Source: Streptantibioticus rubrisoli (lineage in GTDB: Bacteria > Actinomycetota > Actinomycetes > Streptomycetales > Streptomycetaceae). Taken from it: DNA of 64,000 bases. The notes beneath the pieces are model-generated. The model searched no databases. It was not told the DNA's origin and saw only the letters and a program-made list of their open reading frames with translations. Both the position numbers and the translations under genes were made by a program. Of the stretch, positions 1 through 64,000 are shown one piece after another (the stretch's first letter is position 1; each line of letters starts with the position of its first letter). The DNA lies in the NCBI RefSeq assembly GCF_024436055.1, contig NZ_JANFNH010000033.1:1-64000 (forward strand), written 5' to 3'.

Positions 1-994
1 GCGTCGCCCCCACCGGCAGATGATCGCTACCGGTGTCCGGCAGCACCCAGGACCGCGTCGGGACGACACCCCGCACCATGATCTGGTCGATACGCGCCAT
101 GGGAAACGCCGCGGGCCAGGTGAGTCCGAACCCGTCTCCCGCCGCGCCCTGCGCGGACCGCAACTGGGCGGTGATCGGCGACAGGCTCCGGTCGTTCATC
201 GTCCCGTTGAGGTCCCCGAGCAGGACCACCCTGCGCTGTGGTTCACGGGCTATCGCGTTCCCCAGCGCGACCGCGCTGCGGTCGCGCTGCCCGGCGGTGA
301 ACCCGCTGTCCAACCGCACCCGGACCGACGGCATGTGCGCCACGTAGACCGCCACCGCGCCCTGCGGCGTGGCCACCGTGGTGCGCAGCGCCCGGACCCA
401 GCCGAGCCGGATGTCCACCGGCCGGGTGTCATGGAGCGGGTACTTGCTCCACACCGCGACCGTGCCCTCCACCTCGTGGTAGCGGTAGGTGCCCGACAGT
501 CCCCGCTCGTAGACCGGCAGCGCGTTCCCGGCCAGTTCCTCCAGGGCGACGATGTCGGCACCCGAGCCCGCGATGTCCCTGGCGGTGGCCGCCGGGTCCG
601 GGTTGTCGGCGTTGACGTTGTGGCTGACGACGGTGAGGTTGCCGCCGCTGGAGGACCTGTCGAGCAGCAGCCCGCCGAAGAGGTTCACCCACGCCAGCGC
701 GGGCACTACGAGCGCGACCAGCGCGGTCGCCGAGCGCCGCACCAGGGCGAGGCCCAGCAGCACCGGGACGACGAGTCCGGTCCAGGGCAGGAACGTCTCG
801 AACAGGCTGCCCAGGTTGCCGACGCGGTTGGGAACGCTGGCGTGGAAGACCATCAGCAGCCCCACGAGCAGGGCGATCGCGGCGACGGCCCAACCGCGCC
901 GCCAGATGCCACCGTCCCGCCAGTGGATCGCGGGGCGGCTCGGGCGCGGCTCGTGCCCCTCGCGCTGACCGTGCGCCGTGTCCGCCTGGGCCAT
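1..994 (-). CDS. Endonuclease/exonuclease/phosphatase (EEP) family membrane protein, 3' end cut by window edge
   Basis: The minus strand is open from the window edge. About 100 N-terminal residues hold three hydrophobic helices (e.g. IALLVGLLMVF, VLLGLALV, LVVPALAWVNLFGG). They are followed by EEP landmarks in order: VVSHNVNAD, VALEEL (metal-binding Glu), GDLNGTMND (catalytic Asp/Asn) and SDHLPV (catalytic His) right at the edge. The family hydrolyses phosphodiesters (DNA, sphingomyelin or inositol phosphates); which substrate applies cannot be told. The anchor suggests the catalytic domain sits outside the membrane. In-frame ATGs exist at 1108, 1009 and 994; I prefer 994 because a GAGG box lies 8 nt upstream. 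The last few residues are off the window. Confidence 0.85.
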   Translation of the reverse strand, partial: MAQADTAHGQREGHEPRPSRPAIHWRDGGIWRRGWAVAAIALLVGLLMVFHASVPNRVGNLGSLFETFLPWTGLVVPVLLGLALVRRSATALVALVVPALAWVNLFGGLLLDRSSSGGNLTVVSHNVNADNPDPAATARDIAGSGADIVALEELAGNALPVYERGLSGTYRYHEVEGTVAVWSKYPLHDTRPVDIRLGWVRALRTTVATPQGAVAVYVAHMPSVRVRLDSGFTAGQRDRSAVALGNAIAREPQRRVVLLGDLNGTMNDRSLSPITAQLRSAQGAAGDGFGLTWPAAFPMARIDQIMVRGVVPTRSWVLPDTGSDHLPVGAT

Positions 995-1308
995 GGGTTG
1001 GGTCCTCATCTGTTCGCGTGCCTGTCCGAACGCGCCGACCGCGGTCGGCCCCTCAGGGGACGACGGCCCGTGTTCCGCCGCTGAAGCGGACGGGGGTACG
1101 GCGCTCATCTGAGGGGACGGACCGGCTGACATGGCGGTTTCCGCCCACGGTCCCCATCCGGCGGCTGTGACACGATGCGCATATTCGACGGCCGAACCAG
1201 CACGCTCCCGTCACTTTCCGCGCATCAGGCCCGGACCAGCACGCTCGCCCGCACCAGACGCGGGACCAGCACCCTGCCCACCCCTCCCCGCCCACCAGCC
1301 GCGCCAGC

Positions 1309-1932
1309 TCACCCCGGCCGAACCGGACTACCCGGCCGAACCGGGGTACGGCCCCCCGGCCGTACCCCGTCCAGCACCGCGTCCACGATCCGCTCCGCCA
1401 ACCCGTCCTCCAGGCAAGCCCGCTCGCACAGCAGCGCACGGGCCAGCACCGGCCCGGCGAACAGGTCGGCGAGCAGCCGTACGTCGAGGTCGTCGCGGAT
1501 CTCCCCGGTGCGCACCCCGCGCCGCAGCACCGCGCACATCGCCTCGCACCGGGTGCGCACCACCGTGTCGTGGTACCGCCGCCACAGCTCAGGGCTGTGC
1601 TGGGCGTGGCCGATCACGGTGCGCAGCACCGCCGAGGAGCGTTCGGCCGACGCGTGCCGACGCGTCACCTCCAGCAGGGCCACCAGATCGTCGCGCACCG
1701 ACGACCCGGCCAGCGGCGGGAGGGGCTCGTCGACCGCCCGCACCACGTCCATCAGCAGGGCGTCCTTGTTGGCCCAGCGGCGGTAGACGGTCGCCTTGCC
1801 GACTCCGGCGGAGCGGGCGATGCGCTCCATGGACAGCTCGCCGAGCGTCGTTCCCTCCTCCAGCAGCCGCAGCACGGTCTCCACGATCGAACTGTCCGCG
1901 GCGGCGCTGCGCGGGCGTCCCCGTGTCCTCAT
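1309..1932 (-). CDS. TetR/AcrR family transcriptional regulator
   Basis: A 207-residue protein with an N-terminal TetR helix-turn-helix (residues ~15-60; IARSAGVGKATVYRRW is the recognition motif) and a helical ligand-binding C-terminal half. It is the second gene of a two-gene unit: its ATG lies 6 nt after the stop of the MFS exporter gene, with a G-rich Shine-Dalgarno inside that gap. The obvious target is the perfect 11-7-11 palindrome at 3573-3601 ahead of the exporter, so it probably represses its own operon until an exported compound binds. The ~200 bp downstream (1110-1308) contain three imperfect copies of ACCAGCACGCT and no gene I can support. Confidence 0.9.
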   Translation of the reverse strand: MRTRGRPRSAAADSSIVETVLRLLEEGTTLGELSMERIARSAGVGKATVYRRWANKDALLMDVVRAVDEPLPPLAGSSVRDDLVALLEVTRRHASAERSSAVLRTVIGHAQHSPELWRRYHDTVVRTRCEAMCAVLRRGVRTGEIRDDLDVRLLADLFAGPVLARALLCERACLEDGLAERIVDAVLDGVRPGGRTPVRPGSPVRPG

Positions 1933-1938
1933 CCCCCG

Positions 1939-3552
1939 CTATGCCCCGCTCCGCGCCGCCGACTTCTCCGGTTCGGTGGCTGGCGGGCGCACGGGGCCGC
2001 GGTGCGGCAGGAACAGCCAGGCCACCGCGGCGCCGAGGAGAGCGACGGCCGCGGAGCCGACGGCGGTGGCGTGCATGGCGTGGATGAACGCCTCGTCAGC
2101 CGGTCCGACCAGCGTCTGGCCCACCGGCCCCAACCGCTGCGCCACGCCCAACGTGGCCTCGACCGACTCGCCCGCCGCGTGTTGTACGTGCGCCGGAAGC
2201 CCGGGCACCGCGGCGAGCTGGCCGCGGATGCTGTGCCGGTAGACGGTGGACAGCACCGAGCCCAGTACGGCGACCCCGACCGCCCCGCCCACCTGCCGGA
2301 AGGTGTTGTTGACCGCGGACCCGGATCCGGCCTTCTCACGCGGCAGCGACGACATGATCATGACGGTGGCGGGGGGCATGACGTGGGCCATCGCCGTACC
2401 CATCACGAAGAAGACGACTTCCAGCACCCACACCGGAGTCGACCGCCCCAGCAGCAGGAAGCCCAGGAACGCCGCCGAGGTCAGCAGCATGCCCCCGGTG
2501 CACACCGCGCGGGCGCCGAACCGGTCGACGACCAGCCGGGCCCGCGGCGCGAAGATGATCTGCGCCGAGGCCAGCGGAAGCAGCAGCAGGCCCGACTGCA
2601 GCGGGCTGAACCCGCGCACGCTCTGGGTGTAGAAGACGAAGAAGAACGTCACGCCCATCAGCGCGAAGAACACCAGCCCGATGGTGACCACCGAGGCGGA
2701 GAACCGCCGGTCGCGGAAGTACCCGACGTCGAAGGCGGGATGGCTGCTGCGCCGCTCGTACAGCACGAAGACGGTGAGCACGGCGAGTCCGCCCAGCATG
2801 GACACCCAGGACCTGGGCGTGCCGAAGTCGGCCAGCTGGCCGCCCTTGATGATCCCGTAGACCAGCAGCACCAGGCCGACGACGGACAGCAGCACGCCCA
2901 GCGGGTCCAGCCGTCCGGGGTGCGGGTCCCGGGAGTCGGGGACCAGGAACGACATCATGACCAGCGCGATCAGCACGATCGGCACGTTGGTGAAGAAGAC
3001 CGAGCCCCACCAGAAGTGCTGGAGCAGCAGTCCGCCCGCGATCGGGCCGAGGGCGATGGCGAAACCCACCGAGCCGGTCCAGATGCCGATGGCCTTGGGC
3101 TGCTCGTCGCGTTCGAAGACGTTCATGATGATCGCCAGCGTGGACGGCATGACGAACGCCGCGCCGAGCCCCATCACCGCCCGGAACCCGACGAGTTGGA
3201 CGGGGGATGCGGCCTCCGCCGAGAGCACCGAGCCGGTGCCGAACACCACCATGCCGAACAGCAGCACCTTCTTGCGGCCCAGCCGGTCACCGAGCAGTCC
3301 GGCGGTGAACAGCAGCCCGGCGAAGACCAGCGTGTAGGCGTTGATCGCCCACTCCAACTCGCTCTGGGTGGCGCCCAGGCCGGTGGGCCTGGGCTGGGCG
3401 ATGGTCTTCATCGCCACGTTGAGGATCGAGTTGTCGAGCACGACGACGAGCAGGCTGAGCAGCAGCACGGCCAGGATGGCCCAGCGGCGCCGGTGCACCG
3501 CTTCGGGGATCCGCGTGGTGGACGAGGTCACGGCTGCGTCATCTGCGGGCAT
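1939..3552 (-). CDS. MFS drug exporter, DHA2 (14-TM) type
   Basis: A 537-residue major facilitator protein. The loop 2-3 motif [13 protein letters not shown] and the DHA2-type motif C ([15 protein letters not shown]) are visible, and the ~14 hydrophobic segments fit H+-driven drug antiporters. The N-terminus carries [14 protein letters not shown], typical of EmrB/QacA relatives. The open frame continues upstream antisense to panB, but that part is a composition shadow. ATG 3552 is chosen because TAGCGT sits 7 nt before it, the spacing of a leaderless mRNA, and because the operator palindrome lies just beyond. It is cotranscribed with the downstream TetR gene. Substrate unknown. Confidence 0.9.
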
Positions 3553-3559
3553 GGTGGCC

Positions 3560-3565
3560 ACGCTA
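3560..3565 (-). promoter_or_regulatory. -10 box of a probable leaderless promoter for the MFS-TetR operon
   Basis: TAGCGT on the minus strand lies 7 nt before the ATG at 3552, matching the TANNNT-to-start spacing of Streptomyces leaderless transcripts. No Shine-Dalgarno precedes the ATG. The palindrome at 3573-3601 covers the expected -35 region. Confidence 0.6.
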
Positions 3566-3572
3566 GACCGGC

Positions 3573-3601
3573 TTACGATACGAATCCGTCTCGTATCGTA
3601 A
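3573..3601. promoter_or_regulatory. TetR-type operator palindrome
   Basis: Perfect inverted repeat: arm TTACGATACGA (3573-3583), 7-nt spacer, arm TCGTATCGTAA (3591-3601). It is far more AT-rich than its surroundings and lies between the divergent MFS-tetR operon and panB, over the probable -35 of the former. It is the natural binding site of the TetR protein at 1309-1932, and could also influence panB, whose start is ~120 bp away. Confidence 0.8.
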
Positions 3602-3723
3602 ATGGCGGGCAAAGCCGGACGTCCGACCGCACCGGCCTTTCGGCCGCCGCCACGGCATGTCAGCATGGGAAGCGATCCGGAGACGCCGTCAGGGCGCTTC
3701 GAGACACGAACAGGAGCCTTTCC

Positions 3724-4590
3724 ATGACGTACGTTGAGGCTGCCCAAAAGCAATCCGACAGCAGCAAGGCGCTGTACGGAGGGACGGGTACCCGCCGCAT
3801 CACCGTGCGAGACATCGCCGCAGCCAAGCAGCGCGGCGAGAAGTGGCCGATGCTCACCGCGTACGACGCCATGACCGCCTCCGTCTTCGACGAGGCGGGC
3901 ATACCGGTGCTGCTGGTCGGTGACTCCATGGGCAACTGTCACCTCGGCTACGACAGCACGGTCCCGGTCACCATGGACGAGATCACCATGCTGTCCGCCG
4001 CCGTGGTGCGCGGCACCAGGCGCGCGCTGATCGTCGGCGACCTGCCGTTCGGCTCGTACCAGGAGGGCCCGACGCAGGCGCTGCGCAACGCCACCCGGCT
4101 GGTCAAGGAGGCCGGGGTGGGCGCCGTGAAGCTGGAGGGCGGCGAACGCTCCGCCCACCAGATCGAGCTGCTGGTCTCGTCCGGCATCCCGGTGATGGCG
4201 CACATCGGCCTGACCCCGCAGTCGGTGAACGCGTTCGGTGGCTACCCGGTGCAGGGCCGGGGCGAGGAGGCGGCGCAGCAGCTGCTGCGGGACGCCAAGG
4301 CGGTGCAGGACGCGGGCGCGTTCGCCGTGGTGCTGGAGCTGGTACCGGCCGAGCTGGCCGCCGAGGTCACCACCATGCTGCACGTGCCCACCGTCGGCAT
4401 CGGCGCGGGCCCGGAGTGCGACGCGCAGGTGCTGGTGTGGACCGACATGGCGGGGATGACCGGCGGGCGGCTGCCGCGCTTCGTCAAGCAGTACGCACGG
4501 CTGCGTGAGGTGCTCGGGGACGCGGCCAGGTCGTTCGCCGACGAGGTGGTCGGCGGGGCGTACCCGGCGCCGGAGCACAGCTTCCACTGA
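3724..4590 (+). CDS. panB: 3-methyl-2-oxobutanoate hydroxymethyltransferase
   Basis: A 288-residue cytosolic enzyme transferring a hydroxymethyl group from 5,10-methylene-THF to alpha-ketoisovalerate, giving ketopantoate for pantothenate and CoA. Family landmarks are present in order: [19 protein letters not shown] (metal-binding Asp), GAVKLEGG (substrate Lys), [10 protein letters not shown] and [10 protein letters not shown]. Length fits the family. The ATG at 3724 follows AGGAG (3712-3716). Much longer in-frame upstream readings are shadows of the divergent exporter gene. It appears monocistronic; a strong inverted repeat follows 15 nt after the stop. Confidence 0.97.
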
Positions 4591-4605
4591 TCGTTGAGCA
4601 AAGCC

Positions 4606-4659
4606 GGGCCACCTGCCGTATGTCCTGGTGAACCCACGGTGACGTACGGAAGGTGGCCC
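4606..4659 (+). promoter_or_regulatory. Long inverted repeat between panB and the ECF sigma gene; hides the sigma ribosome-binding site
   Basis: Arms at 4606-4624 and 4641-4659 pair over 19 bp with two non-Watson-Crick positions, around a 16-nt loop. The right arm contains GGAAGGTGG, the only plausible Shine-Dalgarno for the sigma gene starting at GTG 4664. The hairpin could terminate panB transcription, and in a read-through transcript it would sequester the sigma RBS. No T-tract follows. Whether it acts as terminator, translational switch or both cannot be decided from sequence. Confidence 0.6.
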
Positions 4660-4663
4660 ACTG

Positions 4664-5242
4664 GTGCTTCAGGTCGACCTCGGCGCCAGCCTGCGCGAGG
4701 ATGCCAGCGTGGAACGCCGTCGCTTCCCGGGCCGCGGCTCGGAGGACGAACTGATGCGGGCGCTCTACCGCGATCACGCGGGTCCGCTGATGGCCTATGT
4801 GCTGCGCCTGGTGGCCGGGGACCGCTACCTCGCCGAGGACGTGGTGCAGGAGACCCTGCTGCGCGCCTGGCGCAACGCCTCCCAGCTGGATCCCACCGGG
4901 CGGGGCCTGCGGCCGTGGCTGGTGACCGTCGCCCGCCGGGTGGTGATCGACGCGCACCGCGGTCGGCTGGCCCGCCCGGCCGAGGACCGCGGCGCCGACC
5001 TGGAGCAGGTGCCCGCCACCGACGAACTCGACCGCGCGCTACGGCTGATGACGATCTCGGACGCGCTGGCCGACCTGACGCCCGCTCACCGCCAGGTGCT
5101 GGTGGAGACGTACTTCAAGGGCCGGGACACCAACGAGACCGCCCGGGTGCTGGGGGTGCCGCCGGGCACCGTACGGTCCCGGATCTACTACGCGCTGCGC
5201 AGCCTGCGGATCGCACTGGAGGAGAGAGGGGTGACCTCGTGA
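4664..5242 (+). CDS. ECF (extracytoplasmic function) RNA polymerase sigma factor
   Basis: A 192-residue group IV sigma factor. Sigma region 2 spans about residues 25-90 ([32 protein letters not shown]). Region 4 is at the C-terminus ([14 protein letters not shown], then the helix-turn-helix [21 protein letters not shown]). The GTG start is preceded by GGAAGGTGG embedded in the arm of the 4606-4659 hairpin. Its TGA overlaps the GTG of the next gene, a zinc-finger anti-sigma factor, so the two are translated together and probably form a stress-response switch at the membrane. Confidence 0.93.
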
Positions 5243-5922
5243 CCGAGTACGCACAGCCGGACCCGCACACCGATGTCGGCGCGTATCTGCTCGGCGTGCT
5301 GGACGACGCCGAGATGGACCGGTTCGAGCAGCACCTCGCGGAGTGCGACATCTGCGCCAGGCGGTTGGACGAACTCGGCGGTGTGGTACCGGTGTTGGCG
5401 GAGCTGGGCGGTGCGGGAGTGCCCGAGCCGCCGGGCGAGGCGATGCTGGACCGGCTGCTGGGCGAGGTGGCGGCGCAGCGCAGGACCAGGGTGCGCCGCC
5501 GGCGGCTGACGGCGGTGGCCGCCGCCGTGCTGATCGTCGCCGGTCCGACCGCGGCCGTGCTCGCCACCCAGGGGGAGCCCGTGGTCTCCGGTGTGCAGGC
5601 CGCGGCGTTCCAGCGCACCGCGACCGACCCGGTGAGCGGGGCGTCGGCCACCGTCGGGATGACCGGCAGGCCCTGGGGCACCCAGATCGACCTGCGACTG
5701 TCCTACGTCTACGGCCCGCGCACCTGCCATCTGGTGGTGGTCGGCAAGGACGGCCGCCAGGAGACCATCGCCAGCTGGACGGTCTCCGGCCAGGGCTACG
5801 GCACCGACGAACATCCGCAACCGCTGGACCTGAAGGGCTCCACCGCGATGCCCCCGTCCGCCATCTCCCACTTCGACGTGGTCACCTCCAAGGGCGAGAA
5901 GCTGGTCTCGGTGAAGGCCTGA
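5239..5922 (+). CDS. Zinc-finger (ZAS) transmembrane anti-sigma factor
   Basis: 227 residues starting at a GTG that overlaps the sigma-factor stop by 4 nt. The N-terminal ~45 residues carry the HLAECDIC signature (His-x3-Cys-x2-Cys) of ZAS anti-sigma domains. One membrane helix follows near residues 90-110 (LTAVAAAVLIVAGPTAAVLA), then an extracytoplasmic domain of ~115 residues with one Cys. By family, the N-terminal domain holds the cognate ECF sigma inactive at the membrane until an external signal arrives. The stop codon directly abuts a dispersed repeat. Confidence 0.9.
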   Translation: MTEYAQPDPHTDVGAYLLGVLDDAEMDRFEQHLAECDICARRLDELGGVVPVLAELGGAGVPEPPGEAMLDRLLGEVAAQRRTRVRRRRLTAVAAAVLIVAGPTAAVLATQGEPVVSGVQAAAFQRTATDPVSGASATVGMTGRPWGTQIDLRLSYVYGPRTCHLVVVGKDGRQETIASWTVSGQGYGTDEHPQPLDLKGSTAMPPSAISHFDVVTSKGEKLVSVKA

Positions 5923-6038
5923 GCGCTCCGCTGGGGGTGCGGCGATGTGCCGTCGATCGTCTGCGGCGGCATGGTGGCTGGTCGCGCCCACGCGGCGGAG
6001 CCGCACATGAACACAGCCCCGCGCCCCCTTCGGAGCGC
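5923..6038 (+). repeat. Dispersed 3'-gene repeat, copy 1
   Basis: Begins right after the anti-sigma stop codon. It shares long blocks with copies at 9953-10065 (minus) and 16766-16881 (plus), e.g. GGCTGGTCGCGCCCA and GCGGCGGAGCCGCACATGAA. It contains the small hairpin GCGGC-GGA-GCCGC and ends with an imperfect GCGCCCC/GGAGCGC stem. Like the other copies it reads in the same direction as the gene before it, so it may act as an RNA 3' end or terminator. Confidence 0.8.
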
Positions 6039-6133
6039 GGCGGACTTCGCCCGCCCTGCTTGGCGCGCGGCGCCGGTCCGGTGGATTCCGCGTCGTGGCT
6101 CGTGGCGGTGGTGCCGGGGTCCGCCCCGACACC

Positions 6134-6180
6134 TGTCAGCGGCTTGTCAGTGCCCTGTCGGGGCTTGTCACCGCCCTGTC
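6134..6180. promoter_or_regulatory. Helically phased TGTC array upstream of the DrrAB-type exporter
   Basis: TGTC tetramers start at 6134, 6145, 6156, 6166 and 6177, i.e. every 10-11 bp, one DNA turn apart. The last four belong to two 21-bp tandem units (GCTTGTCA..GCCCTGTCGG). The array ends 24 bp before the ATG of the ABC ATPase. Regular one-turn spacing suggests a regulator binding cooperatively on one DNA face, but the regulator is unknown. Confidence 0.55.
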
Positions 6181-6204
6181 GGTGGCGTCGGCGAACGTGG
6201 TCGC

Positions 6205-7206
6205 ATGAAACCGCTCAAGACGACCAGTGGCGGCGGCAACGCCGTGGAAGTACGGGGCCTGGCCAAGCAGTTCGGCGAGACCAGGGCGCTCGACGGGGTG
6301 GACCTCCAGGTGTCCCAGGGCACCGTGCTGGGTGTGCTCGGCCCGAACGGTGCCGGGAAGACCACCCTGGTACGGATCCTGTCCACGCTGATCCGGCCGG
6401 ACGCCGGCACCGCCCGGGTCGCCGGGTACGACGTGCTGGCCCAGCCCCGGCAGCTGCGCCGGGTGATCGGGCTGACCGGCCAGTACGCGTCGGTGGACGA
6501 GAAGCTGTCCGGCCGGGAGAACCTCTACATGATCGGGCGGCTGCTCGACCTGTCCCGCAAGCAGGCCAGGGCCCGCGCGGACGAGATGCTGGAGCGCTTC
6601 TCACTGACCGAGGCGGCCCGGCGTCCGGCGATGCAGTACTCGGGCGGCATGCGCCGACGGCTCGACCTGGCCGCCAGCATGATCGGCCGCCCCGCGGTGC
6701 TCTACCTGGACGAGCCCACCACCGGGCTCGATCCGCGCACCCGCAACGAGGTGTGGGAGGAGGTCCAGCGGATGGTGGCCGACGGCGCCACCGTGTTGCT
6801 GACCACGCAGTACATGGAGGAGGCCGAGCAGCTCGCCGACGAACTGACGGTGATCGACCGCGGCCGGGTGATCGCCGAGGGCCGGATCGACGCGCTGAAG
6901 GCGAAGGTGGGCGGCCGCACCCTGCGGATCACCCCCGGTGACCGCGCCGAACTGCCGCTGATGGTGGCCGCGTTGGCCCAGGCCGGTCTGGACGGCATCG
7001 CGGGGGCGACCGCCGACGAGGCGGAGGGCGCGGTGTACGTGCCCATCGTCAGCGATGAGCAACTGACCGCCGTCGTCGGCCTGTTGGGGTCGCACGGCTT
7101 CTCCATCGCCGGTATCGGCACCCATCTGCCCAGCCTGGACGAGGTGTTCCTGGCCCTCACCGGCCAGAAGACCGCGGAAGCGAACGAGTTGGAGGTCGCC
7201 GCATGA
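6205..7206 (+). CDS. ABC transporter ATP-binding protein, DrrA (daunorubicin resistance) type
   Basis: 333 residues. Walker A GPNGAGKT (~46-53), Q-loop TGQYASVD, signature YSGGMRRRLDLA, Walker B AVLYLDEPTTGLD and H-loop-region LLTTQYMEE are all present. A C-terminal ~100-residue extension is typical of DrrA-family exporters. It should form a homodimer driving the permease encoded next (4-nt ATGA overlap), for efflux of a drug or lipid-like molecule. ATG 6205 lies just after the TGTC array; the in-frame reading further upstream runs through the dispersed repeat and is not credible. Confidence 0.92.
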   Translation: MKPLKTTSGGGNAVEVRGLAKQFGETRALDGVDLQVSQGTVLGVLGPNGAGKTTLVRILSTLIRPDAGTARVAGYDVLAQPRQLRRVIGLTGQYASVDEKLSGRENLYMIGRLLDLSRKQARARADEMLERFSLTEAARRPAMQYSGGMRRRLDLAASMIGRPAVLYLDEPTTGLDPRTRNEVWEEVQRMVADGATVLLTTQYMEEAEQLADELTVIDRGRVIAEGRIDALKAKVGGRTLRITPGDRAELPLMVAALAQAGLDGIAGATADEAEGAVYVPIVSDEQLTAVVGLLGSHGFSIAGIGTHLPSLDEVFLALTGQKTAEANELEVAA

Positions 7207-7994
7207 GCGCCGTGGCGTACGAGGGCCGCATCGGGCCGCGGGCCAACCTGCGGCACATCGGGGCGCTGGCCCGCCGCAACCTGCTGCAGATCAAGCAGGA
7301 CCCGGAGTCGATGTTCGACGTCCTGCTGATGCCGGTGGTCTTCACGCTGCTGTTCGTCTACGTCTTCGGCGGCGCGGTCTCCGGCAACCAGCACGCCTAC
7401 GTCAACTACGTGATCCCCGGCATGATGGCGATGATCGGCATGAACATCGCGATGGGCGTCGGCACGGGCATCAACACCGACTTCAAGACCGGCGTGATGG
7501 ACCGCTTCCGGACCATGCCGATAGCGCGCTCCTCGGTGCTGATCGCGAAGATCGTGGTGGAGATCGGCCGGATGCTGGTCGCCACCGCGATCCTGCTGGT
7601 GATGGGCTTCGCGCTGGGGCTGAGCATCGACACCTCGGCGCTGAACCTGCTCGCCGCGGTGGGGCTGGCGCTGGTGTTCGGCGCCTCACTGATGTGGATC
7701 TTCATCCTGCTGGGGCTGGTCATGAAGTCCACACAGGCGATCCAGGGGGTGGCCATGCTGGTGCTGATGCCGTTGCAGTTCGGCAGCTCGATCTTCGCCA
7801 AGCCGACCACCATGCCCGGTTGGCTCCAGGCCTTCACCAAGGTCAATCCGCTCTCGGCGCTGGCCGACGCCAACCGGGGCCTGTTCAACGGCGGGCCGGT
7901 GGCCCATTCGGCGCTGATCACGGTGGCCTGGGCGGTGGGCATCACCGTGGTGACCGCGCCGCTGGCGGTGGCGAAGTTCCGCGGCAGGACCTGA
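7203..7994 (+). CDS. ABC-2 type permease, DrrB family
   Basis: 263 residues with six hydrophobic segments (e.g. VLLMPVVFTLLFVYVFG, IPGMMAMIGMNIAMGVG, LMWIFILLGLVM). It has the ABC-2 exporter landmarks FRTMPIARSSVL and QFGSSIFAKPTTMPGWLQAFTKVNP-type C-terminal loop (seen near residues 197-220). It overlaps the ATPase gene by 4 nt, so both subunits are translationally coupled. Together they form a complete DrrAB exporter. A perfect 10-bp inverted repeat follows the stop codon. Confidence 0.92.
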   Translation: MSAVAYEGRIGPRANLRHIGALARRNLLQIKQDPESMFDVLLMPVVFTLLFVYVFGGAVSGNQHAYVNYVIPGMMAMIGMNIAMGVGTGINTDFKTGVMDRFRTMPIARSSVLIAKIVVEIGRMLVATAILLVMGFALGLSIDTSALNLLAAVGLALVFGASLMWIFILLGLVMKSTQAIQGVAMLVLMPLQFGSSIFAKPTTMPGWLQAFTKVNPLSALADANRGLFNGGPVAHSALITVAWAVGITVVTAPLAVAKFRGRT

Positions 7995-8005
7995 CGCGGG
8001 CCACG

Positions 8006-8040
8006 CGTCCGGTCATGGAACCGAACCCCGTGACCGGACG
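8006..8040 (+). terminator. Hairpin terminator candidate after the DrrAB operon
   Basis: Perfect 10-bp arms CGTCCGGTCA (8006-8015) and TGACCGGACG (8031-8040) with a 15-nt loop begin 11 nt after the permease stop. No T-run follows, as is usual for Streptomyces hairpins. Confidence 0.6.
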
Positions 8041-8127
8041 TTTCCGAGGTGCCGGACACAACGCGGCGCCGGATCAGCCTGTACGGTCGGGAGCCGATCA
8101 CCTCCCGTACCCGATGGAGCTTCCCGC

Positions 8128-8913
8128 ATGGTCACCGCAACCACCCGCCACGACCGACAGGTCTCCCCCGTGTTCCTGGGGCTGGTCGCGATCATGCTCG
8201 TCGCCGGATGGGCGGTGTGGCACGGCTTCGCGGCCAACCCCGGTTTCGCGGTCTTCCTGTTCGTGGTCTGCGGCTGGATCGTCTCGCTGTGCCTGCACGA
8301 GTACGCGCACGCCCGTACCGCGCTGCACGGCGGCGACATCACGGTGGGCGCCAAGGGCTATCTGACCTTGAACCCGCTGCGGTACACCCATGCGGCGCTG
8401 AGCATCGTGCTGCCGGTGATCTTCGTCATCCTGGGCGGCATCGGGCTGCCGGGCGGCGCGGTGTTCATCGAGCGCGGCCGGATCCGGGGCCGCTGGAGGC
8501 ACAGCCTGATCTCGGCCGCGGGACCGCTGACCAACGTCGCCTTCGCACTCGCCCTGATGCTGCCGTTCACACTGGGCGGGCTGAACTGGGCGCCGACGCC
8601 GTTCCTGGCCGCGTTGGCGTTCCTGGCGATGCTCCAGCTGACGGCGGCGATCCTCAACTTCCTGCCGGTGCCGGGACTCGACGGCTACGGCGTCATCGAG
8701 CCGTGGCTGTCGTACCGGGTGCGCCGCCAGATCGAGCCGTACGCCCCGTTCGGTCTGATCGCGGTCTTCGGCTGCCTGTGGATCCCGGAGATCAACACCG
8801 TGTTCTGGACCGTCATCGACGCGATCATGCGCGCCTTCCACATCCCGGATGTGTACTCGGCGTACGGCTACCGCCTCTTCCAGTTCTGGAAGGGCTCGCC
8901 CGCTACTGGCTGA
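8128..8913 (+). CDS. M50-type (site-2) membrane metalloprotease
   Basis: 261 residues, mostly membrane-embedded. The zinc-binding HEYAH (HExxH) occurs near residue 58 within a hydrophobic helix, and the second conserved M50 motif NFLPVPGLDGYG supplies the third ligand Asp near residue 190. Such small S2P-like proteins cut transmembrane substrates, for example anti-sigma factors. No PDZ domain is present. Its last 11 nt overlap the convergent small gene at 8903-9094. A functional link with the ZAS anti-sigma gene 2 kb upstream is possible but only by proximity. Confidence 0.88.
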   Translation: MVTATTRHDRQVSPVFLGLVAIMLVAGWAVWHGFAANPGFAVFLFVVCGWIVSLCLHEYAHARTALHGGDITVGAKGYLTLNPLRYTHAALSIVLPVIFVILGGIGLPGGAVFIERGRIRGRWRHSLISAAGPLTNVAFALALMLPFTLGGLNWAPTPFLAALAFLAMLQLTAAILNFLPVPGLDGYGVIEPWLSYRVRRQIEPYAPFGLIAVFGCLWIPEINTVFWTVIDAIMRAFHIPDVYSAYGYRLFQFWKGSPATG

Positions 8914-9094
8914 CCGGCTCGGCGGCGGCCCGGTCGGCCTTGGCCTTGCGCAGGTAGTACCACGCCATGTTGCTGGACACGCCCGCCATCAGCACCCAGA
9001 CGACCCCCAGGAAGCTGCCCCGGACGAAGGAGACCACGGCGGCGGCTACGGCGAGCACGCAGACGGCGATGGCGAACAGCGCGAGGCGGGGCAT
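8903..9094 (-). CDS. Small two-helix membrane protein
   Basis: 63 residues with two hydrophobic helices (LALFAIAVCVLAVAAAVVSF and FLGVVWVLMAGVSSNMAWYYL) and a basic, Ala-rich C-terminus. ATG 9094 is preceded by GAGGAG at good spacing, so a longer in-frame reading from 9157 is unlikely. It is convergent with, and overlaps the end of, the M50 gene. Function unknown. Confidence 0.7.
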   Translation of the reverse strand: MPRLALFAIAVCVLAVAAAVVSFVRGSFLGVVWVLMAGVSSNMAWYYLRKAKADRAAAEPVSQ

Positions 9095-9170
9095 GGGCGG
9101 GGCTCCTCGGGTGGGTGGTCGGTGACGACTCACCCCATTCTGACCCATGCCCCCCACACGGCGGCGGTGG

Positions 9171-9893
9171 CTACACGTCGGTGACGCGCAGGCCCGCGTG
9201 CGCCTTGTAGCGGCGGTTGACCGAGATCAGGTTGGCCACCAGCGACTCCACCTGGTGGGCGTTGCGCAGCCGCCCGGCGAAGATCCCGCGCATCCCCGGG
9301 ATCCGCGCGGCCAGCGCCTGCACGATGTCGGTGTCCGCCCGGCTCTCGCCCAGCACCATCACATCGGTGTCGATCCGTTCCACCGCCGGGTCCTGGAGCA
9401 GCACCGCGGACAGGTGGTGGAAGGCGGCGGTGACCCGGGAGTCCGGCAGCAGCGCGGCCGCCTGCTCGGCGGCGCTGCCCTCCTCCGGCTTCAGCGCGTA
9501 GGCGCCCTTCTTGTCGAAGCCCAGCGGGTTGACGCAGTCGATCACCAGCTTGCCCGCCAGTTCCTCGCGCAGCGCCTGGAGGGTCTTGGCGTGCCCGTCC
9601 CACGGTACCGCGACGATCACGATGTCGCTGGCCCGGGCGCACTCGGCGTTGTCCAGACCCCGTACCCCCAGGCCCAGTTCCTCGGCCGCGGCCTGGGCCC
9701 GCTCGGCGCTGCGGGAGCCGATGATCACCTGCTGCCCGGCCTTCGCCAGCCGGTACGCCAGACCGCGCCCCTGGTCGCCGGTGCCGCCCAGCACGCCAAC
9801 GACCAGACCGGAGACGTCCGGCAGGTCCCAGGGGTCCTTGGCCGCGGGCTTGGCCGCGGCGGCGCCGTCAGGGGTGTTCGCATCAGTAGTCAT
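9171..9893 (-). CDS. npdG: NADPH-dependent F420 reductase (F420H2:NADP+ oxidoreductase)
   Basis: 240 residues. The Rossmann start GVLGGTGDQGRGLAYRLAKAG is followed by the NADP-phosphate-binding GSRS, and IVIVAVPWDGH and VIDCVNPLGFDKKG are characteristic of the Fno/NpdG family. It moves hydride between NADPH and the deazaflavin F420 in the cytosol, feeding F420-dependent oxidoreductases. The ~25-residue N-terminal extension is Ala/Lys-rich and probably disordered. ATG 9893 is used; an upstream frame to 10052 runs into the dispersed repeat. Confidence 0.92.
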   Translation of the reverse strand: MTTDANTPDGAAAAKPAAKDPWDLPDVSGLVVGVLGGTGDQGRGLAYRLAKAGQQVIIGSRSAERAQAAAEELGLGVRGLDNAECARASDIVIVAVPWDGHAKTLQALREELAGKLVIDCVNPLGFDKKGAYALKPEEGSAAEQAAALLPDSRVTAAFHHLSAVLLQDPAVERIDTDVMVLGESRADTDIVQALAARIPGMRGIFAGRLRNAHQVESLVANLISVNRRYKAHAGLRVTDV

Positions 9894-9952
9894 ACGGCGA
9901 TCCTGCCAGCCAACCTCGCGGGAGGCAGGCTCGGGTCCGCCGCGGTTCGGTG

Positions 9953-10065
9953 GTGCCCTGAAGGGGGCGGGGCCGTCTTCACGTGCGGGTCCGCCGCGTG
10001 GGCGCGACCAGCCACAACGGCGCTGCGGACGAACGACGGCATATCCCCGCACTCCCAGCGGAGCG
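9953..10065 (-). repeat. Dispersed 3'-gene repeat, copy 2
   Basis: Read on the minus strand this segment repeats the element seen at 5923-6038 and 16766-16881, including GTGGCTGGTCGCGCCCACG. It is more diverged at the 3' end, where only a GCCC/GGGC stem remains. It lies ~75 nt downstream of the minus-strand gene at 10140-10379, keeping the same gene-to-repeat orientation as the other copies. Confidence 0.75.
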
Positions 10066-10139
10066 GCCAGCGCCCCCCGCGGCGCGGACCGCGGTGTCCG
10101 AACGACCGCGCCCCCGCAGGCAATCCGCCGGAAGGGCGG

Positions 10140-10379
10140 TCAGCTCCCGGTACCTCGAGGGGCGGAGCCGCCCTGGTCGTTCCAGCGCGGGTCCTGCTCC
10201 CACTCCTCGTTGCGCTCCTCGGCGGTGGCGATGGCCCGCCCCGCCTCGGCGGCGGTGGGGTACGGGCCCAGCCGGTCAAGGGCCGGGCACTCCGGCCCCT
10301 CCTCGACCTTGCCGTGCTTGAGGCAGTAGAACCACTCGCCGGGCTTCCCGGTCGCCTTCTTGCGCCTGAACAGTGCCAT
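10140..10379 (-). CDS. Conserved-looking small hydrophilic protein, function unknown
   Basis: 79 residues: a basic start ([16 protein letters not shown]), a two-Cys segment ([16 protein letters not shown]) and a short helix [20 protein letters not shown], ending in an acidic, Gly-rich tail. AGGAGGG lies 4 nt before the ATG. The pattern resembles small actinobacterial proteins of unknown role encoded beside methionine aminopeptidase, which starts divergently 91 bp away. No catalytic motif is visible. Confidence 0.7.
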
Positions 10380-10457
10380 GCCGCCCTCCTGCTGCGTTCG
10401 TTACCGTCCCGCCGCCCGAGGTGCCGCGCGGCCGCAGCTTCGATTGTGCGGCGCCGA

Positions 10458-10463
10458 TAGACT
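10458..10463 (+). promoter_or_regulatory. -10 box of leaderless map promoter
   Basis: TAGACT lies 7 nt before the ATG of map, with no Shine-Dalgarno, so transcription probably starts at or next to the start codon. The same hexamer and near-identical spacing occur at thyA (32437-32442). Confidence 0.6.
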
Positions 10464-10470
10464 CACTGGC

Positions 10471-11328
10471 ATGTCTGGCCAGTCGCTTCTCGTTCCCGGC
10501 ACCATCTCGCCGCCCCGCCGAGTGCCCGCCTCGATCCCGCGCCCGGAGTACGTGGGCAAGCCCGCCCCCACCCCGTACACCGGACCGGAGGTGCAGGACC
10601 CCGAGACGATCGAGAAGATGCGCGTCGCCTCCCGCATCGCCGCCCGGGCGATGGAGGAGGCCGCCAAGGCGATCAAGCCCGGGACCACAACCGACGAACT
10701 CGACCGGATCGCGCACGAGTACATGTGCGACCACCAGGCCTACCCTTCGGACCTCGGCTACCGCGGTTTCCCCAAGTCCATCTGCACCTCGCTCAACGAG
10801 GTGATCTGCCACGGCATCCCGGACTCCACCGAACTGCGCGATGGCGACATCGTCAACCTGGACGTCACCGCCTACATCCACGGCGTGCACGGCGACACCA
10901 ACGCCACCTACCTGTGCGGCGAGGTCGACGAGGAGTCGCGGCTGCTGGTGGAGCGCACCCGGGAGTCGCTGAACCGGGCGATCAAGGCGGTCAGGCCGGG
11001 CCGCCAGATCAACATCATCGGCCGGGTCATCGAGTCGTACGCCAAGCGCTTCGGCTACGGCGTGGTACGGGACTTCACCGGCCACGGGATCAACTCCTCG
11101 TTCCACTCCGGGCTGATCATCCCGCACTACGACGACCCGCGGGCGACCACCGTGATCCGGCCCGGCATGACGTTCACCATCGAGCCGATGCTCACCCTGG
11201 GCACGTACGAGTACGACATCTGGGAGGACGGCTGGACGGTGGTCACCAAGGACCGCAAGCGCACCGCCCAGTTCGAGCACACGCTGGTGGTGACGGAGAC
11301 CGGTGCCGAGGTGTTGACGCTGCCGTAG
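10471..11328 (+). CDS. map: Type I methionine aminopeptidase
   Basis: 285 residues, cytosolic; removes the initiator Met from nascent proteins. All five metal ligands of the pita-bread fold are visible: Asp in IVNLDVTAY, Asp in HGDTNATY, His in TGHGIN, Glu in TIEPML and Glu in QFEHTL. Substrate His is in ICHGIPD. The N-terminal ~45-residue Pro-rich extension ([20 protein letters not shown]) is typical of actinobacterial MetAP1c. ATG 10471 is supported by the leaderless -10 box. A hairpin overlaps the stop codon. Confidence 0.96.
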
Positions 11329-11357
11329 CGTCCGCCCGGCAGGAGTTGCCGGACGCT
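11327..11357 (+). terminator. Hairpin terminator candidate at the end of map
   Basis: AGCGTCC (11327-11333) pairs with GGACGCT (11351-11357); an inner GGCA/TGCC stem encloses the loop GGAGT. The structure begins inside the map stop codon. No T-tract. Confidence 0.5.
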
Positions 11358-11454
11358 GCCGCGGTAAGAACGTCCCGCCGCGACGGCGAGCGACCACGAC
11401 GCCGCGAACCGGCGGTCACGCCACTACAGCAACCCACGAAGGAGCCCGTCGGCC

Positions 11455-12447
11455 ATGACCCCGCTGTCCATACGGCCACGCCGCAGGCTGCCCAGCCTGG
11501 CGGCGCTTGCGCTGCTGGCGCTCTCGGCGACCGGCTGCGTCACCGTGCACGGCGCGCAGGCGGTCGTCCCGGCGGTCAGGAAGGCCGACGCCCCGGCCGC
11601 GCTCGACCACTTCGCCCAGGTGGTCAACGACGCCAACACCAAGCTGGACCCGTCGCTCAACGCCCAGGTGGAGACCGGGGCGTTGGGCGCCATCGACGGC
11701 GCCGGGATCAAGGCCCGGCACGTCAACAGCCCGTCGGGGAACCCCGGTTACCAGCCGCTGCGGTTCAGCGACAGCCGGTTCCTGGTCCCACGGGAGCGCG
11801 GCTGGCCGAAATGGTTCGTCGCGGACACCGCCACCAACCGGGACAGCAACCGCTGGTTGCTGGTCTTCACCCGCGACAGCGTGAACGACCCGTGGAAGGC
11901 GTCGTACCTGTCGGTGCTGGCCCCCGGTCAGTTGCCGGACTTCGCGACCGACGGGCAGGGCTACGCGGTGCCCGTGCCGGTCGACGGCACCGATCTGCTG
12001 GTCCAGCCGGGCGAGTTGGGCGCCCAGTACACCGCGTACCTCCAACAGGGCGACAAGGGCTCCACGGCGTTCGCCCAGGGCGACCAGACCTCTGCCCTGC
12101 GCGCCCAGCGGCGCACCCAGTACGCGCCGACCCCCCAGGTGGTGACCCAGTTCGCGGACGAGCCCGCCGATCCGGCGCAGTACGCCCCGGTGGCGCTGCG
12201 GTTGAAGGACGGCGGGGCGCTGGTGTTCTTCACCACACGTCACGAGATGAAGCAGACGGTGGCCAAGGGTCCGGTGGTGATCAAGGATCCGAACATCAAC
12301 GCGCTGCTGACCGGGACACCGAACAAGTCGGTGACCTTGTTCAAGGTGGCGGAACAGGTCGTGAAGGTGCCCGCGCGGTCGGATTCGGGCGCGAAGGTGG
12401 TCTTCCTCAACCGGATCGAGGGTCTGGTTTCGGCCAGCGGCGCCTAG
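11455..12447 (+). CDS. Secreted lipoprotein, function unknown
   Basis: 330 residues beginning with a basic n-region, a hydrophobic core (LAALALLALSA) and the lipobox ATGC, so Cys at ~28 should be lipidated and the protein anchored outside the membrane. The rest is soluble. It contains FLVPRERGWPKWFVADTAT and KWFVAD-type blocks common to a family of uncharacterised Streptomyces lipoproteins. GAAGGAG precedes the ATG at 11455. No catalytic residues recognised. A short GC-rich hairpin overlaps the stop codon. Confidence 0.85.
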   Translation: MTPLSIRPRRRLPSLAALALLALSATGCVTVHGAQAVVPAVRKADAPAALDHFAQVVNDANTKLDPSLNAQVETGALGAIDGAGIKARHVNSPSGNPGYQPLRFSDSRFLVPRERGWPKWFVADTATNRDSNRWLLVFTRDSVNDPWKASYLSVLAPGQLPDFATDGQGYAVPVPVDGTDLLVQPGELGAQYTAYLQQGDKGSTAFAQGDQTSALRAQRRTQYAPTPQVVTQFADEPADPAQYAPVALRLKDGGALVFFTTRHEMKQTVAKGPVVIKDPNINALLTGTPNKSVTLFKVAEQVVKVPARSDSGAKVVFLNRIEGLVSASGA

Positions 12448-12456
12448 TCAGGCGCC
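12439..12456 (+). terminator. Short GC-rich hairpin across the lipoprotein stop codon
   Basis: GGCGCCT-AGTC-AGGCGCC: perfect 7-bp arms with a tetraloop, spanning the TAG stop at 12445-12447. Weak but positioned as a terminator. Confidence 0.4.
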
Positions 12457-12505
12457 TGGTCAGCGGTCCTCCTGTGGCAGGTGAGCGCCCCTGTGCGCCC
12501 TGGTG

Positions 12506-13225
12506 CTACCGCCCGGAGAGCCAGCCCCCGGCCGCCTGCGGGTGCGGCTCCTCGGCGGCGACCTGGGCGCACGCGTCGGTGAGCACGGCGAGCAGCGGCA
12601 GCGGGTCAGGTAGCGGAAGGTCGGGCGGCCGGGCCCAGTCCACCACAGAGCCGTCCGGCAGCCGGGACGGCGGCAGCAGCACATAGCTGCCCCGGCAGTG
12701 CCAGCGCAGTCCGGGATGCTCGTCGAGGGTCTCCGGGTGGCAGTCCAGCTCGCACGGCCACCATTCGTCCTCGTCCGCCGGGGTGCCCCGGGTGGCGGTG
12801 AAGAACAGCATCCGGTCGGAGCCGTAGCGCGCCACCGGGCCGGTCGGTACGCCCTCCGCGTCCAGGCGGCGCAACGCGATCGCCCCCGCGGCGGCGGGCA
12901 CGTCCAGCACGTCGTGGTTGGTGCCGGTGGCGGTGATGAAGTTGGCCAGCGGCTGGGCGGCCAGCCAGCGGGAGATCTGCTCGGAGTCGGTGGTGGCCTG
13001 GGTCTGCCAGGCGAACGAGACCGGGTGCATGCCCGGCGTGGGACAGCCGATCCGGTCACAGGAACAGCTGAAGCCGGACGGGTGGGCGGCCGGTGCCACC
13101 GGGAACGACGCGGCCGCGGCTCCGAGCAGGAGCGCGTCCCGGTCGGGGGCCGAGGCACGGGTTCTGTCGCCGGTGGACCGTGGGCGGCGGCGCAGCCACT
13201 CGGACATCCTGCCTCTGCGTTCCAT
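12506..13225 (-). CDS. Bifunctional DNA primase/polymerase-like (PrimPol, AEP) protein
   Basis: 239 residues resembling the short stand-alone archaeo-eukaryotic primase-polymerase-like proteins of Streptomyces. Visible features are a Cys cluster near the N-terminus (CSCDRIGCPTPGMHP), the AEP segment FAWQTQATTDSEQISRWL, GTNHDVLDVPAAAG (usual place of a catalytic acidic pair) and a C-terminal WHCRGSYVLLPPSRLPDGS. ATG 13225 follows GAGAGGGG. It is not next to a helicase or replication genes, so its role is open. Convergent with the lipoprotein gene. Confidence 0.75.
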   Translation of the reverse strand: MERRGRMSEWLRRRPRSTGDRTRASAPDRDALLLGAAAASFPVAPAAHPSGFSCSCDRIGCPTPGMHPVSFAWQTQATTDSEQISRWLAAQPLANFITATGTNHDVLDVPAAAGAIALRRLDAEGVPTGPVARYGSDRMLFFTATRGTPADEDEWWPCELDCHPETLDEHPGLRWHCRGSYVLLPPSRLPDGSVVDWARPPDLPLPDPLPLLAVLTDACAQVAAEEPHPQAAGGWLSGR

Positions 13226-13430
13226 AGAACCCCTCTCGTCGGTGAGCGTTTCGCCGGATGCACTTCCATCCTGCTCCCTGTGTGTCGGCCGCGTGAACGC
13301 GGGGTGGCGTCAGCGGTGGCGGTGAGCGTGGAGTGACGTGCGTGCGGCCGCGGCGCGGTAAATGGCCGAATCCCTTTCAGTCCCCCGGATGAGCGATACC
13401 GAATGGATCACCAGCCGGTGTAGCCTTTTA

Positions 13431-13445
13431 CCGACAGCCTGTCGG
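13431..13445. promoter_or_regulatory. Perfect 15-bp palindrome upstream of heme oxygenase
   Basis: CCGACAG-C-CTGTCGG lies 74 bp before the heme oxygenase start and ~205 bp from the divergent PrimPol gene. It does not resemble the Streptomyces iron box TTAGGTTAGGCTAACCTAA. Probable operator of an unknown regulator. Confidence 0.45.
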
Positions 13446-13518
13446 CAAGTCGTCGGTGCGTGCCGCACCGCGGCGCCGCCAGCGCGCCGCAGCCGTGCCG
13501 TAGCCGATGGAGGCCCGT

Positions 13519-14172
13519 GTGACCGCGACCCAGTGCTCTCGCTTCTCCGATCTGATCCGCTCCGCGACGCACGCCCAGCACACGCAGGCGGAGGAGTCCG
13601 CGTTCATGGCCGACCTGCTCGGCGGACGGCTGGGCGTGGAGGCGTACGCCCGCTACACCGAGCAACTGTGGTTCGTCTACCGCGCGTTGGAGGACGCGGC
13701 CGACGCACTGGCCGCCGACCCGGTCGCCGGGCCGTTCATACACCCCGGGCTGCTGCGGGTGGCCGAGTTGGAGCGGGACCTGGAGCATCTGCGCGGGCCC
13801 GACTGGCGCACGGCGGCACCGCTGCCCGCGACCATCGCGTACCGGGACCGCATCGCCGAGGTGGCCGCCGCCTGGCCCGCGGGCTATGTCGCCCACCACT
13901 ACACCCGCTACCTCGGTGACCTCTCCGGCGGCCAGGTCATCCGGAGCGTCGCGGAACGCAGTTGGGGCTTCCAGCGCAAGGGCGACGGTGTGCGGTTCTA
14001 CGTCTTCGAGGGCATCGACAACCCGGCCGCCTTCAAACGGGAGTACCGCGAACTCCTCGACGCGCTACCGGTGGACGAATCGGAGCGGGACCGGGTGGTC
14101 GAGGAGTGCCGACGCGCGTTCACGCTGAACAGCGCGGTCTTCGCCGACCTGGCACTGGCCTTCGCCGGGTAA
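13519..14172 (+). CDS. Biliverdin-producing heme oxygenase
   Basis: 217 residues. The proximal heme-ligand region ATHAQHTQAEESAFM, the hydrophobic YARYTEQLWFVYRAL and the distal-helix motif RYLGDLSGGQ are all present, and length matches bacterial HmuO/PigA enzymes. It degrades heme to biliverdin, CO and iron. The start is GTG 13519: GGAGG at 13509-13513 lies 5 nt upstream, so the ATG at 13507, which overlaps that GGAGG, is unlikely. No heme transporter genes are adjacent. The 173 nt to the next gene show no clear terminator. Confidence 0.93.
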   Translation: MTATQCSRFSDLIRSATHAQHTQAEESAFMADLLGGRLGVEAYARYTEQLWFVYRALEDAADALAADPVAGPFIHPGLLRVAELERDLEHLRGPDWRTAAPLPATIAYRDRIAEVAAAWPAGYVAHHYTRYLGDLSGGQVIRSVAERSWGFQRKGDGVRFYVFEGIDNPAAFKREYRELLDALPVDESERDRVVEECRRAFTLNSAVFADLALAFAG

Positions 14173-14345
14173 CCCGGCGCGCGGGTACGGCGATTGCGCC
14201 GCCGGGCGCGGGAAGAACCACCCGAACGGATCGGTGTTTTTCCCGCCCCGCGGGTGGACCATTTGTGCGCGGCCGCGTTTCCCGGGGGCCTGCCCCCGGT
14301 CCCCGGCCGAGCGTCCATCGGAGCCTCAACGGCGAGGAGCCCGCA

Positions 14346-15161
14346 TTGCGCACAGAACGTGTCGCCACGCCCCGGCGTTATCTGATGTGCCCACCGGACC
14401 ACTACCGGGTCAGCTACTCCATCAATCCCTGGATGGATCCGGACAAGCCGGTGGACCCCGCGATCGCCCTCTTCCAGTGGGAGGACCTTCGGGACCGCTA
14501 TATGTCGCTGGGACACCGCGTCGACGTGCTCGACCCGGTGCCCGGCCTGCCGGACATGGTGTTCGCGGCCAACGGTGCGACGGTCATCGACGGGCGGGTC
14601 TTCGGCGCCAAGTTCGCCAACGCCGAACGCAGGGGCGAGGCGCCCGCGCACCTCGCCTGGTTCCGTGGCCACGGCTTCACCGAGGTCCACGAGCCCGAGC
14701 ACATCAACGAGGGCGAGGGCGACTTCACCGCCACCGCGTCCTGGATCCTGGCGGGCGCCGGATTCCGCAGCAGTCCGCAAGTGCGCGCCGAGGCACAGGA
14801 GTTCTTCGGCCGCCCGGTGATCGGCCTGGAGTTGGTGGACCCGCGCTACTACCACCTGGACACCGCGCTGGGCGTGCTGGACGGCGACGAGATCATGTAC
14901 TACCCGCAGGCGTTCTCCCCCGGCAGCCAGGCGGTGCTGCGCCGCCTGTTCCCGGACGCGCTGATCGCCACTGAGGAGGACGCGGCGGCGCTGGGCCTGA
15001 ACGCGGTCAGCGACGGACGCCATGTGCTGCTGCCGCTCGCCGCCACCGGCCTGTTCCAGCCGCTGCGCGACCGCGGCTTCGAGCCCATCGGCGTCGATGT
15101 GTCGGAACTGCACAAGGCGGGCGGCAGCGTGAAGTGCGCGACCATGGAACTGCGCTGCTGA
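14346..15161 (+). CDS. ddaH: Dimethylargininase (DDAH, NG,NG-dimethylarginine dimethylaminohydrolase)
   Basis: 271 residues of the amidinotransferase superfamily. The substrate-binding block MVFAANGATVIDG, the catalytic His in YYHLDTALGVLDGD and the nucleophilic Cys in GGSVKCATMEL near the C-terminus are intact. It hydrolyses methylated arginines to citrulline and dimethylamine. The start is the TTG at 14346: GAGGAG lies 7 nt upstream and the following residues (RTERVATPRRYLMCPP) align with family N-termini. A longer reading from 13962 crosses the heme oxygenase gene and is not credible. Confidence 0.9.
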   Translation: MRTERVATPRRYLMCPPDHYRVSYSINPWMDPDKPVDPAIALFQWEDLRDRYMSLGHRVDVLDPVPGLPDMVFAANGATVIDGRVFGAKFANAERRGEAPAHLAWFRGHGFTEVHEPEHINEGEGDFTATASWILAGAGFRSSPQVRAEAQEFFGRPVIGLELVDPRYYHLDTALGVLDGDEIMYYPQAFSPGSQAVLRRLFPDALIATEEDAAALGLNAVSDGRHVLLPLAATGLFQPLRDRGFEPIGVDVSELHKAGGSVKCATMELRC

Positions 15162-15223
15162 ACGGAGGTACGTTCGGCTCGACAGGCTGGACGGACGGGA
15201 CCGGAACCAAGGGAGCCGCGCGG

Positions 15224-16765
15224 ATGAGCGCAGTGCCGGACCACCCCTACTACGACGCGGTCATCGTCGGCGGCGGCCACAACGGACTGACCGCCGCCGC
15301 CTATCTCGCCCGCGCCGGGCGCTCGGTGCTGGTACTGGAACGGCTGCCGGTGACCGGCGGGGCTGCCGTGTCCACCCGGGCGTACCCGGGCGTGGACGCC
15401 CGGCTGTCCCGGTACTCGTACCTGGTCAGCCTGCTGCCGCGGAAGATCGTCCAGGATCTGGGGCTGCGGTTCACGGTACGGCCGCGGCGGATCTCCTCGT
15501 ACACCCCGGATGGCCGTGGCGGCGGGCTGCTGGTGGACGGCGGTGATCCGGCGCGCACCCGGGAGGGCTTCGCCCAACTCACCGGCTCTGGCCGGGACTT
15601 CGCGGCATGGCAGGAGTTCTACGGGATGACGCGCCGGGTCGCCGAGCGGGTCTTCCCGACGCTCACCGAACCGCTGCCGTCCCGCGCCGAGTTGGCCCGG
15701 CTGGTGGACGAACCCGCCGCGTGGCAGGCGCTGTTCGAGCGTCCGCTGGGCGAGACGGTGGAGTCGTACTTCGCCGACGACCTGGTGCGCGGTGTCGTAC
15801 TGACCGACGCCCTGATCGGCACGTACAGCCACGCCCACGATCCGTCACTGGTGCAGAACCGCTGCTTCCTGTACCACGTGATCGGCGGCGGCACCGGCGA
15901 CTGGAACGTTCCGGTGGGCGGCATGGGCGCGTTGACCGACACTCTGGCCGACGCGGCCCGCGCTGCCGGGGCCGAGATCGTCACCGGCTGCGCGGCGACC
16001 GGCATCGCCACCGACGGCACCCGGGCCGAGGTCAGCTTCGCCGAAGGCCGGGTCGAGACCCGGCACGTCCTGGCCGCCGTCTCCCCGCACGCGCTCGCCG
16101 GACTGCTGGGCGATCCGGCCCCGGCGAAGCCGGAGGGGTCACAGCTCAAGGTCAACATGCTGCTGCGGCGGCTACCGCGACTGCGGGACACCGCGGTCGA
16201 CCCCCGCGCGGCGTTCTCCGGCACGTTCCACATCGCCGAGGGGTACCGCAACCTGGCGGACGCCTACCGTCAGACGGCCGACGGTACGCTGCCCGCCGCA
16301 CCGCCCTCGGAGATCTACTGCCACTCGCTGACCGACCCGTCCATCCTCTCCCCCGAACTGGCCGCGGACGGCTGGCACACCCTCACCCTGTTCGGACTGC
16401 TCACCCCCGCCCGGCTGTTCGCCGCCGATCCCGCCGCGACGAAGGAGGAACTGCTGAAGGCGACGCTGTCGCAACTGGACGCGGTGCTCGCCGAGCCCAT
16501 CGAGGAGTGCCTGGCGGTGGACGCCGAGGGACGCCCGTGCATCGAGGCCAAGTCCCCGCTCGACCTGGAGCGGGAGGTCGCGCTTCCCGGCGGCCACATC
16601 TTCCACCGCGACCTGTCCTGGCCGTACGCCACACCGCAGACCGGCCGCTGGGGTGTGGAGACCGCCCACCCCAACGTCCTGCTGTGCGGCGCGGGCGCGG
16701 TACGCGGCGGGGGCGTAAGCGGCATCCCCGGCCACAACGCGGCGATGTCGGTCCTCGGCCGCTGA
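15224..16765 (+). CDS. FAD-dependent oxidoreductase, phytoene desaturase/PYROXD2-like
   Basis: 513 residues. N-terminal dinucleotide fold AVIVGGGHNGLTAAAYLARAG with ERLPVTGG, and C-terminal FAD motif LLCGAGAVRGGGVSGIPGHNAA, as in CrtI-type amine-oxidase-superfamily proteins. It has the full family length with no obvious membrane anchor. No phytoene synthase or other carotenoid gene is adjacent, so a carotenoid role is not implied. AGGGAG precedes ATG 15224. The stop codon abuts copy 3 of the dispersed repeat. Confidence 0.87.
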   Translation: MSAVPDHPYYDAVIVGGGHNGLTAAAYLARAGRSVLVLERLPVTGGAAVSTRAYPGVDARLSRYSYLVSLLPRKIVQDLGLRFTVRPRRISSYTPDGRGGGLLVDGGDPARTREGFAQLTGSGRDFAAWQEFYGMTRRVAERVFPTLTEPLPSRAELARLVDEPAAWQALFERPLGETVESYFADDLVRGVVLTDALIGTYSHAHDPSLVQNRCFLYHVIGGGTGDWNVPVGGMGALTDTLADAARAAGAEIVTGCAATGIATDGTRAEVSFAEGRVETRHVLAAVSPHALAGLLGDPAPAKPEGSQLKVNMLLRRLPRLRDTAVDPRAAFSGTFHIAEGYRNLADAYRQTADGTLPAAPPSEIYCHSLTDPSILSPELAADGWHTLTLFGLLTPARLFAADPAATKEELLKATLSQLDAVLAEPIEECLAVDAEGRPCIEAKSPLDLEREVALPGGHIFHRDLSWPYATPQTGRWGVETAHPNVLLCGAGAVRGGGVSGIPGHNAAMSVLGR

Positions 16766-16881
16766 GCGCTCCGCCGGCAGTGCGGCGGTGTGCCCTCGGT
16801 CGTCCGCAGCGCCGTTGTGGCTGGTCGCGCCCATGCGGCGGAGCCGCACATGAACACAGCCCCGCGCCCCTTTCGGGGCGC
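16766..16881 (+). repeat. Dispersed 3'-gene repeat, copy 3
   Basis: Starts immediately after the desaturase-like stop codon and ends at the stop codon of the convergent Rsm22-like gene. It is the best-folded copy: GCGGC-GGA-GCCGC and then a perfect GCGCCCC (16864-16870) / GGGGCGC (16875-16881) hairpin with loop TTTC. It shares most positions with copies 1 and 2. The terminal hairpin is a credible bidirectional terminator here. Confidence 0.85.
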
Positions 16882-17891
16882 TACCGCGGCCACGCGTCGC
16901 CCCACTCGGCGTGGCGGGCGGCGCGGTACAGGTCGCCGTGCCGCTTGGAGACGGTGGTGCGGCGCAGGCCCTCGTCGCGGGTGCACAGGTCCAGCAGGAC
17001 CAGGCCCTTGCGGATCTGCGGATGCCGCACCACTCGGCTCTCCGCCGGGGGGACGGGGTCGCGCATCGCCGCCACATAGCTGAACTTCTCGTCCTCGTAC
17101 GGCAGGGAGCCGCCCTTGACCTGGCGGTGCAGCGAGGAGCGGTTGACCCTTGCCGCGAAGTGGCACCAGTCGGGGTCCCGCACCGGGCATTCGCCGTTGT
17201 GCGGGCAGGGTGCGACGACGCTCAGCCCCTCGTCGACGAGCTGCTGGCGGGCGCGCAGGATCCTGCGGTAGCCGTCGGGGGTGCCGGGTTCCACGACGAG
17301 CACGGTGTGCGCGGCGCGGGCCGCCGTGGCGACCACCAACTCCCGGTCGGCTTCGGTGAGTTCACCGAGTACGTAGCTGATGGTGACCAGGTCGCTGGGC
17401 GGCAGTGCGAGGGCCGCGCCGATCGGCTGGCGGTGCCATTCGGCCTGGCGCAGGGACGGGTGCGGGGCCTCGGCGGCCAGGGTGCGGCCGAGGTCCAGGG
17501 CGGGCTGGGCCCAGTCCAGCACGGTGGTGGTGTGCGGGCCTTCCGGCCAGGCGTCGGCCACCGCCCAGGTGGCGGCGCCGGTGCCGCCGCCTATGTCGAC
17601 ATGTGCCTTCGGCGACCACTCGCCCGCCCGGGCGCGGAAGGCCGCGAGCGCCGCCCGTACCGCCTCGAAGGTGGCGGGCATCCGGTACGCCGCGTACGCC
17701 GCGACATCCGCCCGGTCCCGCAGCACCGGGCTGTCAGTGGGCGTCCGCCCCCGGTAGTGCGCGATCAGCCGCTCGACGGCCGCCGCGGTCTGGCGCGGCG
17801 GCAGCGGCTCTTGGGCGGCCTCCAGACCGCGGCGCAGCGCGGCACGCAGGTCGCCGTCAGCGGGCGCGGGGACGGGGGTGAGGGCGTTCAC
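16881..17891 (-). CDS. Rsm22-family small ribosomal subunit methyltransferase-like protein
   Basis: 336 residues. A Rossmann SAM-binding start HVDIGGGTGAATWAVADAWP near residue 95, an acidic TISYVLGELTEADR block and a C-terminal Cys cluster CPHNGECPVRDPDWCHF (three to four Cys that may bind an Fe-S cluster or zinc) are hallmarks of Rsm22/mitochondrial ribosome-assembly relatives. Mitochondrial members are needed for small-subunit assembly; the bacterial role is not established. ATG 17891 heads the only long consistent frame. Confidence 0.85.
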   Translation of the reverse strand: MNALTPVPAPADGDLRAALRRGLEAAQEPLPPRQTAAAVERLIAHYRGRTPTDSPVLRDRADVAAYAAYRMPATFEAVRAALAAFRARAGEWSPKAHVDIGGGTGAATWAVADAWPEGPHTTTVLDWAQPALDLGRTLAAEAPHPSLRQAEWHRQPIGAALALPPSDLVTISYVLGELTEADRELVVATAARAAHTVLVVEPGTPDGYRRILRARQQLVDEGLSVVAPCPHNGECPVRDPDWCHFAARVNRSSLHRQVKGGSLPYEDEKFSYVAAMRDPVPPAESRVVRHPQIRKGLVLLDLCTRDEGLRRTTVSKRHGDLYRAARHAEWGDAWPR

Positions 17892-17990
17892 GCCTCCACC
17901 CTACGTTCCCTCAGGCCCGGGAAGGTGCGGCCGGGGTACGCCCCCGACGCCGTACGCCGCGGGTCCGCGCACCCGCGACGGCCGAGGTGG

Positions 17991-18824
17991 TCACCCCGCC
18001 CCCAGCGGACGGGCCAACCTGGGCAGGGGGACGAACGTCAGGCCGTAGACCAAGGCCCCCGCCGCGAGGATGCCGAAGCTGGGCGGAACGCTGGGCACCG
18101 CGTACCCCACCGCGAGCCCGGCCCACATCTCCGCGACCGCCAGCGCGGCGGAGAGTCCCAGCGCCCGGTACGGCGAATCGGTGAGTCGCTGCGCGGCCCC
18201 AGCCGGAGCCGCCAGCAGCCCGAGCAGCAGCAGCGATCCCACCGCCTGGGTGGCCTCCGCCGCACACGCCCCGACAACGGCGAGGAAGACGAGCCCGAGC
18301 ACCCGCACCGGCACGCCACGGGCGGCGGCCACCGCCTCGTCGAGCGAGGCGAACAGCAACGGCCGCGCAACGGCCAGCAACACGGCGCACAGCACCGCGG
18401 CCACCGACACCGCCGTCCACGCGGCCGAGGCCGACAGCCCGAAGATCGACCCGAACAGCACGCTCACCCCGGCCCCGCCGTTCGCCGTCGACCGCGTCGT
18501 GGTGTAGAGCGTCAGGAAGAACACCCCGAGCCCGAGGATCCACGAGAAGACCCCGCCGATGGCCACGTCGTCCGACCGCCCCCGGCGCCCGAGGAACCCC
18601 AGCAGCAGCGCCACCCCGATGGTGCTGACGAACAGCCCGATCCGCAGGTCCCACCCGAGGGCCAGCGCCGCCAGCGCACCGGTGAACGCGGTGTGGCTGA
18701 GCGCGTCCCCGGTGAACACCTGCGCCCGCAGCACCAGGAAGTACCCGGCGAGCCCGGCCGCGGCGGCGATCGCCGTACCGGCCAGCACGGCGTGCAGGAA
18801 GAACGGATGCGCGAAGGCGCTCAT
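17991..18824 (-). CDS. znuB: Zinc ABC transporter permease (second of two)
   Basis: 277 residues with about eight hydrophobic helices and ABC-3 family blocks (VFTGDALSHTAFTGALAALALG, VFLAVVGACAAEATQAVGSLLLLGLL). It overlaps the preceding permease gene by 4 nt (ATGA). It is the last gene of the Zur-controlled unit. It differs clearly from the neighbouring permease, so the importer may be a permease heterodimer rather than a homodimer. The ~100 nt downstream up to the Rsm22-like gene are non-coding. Confidence 0.88.
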   Translation of the reverse strand: MSAFAHPFFLHAVLAGTAIAAAAGLAGYFLVLRAQVFTGDALSHTAFTGALAALALGWDLRIGLFVSTIGVALLLGFLGRRGRSDDVAIGGVFSWILGLGVFFLTLYTTTRSTANGGAGVSVLFGSIFGLSASAAWTAVSVAAVLCAVLLAVARPLLFASLDEAVAAARGVPVRVLGLVFLAVVGACAAEATQAVGSLLLLGLLAAPAGAAQRLTDSPYRALGLSAALAVAEMWAGLAVGYAVPSVPPSFGILAAGALVYGLTFVPLPRLARPLGAG

Positions 18825-19726
18825 ACGGCACTCCTGAGCAGCGGGCCGCGCCGCACCAGCGACGCCTGCCGGACGACGGCCACCAGCCGGGCCAGTACGT
18901 ACCCGCCGAAGGCGAAGGTCGTGACGTAGAAGCCGACCGGATACGGCGAGAAGTACGCCACGGTCAGCCCCAGCCAGGTCACCACCAGTCCGATGACCAT
19001 GGCCAGTACCAGGCTCAACCCCGGCCGTGGTGTGAGGACTTGGGCGGTCGCGGCGGGCAGCACCAACAGCGCGAAGACCAGCAGCGAGCCGGTGATCTGG
19101 CTGGCCTCGGCGGTCGCCGCGCCGAGCAGCACCATGAAGACGGTGGACAGCGCACGTACCGGCAGCCCGCGCGCGGCGGCCACCGACTCGTCCACGGAGG
19201 CGAACAGCAACGGCCGCCCGATGACGGCCAGTACGCACAGCACGACCGCCGCGACCACGGTCAGCAGCAGCACCTGGCTGGTGGTGATGCCCAGGAAGCT
19301 GCCGAACAGAAGGGAGTTCACCCCGTTGAGGAACCCCTTGTACAGGGCGACGAAGAGGAATCCGCAGGCGAGCAGGAACGCCTGGATGGTTCCGGTGAGC
19401 GCGGACTCCTCACCGCGTCCCTTCCCCGAGCCGGGCAGCATCGCGATGAGCACCGCCGCGCCCACGCAGAACGCGAAGTAGCCGTACCCGGCGGCGACCC
19501 CGACCAGTACCGCCCCCGACGCGCCGGGGAAGCCGACCACCGACAGGCTGTGCGCGGCGAAGGTCTGCCTGCGCAGTACCACGAACCAGCCGACGGCGGC
19601 GGCGAGCACGGCGATGACCGCCCCTGCCCGGAAGGCGTTGACCATGAAGGGGTAGGACCACATCACCTGGAAGTCGGTGAGCGGATTCCACGGCCAGGCG
19701 GTGGTCACGGCGTCAGCCAGCGGCAC
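18821..19726 (-). CDS. znuB: Zinc ABC transporter permease (first of two)
   Basis: 301 residues, ABC-3 family membrane protein. HSLSVVGFPGASGAVLVGVAAG corresponds to the conserved DALSHA-type region, and AAARGLPVRALSTVFMVLLGAATAEASQITGSLL to the coupling region. The GTG start at 19726 lies within the last codons of the ATPase gene (14-nt overlap) with GGAGG just upstream. Usually one znuB follows znuC; here two unlike permeases are present. Partner ATPase and binding protein are upstream in the same operon. Confidence 0.88.
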   Translation of the reverse strand: MPLADAVTTAWPWNPLTDFQVMWSYPFMVNAFRAGAVIAVLAAAVGWFVVLRRQTFAAHSLSVVGFPGASGAVLVGVAAGYGYFAFCVGAAVLIAMLPGSGKGRGEESALTGTIQAFLLACGFLFVALYKGFLNGVNSLLFGSFLGITTSQVLLLTVVAAVVLCVLAVIGRPLLFASVDESVAAARGLPVRALSTVFMVLLGAATAEASQITGSLLVFALLVLPAATAQVLTPRPGLSLVLAMVIGLVVTWLGLTVAYFSPYPVGFYVTTFAFGGYVLARLVAVVRQASLVRRGPLLRSAV

Positions 19727-20621
19727 GGTCCGCCTCCTCCGCGGAAGCCGGTGCGTGCCGGTCGCTGTGGCGGGCGGGCGCCTCGGGCTGGCCGACCACC
19801 ACCAGCCGGCCGTCGGAGGTGCGCAGCACCTCGATCGGTGTGCCGTACAGCCGGGTCAGCGTCTCAGAGGTGATGACCTCCTGCGGGGTGCCGGTGGCGG
19901 CACCGCCCTCGGCGAGGTAGACCACCCGGTCGAGGTAGCCCAGGATCGGGTTGACGTCATGCGCCACCATGATCACCGAGACGCCCTCGACCCGGCAGAT
20001 CCGGCCGATCAGCGCGGCGACCGCCGCCTGGTTGGGCAGGTCGAGGCTGTCCAGGGGTTCGTCCAGCAGCAGGATCTCCGGCCTGCGGACGAGCGCCTGG
20101 GCGATCAGCAGCCGCTGCTGCTCACCGCCGGAGCACTGGCCGATCGGCCGGTGCGCGTACTTCGTGGCCCCGACGAGTTCGATGACCTCCTCGATCCGGG
20201 CGCGGGCCGCCCGCCGCCTGGGGCTGAATCGTTCCGGCAGCGGCAGCGGCACACCCCAGCGGTCACCGTCCAGGCCCATGGCGACGATGTCGGTGCCGCG
20301 GATACGCAGCGAGGCGTCGAAGTTGCGGCGCTGCGGAAGGTAGCCGACCCGCCGTCCGGCCTGGCCGGGTGCCTGGCCCAGCACCCGTATCTCGCCCTCG
20401 GCCAGCGGCTGCAGACCGAGGACGGCCTTGATCAAAGTGGACTTGCCGACCCCGTTGGGGCCGAGGACGGCGGTGAACTCACCTGCGCCGATGGACAGTT
20501 GGACGCCGGACCACAGGGTCCGTCCGCCGACCCGCACGCCCGCGTCGTGCAACCTCAGCACGGGCTGCCCGGTGGGCTCGGTGCGGGTCTGCGCGGGTAT
20601 GCCGGAGGTCACCGCGGTCAT
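19713..20621 (-). CDS. znuC: Zinc ABC transporter ATP-binding protein
   Basis: 302 residues from ATG 20621 (AAGG 8 nt upstream); a GTG at 20636 that overlaps the znuA stop by 4 nt is an alternative. Walker A GPNGVGKS, signature CSGGEQQRLLIAQAL, Walker B EILLLDEPLDSLD and switch VIMVAHDVN are intact. It energises metal import through the two adjacent permeases. The C-terminal ~30 residues are hydrophilic, Ala/Glu/His-containing (RHSDRHAPASAEEADRA). Confidence 0.92.
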   Translation of the reverse strand: MTAVTSGIPAQTRTEPTGQPVLRLHDAGVRVGGRTLWSGVQLSIGAGEFTAVLGPNGVGKSTLIKAVLGLQPLAEGEIRVLGQAPGQAGRRVGYLPQRRNFDASLRIRGTDIVAMGLDGDRWGVPLPLPERFSPRRRAARARIEEVIELVGATKYAHRPIGQCSGGEQQRLLIAQALVRRPEILLLDEPLDSLDLPNQAAVAALIGRICRVEGVSVIMVAHDVNPILGYLDRVVYLAEGGAATGTPQEVITSETLTRLYGTPIEVLRTSDGRLVVVGQPEAPARHSDRHAPASAEEADRAAG

Positions 20622-20632
20622 CTCACTCACCT

Positions 20633-21604
20633 TCACTTACCGGTTGCCTTGGCCAGCGCCTGCTCGATGCCCTTCAGCTCGCCGACCTGCCACTGCTGGA
20701 AGGTGTCGCCCGCCGGGTCGAGCGTCTCGGTGACCGTGGTCACCGGGATACCGGCCGCCTTGGCCGCGTTGACCTGGGCCTGGACGTCGGGCGTGGAGTT
20801 CTGGCTGTTGTAGACGTAGATCTTGATCTGCTTGTTCTTGATCTGCTGGTCGATGGTCGCCTTGTCCCGCGCGGTGGGGTCGGTGCCCTCGCTGATCGCG
20901 TCGAGGAAGGTCTCGGGGGTGAGCATCTTCAGCCCGAGGCCCTCGGCGAGCGGGGTGACGATGGACTCCGAGGCGCCGATCGGGGTGCCCGCGTACTTGG
21001 CCTTGATCTGCGAGACCAACTGGTTGTACTCGCCGAGCGACGTGGTCTCGAAGGCGGTCTTGCGCTGGTCGAAGTAGGCGGCGTCGGCCGGGTCGATCTT
21101 CTTGTAGTCGGCGGTGATCTTCTCGATGACCTGGTGGACGTTGTCCGGCGAGTACCAGCGGTGCGGGTTGCCACCGGGCTTGACGCCGACCAGATCGCCG
21201 ACCTTGAGGCCGATGCGGCCGTCGGCGGGGTTGGCGGCCAGCAGCTTGTCGGCCCAGGCGTCGTAGCCGACGCCGTTGACGATCGTGTACTGCGCGCCGC
21301 TGACGGTACGGGCGTCGGCGGCGGTGGGCTCGTAGTCGTGCGGGTCGGTGGCCGGGTTGGTGATGACGCTGGTCACCTTGGCATGGCTGCCGCCGAGCTG
21401 GGCGGCGATGCTGCCCCAGAAGTTCTCCGCGGCCACCACGTGGATCACCTTGCCGCCGGAGGCGTCACCGCTGGCGCTCGCGTTGCCGCCGCTGGACTTC
21501 GGCGCGGAGGTGGCGCAGGCGCTGGTCGCGGCGAGGGCGACGACGACGAGACCACCCGCGGCGATACGGGCGAGTGCGGCGGAACGGTATATCGCGGGGG
21601 TCAT
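20633..21604 (-). CDS. znuA: Zinc ABC transporter substrate-binding lipoprotein
   Basis: 323 residues of the cluster A-I metal-binding family. Signal peptide with a lipobox-like ATSAC, then metal-site segments VVAAENFWGSIAAQLGG, NPATDPHDYEPTAAD (His), GNPHRWYSPDN (His), GASESIVTPLAEGLGL and a late Asp. The His-rich loop of some ZnuA proteins is missing. ATG 21604 is chosen over the GTG at 21616 because the GAGGAG overlaps the latter. Two Zur boxes lie 42-95 bp upstream, so expression should rise on zinc starvation. Confidence 0.93.
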   Translation of the reverse strand: MTPAIYRSAALARIAAGGLVVVALAATSACATSAPKSSGGNASASGDASGGKVIHVVAAENFWGSIAAQLGGSHAKVTSVITNPATDPHDYEPTAADARTVSGAQYTIVNGVGYDAWADKLLAANPADGRIGLKVGDLVGVKPGGNPHRWYSPDNVHQVIEKITADYKKIDPADAAYFDQRKTAFETTSLGEYNQLVSQIKAKYAGTPIGASESIVTPLAEGLGLKMLTPETFLDAISEGTDPTARDKATIDQQIKNKQIKIYVYNSQNSTPDVQAQVNAAKAAGIPVTTVTETLDPAGDTFQQWQVGELKGIEQALAKATGK

Positions 21605-21645
21605 GGCGCGGGACACTCCTCAGTGCTGGCTGCACCCAAGATTAC

Positions 21646-21660
21646 TGGAAACGATTTTCA
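21646..21660. promoter_or_regulatory. Zur box 1
   Basis: TGGAAACGATTTTCA matches the Streptomyces Zur operator (TGaAAatgatTTTCA) almost perfectly and lies 42 bp ahead of znuA. Confidence 0.85.
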
Positions 21661-21684
21661 CAACCAAGCTCCGGTCCGACATCA

Positions 21685-21699
21685 TGACAATCGTTGCCA
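21685..21699. promoter_or_regulatory. Zur box 2 (weaker)
   Basis: TGACAATCGTTGCCA keeps the palindromic outline (TG...CA, AAT.GTT core). Its centre is 39 bp from that of box 1, compatible with two Zur dimers on the znu promoter. Confidence 0.55.
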
Positions 21700-21728
21700 A
21701 CTCTTGACCGGGTCGCACGGTGTCCACG

Positions 21729-22820
21729 TCAGCGTCCACGTCGGGCCAGCCAGGTCGCCACCGCGGCGCGCGGTGCGTTGCCCTGCCGCCAGGTCCTGAC
21801 CGGGTGAACGGCGTTGGCGAGCAGCACCGCATAGCGGCCCGAGTCGAAGTCGATCACCATGCTGGTACCGGTGAACCCGGTGTGCCCGGCAGTGCGCGGC
21901 CCCGCCAACTCCCCCATGTACCAAGGCTGGTCCAGCTCGAACCCCAACCCCCGCGGCCGCCCCGGAACCCCCGCGTCCGCCACCATCAGCCGCACCGAGG
22001 CGGGGCTGAGGATGCCCGCACCGCCGTCCAGCAGCGCCCGGCACAGCGTGCCGAGGTCGGCGGCGGTGGAGAACAGCCCGGCGTGCCCGGCGATCCCGGC
22101 CATCGCGAACGCGTTCTCGTCGTGCACGCAACCGTGCACCAGCCCGCGGTCCAGCTTTCCCCACGGGCGGCGCTGGTCCTCGGTGGCGGCGATCCGGTGC
22201 CGCCAGGACCGCGGCGGGCAGTAGCGGGTCGCGGTCATGCCCAGCGGCCCGGTGATCCCGTCCTGTACCAGTTGGGCCAGGGACCGGCCGGTGGTGCGTT
22301 CCAGCACGTGTTGCAGCAGCAGCGGGTTCAGATCGGAGTAGCGGTACGCGCTGCCCGGCGCGGTCAGCGGCTCCTCCTCGGCCAGCCGCCGCACGGGGTC
22401 GCGGTACTCGTAGAGCGGCAGTTCGGCCCGCAGTCCCGAGGTGTGGGTGAGCAGGTGGCGTACGGTGATCCGGTGGTCGGCCGCGGCGGTCAACTCCGGT
22501 GCGTATCCGGCGACTTGGCCGTCCAGGGCGATGGCGCCGCGTTCGACCGCCTGGAGCGCCGCGATCGCGGTGAACGGCTTGGTGAGCGACGCCAGGTCGA
22601 AGACGGTGTCCCGGCGCATCGGGATCCACCGCTCGCGCGGCAGTTCCACGCCCCGGTCGGCCCGCGCGTCGTACCCGGCGTACCGCAGCGCCCAGCCGAC
22701 GGCCTCGTGCGCCACGACGTCCGGGCCGCACCCGGCGAGCAGCACGGCGCCCGCGCACCAGGGGTGTGCCGGCGCCGGTTCGGTGGCCGCCCGCAGCTGG
22801 CATACCAGTTCTTCGGTCAC
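21729..22820 (-). CDS. Serine hydrolase, beta-lactamase/esterase (class C-like) family
   Basis: 363 residues. Catalytic SxxK (SLTKPF), Tyr motif YSDLN and the third motif HTGFTG match penicillin-binding-protein-like esterases and beta-lactamases. No signal peptide is evident, so it is probably cytosolic, as many esterase EstB-like members are. The GTG at 22820 overlaps the stop of the preceding MFS gene by 4 nt, so exporter and hydrolase are coupled. The combination could modify and export a compound, but the substrate is unknown. Confidence 0.88.
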   Translation of the reverse strand: MTEELVCQLRAATEPAPAHPWCAGAVLLAGCGPDVVAHEAVGWALRYAGYDARADRGVELPRERWIPMRRDTVFDLASLTKPFTAIAALQAVERGAIALDGQVAGYAPELTAAADHRITVRHLLTHTSGLRAELPLYEYRDPVRRLAEEEPLTAPGSAYRYSDLNPLLLQHVLERTTGRSLAQLVQDGITGPLGMTATRYCPPRSWRHRIAATEDQRRPWGKLDRGLVHGCVHDENAFAMAGIAGHAGLFSTAADLGTLCRALLDGGAGILSPASVRLMVADAGVPGRPRGLGFELDQPWYMGELAGPRTAGHTGFTGTSMVIDFDSGRYAVLLANAVHPVRTWRQGNAPRAAVATWLARRGR

Positions 22821-24160
22821 TCGGCGACAGTAGCCGCGGCGGAGCGCCAGGGGCGGCACAGCCCGAGGAAGCAGCCGACCGCCAGCACCGCGCAACTCAC
22901 CTGGACCAGCGCCATGGGCACCGCCGTGTGCCCGCCCGCGATGCCCACCAGCGGCGAGGCGACCGCACCGATGAGGAACTGGCTGGTGCCGAGCAGCGCG
23001 GACGCCGAACCCGCCGCGTTCGGGGTGCGCATCAGCGCCTGGGCGTTGGTGTTCGGCGTCGCCAGCCCCATCGCGGACATCAGTACGAACAGGGCGACCG
23101 CCACCGGCACCAACCCCGCCCTGCCGAAGACCCCCGAGGTGATCAGCAGCAGCGCCAGCGCCGCCGCGACGATCACCGCGAGCCCCGCCCCCAGCGCCCG
23201 GTCCAGCGGCACCCGGCCGACCAGCACCTTGCCGTTGAACTGTCCGACCGCCACCAGGCCGATCGAGTTCAGCCCGAACAGCAGGCTGAACGTCTGCGGT
23301 GAGGCGCCGTAGATGTCCTGGATGACGAACGCCGAGCCGGAGACGTACGCGAACAGCGCGGCGAAGGCGAAGCTGCCCGCCAGCATGTACCCGGTGAACA
23401 CCCGGTCGCCGAGCAGCCCGCGCATGGTGCGCAGCGCCTGGCCGAGACCGCCGTCGTGCCGCCGCTCGGTGGGCAGCGTCTCGGGCAGCTGGCGCAGCAC
23501 CAGCAGGGTGAGCAGGACGCCGACGGCGGTGAGCACGACGAAGACCCCGCGCCAGTCGGTGAAGCGCAGGATCTGGCCGCCGATCAACGGCGCGATGATC
23601 GGGGCGGCACCGGAGATCAGCATCAGGGTGGAGAAGAACCGTGCCATCGCCACGCCGTCGTACAGGTCACGCACCACGGCGCGGGCGATGACGATGCCCG
23701 CCGCGCCCGCGAGCCCCTGCAACAACCGGAAACCGATGAGGAGTTCGACGTTCGGCGCGAACGCGCAGACCGCGGTGGCCAGTACGTACACCGTCATGCC
23801 GATGAGCAGCGGGCGCCGCCGCCCCCACCGGTCGCTCATCGGGCCGACGACCAGTTGCCCCAGCGCCATACCGAGCAGGCACGCGGTGAGCGTGAGCTGT
23901 ACCGTCGCCGCCGGACTGCGCAGCGCGGTGGTGACCGCGGGCAGTGACGGCAGGTACATGTCCATCGACAGCGGGGGCAGCGCGGTGAGGCCGCCGAGGA
24001 CGAGGGTGACGAGGAGTCCGGTGCGGCGCTGGGCGGTGATGGACGTTACGGAACGCCCGGAACACCCGGTATGCCCGACATCCCGGGGGATCTGAGTACC
24101 GGTCGGGGTGTCATGCTCCTCGTGGCCGGGCGCGCCGGGCTCCGTCATCCTGGGGTCCAT
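22817..24160 (-). CDS. MFS exporter, Bcr/CflA (12-TM) family
   Basis: 447 residues from ATG 24160 (24148 also possible). Landmarks are the TM1 signature LPPLSMDMYLPSLPAV, the loop motif GPMSDRWGRRRPLLIG and the motif C-like region RDLYDGVAMARFFSTLMLISGAAPIIAPLIGG, as in bicyclomycin/chloramphenicol exporters. About 35 polar residues precede TM1. It is translationally coupled with the serine hydrolase. Drug specificity cannot be read from the sequence. Confidence 0.9.
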   Translation of the reverse strand: MDPRMTEPGAPGHEEHDTPTGTQIPRDVGHTGCSGRSVTSITAQRRTGLLVTLVLGGLTALPPLSMDMYLPSLPAVTTALRSPAATVQLTLTACLLGMALGQLVVGPMSDRWGRRRPLLIGMTVYVLATAVCAFAPNVELLIGFRLLQGLAGAAGIVIARAVVRDLYDGVAMARFFSTLMLISGAAPIIAPLIGGQILRFTDWRGVFVVLTAVGVLLTLLVLRQLPETLPTERRHDGGLGQALRTMRGLLGDRVFTGYMLAGSFAFAALFAYVSGSAFVIQDIYGASPQTFSLLFGLNSIGLVAVGQFNGKVLVGRVPLDRALGAGLAVIVAAALALLLITSGVFGRAGLVPVAVALFVLMSAMGLATPNTNAQALMRTPNAAGSASALLGTSQFLIGAVASPLVGIAGGHTAVPMALVQVSCAVLAVGCFLGLCRPWRSAAATVAE

Positions 24161-24225
24161 GGGTGACTGGAACACCGATCGGCCGCCCAGGATTCCGGTT
24201 CAGCTGGTGATGTCGGTTACTACGG

Positions 24226-24537
24226 TCACCGCGCCCCGTGCTCCGGTGCGATCCGGTCGATGCGGTGGGCGAGTTCGAAGTCCTTGGCGGTGACCCGGCC
24301 GCCCGCCTCGTGCGTGGAGATCGACACCGCCAGGGTGTCGTACCCCAGCGTCAGATCCGAGTGATGCTGCAACTCGTCCTGGATTCTGGCGATATGGACG
24401 GCGAAGATCGCGGCGGGCAGATGGGCGAGGTGGTATGTGCGCGTGATCCGGGAGTCGTCCGGCGCGGCCTGCCAGCCGGGCAGTTCGGCGAGCTGGTCCT
24501 CGATCTCCTTGTGCGACAGCGGGTCGGCGGTCGGCAT
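24226..24537 (-). CDS. 4a-hydroxytetrahydrobiopterin (pterin-4a-carbinolamine) dehydratase
   Basis: 103 residues, full family length. The catalytic pattern is present: DELQHHSDLTLGYDTLAVSI (paired His) followed by the third His in FELAHRID. It dehydrates 4a-hydroxy-tetrahydropterins, supporting pterin recycling. GGAGGGAG precedes ATG 24537; the extra 20 codons upstream are non-conserved. No phenylalanine hydroxylase gene is nearby. Confidence 0.92.
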   Translation of the reverse strand: MPTADPLSHKEIEDQLAELPGWQAAPDDSRITRTYHLAHLPAAIFAVHIARIQDELQHHSDLTLGYDTLAVSISTHEAGGRVTAKDFELAHRIDRIAPEHGAR

Positions 24538-24601
24538 GCCCGCTCCCTCCGTTTGACTGTGTGAACGTGTTTGGGCGTGCGGGGTCGATCGTCCCACCGC
24601 C

Positions 24602-24607
24602 TACCCT
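24602..24607 (+). promoter_or_regulatory. -10 box of leaderless promoter ahead of the SDR relic
   Basis: TACCCT lies 8 nt before the ATG at 24616 in the TANNNT leaderless arrangement. It suggests the collapsed gene may still be transcribed. Confidence 0.45.
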
Positions 24608-24615
24608 GCGGGGGC

Positions 24616-24792
24616 ATGAGCGAAATCCAGAAGGTTGCCGTGGTGACCGGTGCCGGCGTGCTGGCCGAGCCGACGATGGAGGTGGCGGACGTGGCCCGCA
24701 CCGTCCCGCACATGGCCTCCCTCCCACTGGAGGCGAACGTGCGGTTCGCGACGGTGATGGCCACCGCCGTGCCGTACATCGGCCGGGGCTGA
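24616..24792 (+). pseudogene. Collapsed short-chain dehydrogenase gene: head and tail only, in frame
   Basis: A 58-codon ORF. Its first ~14 residues (MSEIQKVAVVTGAG) are the start of an SDR Rossmann fold, cut inside the TGxxxGxG motif. The remaining ~42 (VADVARTVPHMASLPLEAN, then VRFATVMATAVPYIGRG) match the C-terminal end of ~250-residue SDR proteins. The middle, with the NAG motif and catalytic Ser-Tyr-Lys, is missing, while the reading frame is kept. I infer an internal deletion of roughly 190 codons. An independent micro-protein role is possible but enzymatic activity is not. Confidence 0.75.
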
Positions 24793-24897
24793 CCTTCCCC
24801 GCATCACCCGTTCGGAGCACTCAAACGAGCGCCCACCAGCGTGCCGGGGGCATGTTTGGAGCGCCCTTCCGCCTCACGCTCTTGGAGGAACGACAGC

Positions 24898-25062
24898 ATG
24901 CGCACCGGGGACGAATCCCGGATACCGGGAACCGAAGTCAAAACCTTCGACCAACTGATGGCCGAGGCCGACCGCACTCCGCCCCCCTGGGCAACGGCAC
25001 ACGAGGAATGCCACCCCAGCCCCGGAGAGTGCGACCAGGAGCTACTGGAGCAGAGCAGGTAG
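24898..25062 (+). CDS. Small ORF, 54 residues, unknown
   Basis: MRTGDESRIPGTEVKTF... is preceded by GGAGGAA at ideal spacing (24884-24890), which favours real translation. The product is acidic and hydrophilic with a Pro-rich middle (RTPPPWATAHEECHPSPGEC, two Cys) and no membrane helix. No homologue recognised. It is followed by a strong hairpin at 25089-25130. A precursor peptide is conceivable, but no modifying enzyme is adjacent. Confidence 0.5.
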   Translation: MRTGDESRIPGTEVKTFDQLMAEADRTPPPWATAHEECHPSPGECDQELLEQSR

Positions 25063-25088
25063 CGGACAGCCCCCACGCTCCGGCCGTC

Positions 25089-25130
25089 TGCCGCTTGGGT
25101 CTCCAATACGGGTGGGAGGCCCGAGCGGCA
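25089..25130. terminator. Strong hairpin between convergent genes
   Basis: A 16-bp stem (25089-25104 with 25115-25130) carries two G-U wobbles and a ~10-nt loop around AATACGGG. It lies between the 54-codon ORF and the 3' end of the NACHT gene, so it can terminate both. An 8-codon frame (25194-25220) with a good RBS overlaps the NACHT stop; it is probably fortuitous. Confidence 0.7.
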
Positions 25131-25216
25131 GGCGGGTCGAGCTGTGCGCCGTGGTTCGTGGCACCTCTCCCGTGCCCGAACCGAAGGAACTCCATGTTTT
25201 CCAATCAGGGCCAGTC

Positions 25217-28027
25217 CTAACCCGGTCTTTTCAGTGACCACGGCCGCGTCGTACGGTCAAGTTTGGAGAGCGTCAGGGCTGCGATCACCGATTCTCCGTA
25301 ATCGGCGCTGTCGGTAAGGGCTTCGAGCACCGCTCGGCCTCTGGGATCACCCAGTTCGTACAACGCTTTGCCGACCGTCACCCGCTCGCCGAAGCCAGAT
25401 GCGGGGTCGGCGGCGATGGCGTTGAGCGCGTCCAGGTGTTCCTGGGGATACCCGAGGTCCTCCAGAAGCTCCGCGGCCCCTATCCGAGCACCGAAGTCAG
25501 TGTCCGGATCACGGGCCAGAGCGTTGAGTACCTCCCGCCCCCTGGAATCACCCATCCGTTCCAGAGCAATGGCGGCCACAATGCGATCGTCGACGTCGCT
25601 GTCGGAGTCGTTTGCCAGATCATCCAGGGCCTCCCGGCCCCTGGAATCATCCAACTCGTCCAAGAACCTGGCGGTGACGACTCGCTCACTGATGTCGTGG
25701 TCAGGGCAGTGAACCATGAAGTTGAGGATCTCTCGCCCTCTGGGATCGCCCAGTTCTGCCAGCACTTTGGCAGCTTCTCTGCGTTCCGAGATGTCGAACT
25801 CGGGGTCGGCGGCGATGGCATTGAGGATCTCCCGTCCTCGGAAATCACCCAGTTTCGCCATGGACTTGGCGGCATATCCCCGCTCGCCGAAGCCAATAGT
25901 GGGGTCTGTGGCGAAGGTGTTGAGGAGCTCCCGTCCTCTGGGATCGCCCAACTTCCCAAGTTCTTCGGCGACGGCGATGCGCAAACCGAGGATACGCGCG
26001 GGGTCGGCGGCAATGGCGTCGAGCCCCTCCCGTCCTCGTGAGCTACCCAGTCTCCCCAAAGCATCGCCTACGTGCCTTCGCTTGCCTGGGCCGATTGCGG
26101 GGTCGGTGGCCAGCAGGTGAAGCGCGTCCCGCCCTCGGGAATCACCCAGTTCTACCAGTCGTTTGGCAACGTACAGCCGTCCGCCGAAGTCCAAGGCGGG
26201 ATCGGTGGCGAGCGTGTTGAGCGCGTCCCGGCCTCGGGAATCTCCCAGTTCCTCCAGAAGCTGGGCGGTGTGAACCCGTTCTCCCCACGCACACGAGGTG
26301 TCGTAGCACACCGTGTTGAGGGCTTCGCGGCCCCGGGGATCGCCTAGATCGTCCAGCAGTTGGGCAGACCAAATCCGCTCGCCGTAGTCAATGCCCGAAT
26401 CACCAGCCATGGTTGCCAGGTGAGCGGCGGCGGCAGTGGTGATGTCGGCGGGAACCAGTGTCCCCAGGGTTGCTTGTCTCACGAGGAATCGACACCACGC
26501 GTTTCCGCCCCGCACGGCGACTTCATAGAGAACCTGCATCCTGGCAGCGCCAGTCGCCTCATTGCTCCAGGCATCGAGGAGGAACCCGAGGTATGAATCC
26601 TCGTGAGGGTCCCATTTCGCTCGGGCCCAGCGCTTCAAGCCGATCCGCCTACCAAAGTGACCGCGATATGTGGATGCGCTGACTTCTGCGTCACGAGTGG
26701 CGTGCCGGGCCGCGAGATACTCCATGAGGGTCTGGTGGAGGAAGGCGAACTCTCCTGTCGCTGTTGCGTGGAGCAGCCCGCTGCTTCGCAGCGCCTCGCC
26801 GAGGAAACCGTTCCAGACCTCTGGCAGCACTCCTGACGGGCACTCGGCGTTTGGATGACGGGCCAAGACGTCGATGGACGGTTCGTTGCTCCCGCCGTAC
26901 CGTTCGGCGGCCAGGTAGGCAATGAGGTCTGGCAGATGTGCAACGGTGTTCTGCGCGGCCGCCAGTGCCTCGGGTCCGTAACGCTCCAGCGCGGCACGCG
27001 TTTGGTTGTGTATGCCGCTGGTTCCCTGCGCGTGCTGACGATCGTGGAGCAGGCCGAGGAAGCGCTGGTAGACGCCGCTGCGTCCTGCTGGCAGGGGACG
27101 TTCAGGGGCATCGGCATAGAGCTGGCACAGCATGGTGGCCATCAGCGGAGTGCGGGCGAGGGCGGCCAGGCGGGTGCGTTCCATGGCTGCCATGAAGTTC
27201 TCGGCGGCATCCTCGGGTGCCGGAAGGCGACCGGCTTCGAACCAGCCTTTGGCGAAATGGCGCAGGTCATCAGCGGTGAAGGGTTGCAGCACATAGCGCG
27301 GCACCTCATCGCCCAGCACGTCGAGTTCCCCATCGGGCAGGGGTCGGGTGGCCACGACGAACCGGTACGGTGTGCCGGGCTCTGCGGCATGTGCCGCCAA
27401 AGTGCTCAGCACCTCAAGTCGGCCTTGGCGGTCGGCTATTTCGTCGAGGCCGTCGACCAACACCTGCCAGTGGGTGCCGGGGCGTGGCGCAGCGCGGAAG
27501 AGTTCTGCGGAGAGTGAATGCCGCAGACCGAAGTGGCTCAAGGTGGAGGTCGCGACTTCGGCGATCGTTTCCGGAAGCGGGCGTTGACTCAAAGCGGCCG
27601 CGGGCAGCAGGACCGGTACCGTCGCGCTCGTGCGTCCTTCCCGCCAACGAGCGGCCGAAGCAGCCAGGTGGGTGCGCAACAGACTGGACTTGCCGCCGCC
27701 CGGCCCGGCGATCACCACACAGTTGCGATCCCGGCCCAGGACATCCTCCGCCAGTTGCTGGGCCTCCGCCTCGGTCTCCGGCTGCGGCGCCTGGGCGTCG
27801 TCCTCGCCTTTTTGGACGCGGCGGTGGGCCTGCTGGCGCACGTAGACGGTGGCCAGCGGCGGAGCCGATACGGACAACGCCCCATAGGGATGGTTACGGT
27901 CCGCGGCCGTGGCGGCTTCCAGATAGACGTCCAACCCGGCGGAAGGCTCACTCGTCCCGTGATTGATGACAGTGGCGAAGACCGTATCGGCGTGCTCGAA
28001 CGCGATGCTGCCCGAGCTGGCCTGCAC
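25217..28027 (-). CDS. NACHT-type STAND NTPase with C-terminal HEAT-like repeats (candidate defence protein)
   Basis: 936 residues. The short N-terminal region (~1-95) is unassigned. The NACHT NTPase follows, with Walker A GPGGGKSS (108-115), Walker B VLVDGLDE (189-196), sensor-like FVVATRPLPDG and winged-helix-region TPLMATMLCQLYA and EFAFLHQTLMEYLAARHA. From about residue 560 to 920 there are ~11 repeats of 33 residues with consensus LGDPRGREALN...DP....GER...A. This sensor-NTPase layout is shared with bacterial NLR-like antiphage proteins, which oligomerise on target recognition. No TIR, nuclease or protease effector is visible inside it. The start is GTG 28027 with GGAGGG close upstream. 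The partner gene lies 71 bp upstream in the same direction. Confidence 0.88.
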   Translation of the reverse strand: MQASSGSIAFEHADTVFATVINHGTSEPSAGLDVYLEAATAADRNHPYGALSVSAPPLATVYVRQQAHRRVQKGEDDAQAPQPETEAEAQQLAEDVLGRDRNCVVIAGPGGGKSSLLRTHLAASAARWREGRTSATVPVLLPAAALSQRPLPETIAEVATSTLSHFGLRHSLSAELFRAAPRPGTHWQVLVDGLDEIADRQGRLEVLSTLAAHAAEPGTPYRFVVATRPLPDGELDVLGDEVPRYVLQPFTADDLRHFAKGWFEAGRLPAPEDAAENFMAAMERTRLAALARTPLMATMLCQLYADAPERPLPAGRSGVYQRFLGLLHDRQHAQGTSGIHNQTRAALERYGPEALAAAQNTVAHLPDLIAYLAAERYGGSNEPSIDVLARHPNAECPSGVLPEVWNGFLGEALRSSGLLHATATGEFAFLHQTLMEYLAARHATRDAEVSASTYRGHFGRRIGLKRWARAKWDPHEDSYLGFLLDAWSNEATGAARMQVLYEVAVRGGNAWCRFLVRQATLGTLVPADITTAAAAHLATMAGDSGIDYGERIWSAQLLDDLGDPRGREALNTVCYDTSCAWGERVHTAQLLEELGDSRGRDALNTLATDPALDFGGRLYVAKRLVELGDSRGRDALHLLATDPAIGPGKRRHVGDALGRLGSSRGREGLDAIAADPARILGLRIAVAEELGKLGDPRGRELLNTFATDPTIGFGERGYAAKSMAKLGDFRGREILNAIAADPEFDISERREAAKVLAELGDPRGREILNFMVHCPDHDISERVVTARFLDELDDSRGREALDDLANDSDSDVDDRIVAAIALERMGDSRGREVLNALARDPDTDFGARIGAAELLEDLGYPQEHLDALNAIAADPASGFGERVTVGKALYELGDPRGRAVLEALTDSADYGESVIAALTLSKLDRTTRPWSLKRPG
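25270..26390. repeat. ~99-bp tandem coding repeats in the NACHT gene
   Basis: About eleven units of 33 codons encode the HEAT-like array. Conserved cores (e.g. CCCGTCCTCTGGGATC-like segments encoding GDPRGRE) recur every 99 bp. Spacer-like parts encode the less conserved second helix. This is a protein repeat, not a CRISPR array. Confidence 0.75.
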
Positions 28028-28098
28028 AACCCTCCGGTCGTGCCAGGGCGTGTGGGCTACCGCGGGCGTCGTATGGGCGCTGGTGGACGCCGGACCGT

Positions 28099-28566
28099 TC
28101 AGCCCTGGGACAGGTCCGGCTTGGGAGGGTTGGAGATGCTCGCGCCTCCGTGGATCACCGCGGCGGCGATGGATCCCTGCTCGGCGTGGATGTCGACGTT
28201 CCCGCCCGCGGCCAGGCCACCCGCTCCAGCCGACACACTGGCCTGTTCCTTCAGCAGGACCCGCAACTGGTCGGCCACTTGGCTGCGTTCATGTTCGTCC
28301 AGGCTCTCCAACAGGGCCTCGAAGCGGGTCTGCCAGGCCGCCTCCTGACGGATGCGTACCCGCTCAACCTCGCCTGGCCCTGCCGCTTCCAAGACGGACG
28401 CTGTCTGGTCGAGGCGTTCCAACTCGGCGTGTTCCCGCTGGACATCACCGCGGCCGAACCATCCCGCGATCCGCTGCCTGAAGCCGTTCCACGCGTCAGT
28501 GCCCGCGGCCTTCACCACCGCCGTCCCACCCGCCATGGCCAACGCCGTCAGCGTCTCCTCTAGCAT
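28099..28566 (-). CDS. Small partner protein encoded upstream of the NACHT NTPase
   Basis: 155 residues from ATG 28566 (GGGGGCGTG upstream). The N-terminus is helical, with an Ala/Gly stretch (LTALAMAGGTAVVKAAG) followed by WNGFRQRIAGWFGRG. The middle is a charged, coiled-coil-like segment of ~90 residues. The tail is Gly/Ala-rich and beta-like (GGLAAGGNVDIHAEQG, AAAVIHGGASI). It is co-oriented with the NACHT gene, 71 bp apart, suggesting one operon. Small helical proteins of this kind often accompany actinobacterial STAND NTPases as adaptors; that role is inferred. No catalytic motif. Confidence 0.65.
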   Translation of the reverse strand: MLEETLTALAMAGGTAVVKAAGTDAWNGFRQRIAGWFGRGDVQREHAELERLDQTASVLEAAGPGEVERVRIRQEAAWQTRFEALLESLDEHERSQVADQLRVLLKEQASVSAGAGGLAAGGNVDIHAEQGSIAAAVIHGGASISNPPKPDLSQG

Positions 28567-29003
28567 CACGCCCCCAGTTGTCCATCCGTCACCCATGACC
28601 GTAGCGCTAGGCGCGGCATCACGTGATGTCTCCACCAAAGACACACGCGAAGCGTGGCGCACCAGCGCTACGCATTAGAGCAGATTGAGTCTGCCGTGTA
28701 TCCGCGCTCGCACGCCGCTGGGTCCCCTGGGTGACTGGAGTGTCACTTTCCGTACAACGGACACGCAACGCGTGGTGCGATGCCCATGTGAATTCCAGGG
28801 GGCGGCCTCAGAAGCCTGGCGCTGCGATCGGCGACTGCCGCATCTTCCGCAGTAGTTGAAAATGCTGCTACTCTCCGGCCACTTACACGGGGTGGGTTTG
28901 CAACTGCGGGAGCTTCACATCACGGGTCGACCTGGACGGCAATCGCAAGCCGTCACCGGTCCCCACCCTCCCCATGTCTTCAACGTCTTTAGGGGAGGAA
29001 TGG
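28567..29003. other. Divergent intergenic region between the NACHT operon and the lectin gene
   Basis: 437 nt without a supportable gene; overlapping frames here are weak. It must hold promoters for both sides but I see no convincing -35/-10 pair. The one clear signal is the 12-bp palindrome at 28617-28628. AGGGGAGG at 28991-28998 is the lectin RBS. Confidence 0.6.
28617..28628. promoter_or_regulatory. 12-bp perfect palindrome upstream of the NACHT operon
   Basis: CATCACGTGATG is self-complementary and lies 51 bp before the start of the partner gene. Candidate operator. Confidence 0.4.
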
Positions 29004-31739
29004 GTGGCTCAACGCGCCCTCATACGCGGCTCCATCGCGGTAGCCGCGACTTTCGCCATGGCATCGGGCTTCGCCTGCGCCATCGCGCCGTCCGCTCTCG
29101 CGGACTCCCCCACCGAGACGGTCATCCCGGCTGCCCCGCGCTATCAACCACCCCGGGACAAGGTTGCCTTCGCGGGGCCGGGTGGGTTCCTGCACCGGCA
29201 TGAGGGGCAGTCCGAATGGGTCTGGACGAAGTATTCGGGTGGTCCCGACATTCCGGTACCCGGGTTCCACGGCGGCTGGTTCGCCACGGGGGCGGGCTCG
29301 GACGTTGTGGCCACCGCGGCAAAGGGCGTCGTCCAACTCCAGGACATGGACGCCGGGACGACGACCACCATCGTCCCGCCGAGCGGGCAGTACTACATCG
29401 GGACCCTCGGGACGAACGTCCTTACCTACACGAGGGCTGCCGATGGGACCATCGCCTCGTTCCACATCCTCACGCTGGTCGACGGGCAGCAGACCGACAC
29501 CCTGGTCACCGGATGGCCCGCTGGCGTGACGCTCAGCGCGGTGCCGCTGGCGGGCAACGCGAACTCCGCGGTTCTGGAGTACACCGACAGTACCGGCAGG
29601 CGGCTGGCCCTGCTGGACATGGCCACCGGCCATGTGACGCCCGTCTTCGGTGCCATGACCCGCACCCCGTACGTGGTACTGACGGACAAGTACGTCGGCT
29701 GGTACCTCCCCGACATGGACGGAATCCTCCATGTGCTCAACCGTTCCGATCTCAGTGCCCCGGAAACCACTCTGCGGGTGCCGTTGAACGGCACGACCCA
29801 CACCGCGGTCCGCTACTTCGCCATCGTCGGAGACTCGGCAGTCTTCACCTACGACTGGGTCCTGGGCTACTCGGCCGCCGACGACCAGTTCGGCGAGCCG
29901 CTGGCGGCCATGCCGCTGAGCGGCGGAGCGGTGACCCCGATCCTCGACCACGGGGACCACGACACGCTGAGCCCGTACCCGGGCGGGGCCATCGTGGTGG
30001 GCGGAACATCGCTCAACGACTGGGCGGCCCGCCGCGTCACCATCGACGCGAGCGGAACACCCACGGTGACGGCCGTGGATTCCGACCCGCCCATGCCCTC
30101 GCCCATCTCGGGAGTCTCACTGGCCGGTGGCCGACTGGTCACCCTTGAGTTCGACAATGTCACGGGCGCGAACACCTTCGCGCGCACCGTCCAGCTCGGC
30201 AACCCGCCGTCCTACGGCGCCCGCACCGCGTTTCCCGCCCTCAGCGTGAGCGACTGCATGAACACGAGCACGGCATGCCCGCAGATCGGTACCGGCGACG
30301 GCCGGATCGTGCAGTCCGCAAACGGATACGGAGCGGCGGTGGAGGGCCCCACCGGCTCGACCGGCATGAACACGGGGGTGAGCGGCGGAACCCTCGTCGA
30401 CTCCGACGGCCGCTTCGTGGTCTACGACAACGCCTCCACGGGCAAGCAGTACATCGGCGACACCACGCTGAAGACCAGCACCAACGTGCTGTTCACCCGC
30501 CCGATCACCGGGGCGGCGCTCTCCGGTGAGACCCTGTGGACGGCCAACTCGACGGCGGGATCGATCAGTTCCACCGACCTGGCAACGCAGCAGACCACCG
30601 GGACCGTCCCCATCGCCGCGCCGTGCGTGCCGAGCGAGCTGCAGGCGGCGGCCGGTCGGTGGATCTACTGGTCGTGCGGCGCCTCCGGCCCTGCCGGGGT
30701 CCACGACCTGGCGACAGGCACGGACGTCCCCGTACCGTCCGGGCCGTCCGAACTCGGCGACGGCTTCGTCGTCGAACACGACATGACTGCCGGGAAGTTG
30801 GTGCTGACCGACGTCCACACCGGCACCGCGGTCACCAGCGACCTGGCCGCCCTGCCGCCGCTGAAATGGCTGACCACCGATGACCGCCAGGTGACCTGGG
30901 CGGTCGACAAGTTCGCTGGCGGCGTCGCGTACGTCGACGCCCAGGAGAACGTCCACCTCGTCGACCCGCACATCCCCACCTCGCCCGCGGCGGGCTACCG
31001 CCTGCTGCCCGGCCAGCGACTCAACCCGGGCGACAGTCTCACCAGCGGCAGCATGCGGCTGGTGATGCAGTCGGACGGCAACCTGGTGGCACGTCTGAAG
31101 GCAGGCGGCAGCGCCGCCCCCGTGGAGTGGGCCAGCGGAACCTCGGGGTATCCCGGTGCGTACGCGATCATGCAGTCCGACGGCAACCTGGCGATCTACG
31201 GCCAGAACGGCGGCCCCGGCACCGGCGGCATGCTGTGGTCCAGCGGCACGGCCGGGAACCCCGGTGCCCACGCCACCCTGCAGGACGACGGAAACCTGGT
31301 CATGTACCGCCAGGGCACCAGCGGTTCGGGCAACTCCCTGTGGGCCACCGGCTCCTACGCACCGCCGCGGACCATCACCTCGGGCCAGGTCATCAAGCCC
31401 GGGTGGTGGACGCAGGGTAAGCGCACCTTCCTGGTGATGCAGCGGGACGGCAACCTGGTGATGTACCGCAAGCGCGACGGCAAGGTGATCTGGTCCAGCG
31501 GCACCCATGGGCACCCCGGCGCGTACGCTGACATGCAGAGTGACGGGAACCTGGTGATCTACCGTCCAGGCGGCGGACCCAGCACCGGCGGCGCCCTGTG
31601 GTCCACCGGCACCCGGGGCCACTCCGGTGCCTACGCGATCATGCAGGACGACGGCAACCTGGCGATCTACAAACGCGGCGGAGGGCCGAGCACCGGTGGC
31701 GCGTTGTGGGCCAGTAACACCTGGCGCACCGCCTCCTGA
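29004..31739 (+). CDS. Large secreted protein with two bulb-type (B-) lectin domains
   Basis: 911 residues. GTG 29004 is chosen because AGGGGAGG lies 5 nt upstream; the earlier in-frame ATG at 28974 would translate that RBS. A Sec signal peptide ends at about residue 34 (ALA-DS). Residues ~40-660 contain repeated short blocks (e.g. GAGSDVVATAAKG, VGDSAVFTYD, WAVDKFAGGVAYVD) suggesting beta-propeller-like sheets. Residues ~667-911 form two B-lectin domains with six QxDGNLxxY-type mannose-binding motifs (MQSDGNLAIYG, LQDDGNLVMYR, MQRDGNLVMYR, MQSDGNLVIYR and variants). Likely an exported carbohydrate-binding protein. It stands alone and is divergent from the NACHT operon. Confidence 0.87.
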   Translation: MAQRALIRGSIAVAATFAMASGFACAIAPSALADSPTETVIPAAPRYQPPRDKVAFAGPGGFLHRHEGQSEWVWTKYSGGPDIPVPGFHGGWFATGAGSDVVATAAKGVVQLQDMDAGTTTTIVPPSGQYYIGTLGTNVLTYTRAADGTIASFHILTLVDGQQTDTLVTGWPAGVTLSAVPLAGNANSAVLEYTDSTGRRLALLDMATGHVTPVFGAMTRTPYVVLTDKYVGWYLPDMDGILHVLNRSDLSAPETTLRVPLNGTTHTAVRYFAIVGDSAVFTYDWVLGYSAADDQFGEPLAAMPLSGGAVTPILDHGDHDTLSPYPGGAIVVGGTSLNDWAARRVTIDASGTPTVTAVDSDPPMPSPISGVSLAGGRLVTLEFDNVTGANTFARTVQLGNPPSYGARTAFPALSVSDCMNTSTACPQIGTGDGRIVQSANGYGAAVEGPTGSTGMNTGVSGGTLVDSDGRFVVYDNASTGKQYIGDTTLKTSTNVLFTRPITGAALSGETLWTANSTAGSISSTDLATQQTTGTVPIAAPCVPSELQAAAGRWIYWSCGASGPAGVHDLATGTDVPVPSGPSELGDGFVVEHDMTAGKLVLTDVHTGTAVTSDLAALPPLKWLTTDDRQVTWAVDKFAGGVAYVDAQENVHLVDPHIPTSPAAGYRLLPGQRLNPGDSLTSGSMRLVMQSDGNLVARLKAGGSAAPVEWASGTSGYPGAYAIMQSDGNLAIYGQNGGPGTGGMLWSSGTAGNPGAHATLQDDGNLVMYRQGTSGSGNSLWATGSYAPPRTITSGQVIKPGWWTQGKRTFLVMQRDGNLVMYRKRDGKVIWSSGTHGHPGAYADMQSDGNLVIYRPGGGPSTGGALWSTGTRGHSGAYAIMQDDGNLAIYKRGGGPSTGGALWASNTWRTAS

Positions 31740-31880
31740 GTCACGGATCGACCGGTCAACGGGCCGTCCAGGAGCTGGAGATGAGCACGCGGGTGCCCTC
31801 TGAGCTGAGATGGTGGGGCTTCCCACGGTTCCACATCCACTTACTGTCCTGCCACAGAGACTCGTCAACTGGAGGTGCCT

Positions 31881-32333
31881 GTGCCCCTCGACCAGTCCTT
31901 CGTCGGCCGTACGTACCCGCCCACCGCGCCGTACGAGGTGGGCCGTGAGAAGATCCGAGAGTTCGCCGAGGCGATCGGCGACGCCAACCCCGCACACACC
32001 GACCCGGCTGCCGCCAAGGCACTGGGTCACCCAGACGTGATCGCCCCACCAACCTTCATCTTCTTGATCATCCACCAAGCCGCCAAGAGGGTGCTCGAAG
32101 ATCCGGAACTGGGACTGGAGTTCAGCAGGGTGGTTCACGGCGACCAGAAATTCGCCTACACCCGGCCAGTGCACGTGGGTGACCAACTCTCCGTCACCGC
32201 AACCATCGAGGACATCAAGGAGAGTGGCGGCAGCGGCTTCATCACCGTACGCACGGATGTCCGCGACGCCAACAACCTGCCTGTGGTCTCGGCGACGATG
32301 ATGCTCGTCGCCCGCGCCAGCGAGGAGGGCTGA
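31881..32333 (+). CDS. HadA-like (UPF0336/MaoC hotdog) acyl dehydratase subunit
   Basis: 150 residues with the N-terminal MaoC-like hotdog features DQSFVGRTYPPTAPYEVGRE, FAEAIGDANPAHTDP, DVIAPPTFIF and VVHGDQKFAYTRPVHVGD. In mycobacteria the HadA-type subunit binds substrate and needs a HadB partner, which carries the catalytic Asp/His, to dehydrate 3-hydroxyacyl-ACP. Here the following HadB gene is only a 5' stub. GTG 31881 is preferred because GGAGG (31871-31875) lies 5 nt upstream; an earlier GTG at 31875 overlaps that box. It could supply dehydration to the neighbouring polyketide genes if a HadB exists elsewhere. Confidence 0.82.
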   Translation: MPLDQSFVGRTYPPTAPYEVGREKIREFAEAIGDANPAHTDPAAAKALGHPDVIAPPTFIFLIIHQAAKRVLEDPELGLEFSRVVHGDQKFAYTRPVHVGDQLSVTATIEDIKESGGSGFITVRTDVRDANNLPVVSATMMLVARASEEG

Positions 32334-32337
32334 CCTG

Positions 32338-32439
32338 GCCACGCAGGTGACATACGACGAGGTCGAGACCGGCACGGAACCGCCCGCGCTGGCCGTTCCG
32401 GAGACATGGCCGTCGAGGGCGCCTCGCAGGGGCCATTAG
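32338..32439 (+). pseudogene. 5' stub of a HadB-like MaoC dehydratase gene
   Basis: Immediately after the HadA-like stop the frame reads [20 protein letters not shown], the typical beginning of the HadB-type partner (family members start with a very similar VYDDVEVGTELPA segment). After ~20 residues it diverges and stops at TAG 32437-32439, inside the thyA promoter. The ~120 residues with catalytic Asp and His are absent. I infer that a recombination joined the HadB head to the thyA-folA segment. Confidence 0.7.
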
Positions 32440-32442
32440 ACT
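32437..32442 (+). promoter_or_regulatory. -10 box of leaderless thyA promoter
   Basis: TAGACT lies 8 nt before GTG 32451, the same hexamer as at map. It overlaps the stop codon of the HadB stub. Confidence 0.55.
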
Positions 32443-32450
32443 CGACGGCT

Positions 32451-33248
32451 GTGGCGGACACCCAGTACGAAGACCTGTTGCGCCTGGTACTCACCTCCGG
32501 GACGGCCAAAGCCGACCGGACGGGCACCGGCACCCGAAGTGTCTTCGGGCACCAGCTACGCTACGACCTCTCGAAGGGGTTTCCGCTGGTCACCACCAAA
32601 AAGGTGCACATCAGGTCCATCGTGTACGAACTGCTGTGGTTCCTGAGGGGCGACTCAAACGTCGGCTGGCTGCATGAACACGGCGTCACCATCTGGGACG
32701 AATGGGCCGACGCGAACGGCGAGCTCGGGCCGGTTTACGGCGCGCAGTGGCGTTCCTGGCCCGGCCCGGATGGCAGGCACATCGACCAGGTCAGCGAGGT
32801 TCTCGACACGCTTCGCCGGGACCCGGACTCCCGTCGGATGATCGTCTCCGCCTGGAATGTCGCCGAGCTGGGCAAGATGGCCCTGGCGCCGTGTCACGCC
32901 CTCTTCCAGTTCTACGCCGCCGACGGCAAGCTCTCCTGCCAGTTGTACCAGCGCAGCGCAGACCTGTTCCTGGGCGTCCCGTTCAACATCGCCAGCTATG
33001 CCCTGCTCACGCACATGGTGGCGCAGCAGGTCGGCCTGGAACCGGGCGACTTCATCTGGACCGGCGGCGACTGCCACATCTATGACAACCATGTCGAGCA
33101 GGTGACCGAACAGCTCTCGCGCACCCCGTTCGAGTTCCCGAGGCTGCGGCTGCGTCAGGCCGACTCGCTTTTCGAATACGCCTACTCGGACGTGGAAGTG
33201 CTCGACTACCAGCACCATCCGGCCATCAAGGCCCCGGTAGCGGTATGA
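32451..33248 (+). CDS. thyA: Thymidylate synthase, ThyA type
   Basis: 265 residues, close to E. coli ThyA length when started at GTG 32451, which supports the leaderless start over ATG 32406. Landmarks: [41 protein letters not shown], catalytic Cys in [11 protein letters not shown] and nucleotide-binding [15 protein letters not shown]. It methylates dUMP with methylene-THF, yielding dihydrofolate, which the folA product encoded next (4-nt ATGA overlap) reduces. It sits at the edge of a biosynthetic cluster, so it may be an extra, possibly resistant, copy rather than the only one in the genome. Confidence 0.96.
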
Positions 33249-33751
33249 ACGTCGGGCTGATCTGGGCGCAGACCCTTGACGGCGTGATCGGCGCGGACAA
33301 CGCGATTCCGTGGCAACTTCCTGAGGACATGGCACACTTCAAGGCCACCACCCTCGGCCATCCGGTGGTGATGGGGCGCAGGACATGGGATTCGCTGCCT
33401 CCGCGATTCCGTCCGCTGTCCGGCAGGCGCAACATCGTGGTAACTCGCGATCCACAGTGGGCGGCCGAAGGCGCGGAACGTGCCGGGTCCATCGCCAAGG
33501 CTCTGGAAATCGCAGCCGAGCCGTTGGAGTCAGCTCCCCCTGCTGCGGTATGGGTGATCGGCGGGGGAGAAATCTACCGGGCAGCCCTGGGATACGCCAC
33601 GACGCTCTCGGTGACTGAAGTCGACTCGACGGTGGACGGCGACACCTACGCCCCGACACCGGATGCAACGTGGAACGTCACCGAGGACAAAGGCTGGCAG
33701 TCCTCCACGTCCGGGCTGCGCTACCGCATCCGCAGGTACACCCGCTTGTAG
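33245..33751 (+). CDS. folA: Dihydrofolate reductase
   Basis: 168 residues: [34 protein letters not shown] (catalytic acidic residue in the LPED segment), [27 protein letters not shown] and [12 protein letters not shown] (NADPH site) are all intact. Overlaps thyA by 4 nt. It regenerates THF used up by ThyA; ThyX-type genomes depend on DHFR less. It converges with the thioesterase gene 55 nt away. Second-shell substitutions that might confer antifolate resistance cannot be judged without alignment. Confidence 0.95.
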
Positions 33752-33806
33752 CCTCCGGCCGGTCGGCAGAAGGCCACGCTGGCGTCTTCGTCGCCGCCCC
33801 AAGGCA

Positions 33807-34232
33807 TCATCCGCGCTGGTCAACGGAGTGCAGGGAGCTTCGGTCGCCGTCTACCAAACCGGCCCGAAGGTGGTCTGGCCACGGCGCTGGGCGGCCATTC
33901 CCGTCGATGTGCACCACCGTGTGCCTGCCGCTGACACACGTCTGTCCATCGCTGATGACCGTCCAGCCGAAGGTGACACTACTGGTTCCCACGCGTTCGA
34001 CGCCGATACGCAACTCGAACCGCTGACCGAATCGCAGTGGCCGGTGATACTCGGCCTCCGTTGAGCGCCGGGGATAGGAGCCCACCTCACTGGGCTGCCA
34101 GCCGAGCGTATGGAGGAACGCGTGCTCGGCGGCCTCTGCCCAGCGGAATATCACCGACCAGTGGATACGCCCACTGGCGTCCGTGTCCGCCCAGGCCACC
34201 CGCATATGCTCAACGTGCGCTGGCGCAACCAT
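33807..34232 (-). CDS. Acyl-CoA/ACP thioesterase, 4HBT (YbgC/FadM-like) hotdog
   Basis: 141 residues from ATG 34232 (a TTG at 34250 is possible). The active-site motif ADTDASGRIHWSVIFRWAEAAEHAFL (spread over residues ~14-39) has the catalytic Asp of the 4-hydroxybenzoyl-CoA thioesterase family, and YHRPLRFGQRFELRIGVERVG follows. It is the last gene of the leftward cluster, 68 nt after fabG, and a natural candidate for releasing or editing the acyl chain. Confidence 0.83.
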   Translation of the reverse strand: MVAPAHVEHMRVAWADTDASGRIHWSVIFRWAEAAEHAFLHTLGWQPSEVGSYPRRSTEAEYHRPLRFGQRFELRIGVERVGTSSVTFGWTVISDGQTCVSGRHTVVHIDGNGRPAPWPDHLRAGLVDGDRSSLHSVDQRG

Positions 34233-34299
34233 TGATCGCCGTCCAATCAATCACAGGGCGTGGACGCACAGGTCCGACGCGCGTCATTCCGGGTTCTCA

Positions 34300-35046
34300 T
34301 CAGAGCGAAAAGCCACCATCGATTCCCAGGACCTGACCGGTTATGTAGGCGGAACGGCTGGAAACAAGAAAGGAGACGAGATCGGCGACCTCGTCCGGCG
34401 TTCCAGGCCGACGAAGCGGGATCCTTGCGACCTGTTCTTTACGCTTCTCTTCGCTGAGACCGTCGGTCATGTCCGTCGTTATCATGCCAGGCGCTATGCA
34501 GTTGGCCCGTACGCCGAACCGGCCGAGTTCCTTCGCGATCGACTTGGTGAACCCGATGATCCCGGCCTTCGACGCCGCATAGTTCGACTGGCCGATGTTG
34601 CCGTAGATGCCCGCTACCGAGGAGATGGTGACGATGGTTCCGTTGTCGTGTCGCATGAGTGATCGCGCCGCGGCACGGCAGATGTGGTAGGTGCCGTCGA
34701 GATTTGTGCGGATGACCGTTTCCCACTCGTCATCGGCCATCCCGGCAAGCGGCCGGTCACGCACGACCCCGGCGTTGGCCACCACCGCCCCCAGTGGGCC
34801 AAGTTCGCCCTCTGTCTCGGCTACGAGTTCTTCGGCCTGGCCCGCGACCGAGATATCGGTCCTGCGGACGAGCACCCGAGCTCCGGCGCGGCGTGCCTCG
34901 GCCGCGACTTCGTCGGCCTTCTCCGGGCTGGACCGGTAACAGAACGCCACGTCGAAGCCATCGGCCGCCAGGCGGAGCACGGCGGCCCGTCCGATGCCGC
35001 GCGATCCGCCGGTCACGACCGCGACGGGCCTGTCTCCGCTGGCCAT
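34300..35046 (-). CDS. 3-oxoacyl-ACP reductase, FabG type SDR
   Basis: 248 residues. NADPH motif VVTGGSRGIGRAAVLRLAADG, NAGVVRD and the catalytic set Ser (TISSVAG), Tyr-Lys (SNYAASKAG) and Asn are intact; the C-terminus GQVLGIDGGFSL is typical. It should reduce beta-keto groups made by the two ketosynthase pairs. Its ATG overlaps the stop of the collapsed ACP ORF (TGATG), so translation may depend on read-through from that relic. Confidence 0.92.
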   Translation of the reverse strand: MASGDRPVAVVTGGSRGIGRAAVLRLAADGFDVAFCYRSSPEKADEVAAEARRAGARVLVRRTDISVAGQAEELVAETEGELGPLGAVVANAGVVRDRPLAGMADDEWETVIRTNLDGTYHICRAAARSLMRHDNGTIVTISSVAGIYGNIGQSNYAASKAGIIGFTKSIAKELGRFGVRANCIAPGMITTDMTDGLSEEKRKEQVARIPLRRPGTPDEVADLVSFLVSSRSAYITGQVLGIDGGFSL

Positions 35047-35117
35047 CAGGACGCCTCGACCTTGGCGGAGACGATGTGGTGGATGGTCGTCAGTGAGATG
35101 AGCGACGTGCCTGACAC
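35046..35117 (-). pseudogene. Collapsed acyl carrier protein gene, head and tail only
   Basis: A 23-codon ORF starting GTG TCA GGC after the RBS AAAGGAGAGCCGCAC. The same RBS and VSG start belong to the intact ACP at 36515-36775. After three codons it jumps to SLTTIHHIVSAKVEA, which mirrors the ACP C-terminus SLATIHRIVSAKVET. The ~60 central codons with the phosphopantetheine Ser are lost, in frame. It is evidently a duplicated ACP that suffered an internal deletion. Its remaining role may be only to bring ribosomes to fabG. Confidence 0.8.
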
Positions 35118-35156
35118 GGTGCGGCTCTCCTTTCGATCTCGGCTCTCGATCTCGGC

Positions 35157-35966
35157 TCAGACGACGAGTGCTTCTCCGCCGTCAACTCCGATGACGTTTC
35201 CGGTGAGCCATGACGAGTCGGTGCAGGACAAGGCGACGATCGCTTCGGCCACGTCTTCGGTACGCGTCAGCCGGCCGCCTGGATTGATGTCCCGGCAATG
35301 GGCGATCAACTTCTCGCTGCCCGGGATCTTCTGCAGCGCCGGGGTGACCGTGGTGCCGGCCCTGATCGCGTTCACCGCCACCCCCCGGGGGGCGAGTTCC
35401 ACCGCCAGGTCGCGGACATGGGCCTCAAGCGTCGCCTTCGCCGCTGACACGGGCGCGTAGCCGGACAGCACCCGCGTCCCGCCAGCGCTGGTCATGGCGA
35501 AGATCTTCGCCCCTCGCGGCACCAACTCCGCCCGCACCAGGTCCTGGATCCAGTACACGAGGCTGTGCCCCATGACGTCGACCGTCATCGTGAGCTGCTT
35601 CGGCGTGACCCCCGGGACCTCCGCCTCCTGCCCGTCCTGCGTCGGCAGGAGGGACGTCAGCGTCCCGTAGGCGACCGAGTGCAGGATGACCCGGGGCCCG
35701 ACGCCGGACGTAAGGTCGCCGATGACGGGGACGAGCTCCGCGCGAGACTGTTTTGCCGCGACGTTGAGGTTGAAAAAATGTGCCTCAACGCCGAGCTCAC
35801 CCAGTGTCTTGGCGTATTGCTCCGCCTGCTGCCGGCCTTCGGCCAGGTCGAAGTGCACGCCAATGATGTTGCAGCCCGCTTCGGCCAGCGCCCGCGCGGT
35901 CGCTTTGCCCATGCCGCTGGAGACGCCGAATATCAAAGCCCAGGATCCCTTGAGGGGAACGAACAT
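35157..35966 (-). CDS. Enoyl-ACP reductase-like SDR (FabI/FabL type)
   Basis: 269 residues. It starts WALIFGVSSGMGKATARAL and has the Y-x6-K catalytic spacing of enoyl reductases (SGYAPVSAAKATLE) rather than Y-x3-K. It also has HSVAYGTL upstream and a FabI-like C-terminus (VAEAIVALSCTDSSWLTGNVIGVDGG). It would saturate enoyl intermediates, so the product chain is probably at least partly reduced. ATG 35966 overlaps the stop of the LLM relic by one base. The gap to the collapsed ACP is ~40 nt. Confidence 0.87.
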   Translation of the reverse strand: MFVPLKGSWALIFGVSSGMGKATARALAEAGCNIIGVHFDLAEGRQQAEQYAKTLGELGVEAHFFNLNVAAKQSRAELVPVIGDLTSGVGPRVILHSVAYGTLTSLLPTQDGQEAEVPGVTPKQLTMTVDVMGHSLVYWIQDLVRAELVPRGAKIFAMTSAGGTRVLSGYAPVSAAKATLEAHVRDLAVELAPRGVAVNAIRAGTTVTPALQKIPGSEKLIAHCRDINPGGRLTRTEDVAEAIVALSCTDSSWLTGNVIGVDGGEALVV

Positions 35967-36426
35967 CAGTTTCCTCCCTGCTGATCGGTGCCGAGATGGT
36001 CATTGAGGGCTCTGAGCTCGGTGAGCACGTCCAGCGCCGACTCCGGGCCGGCCCCAGGCTCCGGGATGACGCACAAGGTGGTGAAAACGTCGCTGTAGCG
36101 GCGGTGGATCTCCCGGGCGGCCTGCGCGGGGCTGCCCGAGACCGCGAACGCGGCGAACACCTCGTCGTCGATGAGCTCGCCCATCTCCCTCCAGCGGCCC
36201 CGTAGCGACAGGGCGTGCAGATCGTCCTGCAAGGGGTGCGGGCGAAGGCGATCGCCACGCCGGAGCCGAGCTCTATGCGGGAGGTGGAGTCGGCCGCCCG
36301 GGCCAGTTGGAGGAACGGGTTCCCCGTCGTTTCCGCCATCGTCAACTGGTCGATGCCGCGCTCCTCGGCTTCGGCGGCGATGCGGACGCCCTGGGAATCC
36401 GCGGGGCAGCTGAGGCTGAGCTTCAT
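35966..36426 (-). pseudogene. Broken LLM-class F420-dependent oxidoreductase: head and out-of-frame tail
   Basis: From ATG 36426 the frame gives MKLSLSCPADSQGVRIAAEA, then LTMAETTGNPFLQLARAAD and GVAIAFARTP, the first ~65 residues of a luciferase-like F420 enzyme. At ~36235 homology jumps to the C-terminal ~85 residues (LQDDLHALSLRGRWREMGEL, DDEVFAAFAVSGSP, RRYSDVFTTLCVI), now in another frame. Around 170-190 residues with most of the barrel are missing. The tail frame ends with the TGA touching the enoyl reductase start. No active enzyme can result. Confidence 0.8.
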
Positions 36427-36514
36427 GCGGGGCGCGGACTGTCGAAGGGATGTGCCGTGGTCGTGCCTCTCCCACCGCGAACGGAAAGCCGGGGGCGTCC
36501 GGCGGCGTCAGTCA

Positions 36515-36775
36515 TCAGGCTGTCTCGACCTTGGCGGAGACAATGCGGTGGATCGTCGCCAGTGAGGTGAGTGAGGTGATTTCTCCTTCGTCGATTTTTA
36601 TTCGGTATTTCTTCTCGAGTTGCACGGCGACTTCCATCGCGGTGAGCGAGTCCACGGCGAGGTCGTTTTTGAGGTCGGCTTCGTCGGTTATTTCTTCGAC
36701 CGGGAGTTCGAGTTCTTCGGCGATCAGCGCACGCAGCTCTTCGAGGTCGACGCCAGCTGTCTGGTTGCCTGACAC
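36515..36775 (-). CDS. Acyl carrier protein (ACP 1)
   Basis: 86 residues. The phosphopantetheine Ser lies in KNDLAVDSLTAMEVAVQLEKK, preceded by DLEELRALIAEELELPVEEI. It is acidic and four-helical as expected. GTG 36775 is chosen because AAAGGAG lies at proper spacing, while an upstream frame to 36835 has none. It lies 25 nt after the second KS-like gene and most likely carries the growing chain for the KS pairs. It is the parental type of the collapsed ACP at 35046-35117. Confidence 0.93.
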   Translation of the reverse strand: MSGNQTAGVDLEELRALIAEELELPVEEITDEADLKNDLAVDSLTAMEVAVQLEKKYRIKIDEGEITSLTSLATIHRIVSAKVETA

Positions 36776-36800
36776 GTGCGGCTCTCCTTTCGATGTCTTT

Positions 36801-37790
36801 TCAGACGGCGAGTGCTTCTTCGCCGTCAACTCCAATGGCAGTGCGTGGCACGACGGTCAGCTCGGCGAACGCGAGCGTGCCCTGGGCGGAGGCTGCCAGT
36901 ACCGCCCGCCGGGTGGGGGCCGTGTGTTGCTGCGCGAACAGGCCCATGACGCGCTGCAGCGGGGCGAGGCAGCCGGCCTGCGCCGGGGCCGGGACGATGA
37001 CGACCTCGCGCTTGTCGGCCAGGCGGTCCAGCCACCGGGCGGCGGCCGTTCCCACCGCGGAGTCGTCCAGCACAGCGTCGATCCGGCCCGGCGGGTCGTC
37101 GCCCACCAGCGGGCCCAGGACAGCGGCGGCGTCGCCCGCCGCGTCGGGAGCCAGGAACGCGCCGCGTACCCCGCACGTGCCATAGCGCGCGTTTCCCTCC
37201 ACGGCGGGCTCGCAGTGGAGCACGGCGGCGCCCGCCTCCGATCCGGGGCCAGTCGACTGGGAAGGTGACAGCGCTTCCTCGACCGCGCCCACGAGGACCG
37301 CCCGGGCCCGGCCCGCGGCGACGGCGCGGGCCGCTATCCGCAGCGCCTCAAGACCAGCGGTAAACGGGGAGTTGACGGTGAGATTGAATCCGGTAATACC
37401 GTGTTCCATCGATAGCCGGCTGGCGAACGAGCTCATGGCTATGAACGGGCTGCTGGACGGCGACAACTCCTCGGCGCCTTCTCGCATGATCGTGTAGTCC
37501 AGCTCCTCCAGCAGCGCGGCGCCGGTGTTGTTGATGGCCACCGCCGCAGCCCGGTGGTTCCGCTCGGTCTTCGAAAACCGGTCCCCGGCGTCGCTGACCG
37601 CCAGTCTCGACGCCGCCAGGAGGTACTTACACGCGTCGGGCAGCCGCCGGTAGCCGCGTCCGGGCAGTGCGACCTCCGCCCGGAACCAGCCGGGAGCCGC
37701 CTCCCCGAGGGGTGCCAGCGCGCCCTCGGGCCCGGAGATACCCGGCGCCACAATCCCCATGCCGACGACGGCCAGCTCACCAGTGCTCAC
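36801..37790 (-). CDS. Ketosynthase-like partner lacking the catalytic Cys (chain-length-factor-like, CLF 2)
   Basis: 329 residues, ~70 shorter than a normal ketosynthase. Thiolase-fold segments are recognisable: LAVVGMGIVAPG, ACKYLLAASRLAVSDAGD, FIAMSSFASRLSMEHGITG and NSPFTAGLEALRIAARAVAAGRA. Where active enzymes have TACAS-like Cys, this protein reads NLTVNSPFTAG, so it cannot form an acyl-thioester. The C-terminal His motifs are degenerate. It overlaps the active KS gene by 4 nt (GTGA) and should form the beta subunit of a KS heterodimer. Confidence 0.78.
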   Translation of the reverse strand: MSTGELAVVGMGIVAPGISGPEGALAPLGEAAPGWFRAEVALPGRGYRRLPDACKYLLAASRLAVSDAGDRFSKTERNHRAAAVAINNTGAALLEELDYTIMREGAEELSPSSSPFIAMSSFASRLSMEHGITGFNLTVNSPFTAGLEALRIAARAVAAGRARAVLVGAVEEALSPSQSTGPGSEAGAAVLHCEPAVEGNARYGTCGVRGAFLAPDAAGDAAAVLGPLVGDDPPGRIDAVLDDSAVGTAAARWLDRLADKREVVIVPAPAQAGCLAPLQRVMGLFAQQHTAPTRRAVLAASAQGTLAFAELTVVPRTAIGVDGEEALAV

Positions 37791-38998
37791 CGTGACCACT
37801 TTGAACCTTCCCCGGCGACGTCCTTCACGACGAAAGAGGTGTTGTTCCCGCCGAACGCGTAGGTGTTGACCAGGACCGCGGGCCCGTCCAACAGCACGGG
37901 ACCCTCCTGCGGAAGCCAGACGCCGCACTCCGGGTCCTGATCGATCGGGGAGTTCGCCGGGACCTTCCGGTGGCGCAGCATGAGCGTCGCCGTAAGACAG
38001 GCGAACGCGCCTGCCGCACCGGTGGTGTGACCGATCATCGCCTTCAGCGAGAAGAGCGGCAGCTCACGTATCCGTTCGCCGAACATTCTGCGCAGAGCCT
38101 GGCTTTCCACCACGTCGTTGAGCGGCGTTCCCGTCCCATGTGGAATGACGCAGCCCACATCGGAGCTGCTCAGCTTCGCGTCGGCCAGCGCGGCGGTCAT
38201 CGCGCGGACGATCTGGTCACCCGACGGATCGGGGGCCGTCGGATGGTGGGCGTCACAACTCCAGGCCGCACCAGCCAACTCGGCGTACGGCTCGGCGCCG
38301 CGCCGCCGGGCGTGATCGTCCGCTTCGAGCACGATCATGGCCGAGCCATCGCCGAACATCGTTCCCGCCCGGTTCCGGTCGAACGGTCGGCAGCGCACCG
38401 GATCCGCGGCTCCCAGCCGGTTGAACGCACCCATCCCGGCCCGTGTGATCCCCTCGGCCCCGCCGACCAGCACCGTGGTCGCCTCACCGGCACGGATCAT
38501 GTCCAACGCGATCGTGAGCGCGTAGCCACTGGCCGAGCAGGCGTTTCCCACACTTGTCAGCGCCGCCCGCGAGCCGATTCCCGCTCCCACGACAGCGGCT
38601 GCGGGCGTCAGCGTCGTCCATGCCGTCCGTCCAGAGCTGCGCTGGATCTCCTGCATGTCCGCGTTGCCCAGCTCCGCCCCGAGCACCACGGGAATCGCGT
38701 CGCACGCCCCGTACTCCAAGCCCGCGTCGGTGAGTGCCTGTTCGGCCGCGGCGACCGCCAGGCGCGGGCTGCTGCCCAGCTCCACCCCGGCGTAGTGGGA
38801 GGGTTGGGCGGGGATCTCCGCCCGGTCGACCAGATACATCTTCTTCGTCCGCATGTTGAGATGTGGCAGCGGGACCTCAGCCGGTTGCCCGCCGCCCGCG
38901 AGCAGTCCATCCCAGTACGCGGTGACACCGGTGCCCAGGCAGGAGATCGCCCCCAGACCGGTGATCACGACCCGCCGGTCGCCGTTGGACGTGTTCAT
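37787..38998 (-). CDS. Beta-ketoacyl-ACP synthase II-like ketosynthase (KS 2)
   Basis: 403 residues with the full Cys-His-His set: SVGNACSASGYAL (nucleophile Cys), VIPHGTGTPLND (His) and KAMIGHTTGAAGAF (Lys, His), plus NTYAFGGNNTSFVV at the end. It catalyses decarboxylative condensation on ACP-bound chains. It lies in an overlap-coupled run: ATGA with the preceding KS-like gene and GTGA with the following one. It pairs naturally with CLF 2. Confidence 0.92.
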   Translation of the reverse strand: MNTSNGDRRVVITGLGAISCLGTGVTAYWDGLLAGGGQPAEVPLPHLNMRTKKMYLVDRAEIPAQPSHYAGVELGSSPRLAVAAAEQALTDAGLEYGACDAIPVVLGAELGNADMQEIQRSSGRTAWTTLTPAAAVVGAGIGSRAALTSVGNACSASGYALTIALDMIRAGEATTVLVGGAEGITRAGMGAFNRLGAADPVRCRPFDRNRAGTMFGDGSAMIVLEADDHARRRGAEPYAELAGAAWSCDAHHPTAPDPSGDQIVRAMTAALADAKLSSSDVGCVIPHGTGTPLNDVVESQALRRMFGERIRELPLFSLKAMIGHTTGAAGAFACLTATLMLRHRKVPANSPIDQDPECGVWLPQEGPVLLDGPAVLVNTYAFGGNNTSFVVKDVAGEGSKWSR

Positions 38999-39858
38999 AT
39001 GTCCCTCCCCCGAGGGGGCGTGAGTACCAGCGCCGCGACCGATGTCCCGTCACTCTCCCCGGAACCGCCGCCCGCGACGGCGAGCACCGCCTCGTTCCCA
39101 AGTCGCTCCACGGCCATCGCGCACTGCACCACACCCAGTGCGCCCGAGCACCGCCCGAACCGTGCGGTCGGCTCGCCGTCCAGTCGCCGCCGGACCGCCG
39201 TGCCACCCGCCGCCTGGACGGCGGACCGTTCGTCGGCTGCTTTGCCGTATCCGGCGATCTCCGCGCGGATCCGCGCACCGCGACTCACGGCGTGCTGCAC
39301 GGGCTCGATCACCAAGCCCACGGCCCCGTCGATCCATCTGGTACCAGCGGTCTCTTTGTGCAGTCTGGCCACCGAAGGGGTATCCGGTTCCACTCCGATC
39401 ACCAGCGCCGCCGTGGCCCGGCCCGCCGCGATCAGGTTCCGTGCCGCGGCCACGGCGTCCAGCCCGCTCGAAGTGCCGTTGCACAGCGTCAGATTCGGGC
39501 CGTGTATGCCGTGCTCGATGGCGACCCAGGCCGCTGAGACGGCGCTCGACAGGTGCGGTACGCGCATCGGGCTGACATCCCTGCTGCAACCGGCAGCGAT
39601 CGTCGAGACGGAGTCGCATACCGGGTCCAGGTTGCCGAAGTTGCTGGAGACGACCACCGCCGCACCGTCGAGTTCCGGCGCGCCCAGTAACCCGGCGTCC
39701 TCAAGTGCTCGGTGCGCCACCCGCACCGCGAACCGCGACGACCGGTCCTTGTGACGCATCCCCCGCCCGGCCAGCGCGGTCGCCGGGTCGAAATCGGGTC
39801 CCGCCACCGCCCAGGCCACACCGGTGATCGCGGTCCGCATGGCAGCCGAAGTGCTCAT
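38995..39858 (-). CDS. Short ketosynthase-like protein without catalytic Cys (CLF 1)
   Basis: 287 residues, equivalent to the N-terminal thiolase half plus part of the rest. RFAVRVAHRALEDAGLLGA, VVVSSNFGNLDPV and GPNLTLCNGTSSGLDAVAAA are recognisable. The usual TAC-S-SG nucleophile position reads NGT-SSG, and the one Cys nearby is shifted by three residues. No His pair is seen. It overlaps both neighbours by 4 nt (ATGA). Probably a non-catalytic partner of KS 1. Confidence 0.72.
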   Translation of the reverse strand: MSTSAAMRTAITGVAWAVAGPDFDPATALAGRGMRHKDRSSRFAVRVAHRALEDAGLLGAPELDGAAVVVSSNFGNLDPVCDSVSTIAAGCSRDVSPMRVPHLSSAVSAAWVAIEHGIHGPNLTLCNGTSSGLDAVAAARNLIAAGRATAALVIGVEPDTPSVARLHKETAGTRWIDGAVGLVIEPVQHAVSRGARIRAEIAGYGKAADERSAVQAAGGTAVRRRLDGEPTARFGRCSGALGVVQCAMAVERLGNEAVLAVAGGGSGESDGTSVAALVLTPPRGRDI

Positions 39859-40994
39859 CGCGCGGCCCCTTCCACGATCGCCACGGCGTTGATCCCGCCC
39901 ATACCGACGGCGTGAACCTGCGCGGTGGCGAACGGCCCGGTGGCCGACTGACCGGATACGATCCGCAGCTCCCCCACTTCCTCGATCGGGTCGGTGAGAT
40001 CGCTGACCGGGGGCAACGTCCGGGAACGGATCGCCTCAAGAGCCACGACGAGGTTGAGGAGCCCGGCCCCACCGGAAATATGGCCCATGCCGCCTTTGAT
40101 ACCGGTGACGAGCGGGCCGGGATCGGTGGCTTTGAACGCTTCTTTCAGCGCGACCGCTTCGGCCAGGTCACTTTGGTGCGTGCCACTTCCGTGCACGATC
40201 ACCAAGTCGATGTCGTCAGGAGCGACCGATGCGCGGTCGTGGGCCTCCTCGATCGCCCGCGCGATACCAGCGGGATCCGGTGCCGTCGGATGCGACGCGT
40301 CGCAGTTCATGCTCACACCCCGGACCCGGCCGTGTATCCGGCCGGGGTGCGTACCGGCTCGCCGCAGCACCACCGCCACCGCGCCCTCGCCCATGATCAT
40401 GCCGCGACGGGACCGGTCGAACGCGCGGATCGTGTCCGGCGGCGGGAACTGGATCCGGTCGAACCCACCGAACGAGCTCTCGGTGATCGAGTCGGTGCCT
40501 GCCACCACCACGGTGTCCGCTTCTCCGAGGTCGATCAGGTCAGTGGCCATCCCGAGCCCGTACAGCGAAGCCGCGCAGGCGCTGGTGATGGTGTGCACGT
40601 TGTGCAGGCCGAAGGCGGAGTGCAGAGCCGAGGTGAAGTGGAGATCGGCGGGAGACAGGCGGCCATCGTGCTGCCACCAGAGTTCGGCGGTCCTCATCTC
40701 CCGGTGCGTGGTCCCGACCAGTACCGGCAGCCCGGGCTCTGGTTCCGGCAGGCCCGCGTCGGTCAGGGCCTCCCGGACAACGCGGACGAGCCAGCGTGTC
40801 GCCCGGAGGGGTTCATCCACACCAGGTCGCACCCGGTCCGGCACCTCATACGCCGCCGCCGCGCGGTACTTGGACGCGTCGAACCTCGAGAGCGGTGCCA
40901 GGCCCGACTGTCCGGAACACAACGCGCGGTGGATACCGGTGACGGTGTCCCCCAGTGCGCATACCGCGCTCATCCCGACGATCTCCCAGCTCAT
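39855..40994 (-). CDS. Beta-ketoacyl-ACP synthase (KS 1)
   Basis: 379 residues. Nucleophile in TITSACAASLYGLG, His in IVHGSGTHQSD and Lys/His in GIKGGMGHISGGAG complete the ketosynthase site; it ends with a typical VHAVGMGGINAVAIVE. It belongs to the KAS I/II superfamily and is diverged from KS 2, suggesting different substrates, e.g. starter versus extension. It overlaps the ligase gene before and the CLF 1 gene after by 4 nt each. Confidence 0.92.
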   Translation of the reverse strand: MSWEIVGMSAVCALGDTVTGIHRALCSGQSGLAPLSRFDASKYRAAAAYEVPDRVRPGVDEPLRATRWLVRVVREALTDAGLPEPEPGLPVLVGTTHREMRTAELWWQHDGRLSPADLHFTSALHSAFGLHNVHTITSACAASLYGLGMATDLIDLGEADTVVVAGTDSITESSFGGFDRIQFPPPDTIRAFDRSRRGMIMGEGAVAVVLRRAGTHPGRIHGRVRGVSMNCDASHPTAPDPAGIARAIEEAHDRASVAPDDIDLVIVHGSGTHQSDLAEAVALKEAFKATDPGPLVTGIKGGMGHISGGAGLLNLVVALEAIRSRTLPPVSDLTDPIEEVGELRIVSGQSATGPFATAQVHAVGMGGINAVAIVEGAAR

Positions 40995-42559
40995 GTCCTG
41001 CCCTCCGGACTGCCGACGGGGCCGCCAGGCTGGCGGCGGAGCCGGAAGCGGGCCAGCTTGCCGTTGGCGGTGACAGGGAGTTGGTCGATGATCTCGACCC
41101 GGGACGGCCTCTTGTACGGGGCCAGGGCGGCGCGCAGTGCCGACTTCACCGCCTTGCGGGCCTCGTCCGGGTGGGCCGGTTCCCGCGCTACGACGTACAC
41201 CGTGGCCTGTTCGAGCCCGGTGGGATCCGTGCTGCCCACGACCGCGCAGTCAGCGACCTCGGCGACTCCTCGGACCACGCGCTCGATCTCGGCTGGCGCG
41301 ATCTTGTATCCGCCGAGCAGAAGCATGTCGTCGGCGCGGCCGACGTGGCAGATGTCGCCACCGGCCGCGCGGAAGGCGATATCACCCGTGTAGACGCCGC
41401 CGTCGGCGAACACGCGGGCGGTGTCCTCAGGCCGGTTGAGGTAGCCGAGCGCGGCCGACTCCGTGGTGAGGTGCAGCCGACCGGGGATCTCATCGCCAAC
41501 CGGCCGCCCGGCGTCATCGCGAATGGTCGCGGTCACTCCGGGAACCGGGAAACCGATCGATCCAGGACCGGTGGCCCTCCCCCGCCCCACGACGGCCGCC
41601 ACGACCGTGTGCAGGGCCTCGGTGGCGCCGAACCCGTTGATCAGCGGCACGTTGAACGCTACGGCGATACGGGTCGCCAGTTCAGCTGGCAGATGCTCCC
41701 CGGTGGCCACGGCCAGTCGTAGCGAGCCGGTCTCGATCGCCTTGCCCTGCTCCGCGAGATTGAGCAGGCCAGCGTAGAGCCGGGGCACGGAGAACAGCAC
41801 GGTCGGCCGGAATTCGTCCAGCGCCGCCGCCACGCTGTAGGCGTCCGCCTGCCCGTCGAGCAGCACTGAGCTCGCGCCCGCCGCGTACGGGTGCAGCAGC
41901 GAGTTCCCGAATCCGTAGCCGAACGACAGTTTCGCCGTGGACAGCACGACGTCGTCCGCGGTGAGCTCCAGCATGCTGCCGACGCCGCGCAGGATCGCGC
42001 GCACCGCCCGCAGGCAGTGGCGTACGCCCCGGGGCCTGCCGGTGCTGCCGGAGGTGTACTGAACCAGCAGCTCATCGGTTTCGCGGAACCCGGCAGGCGG
42101 GAGCGTGGACTGGCCCGCGGGTACGGGGCCGAGTTCGGTGAGCAGCCCGACGCGCCCGGCCGCCCGCCTCTCCGCGTCGATCTCGCTCAGCTCGGCCCGC
42201 AAGCCCGCAGCCTGCTCTGGGGCGACGTTCAGCTCGGCGAACTCCGCCTCGCTGTCCCGCACGATGAAGCCGATGTCCGCAGGCCGGAGCGTCGGGTGGA
42301 GCACGATGGGCACGCAGCCGTGCCACCATAAGCCGAGTACGGCGGTAATCGCTGCGATGCAGTCGTCGGAGACGGCGACCGCACGGCAGCCAGGCCGCAC
42401 CCCGGCAGCCCGCAGGCGCCCGGCGTACTCCGTCACCGCACCCCGCATGTCGGCGTAGGTGACCTCACCGATTCGACGGTCGACGCCGCAGCGCCGACCA
42501 CCGGCATGGCCGAGGAGCAGCAACTCGACCGGGTTCGCAGTTCCGGTGGCCGGATTCAT
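40991..42559 (-). CDS. ANL-superfamily ligase, benzoate-CoA-ligase-like
   Basis: 522 residues. Core motifs: A3 YTSGSTGRPRG, A5-like NGFGATEALHT, A7 YTGD, A8 GRADDMLLLGGYKIAPAEIE and the A10 catalytic Lys in PVTANGKLARF. The region KLSFGYGFGNSLLHPYAAGASSVLLDG is characteristic of aryl-CoA ligases such as benzoate-, hydroxybenzoate- and anthranilate-CoA ligase. It contains a TTA codon (42329-42331). Overlap with the carrier protein gene upstream by 4 nt suggests it may charge that carrier, or CoA, with an aromatic acid starter. Confidence 0.88.
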   Translation of the reverse strand: MNPATGTANPVELLLLGHAGGRRCGVDRRIGEVTYADMRGAVTEYAGRLRAAGVRPGCRAVAVSDDCIAAITAVLGLWWHGCVPIVLHPTLRPADIGFIVRDSEAEFAELNVAPEQAAGLRAELSEIDAERRAAGRVGLLTELGPVPAGQSTLPPAGFRETDELLVQYTSGSTGRPRGVRHCLRAVRAILRGVGSMLELTADDVVLSTAKLSFGYGFGNSLLHPYAAGASSVLLDGQADAYSVAAALDEFRPTVLFSVPRLYAGLLNLAEQGKAIETGSLRLAVATGEHLPAELATRIAVAFNVPLINGFGATEALHTVVAAVVGRGRATGPGSIGFPVPGVTATIRDDAGRPVGDEIPGRLHLTTESAALGYLNRPEDTARVFADGGVYTGDIAFRAAGGDICHVGRADDMLLLGGYKIAPAEIERVVRGVAEVADCAVVGSTDPTGLEQATVYVVAREPAHPDEARKAVKSALRAALAPYKRPSRVEIIDQLPVTANGKLARFRLRRQPGGPVGSPEGRT

Positions 42560-42795
42560 GGCACCCGCGGCCGGTCGCGAAGCAGCCGCATCACGTCACC
42601 GACACTGTCCATCTTCGCGGCATCCGCCGGGGTGAACTCCTCGCCGCAGGTACGCTCCAGCGCCACGATGAATTCCGCTTTATGGAGCGAATCCATCCCG
42701 AGTTCCTCATAAAATGACGTGTCGATACCGACATCGGCAACGTCGACCTCCAGGACGCCTGCTACCAGCTCCTGCACATCCCGGTCGGTTAACAC
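42556..42795 (-). CDS. Carrier protein (ACP/PCP-like, ACP 2) with TTA as second codon
   Basis: 79 residues: DVQELVAGVLEVDVADVGID, then SFYEELGMDSLHKAEFIVALE with the phosphopantetheine Ser, and a short C-terminal helix. The start is GTG 42795 (AGAGGA upstream) and the next codon is TTA (42790-42792), so its translation, and that of the overlap-coupled genes behind it, should need the bldA leucyl-tRNA. It probably accepts the aryl starter from the ligase encoded next. Confidence 0.88.
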   Translation of the reverse strand: MLTDRDVQELVAGVLEVDVADVGIDTSFYEELGMDSLHKAEFIVALERTCGEEFTPADAAKMDSVGDVMRLLRDRPRVP

Positions 42796-42875
42796 GGCGT
42801 CCTCTTCTCTCTCGCAGATTCGTCATGGGAGCATGTTGGCGACTGTCTGGTCAACTGAGTGCGCGGGCACCCAGG

Positions 42876-43355
42876 TCATTTTTTGACTTTTCTTATCGCT
42901 TCGGTGACGAGCGACTCACTTGTCACCTTTCCGCCTTGCAGCAGCGAGACACGCACATCGGCGGAGCGCTCATTCATCGTGTCGAGCTTGGCTTCGGCGC
43001 ACACGTCTCCAGGACGCGTCACCGCCAGATATTTAACGTCCAGCCGGGTCGTGGCGAACATCATGTCGTCCTCCAGGAGGCTGTACATGACGAACCCGGC
43101 GGCCTGGTCGTGAATGCTGGAGACATGGCCGCCGAAGGCCACATTCGGTTCCACACAGAGATCATCGGGAATATGAAAGTTGACCACGACGGCCCCGGCT
43201 CGCCATTTCATCGCGACGACCTGGAGTGACAGGCGCGCCACGAAGGCCGGAATCGGGATGGTGCCAGCGGCTATCTGGTCGAGCATCTTCTGCCGCATCG
43301 TCATGGCACCTGATCGAGAGGATCCGTCCACGGGTGCTCCCACCTTCGCTGTCAT
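42876..43355 (-). CDS. PaaI-like hotdog thioesterase
   Basis: 159 residues (ATG 43355, AAGGA just upstream; an internal ATG gives a shorter form). The segment VAFGGHVSSIHDQAAGFVMYSLL, with a Gly-His...Asp arrangement, followed by TTRLDVKYLAVTRPGDV is typical of PaaI/DUF4442-type acyl-CoA thioesterases. It lies 10 nt after the exporter gene in the cluster and ~80 nt before ACP 2. Likely editing or release of acyl/aryl thioesters. Confidence 0.78.
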   Translation of the reverse strand: MTAKVGAPVDGSSRSGAMTMRQKMLDQIAAGTIPIPAFVARLSLQVVAMKWRAGAVVVNFHIPDDLCVEPNVAFGGHVSSIHDQAAGFVMYSLLEDDMMFATTRLDVKYLAVTRPGDVCAEAKLDTMNERSADVRVSLLQGGKVTSESLVTEAIRKVKK

Positions 43356-43365
43356 GCCTTCCTTG

Positions 43366-44841
43366 TCATGAAGCCGGACTGTCCCGGTCGGCGCGGTTGC
43401 GGCGCGCGATGAGCCAGACGAGCGCGGATGCCAGCACGAAAGCCGTCACCACCACGACCAGCCCGAGCATCATGTCGATCCGCAGTGCCGGATAGCGCAA
43501 GGCCGTCAGGTCTCCACGAAAGTCCCTGAAGAAGGCCAGTCCGATCACGGCCACGCCCAGCGATGATCCGAGCTGCTGCGCTGTGGAAAGCACCCCGGAG
43601 ACCGCCCCGGAATCGTCGTTCCGAACACGAGCCAGCACGAAGTTCAACAACGGACCGAGTACCAGGCCCAGACCCAGGCCGGTGAACACCATTGTTGGTG
43701 CCATCACCCATCCGAAATTCCGCCCCGAGCTGTTCCAGTCGATAGCGGCGATCATGCACGCACTGCCGACGGCGCACACGACACAGCCGGCGAGAATGGT
43801 GCGGGGCGCATTGAATCGTGACACGATGCGCGCCGACCACAAGGAAGTGATCGTGCTTCCCACCGCGTACGGCGCCATCGCCACGGCCGTCGCGAGCGCG
43901 CCGTAACCAAGGCCGTACTGAATAGTGATGGAGAAGTAGAGGAAAAAGGGCACTACCGCGGAGAAGTACACCAGGTACAGGGCCAGGGCCAACCGGAAAG
44001 CCGGATCGGTCCACAGACCCGGCCGTAGCAACGGAAACCTGCCCTGCCGTTCCAGCGCTGACTCAAGCCAGAGAAAGACGGCCAGCAGCACAGGCGTGCA
44101 CATGAGCAGCAGCCATCCCCACAACGGCCAGCCCTGATCACGGCCGATCGTGAGCGGCACCAAGAGCGCGACCAGCAGCAGGACGACGGTGAGCGAGCCC
44201 GCGTAGTCCAGCCGCAGGCGCAGTCCCTTTTGCGCTGGCACCATACGGGGTGCCAACGCCACCAGAACGACACCGACGGGGACGTTGATCAGGAAGATCG
44301 GGCGCCACTGCAACCCGGCGACATTCGCCGCGATGAGCAGCCCGGCGATGATCGGGCCTGCGATCGTGGCGCCGCTCACCACCGCTCCGAGCAGCGCGAA
44401 CGCGCGCCCTCGCCGTTCCGCGGAAACCGCGATGTGCAACGTCGCGATGACCTGCGGATACAGCACAGACGCCGAGAGGCCCTGCCACACCCGACTGGCG
44501 ATGAGCTCCCCCGGACTCTGCGCCAGGCCGCAGGCGAGGCTCGCCAGGGTGAAGGACGCGGCGCCGATCATGAACATGCGCCGCCTGCCGTACAGGTCCC
44601 CCAGCCGTCCACCGGTGATGAGTATCACCGCGTAAGCGACCACATAGCCCGCGACCACCAGCTGCACGTCCGGCACGCTGGCCCCGAGACCTCGCTGAAG
44701 GCTCGGGATCGCGACGTTCACGATCGAGGTGTCGGCGAGCAGCATGAAGGCGGCGCCGAGCACGAGCGCCGCGGCCTTTTTCTCCGTCGGCAGGAACCGT
44801 TGGTCGGACACCAGCGCAGGCGGCGCCACTGAGCGGCTCAT
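43366..44841 (-). CDS. MFS exporter, DHA2 (14-TM) type, of the biosynthetic cluster
   Basis: 491 residues. LLADTSIVNVAIPSLQRGLG, GGRLGDLYGRRRMFMIG and VVSGATIAGPIIAGLLI are the DHA2 landmarks, with ~14 hydrophobic segments. The ATG at 44841 overlaps the stop of the upstream ligase by 4 nt. Its position inside the operon makes it the probable exporter of, and self-protection against, the cluster product. Confidence 0.9.
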   Translation of the reverse strand: MSRSVAPPALVSDQRFLPTEKKAAALVLGAAFMLLADTSIVNVAIPSLQRGLGASVPDVQLVVAGYVVAYAVILITGGRLGDLYGRRRMFMIGAASFTLASLACGLAQSPGELIASRVWQGLSASVLYPQVIATLHIAVSAERRGRAFALLGAVVSGATIAGPIIAGLLIAANVAGLQWRPIFLINVPVGVVLVALAPRMVPAQKGLRLRLDYAGSLTVVLLLVALLVPLTIGRDQGWPLWGWLLLMCTPVLLAVFLWLESALERQGRFPLLRPGLWTDPAFRLALALYLVYFSAVVPFFLYFSITIQYGLGYGALATAVAMAPYAVGSTITSLWSARIVSRFNAPRTILAGCVVCAVGSACMIAAIDWNSSGRNFGWVMAPTMVFTGLGLGLVLGPLLNFVLARVRNDDSGAVSGVLSTAQQLGSSLGVAVIGLAFFRDFRGDLTALRYPALRIDMMLGLVVVVTAFVLASALVWLIARRNRADRDSPAS

Positions 44842-46373
44842 CCGAGGGCTCCGTGCGTCAGGAGCCGGTTCCGGCGGACCTTCATCGTGCCGGTGAGCGG
44901 AAACTCCTCCCACGGCCGGTAGTCGACCCCGGTGTCTTCCGGCAGCCCGGCTTTGCCGCGGGCGCGCTGCCATCGGTCTTCGTCTATCGGCTTGCCGTCG
45001 ACCGTGGCCGCCACCGCCCTGACCGTCCCGTCCATGGCGATGATCACGACCTCGGCCAGTTCCGGCAGTTCGTCGAGCAGGATGTCCTCGGCGCGCAGGG
45101 TGCTGGGCACGCCGGGGACCTGGTCCACTCGCCGGTCATACAGCTCCAGGTGCCCGTCGGCGCGGAGCATGCCGATGTCGGCCATGGGCCACCAGGTGTC
45201 ACGGCCGGGTAGCGGTGCACGGCCGATCATCGATTCGGCCCGGGCGGGGGTGCGTACTTCGATGTTCCCGGGTGTGTCGGCCGGAAGCTCCGATCCGGCG
45301 TGATCCACGATGCGGATCTCCATGCCGGGGAGCGGCGCGCCCACATCACGGGAGTTCAGCCGCCCCGGCTCCCGGATCTCGGAACGGGTGGTCACCAGCA
45401 GTGTCACCGGGCCGGTCTCGGTCTGCCCGTACGCCTGGATGAATGTCGGGTTCGGATGGTCCGATGCCTCAAGAAGTGTCCGCAGCGTCCGAGGGTGAAT
45501 CGCGTCGAAACTGCTGACATAGCGCTTTACCGAGCTGAACGGATTCGGCGTCTCGCGCGCCAGCGCTTCCCAGCGCAGGAACATGTTGGGCTGAGCTTCC
45601 AGAGTCTCCGGCCGGTACCGCAGGAGTGCCTGGCGCACAGAGGTCAGGTCGGGGGAGGTGATACTGAGGAACGGCACTCCTGTATTGAGCACCGTGAGCA
45701 GCCCGGACGCCATCCGTACATGCACGAAGGACAGGCACTTCGCGCTGATCCCGGCGTAGTTGAGCGATTGCACCACGCCCATCTGGGGGGCTACGTGGGC
45801 GTACAGGGAATCCACCGTGTGCACGAGGAGCTTGGGTTTCCCGGTGGTGCCGGAGGAATGCGTGATGAGGGTCGGGTCCGTGCCGGGACGGCGGGTGACC
45901 TGGTGGGTTGCCGACTCGCTGAGCTCGACCGCTCCGGCCAGTGCGGCTTCGGGCGTGAGCGTGAGGACGCGGGAGACGATCTCGCCCAGTCGGTCCTGCC
46001 AGGGACGCAGGACCGCGGCGCCCTCGGCATCGGTCAGGAAATAGGGCTGCTGGAGTTCCTTGAGGCAGTACAGGAGATCGGCCGGATCCATTTTCACCGA
46101 CAACAGCGCGGGCAGCGCACCGATGCGAACAACGGCGCACTGGATCGCCTGGATATCCAAGTGATTGGATTTGACCACGGCGACCACAGCGCCCGGCCGC
46201 ACCCCGGCACCCCACAACCGGTCGGCATAGTCCGCGACCACGGCCGCGAAGTCGCTCACCGTGTTCGGTGTGCGGCAGGCCGAGGCCCATGACGTGTCCG
46301 CACGCAGGGTGGTCTCACCATGGTGTTCAGCGGCACTTTCCGGCAGTAAGCCAAGATCTGCGATAGGGGGCAC
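44838..46373 (-). CDS. ANL-superfamily acyl/aryl-CoA ligase
   Basis: 511 residues from GTG 46373, preceded by AGAGGA; an ATG at 46400 would overlap the upstream gene by 14 nt. A3 THSSGTTGKPKLL, A5 AYGQTETGPVTLL and the A10-like FPLTGTMKVRRNRLLTHG are present. The A8 region (DRRVDQVPGVPSTLRAEDIL) is atypical. A TTA codon is at 46347-46349. Directly behind the aryl-CoA monooxygenase gene, it could make that enzyme's CoA substrate. Specificity unknown. Confidence 0.85.
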   Translation of the reverse strand: MPPIADLGLLPESAAEHHGETTLRADTSWASACRTPNTVSDFAAVVADYADRLWGAGVRPGAVVAVVKSNHLDIQAIQCAVVRIGALPALLSVKMDPADLLYCLKELQQPYFLTDAEGAAVLRPWQDRLGEIVSRVLTLTPEAALAGAVELSESATHQVTRRPGTDPTLITHSSGTTGKPKLLVHTVDSLYAHVAPQMGVVQSLNYAGISAKCLSFVHVRMASGLLTVLNTGVPFLSITSPDLTSVRQALLRYRPETLEAQPNMFLRWEALARETPNPFSSVKRYVSSFDAIHPRTLRTLLEASDHPNPTFIQAYGQTETGPVTLLVTTRSEIREPGRLNSRDVGAPLPGMEIRIVDHAGSELPADTPGNIEVRTPARAESMIGRAPLPGRDTWWPMADIGMLRADGHLELYDRRVDQVPGVPSTLRAEDILLDELPELAEVVIIAMDGTVRAVAATVDGKPIDEDRWQRARGKAGLPEDTGVDYRPWEEFPLTGTMKVRRNRLLTHGALG

Positions 46374-46386
46374 GGCATCCTCTCCG

Positions 46387-48459
46387 TTATGACCACTCAT
46401 TCGAGGCGGAACGATCCGGTGTCCCGCGCATGGAAAACCAGGGCGAGTCCACCGTCGGCTGGTCGACGACGCACAGGTCCGCACGCCCGGCCAGGACGAT
46501 CACGTTGACGTCGGATGCGGAGATCGATCCCGCCGCTATCACAGCGATCTCGTTCTCGCGCCCGACCTGGTTCCGGATCCGGTCCGCGTACACGTCCCGG
46601 TCGGTCGGCGTCCCGGCACAGACGTGCACCGCCGTCGCGCCGCGCGCGGCGAACTCGTTCGCGATCTCGGCCGCCGCATCGATACCGTCCCTGCCCGGGT
46701 CCCACTGCGCCGGTGAGATGCGCAGGCTGACCGGCCGCTCGGCCGGCCACACAGCGCGGATCGCGCCGAACACCTCAAGCGGGTAGCAGAGCCGGTCCCG
46801 CAGCGAGCCGCTGCTCCCACCCCGCTCGTCGGCAGACGGGGGCAGAAACGAGGAGAGCCAACTGCCGTACGCGCAGTCCAGTTCCAGCAGGTCGAACCCG
46901 GCGGCGGCGCGCCGGGCCGCGGCGGCGAACTCGCGTTGCAACTCGCCAAGGGACTTGGTGGAGCCGTCAGGGCCGTAGTAGCCGAGTTGCACGCCGATCT
47001 TCGCCAGCGAATTCGCGTGGACGAAATCCACAACCCGCCGCCATCCGGCCGTCTGTTCCCCGGTATACAGTCCGGCACCGCCGGGGGTAGCCGTGCCCGT
47101 AGCGGAGACGGACACCGGCCCGGTCATCACCAGCCCGGCCTCTCCCGGTGCCTCCTCGCCCCGGTACACCAGTTGGAGGTCATCCGGCACACCGTCGCGG
47201 GTGTGGAGCACCTCGCCAGGGGAGACCACGACGCGGTTGACCAGGTCCAGACGGCCGAGGGCGAACGGCTGGAGCATCGGTGGGCTCACCTGGCCGCCCG
47301 CCGAGCCTGCGAACCACCGCTCCGCCCGGGCGATGAACTCGGGGTCGCGTCGGCGCAGGCTGGCGTAGGAAACCCGGCGGCTGCGGGTCAGGAGGTTCAC
47401 CGCGAACTGCTGCGGATCCTGGTGGGTGTACTGGTCGATGTTCTCGAACCACTCCCGGCTGGCCTGCGCGGCGCGCTGGAGGGACAGGACCGCCGGGCGG
47501 CGCCCAGCCTCGTACGCGGCCAGTGCCGCTCTCGCGCTCGGCTGCTCGTGCAGGCTGTTGGCCAGGGTTGACGCGTCGTCCATCGCGAGCTTGGTGCCCG
47601 AGCCGATGGAGAAGTGCGCCGTATGCGCCGCGTCGCCGATCAGCACGACGTTTCGATGCCGCCAGGTCTCGCACCGCACCGTGGGAAAGCGCAGCCAGCG
47701 CGAGTTGTTCCGGTACAGCTTGTGCCCGTCCAAGATGTCCTTGCACAGCTCGGCGATGATTCCTATCGACCGTTCGTCGCTTTCCCCCGGCGCGAGCTGT
47801 GAAGTGGCGGCATCAGCGAACCCGGCCGCGCGCCAGGCGCTTTCGGACAACTCCAGTATCAGAGTGCTGGCATGACGGGAGTTCGGGTAGGCGTGCACCT
47901 GTATGGCCCCGCCCGGTGTGTCCACCACGTAGAACTTGAACGAGTCGAGTTGCAGGTCGGTGCCCAGCCAGATGTACCGGCATTTCCCGTTCTGCACCGT
48001 GGGCCGGAAGGTCTTCGCGTACCGCTCCCGGATCAGGGAGTTCGCCCCGTCAGCGGCCACCACGAGGTCATGGTCAGCGGCGACGGCATCCACATCGGTG
48101 ATCTCGCTTCCATAGCGCACCTGAACGCCGAGTTGAGCGCAGCGCCGCTGCAGGGTCGTGAGCAGGCCAGCGCGGCTCATCGCGGCGAACCCGTTCCCGC
48201 GGGCCGTGAACGTGGTGCCACGGTAGTGCACATCGATGGCGTCCCACCGGGCGAGTATCGGCCGCATCTCGGACACGACGGCCGGATCAGCGCGCTCAAT
48301 CCCGCCCAGCGCCTGGTCGGACAGCACCACTCCGAACCCGAACGTCTCATCGGGTGCGTTCCGCTCCCAGACGGTGATCTCATCCGCGGGGCCAAGTTGA
48401 CGGGCTAACACACTGAAGTACAGCCCGCCGGGACCACCACCGATCACAGCGATGCGCAC
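46387..48459 (-). CDS. FAD monooxygenase-OYE fusion, anthraniloyl-CoA/salicylyl-CoA hydroxylase type
   Basis: 690 residues, GTG start with GGGAGG upstream. The N-terminal ~390 residues are a flavin monooxygenase: IAVIGGGPGGLYFSVLARQ, FGFGVVLSDQALGGIE, VVAADGANSLIR and VVLIGDAAHTAHFSIGSGTK. The C-terminal ~290 residues are an old-yellow-enzyme barrel (LGRLDLVNRVVVSP, GLVMTGPVSVSATG, RRVVDFVHANSLAKIGVQLG, PVSLRISPAQWDPGRDG). This fusion is known in 2-aminobenzoyl-CoA monooxygenase/reductase and salicylyl-CoA 5-hydroxylase. Oddly, the OYE active-site region reads LDCAYGSW where relatives have HCAHGY-like paired His, and GYYGPDGST replaces GHAGRKGST, so the reductase half may be dead or altered. 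A TTA codon is at 48406-48408. Confidence 0.87.
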   Translation of the reverse strand: MRIAVIGGGPGGLYFSVLARQLGPADEITVWERNAPDETFGFGVVLSDQALGGIERADPAVVSEMRPILARWDAIDVHYRGTTFTARGNGFAAMSRAGLLTTLQRRCAQLGVQVRYGSEITDVDAVAADHDLVVAADGANSLIRERYAKTFRPTVQNGKCRYIWLGTDLQLDSFKFYVVDTPGGAIQVHAYPNSRHASTLILELSESAWRAAGFADAATSQLAPGESDERSIGIIAELCKDILDGHKLYRNNSRWLRFPTVRCETWRHRNVVLIGDAAHTAHFSIGSGTKLAMDDASTLANSLHEQPSARAALAAYEAGRRPAVLSLQRAAQASREWFENIDQYTHQDPQQFAVNLLTRSRRVSYASLRRRDPEFIARAERWFAGSAGGQVSPPMLQPFALGRLDLVNRVVVSPGEVLHTRDGVPDDLQLVYRGEEAPGEAGLVMTGPVSVSATGTATPGGAGLYTGEQTAGWRRVVDFVHANSLAKIGVQLGYYGPDGSTKSLGELQREFAAAARRAAAGFDLLELDCAYGSWLSSFLPPSADERGGSSGSLRDRLCYPLEVFGAIRAVWPAERPVSLRISPAQWDPGRDGIDAAAEIANEFAARGATAVHVCAGTPTDRDVYADRIRNQVGRENEIAVIAAGSISASDVNVIVLAGRADLCVVDQPTVDSPWFSMRGTPDRSASNEWS

Positions 48460-48590
48460 CTCGACCTCCCGTGCACCGGGCGCCCCTGCGGACTTTCCTC
48501 ACCGCACCGGCGCTGTGCGCCCGGCGAACGCCCAAGGAACGGCCGGAGGCGTGCGGATGGATCGTCCTGGATATGCGACGGCGAGTTCAT

Positions 48591-50348
48591 CTACGCTCCG
48601 CGGACCGGAGACGAGGCGGCCGACGACGCCAGAATGTCCTCGATCATCTGTGGCGGGACGGTGGCATCATCGAACCAGCGGCCGCCGAGCGGCCGGGGAA
48701 CCGGCATGATCTGGTCGTTCGTATAGGCCAGGACCTTGCGGTTGTAGTTACGGATCTCGTCCCGGAGGTCGGCCGGCAGCTTCTTGTCGAGTCGCAGCGC
48801 GCTTTCCATTTCCCCGAGCAGCGCCCGTGTCTCGTCAATGGTTTTGAGAACGGCCTTGCAGAACCCGGCCGGGAGCACCCCGTACTCGCCCTTGATCTCC
48901 ACCAGGCGAGTGATCGCCTCGTAGGAGACGTCCTGAAGCTGGCGCCTGTCCAGCCAGCGCGTATCGTAGTTAAGCCGCCGGTACCACAGTGGCTCGACCA
49001 TGGCCTGGCGGTGTTCTTCCAGCGTGCGGTGGTGGATACGGTAGCCGTGTTTCTCCGGTTCTTCGAAGAACTGGGACCCCGGGTCGAGGAACGGCACCAT
49101 CGGGCAAATGAGCGGAAGGGCGGCCCACCCTCCGAACTTGCGTATGAGTCGCTCGCAGTACGCGATCGTATCCATCACCGATTGCCGGTCCTGGTACGGC
49201 ATACCGATGAAGAACCAGATCATGATGCCTTTCACGCCGTAATCCAGGGCGCGCGGAATCCATTCCTCCATCTGCTCCATGGTGTAGTTCCCGCGACCGG
49301 CCGCCTTGCTTATTTTCAGGTCGTGGGACTCCGGGGAGAGCATGATATAGGAATCTGTTGACTCGCCCATCTTCTTGAGGATGTCGGGCGGCGTCAGACT
49401 GAACTGCTCGAAGTGGACGCTCTTGTATCCGAGCTCTTTCACGGCATCCAGATACTGGTGCATCCGCGTTCTGTTCTCGGAATAACATTGAAGCGCGTAT
49501 ATCGAGGTGCGCTTCGCTGCCTCTCGCATGGTGCGGAGCTCTTCGACAACGAGGTCGTTGTCCTTCTGTACCAGAGTCTTGCGGACGCCCATGATGTTGC
49601 GGTAGGCGAACCGTGACCCGCCGCACCAGCCACAGTCATGCGCGCACCCGGTGTTGGGCAAGGTCATGATGAGCTTGGACGCTGACGGCCCTCCGTCGGC
49701 CACCTCGCGGTAATACGACCAGTCGTTGCGCACATTGTTGTAGTTGCTGTCCGGCGTGTGCGAGAAGCCGGTGGATTGGACCTCTCCATCGACCTTGTAC
49801 AGCAGATTAGGGATGGAACGAAAGTCCCTGTTGCCTTGCTTGACCCTGGCGACCAGCTCCGTGACCGGGTCGAGGGTGTCGTAACCCTGAACGACGACAT
49901 CGACACTCGGGTACTCAATCAGCTGCTTCGCATAGTAGGTCGCCGAGATGCCACCGAAGATGGTGAGCGCTTCGGGGTGCACTTCCTTCACGAGGGCCGC
50001 GAGTTCGACCGAGCCGTGACAGTGCGCCATCCAATGGAGGTCGAACCCGAAGATCGGCGCCTCGAAGCGGGCGAGTAATCGCCTGACATCTATTTCGGGA
50101 TGCATGAGCATCAACGAGGCGACATTCACGATCTTCGTGTCGAACCCGCAGTCGGCCAGCCGCTGCTTTATCGAGAACCAGCCAATTGGATAAATCTCAT
50201 AGACCGATGTGACATTGACACTGTCGCTGTCGCTCAGATAGGCGAACAGCATGTCGTCGCGCTCGCGGAAGTCGTATACGCTGGGCGCGTGTAATAAGAA
50301 GAGATCGGCCTCAAGTCGCGACACTGACGACTGATCCGTTATAGTCAT
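48591..50348 (-). CDS. Cobalamin-binding-domain radical SAM protein
   Basis: 585 residues; ATG 50348 follows GGGAGGG. An N-terminal B12-binding-like Rossmann domain (~15-200) contains FGFDLHWMAHCHGS (DxHxx(G)-like) and LTIFGGISATYYA. The radical SAM core has the CxxxCxxC cluster motif at Cys 235, 239 and 242 (GCAHDCGWCGG). It resembles B12-dependent radical SAM enzymes, which methylate unactivated carbons or do other radical steps. Codons 18-19 are consecutive TTAs (50292-50297), making it strongly bldA-dependent. It is the first gene of the leftward cluster, 131 nt before the next start. Confidence 0.88.
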   Translation of the reverse strand: MTITDQSSVSRLEADLFLLHAPSVYDFRERDDMLFAYLSDSDSVNVTSVYEIYPIGWFSIKQRLADCGFDTKIVNVASLMLMHPEIDVRRLLARFEAPIFGFDLHWMAHCHGSVELAALVKEVHPEALTIFGGISATYYAKQLIEYPSVDVVVQGYDTLDPVTELVARVKQGNRDFRSIPNLLYKVDGEVQSTGFSHTPDSNYNNVRNDWSYYREVADGGPSASKLIMTLPNTGCAHDCGWCGGSRFAYRNIMGVRKTLVQKDNDLVVEELRTMREAAKRTSIYALQCYSENRTRMHQYLDAVKELGYKSVHFEQFSLTPPDILKKMGESTDSYIMLSPESHDLKISKAAGRGNYTMEQMEEWIPRALDYGVKGIMIWFFIGMPYQDRQSVMDTIAYCERLIRKFGGWAALPLICPMVPFLDPGSQFFEEPEKHGYRIHHRTLEEHRQAMVEPLWYRRLNYDTRWLDRRQLQDVSYEAITRLVEIKGEYGVLPAGFCKAVLKTIDETRALLGEMESALRLDKKLPADLRDEIRNYNRKVLAYTNDQIMPVPRPLGGRWFDDATVPPQMIEDILASSAASSPVRGA

Positions 50349-50704
50349 TCGCGCCCTCCCATGGCTCTGTTTGCCCAGCAGGGTTCACCATGGTTTCTTC
50401 CATCTGAAAGGTTTGTCAAGGGTCAGTCGACCAGCATCATAATCGATCTTGATTTGCTACTTCCCGGCCTGCGCCGATGCCGCCAATAAAGTCGATCAGG
50501 AGCTCATTAAGTACACCGTACACATGGTGGGACGGCTCGCCCATTGTGGCGTCTTAGGGCAGTTTGTCACCGTGGGATAAACGGAATGATTGAGTCCATG
50601 CGGCGGTCATCGAGTGAACTGGCGCCGCCACCTGATCGCCAGCAAGTGGAACTACAGCCACTGTCCAGGCAAGACCGGGAAAGCCGCCTAGTTCAGGAGA
50701 TGAA
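50349..50704. other. Gene-free promoter region of the biosynthetic cluster
   Basis: 356 nt, notably AT-richer than the rest. On the minus strand it carries TATGAT (50436-50441) and TTGACA (50414-50419), candidates for -10 and -35 elements that do not form one properly spaced pair. No operator palindrome is convincing. No regulator gene of the SARP, LuxR or TetR type is found in the cluster. Confidence 0.45.
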
Positions 50705-50710
50705 CTTGCT

Positions 50711-51088
50711 GTGTTCGACTGCGGTCACGCCGAAGATCACCGGAGCATTGTGCAGTCCGTCCTGCGTGTCGCAGACATCGCCATCCTCAACGCCGCTCCT
50801 ACCCCCTGCGGACATCGACCGCATCGAGCGTCTCCCGATGCGGGAGATCATCTGCTGTTCAACCGCACCGGCGCCAACGCCAAGGCCACCAAGGAGCAAC
50901 GGGGCTATCTCGAAGACGACGGCTGGCAGGTGTTCACCACCACCATCCCGCATTGGCAGGTTTACGCCCAGTCGATGCTCCAGCCCGTCACCGCCAAAGG
51001 ATCGGCCTACGACGAGTTGATCACGGAAATGATCGACCGTGGTCTCTCCTCCCGAAGAAGGGCGCCGCGTAATGAGCAAGGGCGATAG
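50711..51088 (+). pseudogene. Broken ParA-family partition ATPase, C-terminal part
   Basis: VFDCGHAEDHRSIVQSVLRV and ADIAILNAAPT are ParA/MinD-like. The next stretch, ADIDRIERLPMRE, is in a different frame, and the first frame resumes at LLFNRTGANAKATKEQRGYL, then WQVFTTTIPHWQVYAQSM and VTAKGSAYDELITEMIDRG. The N-terminal P-loop half is missing upstream. A truncated gene with frameshifts and an internal loss, probably left from a plasmid or integrative element. Confidence 0.7.
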
Positions 51089-51350
51089 CACCTCCGCCCT
51101 GCGTGCTCGACGCTCGCAGCAGCAGAGCGCGTTGGCTCGTCGGCAGTCTGCCCCGCCTCACAGCACGAGCCGTCCTGCCGACCTTGTCATCACCGCCGAC
51201 ATGATTCCCGCCCCAGAGTCAGTCGACGCCTCTGGCAATCTGACTCCAGACGAGATCCAAACCGACGACGTCCTTCTGGCGTCAGCGGGGCGTTGGGATG
51301 TCCCGCCATATCAGCCCCTCGAGGTACCCGCTCCGAGCGTCCATCACAGG
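51072..51350 (+). pseudogene. Truncated gene downstream of the ParA remnant
   Basis: From ATG 51072 the frame reads MSKGDSTSALRARRSQQQ and later LVITADMIPAPESVDASGN and LASAGRWDVPPYQPLEVP. It then runs antisense into the HelR gene, so its natural end is lost. A basic N-terminus and the position next to parA suggest a partition-associated partner. Homology not recognised with certainty. Confidence 0.45.
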
Positions 51351-51352
51351 CG

Positions 51353-53455
51353 TCATGAGGTGTGCTGTGACGCCGTATTTACGGCGATCGTGCACAGTCT
51401 CTTGGTTGCACGCGTGAGGGCGACATACAGGTCGCGCTCACCGCCGGGGCGGGCTGCGGCGATCTCCTCCGGGGCGACGACGACGATCGCGTCGAACTCC
51501 AGGCCGCGGGCTTCGGAAGCCGGCACGAGGCGGGCCCACCGCTCGACATCGGCCGACGCCAATTCCTTGACCCGGTCGTCCGCGCAGATCACGGCGAGCA
51601 GGTCGCCCGGGTGCGCTGCCACCTGCCTCCGAAGCTCCCCAGCCACGGTGGTGGCAAGGGAGTGCGGGCAGCTGGCGAGGTGGCGGGGAGGAACGCCGTG
51701 GCGAATCGACCGGCTCGGCGTCTGACCGGGGGCGATCCGCGCCAGCAGGCCGTGGGTGCTCGCCAGGATCTCCTGGGTCGTGCGGTAGCTCACGGTCAAC
51801 GTGTGCAGGGAGAACCGGTTGCCGAGATGCGGCCCCAGTGCCTGGGACCAGTCGCTTGCCGCCGTCGCAGGGCCCGCCTGGGCGAAGTCACCCACCAGCG
51901 TCATCGACCTGGTCGGACACCGACGCATCACCATCCGCCACTGCATAGCGGTCAGCTCCTGAGCCTCATCAACTACGACGTGCCCGAACGACCGCTCCGG
52001 CAGCCCGTCCACCAGGGCCGCCGCCTCATCAAGCAGCGGCACATCGGCATCCGTCCACGGGGCATCAGGCGAACGCACCGGCCGGGACTGTTCGTCGCGG
52101 GCGAGCGAGGGCAGGTGCCTGGCCAACGTGCGAGCGTCCGCCAGCAGGGTCCGCACGACCACGTCGGGCGTCAGCGGCGGCCAGAGGGCCTCCACCGCAC
52201 GGTCGACGTGGGCGTCGCCCGAGAGGTCCGCGCGGACGGCGTCCGCGTCGAACACCTCGGCCGGATCCGCGGCCGGCGCGTCGTCGAAGCCGAGAGCCCG
52301 CAGATCGGCTTCGGCCGCGGCATCGAGATCCAGGCCCGTGCTCTCGGCGATCTCGGCGTCGATATGTTCGAGGGCCTCGACGGCGTCGCGCTCCAGGGCA
52401 TCCGTGACCGCGCCGATCAGGTGCTCCTTGAACACCTCCCGCGCCCGGTTGTGCGCCAGACCGCTCGCCACCGCCGCCTCCCGCGCCGCCGCGACATCTA
52501 CGTTCTCCAGCCGGACCCACTGCTGCCCCACCCGGACCGCGAAGCAGCCGACAGGTGCCTGCCGGGAGCGCACCAGGCCCGCGAGCGCCTCGGCCAGCGC
52601 GGAACTCCCCTTAAGGCGCGCGACATCCAACGACTCCACACCGGCGGGCTCCACCCCGGCCAGCTCCGCGCACGTCGCCAGGAGCACGTCGTTCTCCCCC
52701 AGCGAGGGGAGCACCTGGGAAACATAGTCGAGTAACCGCGCGTTCGGCCCGAGCACCAGCACACCGCGCGCGGCCACTCCCGGGAACGCGTACAGCACAT
52801 ACGCCGCCCGGTGCAGCGCAACCACGGTCTTGCCCGTCCCGGGGCCGCCCTGCACCACCGTCACCCCCCGATGCGGGGACCGGACGATCGCGTCCTGCTC
52901 CACCTGCAACGTCGCCACCGCCGCACGCATCCGCCCCGTGCGCTGCGCCTCCAGCGCTTCCGTTAGCGGACCATCACCGACGATGTCACCGACTGCGGCC
53001 GACGATCCGTCCAGTAGCTCGTCGCTCACCGCACGTACCGCACGGCCCTCGACTCGCAGATGACGCCGGCGCCGCAGCCCCATGGGGTGGACGGTCGTCG
53101 CCTCGTAGAAAGGCCGCGCCGCGTCCGCTCGCCAGTCGACGAGCAGTGGCAGGTCCCGGTCATCCACATGCAGGCCGAGCCGTCCGATGTGCAGGACGGT
53201 TCCGTCCGCGCCATCAACCCGGCCGAACGCCAACCCCTCCTCGGCCCCCTCCAGCCGACGAACCTGACGTGCCAGACGCTCTGCGGCCACATCGCGCGCG
53301 TATACCTCGCCCGCGCTGTCGGCCGATGACTTCAGCACATCCGCCAGCTGGGCCCGTGCATCCGCCAATCGCTCATCGAGCAGCCGGTACATGGCGGCCA
53401 CATGGGTTTGCTCCACCTCGACCTGTCCTGCTGCACCCTCATTGGCCTGGGACAA
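51353..53455 (-). CDS. helR: HelR/HelD-type RNA polymerase recycling ATPase (UvrD-like)
   Basis: 700 residues. N-terminal coiled coil (~15-75, VAAMYRLLDERLADARAQLADV) that in HelD inserts into RNA polymerase; Walker A GGPGTGKT (203-210); Walker B HVVVDEAQELTAMQW; SF1 motifs VGDFAQAG, LTVSYRTTQEI and LYVALTRATKRL. HelD frees stalled polymerase, and Streptomyces HelR confers rifamycin tolerance by displacing the drug from RNAP. The start is uncertain: TTG 53455 gives the longest form, while GTG 53416 is possible. A perfect 7-6-7 palindrome lies ~50 bp upstream. No rifamycin-associated element (GGGGCTTGC..GCAAGCCCC) is seen. Confidence 0.86.
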   Translation of the reverse strand: MSQANEGAAGQVEVEQTHVAAMYRLLDERLADARAQLADVLKSSADSAGEVYARDVAAERLARQVRRLEGAEEGLAFGRVDGADGTVLHIGRLGLHVDDRDLPLLVDWRADAARPFYEATTVHPMGLRRRRHLRVEGRAVRAVSDELLDGSSAAVGDIVGDGPLTEALEAQRTGRMRAAVATLQVEQDAIVRSPHRGVTVVQGGPGTGKTVVALHRAAYVLYAFPGVAARGVLVLGPNARLLDYVSQVLPSLGENDVLLATCAELAGVEPAGVESLDVARLKGSSALAEALAGLVRSRQAPVGCFAVRVGQQWVRLENVDVAAAREAAVASGLAHNRAREVFKEHLIGAVTDALERDAVEALEHIDAEIAESTGLDLDAAAEADLRALGFDDAPAADPAEVFDADAVRADLSGDAHVDRAVEALWPPLTPDVVVRTLLADARTLARHLPSLARDEQSRPVRSPDAPWTDADVPLLDEAAALVDGLPERSFGHVVVDEAQELTAMQWRMVMRRCPTRSMTLVGDFAQAGPATAASDWSQALGPHLGNRFSLHTLTVSYRTTQEILASTHGLLARIAPGQTPSRSIRHGVPPRHLASCPHSLATTVAGELRRQVAAHPGDLLAVICADDRVKELASADVERWARLVPASEARGLEFDAIVVVAPEEIAAARPGGERDLYVALTRATKRLCTIAVNTASQHTS

Positions 53456-53855
53456 AACTAGCCTTCCCCTCGACTCGGCCCTCCACTATGCAGCCAAATT
53501 TCCTTGAAAGTAAGGCTTGACTTACTTGTCCGGGTCAGCCGCCGCGGCCGGTCCGCCACCACAGCTCGGGTCTGGGCGGCCTTCGGGCACTGTTGGATAT
53601 GAGGAGCCGACCGGGCTTTCATCCGGCCTGAAGAGATTCGAGCTCAGGGAGGCTCAGCACTTCGCCGCCATGCCACAGACCCTGCCCAGGCGGCTGGCGC
53701 AGCTAGCCCCACCCGGACACCGCCCATCGGCGTGTCGTTATCGCCGCTGAAGCGGCACCAACCTCCTGAGACGACACATCTGAGTGGCAGAGGTGGGCAT
53801 CGGTTCAGGCCGCCGCCCGCCTCGCCCAGGGTGGCAAGAAGTACCGCGCGGCTGG
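53456..53855. other. Gene-free stretch upstream of helR
   Basis: 400 nt. It holds the helR promoter region with its palindrome (53508-53527). A frame over 53517-53750 has no convincing start or homology, and a plus-strand piece near 53795-53875 (ARLAQGGKKYRAAGYAQLDR) looks like the end of an unidentified lost gene. Confidence 0.45.
53508..53527. promoter_or_regulatory. Palindrome in the helR promoter
   Basis: AAGTAAG (53508-53514), 6-nt spacer, CTTACTT (53521-53527): perfect arms in an AT-rich patch ~50 bp upstream of helR. Candidate repressor site in place of the usual rifamycin-associated element. Confidence 0.5.
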
Positions 53856-54612
53856 CTACGCCCAGCTTGACCGCTTGCTCATCGCCTCCTCGATGAGGGC
53901 GTTGTAGCGACGCGCTGCCTCTTCGGCGACAGGATCGAACCTGGCGCGCAAGGCCAAACCCTCCTCGTCCCAGTCATTCCAGCCGAGCACGGGCGCGGCC
54001 AGATCCAACAGGCCGAGGAAGACCGCGCCGACCCGCGTGATCCAGTAGGCGCGTTGCACGTGCAGCCCGTCGAAGTCGTAGGCGAACTTGCCAGATTCAA
54101 GGTCCCCGTACAGCAGCATCGACTGCATGAGGCTGGGGTGCCCGCCGGCGTTCGAGAGCATCGCGAACGCGGGATATCCCCGACCTCTGTGAAGTGCGTA
54201 TCGAACAACTGCTGGCGATTTGGCTTCGCCACTCGGGGGTAGCCACGCTGCACCCACAGGGCATCCAGGTCGCGCTGCAACGTCGCCTTGATCTTCCGCC
54301 CCCGGACCGCATTCTCGCTAAGCTGAGGGTCACCGGAAGTCTTGGCTGCTTGATACCAGTGATCCTCGCCCCTGCCGAAGATGTCGATCGTGTCCATCGT
54401 CAAAGCGAACGCACGCGCCTTCATCGACCCTTCAGCCCCGTTGACCAGCCACGACGCGAGAGCCTGCGTCTCATGGAGATGCCGCAGTTGCGACAGCGCC
54501 GTGGTCGAGGCCCACGCCTCGAACAGGGCATTTGCTGCGGCCGCCGACTCGGCGCCGTTCGCCAGAAACGAAAGGCCAAAAGCTCTGCGGGCGTGGGCTG
54601 TTCGTCGGTCAT
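53856..54612 (-). pseudogene. Frameshifted gene of unknown function
   Basis: Starting at ATG 54612 (MTDEQPTPAELLAF) the coding signal changes frame at ~54565 (to GLSFLANGAESAAAANALFEAW ... RGEDHWYQAAKTSGDPQLSE) and again at ~54170 (to PAFAMLSNAGGHPSLMQSM ... AYWITRVGAVFLGLLDLAAP), ending at 53856. Joined, the pieces give a ~250-residue protein with one hydrophobic stretch near the end. Two single-base shifts make it inactive unless they are sequencing errors. Family not recognised. Confidence 0.6.
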
Positions 54613-55045
54613 GAACGCAGGCTCGCACAGTCAGCGTCGGGCGCGTTACTGAGTAAGGCGCCCCGCGTCCTCGTGCTATCTTCCGCTGGCTCGGCCTTGG
54701 GGCCGACCCCGATCCTCGGACTGACGGTCCGCTACGTCGACCCGTACACCGACCAGCACGCCCAGGCACAACCGCGTCGCCGGTCTCTGACCGCCAACTC
54801 GACCCAGGCTCGGACCGCCGCGCGGCCGGGCCTCACTTCTGATCACGCCAAGTTGAAGTTCCCAACTGTCTGGCCAACTGGCCTATCTCGCAGTGGGGTT
54901 GAACAACGCGCAGCGCACTGCGGCACCCGTAGGCCCCAGCCAAGCCCTCGTAGACGAAGCAACTCCGCGAGATGAGGCGGTGCCTGGCCGGGTACGCGAG
55001 CGAGAACCCGCGTACATAGCCACAGTCTCAGTACCCGTTGCGATC
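54613..55045. other. Gene-free stretch before the Tn3 remnant
   Basis: 433 nt with several weak overlapping frames and no recognisable protein. Probably scrambled sequence between mobile remnants; no terminal inverted repeat of Tn3 identified by eye. Confidence 0.4.
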
Positions 55046-55459
55046 ATGAGGGGTCTGTCGGATCCAGCGTTGCGGGAGCAGATCCAGCGGGCGACGAACA
55101 TGGCCGAGGCCTACAACGGGTTCACCAAGTGGCTGCACTTCGGCAACGCCGGCTGGCTGGCCAGCCACGACCCGGAACTGCAGGACAAGGCGGTCAAGTT
55201 TCTCGATTTCGTCGCCGCCAGTGTGGTCTTCTCCACCACCATCGACATGACCCGCACCCTGCGCCGGATGACCCGTGAGGGCTGGAGCCTGAACGTGAGC
55301 GACCTGGCGGTGCTCAGCCCCTATCGGCGCGAGAACGTGCTCTGCTTCGGCGACTACACCACTGACCAGCTCCACATACCCCCGCCCGCCTACAATGCGA
55401 CGCTTCACGCCCCCACCGACGAAACAGCCGTACGACGTCCGGGCTCCATAATCAACTAG
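55046..55459 (+). mobile_element. Tn3-family transposase, C-terminal fragment
   Basis: ~137 residues. RGLSDPALREQIQRATNMAEAYNGFTKW, FGNAGWLASHDPELQDKAVKFLDF, DMTRTLRRMTREGWSLNVSDL and LSPYRRENVLCFGDYTTD (seen as successive blocks) follow the C-terminal end of Tn3-family DDE transposases. The ~850 upstream residues, including the catalytic triad's first members, are absent, and the 5' part of the open frame is unrelated. A dead transposon remnant. Confidence 0.75.
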
Positions 55460-55649
55460 CGGCGGCAGAGGGGATGACGCCACGCGCTTGTGGTAGGCGT
55501 CGCCGTTCGGAAGCCGAGGCGACAGACAATCCCGCTTCCATCTCCCGTTCAACCGTATACCGCACGGGGGATCTTGCCGCAAGGCCCCCATATGCGGCGA
55601 ATATGGCCCTCCGCGTGACGAGACGCGGCAGGAAAACCTGGGAGTGAAC

Positions 55650-56861
55650 ATGCGGGTGCTGTTGTCCACGATCGGCTCGCGAGGAGAGGTCCAGCCAGTG
55701 ATTGGCCTGGCCCTGCGGCTGCAGGAGCTGGGACAGGAAGCTGTGGTGTGCGCACCGCCTGATTTCCAGGAGTGGGCGGAGTCACTGGGCATCACCTATG
55801 TTCCGGTCGGCCCGGAACTACACACTACGGCGAAGCGGCCGGCAGGGACCGTGCCCACGCCCGAGCAGCGACGACAGATGATCGAGGGCACGGTTGCGGA
55901 TCAGTTCGCGGTGGTGGGTTCGGCCGCCGAGGGATGCGATGTGATCGTGGCAGGCGGTGCTCTGGCGGTCGCGGCTCGCTCGGTGGCCGAACGGCGAGGC
56001 ATCGGCTATGTGTACGCCGCGTTCGCGCCCATGACGCTGCCGTCCCCGCACCACGCGCCGCCCGTGTTCGGATTGCTGGGAGACAAGCCGACGGACGGCA
56101 CGATCGACAACCAGGCCCTATGGGCCCAGGACGCACAACGCTGGAATGTCATGTGGGGCGCGGCTCTCAACGCGCAGCGCGAGGCTACCGGGCTCGCCCC
56201 GGTCAGCGACGTCAGGCGCCACATCTTCACCGACGCCCCCTGGCTCGCCGCCGATCCCATCCTGGCACCGTGGCCCGAGCCATCGGAGCTGGACGTACTG
56301 CAGACCGGGGCATGGACGCTCACGGACCACCGCCCGCTCCCGCCCAGGCTGGAAGAATTCCTCGACGCCGGCGAGCCGCCGATCTACTTCGGATTCGGCA
56401 GCGTGCGCGCCCCCGAGGGCATCGCCCGGACGATGATCGCAGCCGCCCGCGCACTCGGCCGCCGCGCAGTCCTCGCCCGCGGCTGGGCCGACCTCTCTCT
56501 CGACGAGGCCGAGCCCGACTGCCTGGTGATCGAAGAGGTGAACCATCAGGCACTGTTCCGGCGAGTCGCCGTGGTCGTGCACCACGGAGGGGCCGGCACC
56601 ACCACCACGGCCGCCACAGCCGGGACGCCCCAAGTGCTCGTCCCCCAGATGTTCGATCAGTTCTACTTCGCTCACCGCGTCCATCAGCTCCAAATCGGCA
56701 GCGCCCACCCAGGCAGCAACCCGACGACCGACTCCCTCACCACAGCGCTGCGACGCGCCCTCGCCCCCCAGACGGTTCAGACCGCCCATACCCTGGCAAG
56801 CCAGGTTCGCACCGATGGTGCACTGGCCTCAGCCCGTCGACTGATCACCAAGCAGGACTAA
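55650..56861 (+). CDS. GT1-family glycosyltransferase (vancomycin GtfA/B-like, MGT)
   Basis: 403 residues. N-terminal acceptor domain MRVLLSTIGSRGEVQPVIGLALRL and C-terminal sugar-nucleotide domain with IYFGFGSV and the donor-binding VVHHGGAGTTTTAATAGTPQVLVPQMFDQ region (near residues 305-335). ATG 55650 is chosen (GGGAG 5 nt upstream) over GTG 55644, which overlaps the RBS. Such enzymes glycosylate macrolides, glycopeptides or other small molecules, including inactivating host antibiotics. No deoxysugar genes are near, suggesting use of a common UDP- or TDP-sugar. Intact amid remnants. Confidence 0.9.
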   Translation: MRVLLSTIGSRGEVQPVIGLALRLQELGQEAVVCAPPDFQEWAESLGITYVPVGPELHTTAKRPAGTVPTPEQRRQMIEGTVADQFAVVGSAAEGCDVIVAGGALAVAARSVAERRGIGYVYAAFAPMTLPSPHHAPPVFGLLGDKPTDGTIDNQALWAQDAQRWNVMWGAALNAQREATGLAPVSDVRRHIFTDAPWLAADPILAPWPEPSELDVLQTGAWTLTDHRPLPPRLEEFLDAGEPPIYFGFGSVRAPEGIARTMIAAARALGRRAVLARGWADLSLDEAEPDCLVIEEVNHQALFRRVAVVVHHGGAGTTTTAATAGTPQVLVPQMFDQFYFAHRVHQLQIGSAHPGSNPTTDSLTTALRRALAPQTVQTAHTLASQVRTDGALASARRLITKQD

Positions 56862-57207
56862 CCCACCCACAGCCCGCTCACGGGCACCGCCTTTCCGGCC
56901 AGCCAGCACCTGTCACATCCATCATCACTCTCCGTATTCAATGGCAGGCCAAGGCGCTCATCAAACAGGCCGGGCGGCTTTGGAGCAGGGGCTGCTGTTC
57001 AAGCGGTACTTGAACCCGGAGCGGATCAACCCGCGGATGTCGACCCCGACTTCGACGACCGTCAGCGCGACAAGATGGTGCGCTACGTCACCGAGAGGGA
57101 CGGGGGCGAGTTCACCGCCATGGTGAACACGTTCCTTGCACTGCCGTACCACCGCATCAACGAGATGTCGGTCAAGGCCGCGCGCCGGGCACAGTTGGGC
57201 GAGGCGA
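56862..57207. other. Remnant of an unidentified gene between the glycosyltransferase and DUF4239-like genes
   Basis: 346 nt. A plus-strand coding signal starts around 56985 (EQGLLFKRYLNPERIN), shifts frame near 57035 (ADVDPDFDDRQRDKMVRYVTE) and ends at ~57210 (NTFLALPYHRINEMSVKAAR). No intact start or stop and no recognised family. Confidence 0.4.
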
Positions 57208-57969
57208 TCAGCTGTCCATCTGCTGGAAGCGCGCTTCGGCGAAGGAGAACGCGGTTGGTCGTACCGCGAAGGGCTGCCGGAAGGCGTGGTTCAGTTGTGC
57301 GGTCAGGCAGATGGCGAAGGCCACGGCCGCTCCCACGAAACACAGGCCCACCAGGTTGCGGGGTTTGTCGATCAATCCCAGGATCGCTGGGAAGGCGATC
57401 AGGAAGCCACCGGCGACCACCAGAGCGAGCCAGGTAATCAGCGGCATTCCGCTTTGGACTTGCGCTGCCCGGTCGGTGCGTGTCTGGTACACCGTGGCCA
57501 GGCTGGACTGGGCAGCAGCCTTCGCCGTTTGCTGGTCGGGGCGCGTGGTGGAAGTGGTGCTGAGCGCCGCGCGTGCTTGGTCCAGGGTCTGCCAGGCTTC
57601 GGGGCTGGTATGCCCCTTGGCGAGTACCGGGAATTCAACGGTTCGTACCTCGCGGGTGTACTGCTTGAGCAAGGCACGTACCTTGGTGCGGTTGGTGTCC
57701 GGCAAGCCGCCAGCCGCCCAGTAAGTGTCGGTCAGCGCGCGGGCCTCGTCATAGGTGCGGGCCCGTGCGGTGCTCAGAGCGGACCAGCTGCCCGCCACCT
57801 GGAACCCCGTCAGCATGATGAAGGAACTGAGCAGCACACCACCGATCAGGGACAGTGCCTGACCGCTGAACTCCCCACTGGCTGCACGGTGACCCTTGCC
57901 GAAGAGCTTGCCGAGGACGAAAGCGAAAGCGATGCCACCGATGACGGATACGACACTGACGATGTACAT
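57208..57969 (-). CDS. DUF4239 (bestrophin-like) membrane protein
   Basis: 253 residues. Four hydrophobic helices: two at the N-terminus (VVSVIGGIAFAFVLGKLF and ALSLIGGVLLSSFIMLTGFQ) and two near the C-terminus (LITWLALVVAGGFLIAFPAI and VGLCFVGAAVAFAICLTAQL). A soluble ~100-residue middle domain contains YDEARALTDTYWAAGGLPD. This layout fits the DUF4239 family, of unknown function. ATG 57969 has GGAAGG upstream. The next minus-strand gene upstream ends 41 nt away, so the two may form an operon. Confidence 0.8.
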   Translation of the reverse strand: MYIVSVVSVIGGIAFAFVLGKLFGKGHRAASGEFSGQALSLIGGVLLSSFIMLTGFQVAGSWSALSTARARTYDEARALTDTYWAAGGLPDTNRTKVRALLKQYTREVRTVEFPVLAKGHTSPEAWQTLDQARAALSTTSTTRPDQQTAKAAAQSSLATVYQTRTDRAAQVQSGMPLITWLALVVAGGFLIAFPAILGLIDKPRNLVGLCFVGAAVAFAICLTAQLNHAFRQPFAVRPTAFSFAEARFQQMDS

Positions 57970-58010
57970 GGACACGGCCTTCCGAGGATCTGTCGAAGCG
58001 GAAGAGGAGT

Positions 58011-59114
58011 TCAGCGACGGCGGTCGATGACACGAGGAAGGGCTGCGACCAGCGCCGCCGGGAGCAGCACCGCCATGATCGTCAGCAGCAACCACCGCTG
58101 CGAGTCGTCGGGACGCGGATAGGGCTGCTCCTGTGCGACTGGCGGGGCCAGCGCCGCCTGAGCCAGTCCCCTGGGAGGGGACGTGCGGGATGGGTGCATG
58201 GTCGGGGATACGGTCGGCGCGGGCGTCGGCCGGGCTGGAGGCAGGCGAAGCGGTGGTCCAACCGGCGAAGTGTGATGGGGAGTTGGGGGCACCGGCCTGG
58301 GCGGTGGGGGCATCGACGGAGGTGGCGGGGGCATCGACGGAGGTGGCGTCGGCACAGGCGTCGGAGGCTCGAAACCTCCAGCCGTGCACCGCGAGCCCAG
58401 ATCGACGGAGATCCCGGTGTCCGGCACCATGCCCGGATATAAGGTCCCTGCGGTTGCGGAGAGGGCCATCCGCCAGTCGTCGTGGCAGAACACCATGGTG
58501 ATCACGCACTCGTCGCCACCGGTCAGGATGTGCCCGGCTGACACTGACAGGGTGTGGGAGCAGTCGACAGAAGCGTGAGCGCCCATCCGTAATGCACGGG
58601 CTCGGTATGACAGGCTGTCCCAGCTGTCCCTCGCGCCCACGGCGCGGCCCCGCACCGAGGCATCGGAGCCACCTGGGTAGGCAGCGGTGCCTGGCCGCAC
58701 ATACCTGTGGTCTGACCGCGGACCAACTCCACCGGCGTCCGAGCGGTCCCTCCCATCTGCGGTGCTGCGAACTCCTCGGCTGATCGGCATCCCGGGGACA
58801 CTGCCACCGCCGCCGTGCGCACCGCTTTGACCGGCCCATCCTTCCGGTCCTCCATCACTGCGCCAGTGAGCCCGTCCTCGGCTGAGCCGCCCAATCGAGC
58901 TCGGGCCACGGGGAGCGACTGCCAGCGAGGCCCGAGGGCCGGGTTGGGTCTGAACGGCTGCCGCTGGCTGGGTGGTGACGACGGCGATGCTCCCTATCAC
59001 GCCTGCCAACATGGCGGCGGCCAGCCGCTGTCTGGCTGCACAGAACCGCATACGGGCGCGGGGGGAGCCTGGAGCGATTCTGCCGCGCGGCGCGGGTTTC
59101 TCCTGTGTGATCAC
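58011..59114 (-). CDS. Secreted Pro-rich protein with C-terminal membrane anchor, unknown function
   Basis: 367 residues from GTG 59114 (AGGAGAA upstream). A signal peptide spans ~20-50 (LAAAMLAGVIGSIAVVTTQPAAA). A Gly/Arg-rich low-complexity region is followed by a four-Cys domain (VDCSHTLSVSAGHIL, ECVITMVFCHDDW, LGSRCTAGG). Next come ~60 residues of Pro repeats (PPPSMPPPP), and the end is a membrane helix plus basic tail (LTIMAVLLPAALVAALPRVIDRRR). This looks like a surface-displayed domain on a proline stalk. The low-complexity part could hide a frameshift, so the middle is less certain. Confidence 0.6.
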   Translation of the reverse strand: MITQEKPAPRGRIAPGSPRARMRFCAARQRLAAAMLAGVIGSIAVVTTQPAAAVQTQPGPRASLAVAPRGPSSIGRLSRGRAHWRSDGGPEGWAGQSGAHGGGGSVPGMPISRGVRSTADGRDRSDAGGVGPRSDHRYVRPGTAAYPGGSDASVRGRAVGARDSWDSLSYRARALRMGAHASVDCSHTLSVSAGHILTGGDECVITMVFCHDDWRMALSATAGTLYPGMVPDTGISVDLGSRCTAGGFEPPTPVPTPPPSMPPPPPSMPPPPRPVPPTPHHTSPVGPPLRLPPARPTPAPTVSPTMHPSRTSPPRGLAQAALAPPVAQEQPYPRPDDSQRWLLLTIMAVLLPAALVAALPRVIDRRR

Positions 59115-60268
59115 GCGTGCTTCTCCTGAAATGTGGCTACGCACAGACCCTGCAGGCGCCATGGACCGAGCCGGCTTTCTATGGGTTCTTGCCTCGCCGG
59201 TGAACGCCTTGTGAACCACGGGGGACAGCGACCAACGCGCGCGCACCGAGCACCGCGTCAGCGTTGTAGAACAGGAGATGATCAATGCTGAGCTTGTTGG
59301 CGAGCGCTAGGGCTGATGGGTGGACTGTTGAGGCGACTGCTGATGTGTTTACGAGCGGATGGCAACGGTCATCGGGCGAACTCTTCTTGCCGGGGCGGGT
59401 ACTGGCGTAGGCGCCACCAGGAAAGAGCCGGATACAGGTCGAAGTAGCGAGACCATCCGACCAGATCCTGGGTAACAGTAACTGCTGGTGCGCCCAGTCA
59501 ATCTTGGGAAGTCGTTCGCATTAACTCCATGCAGTGATCCTCCCCTGCGCAAGGTTTGCCGGACGGCAAAGCGCGCACCGCGGAAGCCCTCGACCAACGA
59601 CGCCAAGACAAAGCCCACTTGACGGCGGGAGAAGCATCCGCACGGCGGTCCCCATACCGCAGCGGCGAGGAGCGGACGGGGTGGGCACAGCGGCTGGGTG
59701 TGGCTGCTGCGGCAGTTGGACAGGATGGGTCCGCCGCCCACGGGTAACCCTGGCAGCGAGTGGGGTGACGACGGCATCTTCCAACGCTGTGTTGGCCCCT
59801 GTTGTGCGCAAGTCCGGCCAGGCGCGGCTCGTCGGCCTGGGACACGACACCAGACGCGCAGCGGAAGGCCCGGCAGCGGCAGCATCGGCCAGACGCACAG
59901 CGACCGCCGGGCTCGGACTCACGGCCTTCCCGCCGGGCAACCCAAAGCCACGTCCCACCTCCTCGTAGCGCACTTCGTGGTCATGCCCTTCGAGCTGGCA
60001 GACGCGTTTGTGGCGGATCCTGCCCACGTCCCGCTTGTGGATTTCCCTGGCACCGCGTCCAGCGGTCCGCCGCGGGCAGTGTGGGAGCACTACGAGCCGC
60101 GGCGGAAACGCCATGTCGTTTCCGCCCCAACATCAACCCTCAGCGCTCTCCGAAGGCACGCGGATACGCAGAGTTGACGAGGTCCATACCCATCTTTTCT
60201 TGCGCTTTGCAATACGTGTATATGGCATTCGAGTTGCGTTCGACGCAGCGGCGCCGCGGTGCGCGCGC
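59115..60268. other. Long stretch without a supportable gene
   Basis: 1154 nt. Overlapping ORFs on both strands (e.g. 59349-59885 and 59521-60114, minus) have no recognisable domain and poor starts. Local signals are a 16-bp palindrome TTTGCCG-GA-CGGCAAA (59555-59570) and an AT-rich patch near 60185-60230. Probably decayed mobile or gene debris. Confidence 0.45.
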
Positions 60269-61708
60269 TCACCTGACCGGTGGGGCCTGGCACTCGCTCG
60301 ACCGCGTCGCGGCGTGCTCGACGGTCCGGTCCTGGGAGCGGCAGACCACCGCGTACACCGCGGACGTGACGGCCAGTCCGACCAGCCAGGCGATGTCGGT
60401 TCCGGCGAGTCGGTGGGCCAGCGGTCCGATGTACGAGCCGCCTCCGAGGTCGGGCAGCACCATGAAGGGGACCTCGGCGGCGATGCCGACGCCGTAGGCG
60501 GTCAGACCACGCCACGCCCACACGCGGTAGACGCCGTCGGGGCGGAACAGGTCGGCGACCGAGTAGTGGCCTCGGCGTACGAAGAAGAAGTCGACGAGGT
60601 TGGTCGCGGTCCACGGCACCAGCAGGTAGAGCATCAGCGTCAGCGCGGTGAACACGGTCGTCACCGCGTTCTGCGAGACCGCCGAGCCGATGACGTACCA
60701 GAGGACCGCCAGCGCGAGGACGGTCATCGCCCGCGTCGTCGGGTTGGGGGCGATCTTGCGCACGGAGTCGACACCGGTCAGGACGGTGAGCATGCCGCCG
60801 TAGGCGTTCATGCCCATGGTGGCGACCAGGCTGAGCACGGAGAACACCGCTGTCGCCGTGCCGAGGCCCGGCATGATGTGCTCGCCGGCTTGGCGAAGCC
60901 CCACCAGCCCGTCACTGGCCCCCAGCCGGGTCGCCAGCCAGCCGCCGAGCGCGATGAGCCATATCGCGGAACCGGCCGCGCCGCAGAAGACCGCGGCGAT
61001 CAGCGACCGCGCGGATGTGGTACGCGGCAGATAGCGGGAGTAGTCGGACACGTACGGCGCGTAGGTGATGTTGTACGCCGCCGCGGCGGAGAACTGGGCG
61101 AAGAAGGCTGCCCAGCCGAAGGCATGGTGCTGTTGGCCCGTCAGGTGACCGGCGGCCTGACCGGTCAGAACCCCGACCGTCAGGATCAGCATCAGCGGCA
61201 GGGAGACGTACAGCAGCCACCGAAAGACGCGGTGCAACCAGTCGTGGCCGTACACGGCGAGCAGGGCCGCCAGCACCGCGCAGCCGATCGCGACCGCCGT
61301 CGGATCCCAGCCGAACACCCCGTGCAGCCCCTGGGAGACCAGCACCTGGTCGGCGACGTTGAAGCCGAGATACGTGAACAGGGTGGCGACCAGTACGGCG
61401 ATCACCCCGCGATATCCGAACTGCGCCCGGGACTGGATCATCTGCGGTAGGCCCAGCACCGGCCCCTGCGAGGCGTGAAAGGCCATGAACAGGGTGCCAA
61501 CCACGATCCCCAGCACACCGGCCAGGATCGTCGGTGCCAGCGGCAGCCCGAGCGAGGGACCCACGAAGCCGACGGCGACCGTGAAGTACTGGAAGTTCCC
61601 CAGGAACCACAACGCGCCCTGATGCCAGACCCTGCCGTGCCGCTCCTCGTCCGGCACCCAGTCGATGGATCTGCTCTCGATGGCCATGGAGCCGCGTACG
61701 TCCCCCAT
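60269..61708 (-). CDS. NCS1-family cytosine/purine/allantoin-type permease
   Basis: 479 residues with ~12 hydrophobic helices. NCS1 landmarks are WVPDEERHGRVWHQGALWFLGN at the N-terminus, GLPQMIQSRAQFGYRG in helix 3, YNITYAPYVSDYSRYLPR in the middle and TATNLVDFFFVRRGHYSV late. It is an H+ or Na+ symporter for a nucleobase, hydantoin or related compound; the exact substrate is unknown. ATG 61708 follows GGAGG at 5 nt. The ~290 nt upstream contain no gene. Confidence 0.88.
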   Translation of the reverse strand: MGDVRGSMAIESRSIDWVPDEERHGRVWHQGALWFLGNFQYFTVAVGFVGPSLGLPLAPTILAGVLGIVVGTLFMAFHASQGPVLGLPQMIQSRAQFGYRGVIAVLVATLFTYLGFNVADQVLVSQGLHGVFGWDPTAVAIGCAVLAALLAVYGHDWLHRVFRWLLYVSLPLMLILTVGVLTGQAAGHLTGQQHHAFGWAAFFAQFSAAAAYNITYAPYVSDYSRYLPRTTSARSLIAAVFCGAAGSAIWLIALGGWLATRLGASDGLVGLRQAGEHIMPGLGTATAVFSVLSLVATMGMNAYGGMLTVLTGVDSVRKIAPNPTTRAMTVLALAVLWYVIGSAVSQNAVTTVFTALTLMLYLLVPWTATNLVDFFFVRRGHYSVADLFRPDGVYRVWAWRGLTAYGVGIAAEVPFMVLPDLGGGSYIGPLAHRLAGTDIAWLVGLAVTSAVYAVVCRSQDRTVEHAATRSSECQAPPVR

Positions 61709-61996
61709 GGGGTCCTCCGTTCCTCAGCCGGTGCTACCGGTCGGACGTGGTGGCCAGTGACCGTACAGATCCGGAAGGGGCCGCGAAAGCAGATGCTTCC
61801 TACAGGCCGGTCGCCTCTTGTGTATGAAGTGCACAGCGCTGACTGCCTGCTTCGGCGCCTGTTCCCCGGGCGACCAGCGAGGCGCTGTTCGCCGGCAGCA
61901 CCGGCTGATCGGTTGGGAGACGCCCAGGTGCCTTCGCCGGCCCGCTGATCCGCCGGCGGCCCACCGCCGCCCGCCCGGCCGCCGATCACCGGGCCG

Positions 61997-62360
61997 TCAC
62001 GGTCGGCCGCCGTCGTCTGCCGACTGGCGGTCCATGGCCGCGGCCCAGTGGTCGGCCCAGCGGGCGAGGGGGCGGAGGGCCTGGTATGCCTGTTCGCCAA
62101 GCGGGGTGAGTGTGTAGCGGTTGTCGGGGAGTTGGTGCACGAGGCGGGCGTCTTGTAGTTCGGTGAGCCGGTCGAAGAAGACCAGCTTCGGCTTGCGCCC
62201 GGCACCTTCTGCCCGCTTGCGCTCTCCGCCACGCGCGGCCCTCAGCGCGGACTGCCGGGCCGCTTCCCACGGTCCGGCGAGCTCGGAGAACAACTCGCCG
62301 AAGTGTGCACGAGAGACACCCGGCAGGGCAGGATGGGCACAGGCCGTACGGGCTCAGGTC
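61997..62360 (-). pseudogene. Chimeric remnant: IS5-like transposase head fused to HxlR-type regulator tail
   Basis: The minus-strand frame reads LPGVSRAHFGELFSELAGPW and RGGERKRAEGAGRKPKLVF, typical of the N-terminal region of IS5-group transposases. It then switches without a stop to TELQDARLVHQLPDNRYTLT and LGEQAYQALRPLARWADHW, the wing and dimer helix of a HxlR-family winged-helix regulator, ending at 61997. Neither protein is complete: the DDE domain and the HxlR recognition helix are missing. A TTG start at 62293 is unlikely to be functional. Confidence 0.65.
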
Positions 62361-62448
62361 AGCTTCACAACTCACCCAACCCGTGCGGCCCACCTCATGT
62401 CACGGCCGACCAGGACGACCACTGAGTCCCCCGAGACCGTAAGGGAGC

Positions 62449-62793
62449 TCAGCCCTCCGCGGCAGCGAACTTCTCGGCGAGCTCGCGATGCCGGTCTGCG
62501 GCCTGCTTCGCCTGTGCAGGGCTGATGGTCGATCCCGGCGCGCTGCCCAAGCGTTCGGCTAGCTCCGCGAAGCGCAGGTGCTCGCGCCGGGCGTGCTCCC
62601 GGCAGGCGAGGCATGTGACTTTGTCCGGCCGGGGCGAGGTCATCGCATATGGCACCCGCAGCCCGCATCCAGTAGTGACGAGGCTCGGCAGGTCACCCGC
62701 CAGACCGAACGCGGACGCCACCACATTGCGCACGGCGGCATCGCCGTGAACCACCTTCAACTCAACATGGATGTGCGGATCGTTCCCGTCCAT
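62449..62793 (-). CDS. Small protein of unknown function
   Basis: 114 residues from ATG 62793 (GAGGAG 5 nt upstream). The N-terminal half is beta-like (HIHVELKVVHGDAAVRNVV). A CLAC pair (VTCLACREHARREHLR) and another Cys (TTGCGLRV) might bind metal, and the C-terminus is helical and charged (AKQAADRHRELAEKFAAAEG). No family recognised. It may belong to the adjacent mobile remnant. Confidence 0.55.
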   Translation of the reverse strand: MDGNDPHIHVELKVVHGDAAVRNVVASAFGLAGDLPSLVTTGCGLRVPYAMTSPRPDKVTCLACREHARREHLRFAELAERLGSAPGSTISPAQAKQAADRHRELAEKFAAAEG

Positions 62794-63087
62794 GCGTGCT
62801 CCTCGCCCGGCGACCCAGCTGACCGGGAGTGCTCCCGGCCAGCCGCGGAGTGCAGGATGAGTCTCCCATGTCACGGCTCGGCAAGACGGCCGCTAATTCC
62901 CCCGAGGCCATTAGCGAGCCAGCCGTGTGCGGCTGGGGCATGGGTATCGGTGGAGTCGGTCGTCGGGGTCCTTTCCGGGTGATGGAGGCGAGTTGGTGGG
63001 CTAATTGCCCTCGCAGAGCGCTCGGGTGGGGGCGTGCACCCGGGCGGCGATCAGACCGGTCAGGTGGCGGCCAGCGCGGCGGCGTGC

Positions 63088-63363
63088 ATGAAAGCGCAGG
63101 CGGAGCGATCCGGGGATCGTATGCGGGCGGCGGCAGCCCAACGCCGCGAGATGGTCCAGTCCCTCATCCAACACGCCCGTGACTTGGCCGCCCGGCATGG
63201 TGTCCGGTTCAGTGACGACGTCGAGCGCCAGGTCATCGCGTCACTGGACGCCACTCTTGCTGACCCGCAGGCCGCCGCCCGATTCGAGGACGGTTGTCTG
63301 ACCGAGGCCCTGTGCCCCCTAACGTTCATCGGCGGAGGCGGACGCGGCAGGTCAAATGCCTAA
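63088..63363 (+). CDS. Short helical protein of unknown function next to the integrase remnant
   Basis: 91 residues from ATG 63088; an in-frame ATG at 63034 gives 109. Mostly helical (MRAAAAQRREMVQSLIQHAR, DDVERQVIASLDATLADPQ), with a tail (CPLTFIGGGGRGRSNA) that looks unrelated, so the natural 3' end may be lost. Small helical ORFs of this type often precede phage or ICE integrases. Function unknown. Confidence 0.4.
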   Translation: MKAQAERSGDRMRAAAAQRREMVQSLIQHARDLAARHGVRFSDDVERQVIASLDATLADPQAAARFEDGCLTEALCPLTFIGGGGRGRSNA

Positions 63364-63398
63364 GCGAATGGAACGGAACCCGAGTAGGGAACGAAAAG

Positions 63399-64000
63399 GT
63401 GGAATTCTACGCGAACCAACTGATCGGTCGAAGGCGAAAGAGAAAGAAGAACGACAACACGACTGACACCTACGAAACCCATTTTCGGGCCCACATACTT
63501 CCATTTGCGGGAACACGAGTGACCAAGACCCTTAAGCGTCGGGACACCATGGATCTGGTGGATCATCTGCTCGAAAAGCCGGGTCAAGGCCAGCAAGGCG
63601 GCGTTGCCCGTGGACCGCTTCCTGATCGAGCGCCTGGCCGAACATGTCGCCGGGTTCTCCCAGCTAGCCCCGGTGCGCCCGCGGACCGTGCAGAAACGCA
63701 AGGCCCGCGGTTATGTGCCGCCGCCGAACGAGGGCCTGGTCGTGACCAACCGGTTGGGCCGTCCGGTTCAGCGCGGTGAGTTCAATTCCAAGTGGCGTGC
63801 AGCGGTGAAGCTTGCCGGGCTGCCGGAGAGGACCCGGTTTCATGATTTCAAGCACTTCTACACGTCCCGGCTCGGCGCGTCTGGCCACCACGACCCGAAG
63901 ACCGTGCAGGCACTCTCCCAGCACGCCGAGTTCTCCGAGACGTGGGACACCTACGCGCACCCTCCGGTCGCGGTGGAAGGCGTGAAGGTGACCGCGTTCA
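63399..64000 (+). pseudogene. Internally deleted tyrosine site-specific integrase, continues off the window
   Basis: The head frame gives VEFYANQLIGRRRKRKKNDN, TYETHFRAHILPFAGTRVTK and DTMDLVDHLLEKPG, a SAM-like core-binding domain. At ~63583 homology jumps to the catalytic domain in another frame: KASKAALPVDRFLIERLAEH, FHDFKHFYTSRLGASGHHDP, VQALSQHAEFSETWDTYAHP (nucleophile Tyr). About 100 residues with the first catalytic Arg are missing. No tRNA gene or att repeat is visible nearby. Leftover of an integrated element. Confidence 0.72.

Follow-up and report, generated by a model that had tools for sequence, protein, structure and literature searches.

A rare yet conserved, uncharacterised biosynthetic gene cluster lies at positions 33807-50348 of the window, the whole 64,000-nucleotide stretch of Streptantibioticus rubrisoli DNA that was analysed. 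We lean towards the reading that its product is a reduced aryl polyketide built from anthranilate by the route proposed below. Fifteen genes, all on the minus strand, fill this interval (33.8-50.35 kb) together with one gene relic. Pfam and NCBIfam matches, motifs and alignments identify there every part named in the first-pass annotation, on the strand that it had given. The cluster genes and the two adjoining ones are, from right to left:

48591..50348, minus strand: rSAM, B12-binding radical SAM protein, predicted C-methyltransferase (PF02310 and PF04055; TIGR04190 396 bits, cut-off 500)
46387..48459, minus strand: MOX, FAD aryl-CoA hydroxylase fused to a degenerate OYE-like domain at residues about 386-690 (NF006101 789 bits, cut-off 1078)
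44838..46400, minus strand: ANL1, adenylate-forming ligase, candidate anthranilate-CoA ligase, overlapping the end of MOX (PF00501; PRK06187 123 bits)
43366..44841, minus strand: MFS, predicted exporter (PF07690 150 bits)
42876..43355, minus strand: 4HBT1, hotdog thioesterase-family protein (PF03061)
42556..42795, minus strand: ACP1, putative starter carrier protein, four-base overlap with ANL2 (PF00550)
40991..42559, minus strand: ANL2, benzoate-CoA-ligase-family enzyme, putative aryl-ACP ligase (TIGR02262 285 bits, cut-off 375)
39855..40994, minus strand: KSA, ketosynthase with Cys140, His268 and His305 (PF00109/PF02801)
38995..39858, minus strand: CLFA, KS-like partner, active-site Cys replaced by Thr/Ala/Val (PF00109 only; alignment)
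37787..38998, minus strand: KSB, second ketosynthase, Cys-His-His complete (PF00109/PF02801; alignment)
36801..37799, minus strand: CLFB, second KS-like partner, active-site Cys replaced by Phe/Val/Leu (PF00109 only; alignment)
36515..36775, minus strand: ACP2, putative extender carrier protein (PF00550; NCBIfam ACP models)
about 35966-36426, minus strand: relic of an LLM (luciferase-like) oxidoreductase gene, amino- and carboxyl-terminal parts in different frames, middle missing
35157..35966, minus strand: ENR, FabI/FabL-like enoyl reductase, Y-x6-K read in the sequence (PF13561; FabL model 135 bits, FabI 90 bits, both below cut-off)
34300..35046, minus strand: FabG-type ketoreductase, Y-x3-K (TIGR01830 288.5 bits, cut-off 297.75; NF009466 FabG 254 bits, above the cut-off of 222)
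33807..34250, minus strand: 4HBT2, FadM/YbgC-like hotdog thioesterase-family protein (PF13279)
33245..33751, plus strand: DHFR, outside the cluster interval and abutting the cluster end (PF00186 162 bits)
32406..33248, plus strand: ThyA thymidylate synthase, four-base overlap with DHFR (PF00303 414 bits; TIGR03284 426 bits, above the cut-off of 108)

The start codons of ANL1, MFS and CLFB were picked by eye and that of 4HBT2 is uncertain. 4HBT1 gave no match in the NCBIfam model search. Neither the LLM relic nor the thyA-DHFR pair (32406-33751) figured in the first-pass annotation. The LLM gene is intact in the Streptomyces typhae cluster (L058; PF00296 199 bits), and no homologue was found in the other sister loci examined, the L056 stretch ending before the site.

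The cluster is present, with near-identical gene order, in seven named actinomycete genomes besides that of the window. Counts over eight clusters refer to the window and these seven sister clusters. The 11 proteins from rSAM to CLFB occur in the same order in all seven, so the arrangement is not due to chance; FabG then follows wherever it is seen. ENR, ACP2 and FabG are found in 6 of the 7 fetched loci, L056 having a contig edge right after CLFB, FabG on another contig, and neither ENR nor ACP2 seen. Of the six genomes that show both ENR and ACP2, five (L055, L057, L058, L060 and L061) have these two genes the other way round from the window, and L059 has the window-like order. For the 14 core proteins, individual identities to the sister homologues range from 68 to 94%, rSAM being the most conserved (mean identity 91.6% over 7). 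The related-locus comparison covered 80 of 183 relatives. In the KSA tree, built from these 80 loci minus one removed by length, identity or stop filters, the eight rows form a clade with support 100/100. A partial relative in genome G1025 (L145), not counted among the eight, features rSAM (95%), ACP1, ANL2 and a KSA fragment only; the fetched DNA has no MOX, ANL1, MFS or 4HBT1, and this locus is perhaps a degraded version of the cluster or an artefact of assembly.

There is good support for an aryl acid being loaded onto a carrier protein and then elongated by reducing type II enzymes. The two active ketosynthases, each with a non-catalytic partner, described in the first-pass annotation are borne out in all eight clusters, where the Cys-His-His triad is complete in KSA and KSB and the active-site Cys is replaced in CLFA and CLFB. 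Both ACP1 and ACP2 carry DSL, and the discrete ACP and ketoreductase expected of highly reducing type II PKSs are present. Pfam gave no FabA, FabZ or MaoC dehydratase match in the cluster, both hotdog genes being 4HBT. The best-scoring solved match of KSA is chain 6kxd_A, which we take to belong to the KS-CLF of ishigamide, a highly reducing type II PKS; we know of no aryl loading and no anthranilate in the ishigamide system. By analogy of gene content, the closest characterised logic is that of the avenalumic and p-coumaric acid synthases. According to PMC10777205, ava and cma, leading to avenalumic and p-coumaric acid, respectively, are highly reducing type II PKS systems whose logic was shown by experiment: an aryl-ACP ligase, a starter ACP, an extender ACP, a KS/CLF and (in ava) FabG make aryl alkenes. 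The window cluster resembles them in having a putative ligase for loading an aryl acid on an ACP, a pair of ACPs, KS/CLF and (as in ava) a FabG ketoreductase, predicted to act on an aryl starter, and differs by its two KS/CLF pairs, ENR, aryl-CoA hydroxylase and B12 radical SAM enzyme. Those systems also start from something else, 3,4-AHBA, with AvaH/AvaI and a diazotase. No 3,4-AHBA synthase gene (AvaH, AvaI) is found among the Pfam matches of the window cluster. The genome that holds sister cluster L060 lacks PF01959 (3,4-AHBA synthase); among the 12 genomes of core-type loci, one (that of L130) has it, not necessarily near the locus. The AvaA6 model for an ATP-dependent diazotase (cut-off 975) gives ANL1 64 bits, less than generic ligase models do. 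Open-licence PMC papers yielded no described cluster with the same gene set, in keeping with the first-pass annotation, which had known of none.

MOX has the domain order of the catabolic NF006101 family (2-aminobenzoyl-CoA monooxygenase/reductase, salicylyl-CoA 5-hydroxylase), whose model is named "salicylyl-CoA 5-hydroxylase/oxidoreductase". It differs from that family by its score of 789 bits against a cut-off of 1078, its setting in a biosynthetic cluster and the degeneration of its OYE half. Of 382 genomes sampled across the order, the window's own among them, 330 have a match to such MOX/OYE fusions. In all eight clusters the first His of the HCAH motif is replaced by Asp and the remaining motif drifts, about 40 residues (39 columns) are deleted, and the amino-terminal SPMDMYS motif of the OYE half is lost. 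The second His is retained in 4/8 and the carboxyl-terminal Arg in 3/8, the window copy having lost both His residues and the Arg. Among 209 OYE-half columns invariant in five catabolic homologues, 65 are kept and 75 lost in all eight clusters, versus 127 kept and 23 lost among 183 such columns of the FAD half, which averages 58% identity to these homologues. dN/dS in the cluster set is 0.55 for the OYE half versus 0.30 for the FAD half, and the catabolic homologues show the opposite relation (0.33 versus 0.47); L050, whose reading frame had come out wrong, was left out of the invariant-column and dN/dS counts. The match to the solved OYE 5ocs (121 versus 311 bits) is also counted as evidence of decay. 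A structure prediction from the eight-row alignment gave a poor model (mean pLDDT 38). The OYE half thus appears to be switched off, while the FAD hydroxylase half is, judged from its sequence, retained in all eight clusters. MOX is predicted to hydroxylate the ring without dearomatisation and, since the OYE half is degenerate in every cluster, an OYE-reduced, non-aromatic starter is unlikely. The first-pass proposal of an aryl-primed reducing type II system is upheld in its gene set, which fits the ava/cma logic, and not in its intact MOX/OYE fusion. Tomaymycin was considered as a precedent for anthranilate hydroxylation and rejected: Lim7/Lim8, the counterparts of TomE/TomF, are thought to act on a carrier-bound acid, which is not the MOX route.

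The nature of the starter has to be weighed against three other readings. In one, the MOX fusion still dearomatises as its catabolic counterparts do, so that the starter is a 2-amino-5-oxocyclohexenyl unit and not an aromatic one. The persistence of an OYE-like domain in 8/8 clusters, its partial constraint (dN/dS below 1) and the residual His and Arg would fit, but the features lost from every cluster and the bare window copy make this improbable. Another takes the aryl unit to be salicylate, left open beside anthranilate in the first-pass annotation, or another hydroxybenzoate, as the name of the MOX family model would suggest. Against it, a complete anthranilate-synthase fusion of 725-772 residues lies between FabG and 4HBT2 in 3/7 sister clusters, the same three in which 4HBT2 occurs. 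That of L059 scores 929 bits to TIGR01815 (cut-off 739) and shares 78-82% identity with the remaining two; a fourth sister cluster has a 50% remnant, and a 50% homologue is found in an Embleya locus of the sister clade. The anthranilate-synthase query, a member of a superfamily that also takes in salicylate and isochorismate synthases, matched in the sister clusters only these three anthranilate synthases and the remnant. It found none in the window cluster or in the fetched stretches of L055, L057 and L061, which counts against anthranilate, and the window genome has a 57% homologue elsewhere than in the cluster. Because the synthase is co-located in three of the seven, anthranilate is the likeliest aryl unit, and we give salicylate or its relatives only a slim chance.

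We likewise hold it unlikely that the cluster follows cispentacin or coronafacate, with ANL2 loading a small aliphatic acid, 2-oxoglutarate, a KS/CYF pair condensing and cyclising it, and the aryl-CoA enzymes making a separate moiety. The amc (cispentacin) system is similar in pairing a KS of related type with a KS-like protein that is not catalytic and in using FabI, which participates in cispentacin synthesis (PMC10698177). Both ketosynthases match the model of AmcF (238 and 188 bits, cut-off 325), whose pathway has a non-aromatic starter; CLFA weakly matches AmcG (24 bits, cut-off 80) and ACP2 matches AmcB (40 bits, cut-off 80). However, all four scores are below cut-off, no aminotransferase gene is found among the cluster's Pfam matches, KSA has 6kxd_A as its best solved match, and ANL2 is of aryl type, with the benzoate-CoA-ligase family as its best model. 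The AmcF lead was demoted because of these scores and of the ligase type. The nearest solved structures to ANL2 are benzoate-CoA ligases, followed by the anthranilate-CoA ligase 4wv3. ANL1 is weakly long-chain-ligase-like, its best NCBIfam match being the generic PRK06187, and gave no diagnostic family match among NCBIfam models. In two catabolic loci the ligase adjoining the fusion enzyme resembles ANL2 (32-34%), not ANL1. For these two reasons ANL1 and ANL2 may act differently from what is proposed here.

The rSAM protein has CxxxCxxC in all eight clusters, and TIGR04190, though below cut-off, is the best of seven models. No characterised member of its family was found, a search of the PDB gave no match, and structure prediction (seven-row alignment) gave a poor model (mean pLDDT 41). 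Its nearest relatives outside the cluster, 75% identical, are encoded in three genomes next to genes for a fused A-PCP and for an enzyme resembling prolyl-PCP dehydrogenase. This whole prolyl-carrier gene set presumably resembles the cloN genes; phenalinolactone was at one point suspected for the pyrrole/terpenoid loci, a lead that was dropped. The CloN6-like context had not been noticed in the first-pass annotation. CloN6 and CouN6 are the B12 radical SAM methylases of clorobiocin and coumermycin; CloN6 methylates a pyrrole, and the comparison draws on the published roles of CloN3 and CloN6. Since the relatives sit in prolyl-carrier/pyrrole sets, the setting of CloN6, the likeliest role of rSAM is, by analogy, ring C-methylation. 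This likeness was assessed on the gene context of the relatives, and the window cluster differs in that no proline-activating or pyrrole genes were seen in it. Given the 75% identity to pyrrole-context enzymes, the rSAM substrate could be a pyrrole.

From these data we infer the enzymatic steps, their order and the product as follows. ANL1 would activate anthranilate to anthraniloyl-CoA, which the FAD half of MOX would hydroxylate, probably at C5, the ring presumably remaining aromatic because the OYE half no longer works. 4HBT1 would release hydroxyanthranilate and ANL2 would put the aryl acid onto ACP1, where rSAM may C-methylate the carrier-bound ring. KSA/CLFA and KSB/CLFB would extend the chain with malonyl-ACP2, and FabG, a dehydratase borrowed from fatty-acid synthesis and ENR would reduce it. 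The product could be freed by one of the hotdog thioesterases or when the ortho amine attacks, and the MFS protein would export it. As seven named strains carry the cluster, this product can be sought in them directly.

The thyA-DHFR pair adjoins the cluster in 6/8 genomes, four times at the rSAM end and twice at the FabG end, which suggests that it may be a bypass for a thymidylate- or folate-directed product. No ThyX was found in 4/8 cluster genomes (drafts), where the adjoining pair is the only strong thymidylate synthase match. The association points to a conjectural target that can be put to the test, namely thymidylate synthesis and perhaps ThyX, an enzyme that humans, to our knowledge, lack. 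It remains doubtful that the anthranilate-primed, ring-hydroxylated, ring-methylated reduced polyketide blocks ThyX or folate turnover, with thyA-DHFR as the producer's bypass. The chances are even that a mobile housekeeping cassette lies beside the cluster by coincidence. The recurrence of the pair at opposite ends speaks against coincidence, as does its frequency (6/8 versus 18/196 sampled genomes, Fisher p about 3e-5, relatedness ignored). Consistent with coincidence, ThyA was not found in 2/8 cluster genomes, and thyA is present without the cluster in a further 11 genomes sampled from genus g10. Nine of these were examined (G074 and G125, with weaker ThyA matches, were not): DHFR is beside thyA in 7/9, in surroundings without the cluster, and ThyX is lacking in 5/9. 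Furthermore, the pairs of S. xiaopingdaonensis and of G210, a genome with no MOX match at E 1e-130, are sisters and, by eye, have far-side neighbours in common; the cluster may thus have arrived next to a pre-existing thyA-DHFR pair.

The window's minus-strand gene cluster (33807–50348) is proposed to make a reduced aryl polyketide from anthranilate with a reducing type II machinery. It is conserved and orphan, and features a catabolic domain that is very likely disabled, an unusual putative methylase and a hint at the target. From 50348 down to 33807 the genes code for a B12 radical SAM enzyme (rSAM), an FAD aryl-CoA hydroxylase/OYE-like fusion (MOX), an adenylate-forming ligase (ANL1), an MFS exporter, a hotdog protein (4HBT1), a carrier protein (ACP1), a second ligase (ANL2), the ketosynthase KSA and its KS-like partner CLFA, the equivalent pair KSB and CLFB, ACP2, a luciferase-like oxidoreductase relic, an enoyl reductase (ENR), FabG and a second hotdog protein (4HBT2). 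Four-base overlaps occur at ANL1/MFS, ACP1/ANL2, ANL2/KSA, KSA/CLFA and CLFA/KSB (starts as in the parts table), in line with a single operon.

A genome collection with one genome per species (84,980 species) was scanned using an alignment of KSA relatives as query. From the 183 relatives that it yielded, the 80 best loci were carried forward. The window order from rSAM to CLFB is found in seven of these 80, followed by FabG where seen: Streptomyces aureocirculatus, S. xiaopingdaonensis, S. alboflavus, S. typhae, S. beigongshangae, Actinomadura livida and S. flavofungini. The S. xiaopingdaonensis contig ends after CLFB and its FabG is on a second contig. ENR and ACP2 are in reversed order relative to the window in five of the six loci showing both. 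For genes present in all seven, mean identity to the window ranges from 76.3% (MOX) to 91.6% (rSAM). In a tree of KSA from 79 of the 80 loci and the window, with the window KSB as outgroup, the KSAs of the eight clusters form one clade (support 100/100). Its sister is a group of three rows (100/99), Embleya hyalina, Yinghuangia seranimata and Nonomuraea jabiensis, whose fetched stretches contain no rSAM or MOX match. The sister-clade loci (L014/L062 of Embleya hyalina, L015/L081 and L073) display the core ANL2-KSA-CLFA-KSB-CLFB-ACP-FabG. rSAM is rare: the order sample contains it in 4 of 391 genomes (E 1e-40), the class sample in 1 of 394 and the sample of genus g10, inferred to be Streptomyces, in 4 of 392 (E 1e-30). 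Some genomes are shared between these samples, and the matches for order and class include the own genome. A shortened relative (L145; G1025 C484) has rSAM (95%), ACP1, ANL2 and a KSA fragment, without MOX, ANL1, MFS and 4HBT1 in its fetched stretch. Searches of open-licence PMC papers brought up no description of this gene set.

The first-pass annotation was correct for all genes that it named, leaving unnamed the relic and a plus-strand thyA-DHFR pair (32406–33751). The bounds that it drew are upheld, since among 59 flanking ORFs compared with the seven sister loci DHFR alone has a counterpart, ThyA lying outside the sister-locus stretches compared. The relic and three flanking features are as follows:

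35966–36426, minus strand, luciferase-like oxidoreductase relic (intact form at L058, the S. typhae locus, 14680–15717)
25217–28027, window flank, STAND-NTPase-like/HEAT-repeat protein
51353–53455, window flank, helicase-like protein
54893–55459, window flank, Tn3-type transposase fragment

The intact oxidoreductase was seen only in the S. typhae cluster; as a side reading, the relic may represent an accessory step in the course of loss.

The thyA-DHFR pair adjoins the cluster in six of the eight genomes (the window, L146, L147, L149, L150, L162), at two different ends. In four of them, S. aureocirculatus, S. alboflavus, S. typhae and S. flavofungini, the pair borders rSAM, and ThyX was not found in any of these four genomes. 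In the window and in S. xiaopingdaonensis it borders the opposite end, that of FabG/4HBT2. The last two cluster genomes gave no match to ThyA; ThyX is present both in these two and in the two with the FabG-end pair. A strong ThyA is found in 19 of 197 sampled genomes of the order, the own genome included, the other 18 being distributed between g10 (11) and a second sampled genus, g19 (7). The proportion in cluster genomes (6/8) compared to that in the sample (18/196) gives a Fisher p of ~3e-5, relatedness being ignored.

The pair might plausibly provide self-protection against a possible thymidylate/folate inhibitor. The chances are even, in our estimate, that it stands beside the cluster without a functional tie. 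Speaking against a functional tie, such pairs also exist away from the cluster. Eleven g10 genomes have ThyA but no cluster; among nine of them inspected, DHFR adjoins in seven (once in two frames), ThyX is absent in five, and no cluster gene is nearby, barring generic SDR matches of 27–38%. The S. xiaopingdaonensis pair is sister to that of genome G210 (ThyA 100/100, DHFR 100/98), in which MOX has no match at E 1e-130 and whose far side of thyA is similar, by eye, to that of S. xiaopingdaonensis; either the cluster therefore arrived where a pair already stood, or G210 has lost it. Neither the ThyA nor the DHFR tree groups the two FabG-end pairs as sisters, and two origins for this position are required by the starred branches, though most forks in these small trees are weak.

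MOX has many catabolic relatives: 330 of the 382 order genomes, counting the own genome, have one at E 1e-130 or better. The own genome codes for a second enzyme of this type, 54% identical over residues 2–505. The catabolic fusion enzyme product is a 2-amino-5-oxocyclohexene thioester. Alignment of the eight cluster MOX proteins with five catabolic enzymes shows that the FAD half is retained and the OYE half is not. Of the columns invariant in the catabolic set, all eight clusters keep 127 and lose 23 of 183 in the FAD half, compared to 65 kept and 75 lost of 209 in the OYE half. In the window DCAYGSWL stands in place of the catabolic motif HCAHGYLL; the motif's first His is replaced by Asp in all eight clusters, its second is kept in four (L055–L058) and the remainder drifts. 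The OYE half also has a 39-column deletion and lacks the SPMDMYS element in all eight, and the Arg of the carboxyl-terminal GR/AR element is lost in five, being kept in L057, L059 and L060. In OYEs, these positions bind substrate and FMN. The dN/dS values (Nei-Gojobori with Jukes-Cantor) are 0.30 for the FAD half and 0.55 for the OYE half among clusters (28 pairs), versus 0.47 and 0.33 among catabolic enzymes (10 pairs). The window domain scores 121 bits against the solved OYE 5ocs, versus 311 for a catabolic control. Judged from these motif and column losses, the deletion, the dN/dS values and the 5ocs score, the reductase half has very likely lost its activity and MOX would now act as a hydroxylase, presumably at C5. 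The leftover constraint on the OYE half (dN/dS < 1) may reflect a structural role.

KSA and KSB have an intact Cys-His-His triad in all eight clusters, and CLFA and CLFB lack the Cys in all eight. Their best solved matches are 6kxd_A for KSA and 9s5h_B for KSB. The best model for ANL2 is the benzoate-CoA ligase family, with a score below the cut-off; its nearest solved relatives are benzoate-CoA ligases, then the anthranilate-CoA ligase 4wv3. According to PMC10777205, in the ava and cma systems, which have been studied by experiment, 3,4-AHBA is put onto a starter ACP by an aryl-ACP ligase, malonyl is thought to be carried by a second ACP, and the aryl alkene results from KS/CLF, a reductase and a fatty-acid dehydratase (proposed for cma). 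Compared with the systems so described, the window cluster has the same parts but with KS/CLF doubled and an enoyl reductase added, which suggests by analogy that its chain would be longer or more saturated. The CoA ester may be made by ANL1 or ANL2, since at two catabolic loci the ligase adjoining the fusion enzyme resembles ANL2 (32–34%), not ANL1. A further ANL enzyme, 36% identical to ANL2 over its carboxyl-terminal part, is encoded on the opposite strand directly after the Actinomadura livida cluster (L060 18826–20445).

A protein of 725–772 residues is encoded between FabG and 4HBT2 in three of the seven sister clusters (L058, L059, L060). The L059 protein scores 929 bits to TIGR01815 anthranilate synthase (cut-off 739) and 1028 to PRK13566 (cut-off 645); the other two share 82 and 78% identity with it. 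Relatives of this type can be ADIC synthases, according to an excerpt of PMC5958127. The S. xiaopingdaonensis cluster carries a remnant (50% over 88 residues) and the Embleya sister-clade locus a 50% homologue. Among the best 80 of the 183 loci, 15 have a match in the fetched stretch, five at at least 50% identity and the rest at ~30–35%. The gene is absent from the window, where FabG and 4HBT2 are 50 bases apart, and a 57% homologue is found on another contig of the genome. The Embleya cluster also codes for an ANL enzyme whose best model is the AvaA6 diazotase (356 bits, cut-off 975); an anthranilate polyketide might there undergo diazo or N-N chemistry. In S. humicola (L016/L088) the core cluster is accompanied by a class II DAHP synthase and by a fusion of chorismate-binding and amidotransferase parts, not clearly an anthranilate synthase (166 bits, cut-off 645), perhaps for an aromatic amine starter of another kind.

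Three g10 genomes (G116, G191, G276) code for a protein 75–76% identical to rSAM. In G191 three genes precede its gene, coding for a KSIII-like protein, an acyl-CoA-dehydrogenase-like protein and a fusion of adenylation and carrier domains, and two follow it, for a polyprenyl-diphosphate-synthase-like protein and DXP synthase; all five are kept in G116 and G276 (82–91%). The two best models of the dehydrogenase-like protein are the L-prolyl-carrier dehydrogenases RedW (396.5 bits, cut-off 650) and PigA (396.6, cut-off 500). As a whole, this set resembles the cloN genes for 5-methylpyrrole. Because of this resemblance, the likeliest role of rSAM would be to C-methylate the ring of an aromatic acid bound to a carrier or to CoA. 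The likeness to CloN6 is one of gene context in the rSAM relatives; the roles of CloN3 and CloN6 are covered in passages of PMC8992657 and PMC10849742. The loci of these three genomes (L028–L033) combine prolyl-carrier/pyrrole-type genes with those for the B12 radical SAM protein, the polyprenyl-diphosphate-synthase-like protein and DXP synthase, and may direct synthesis of methylpyrrole-bearing terpenoids.
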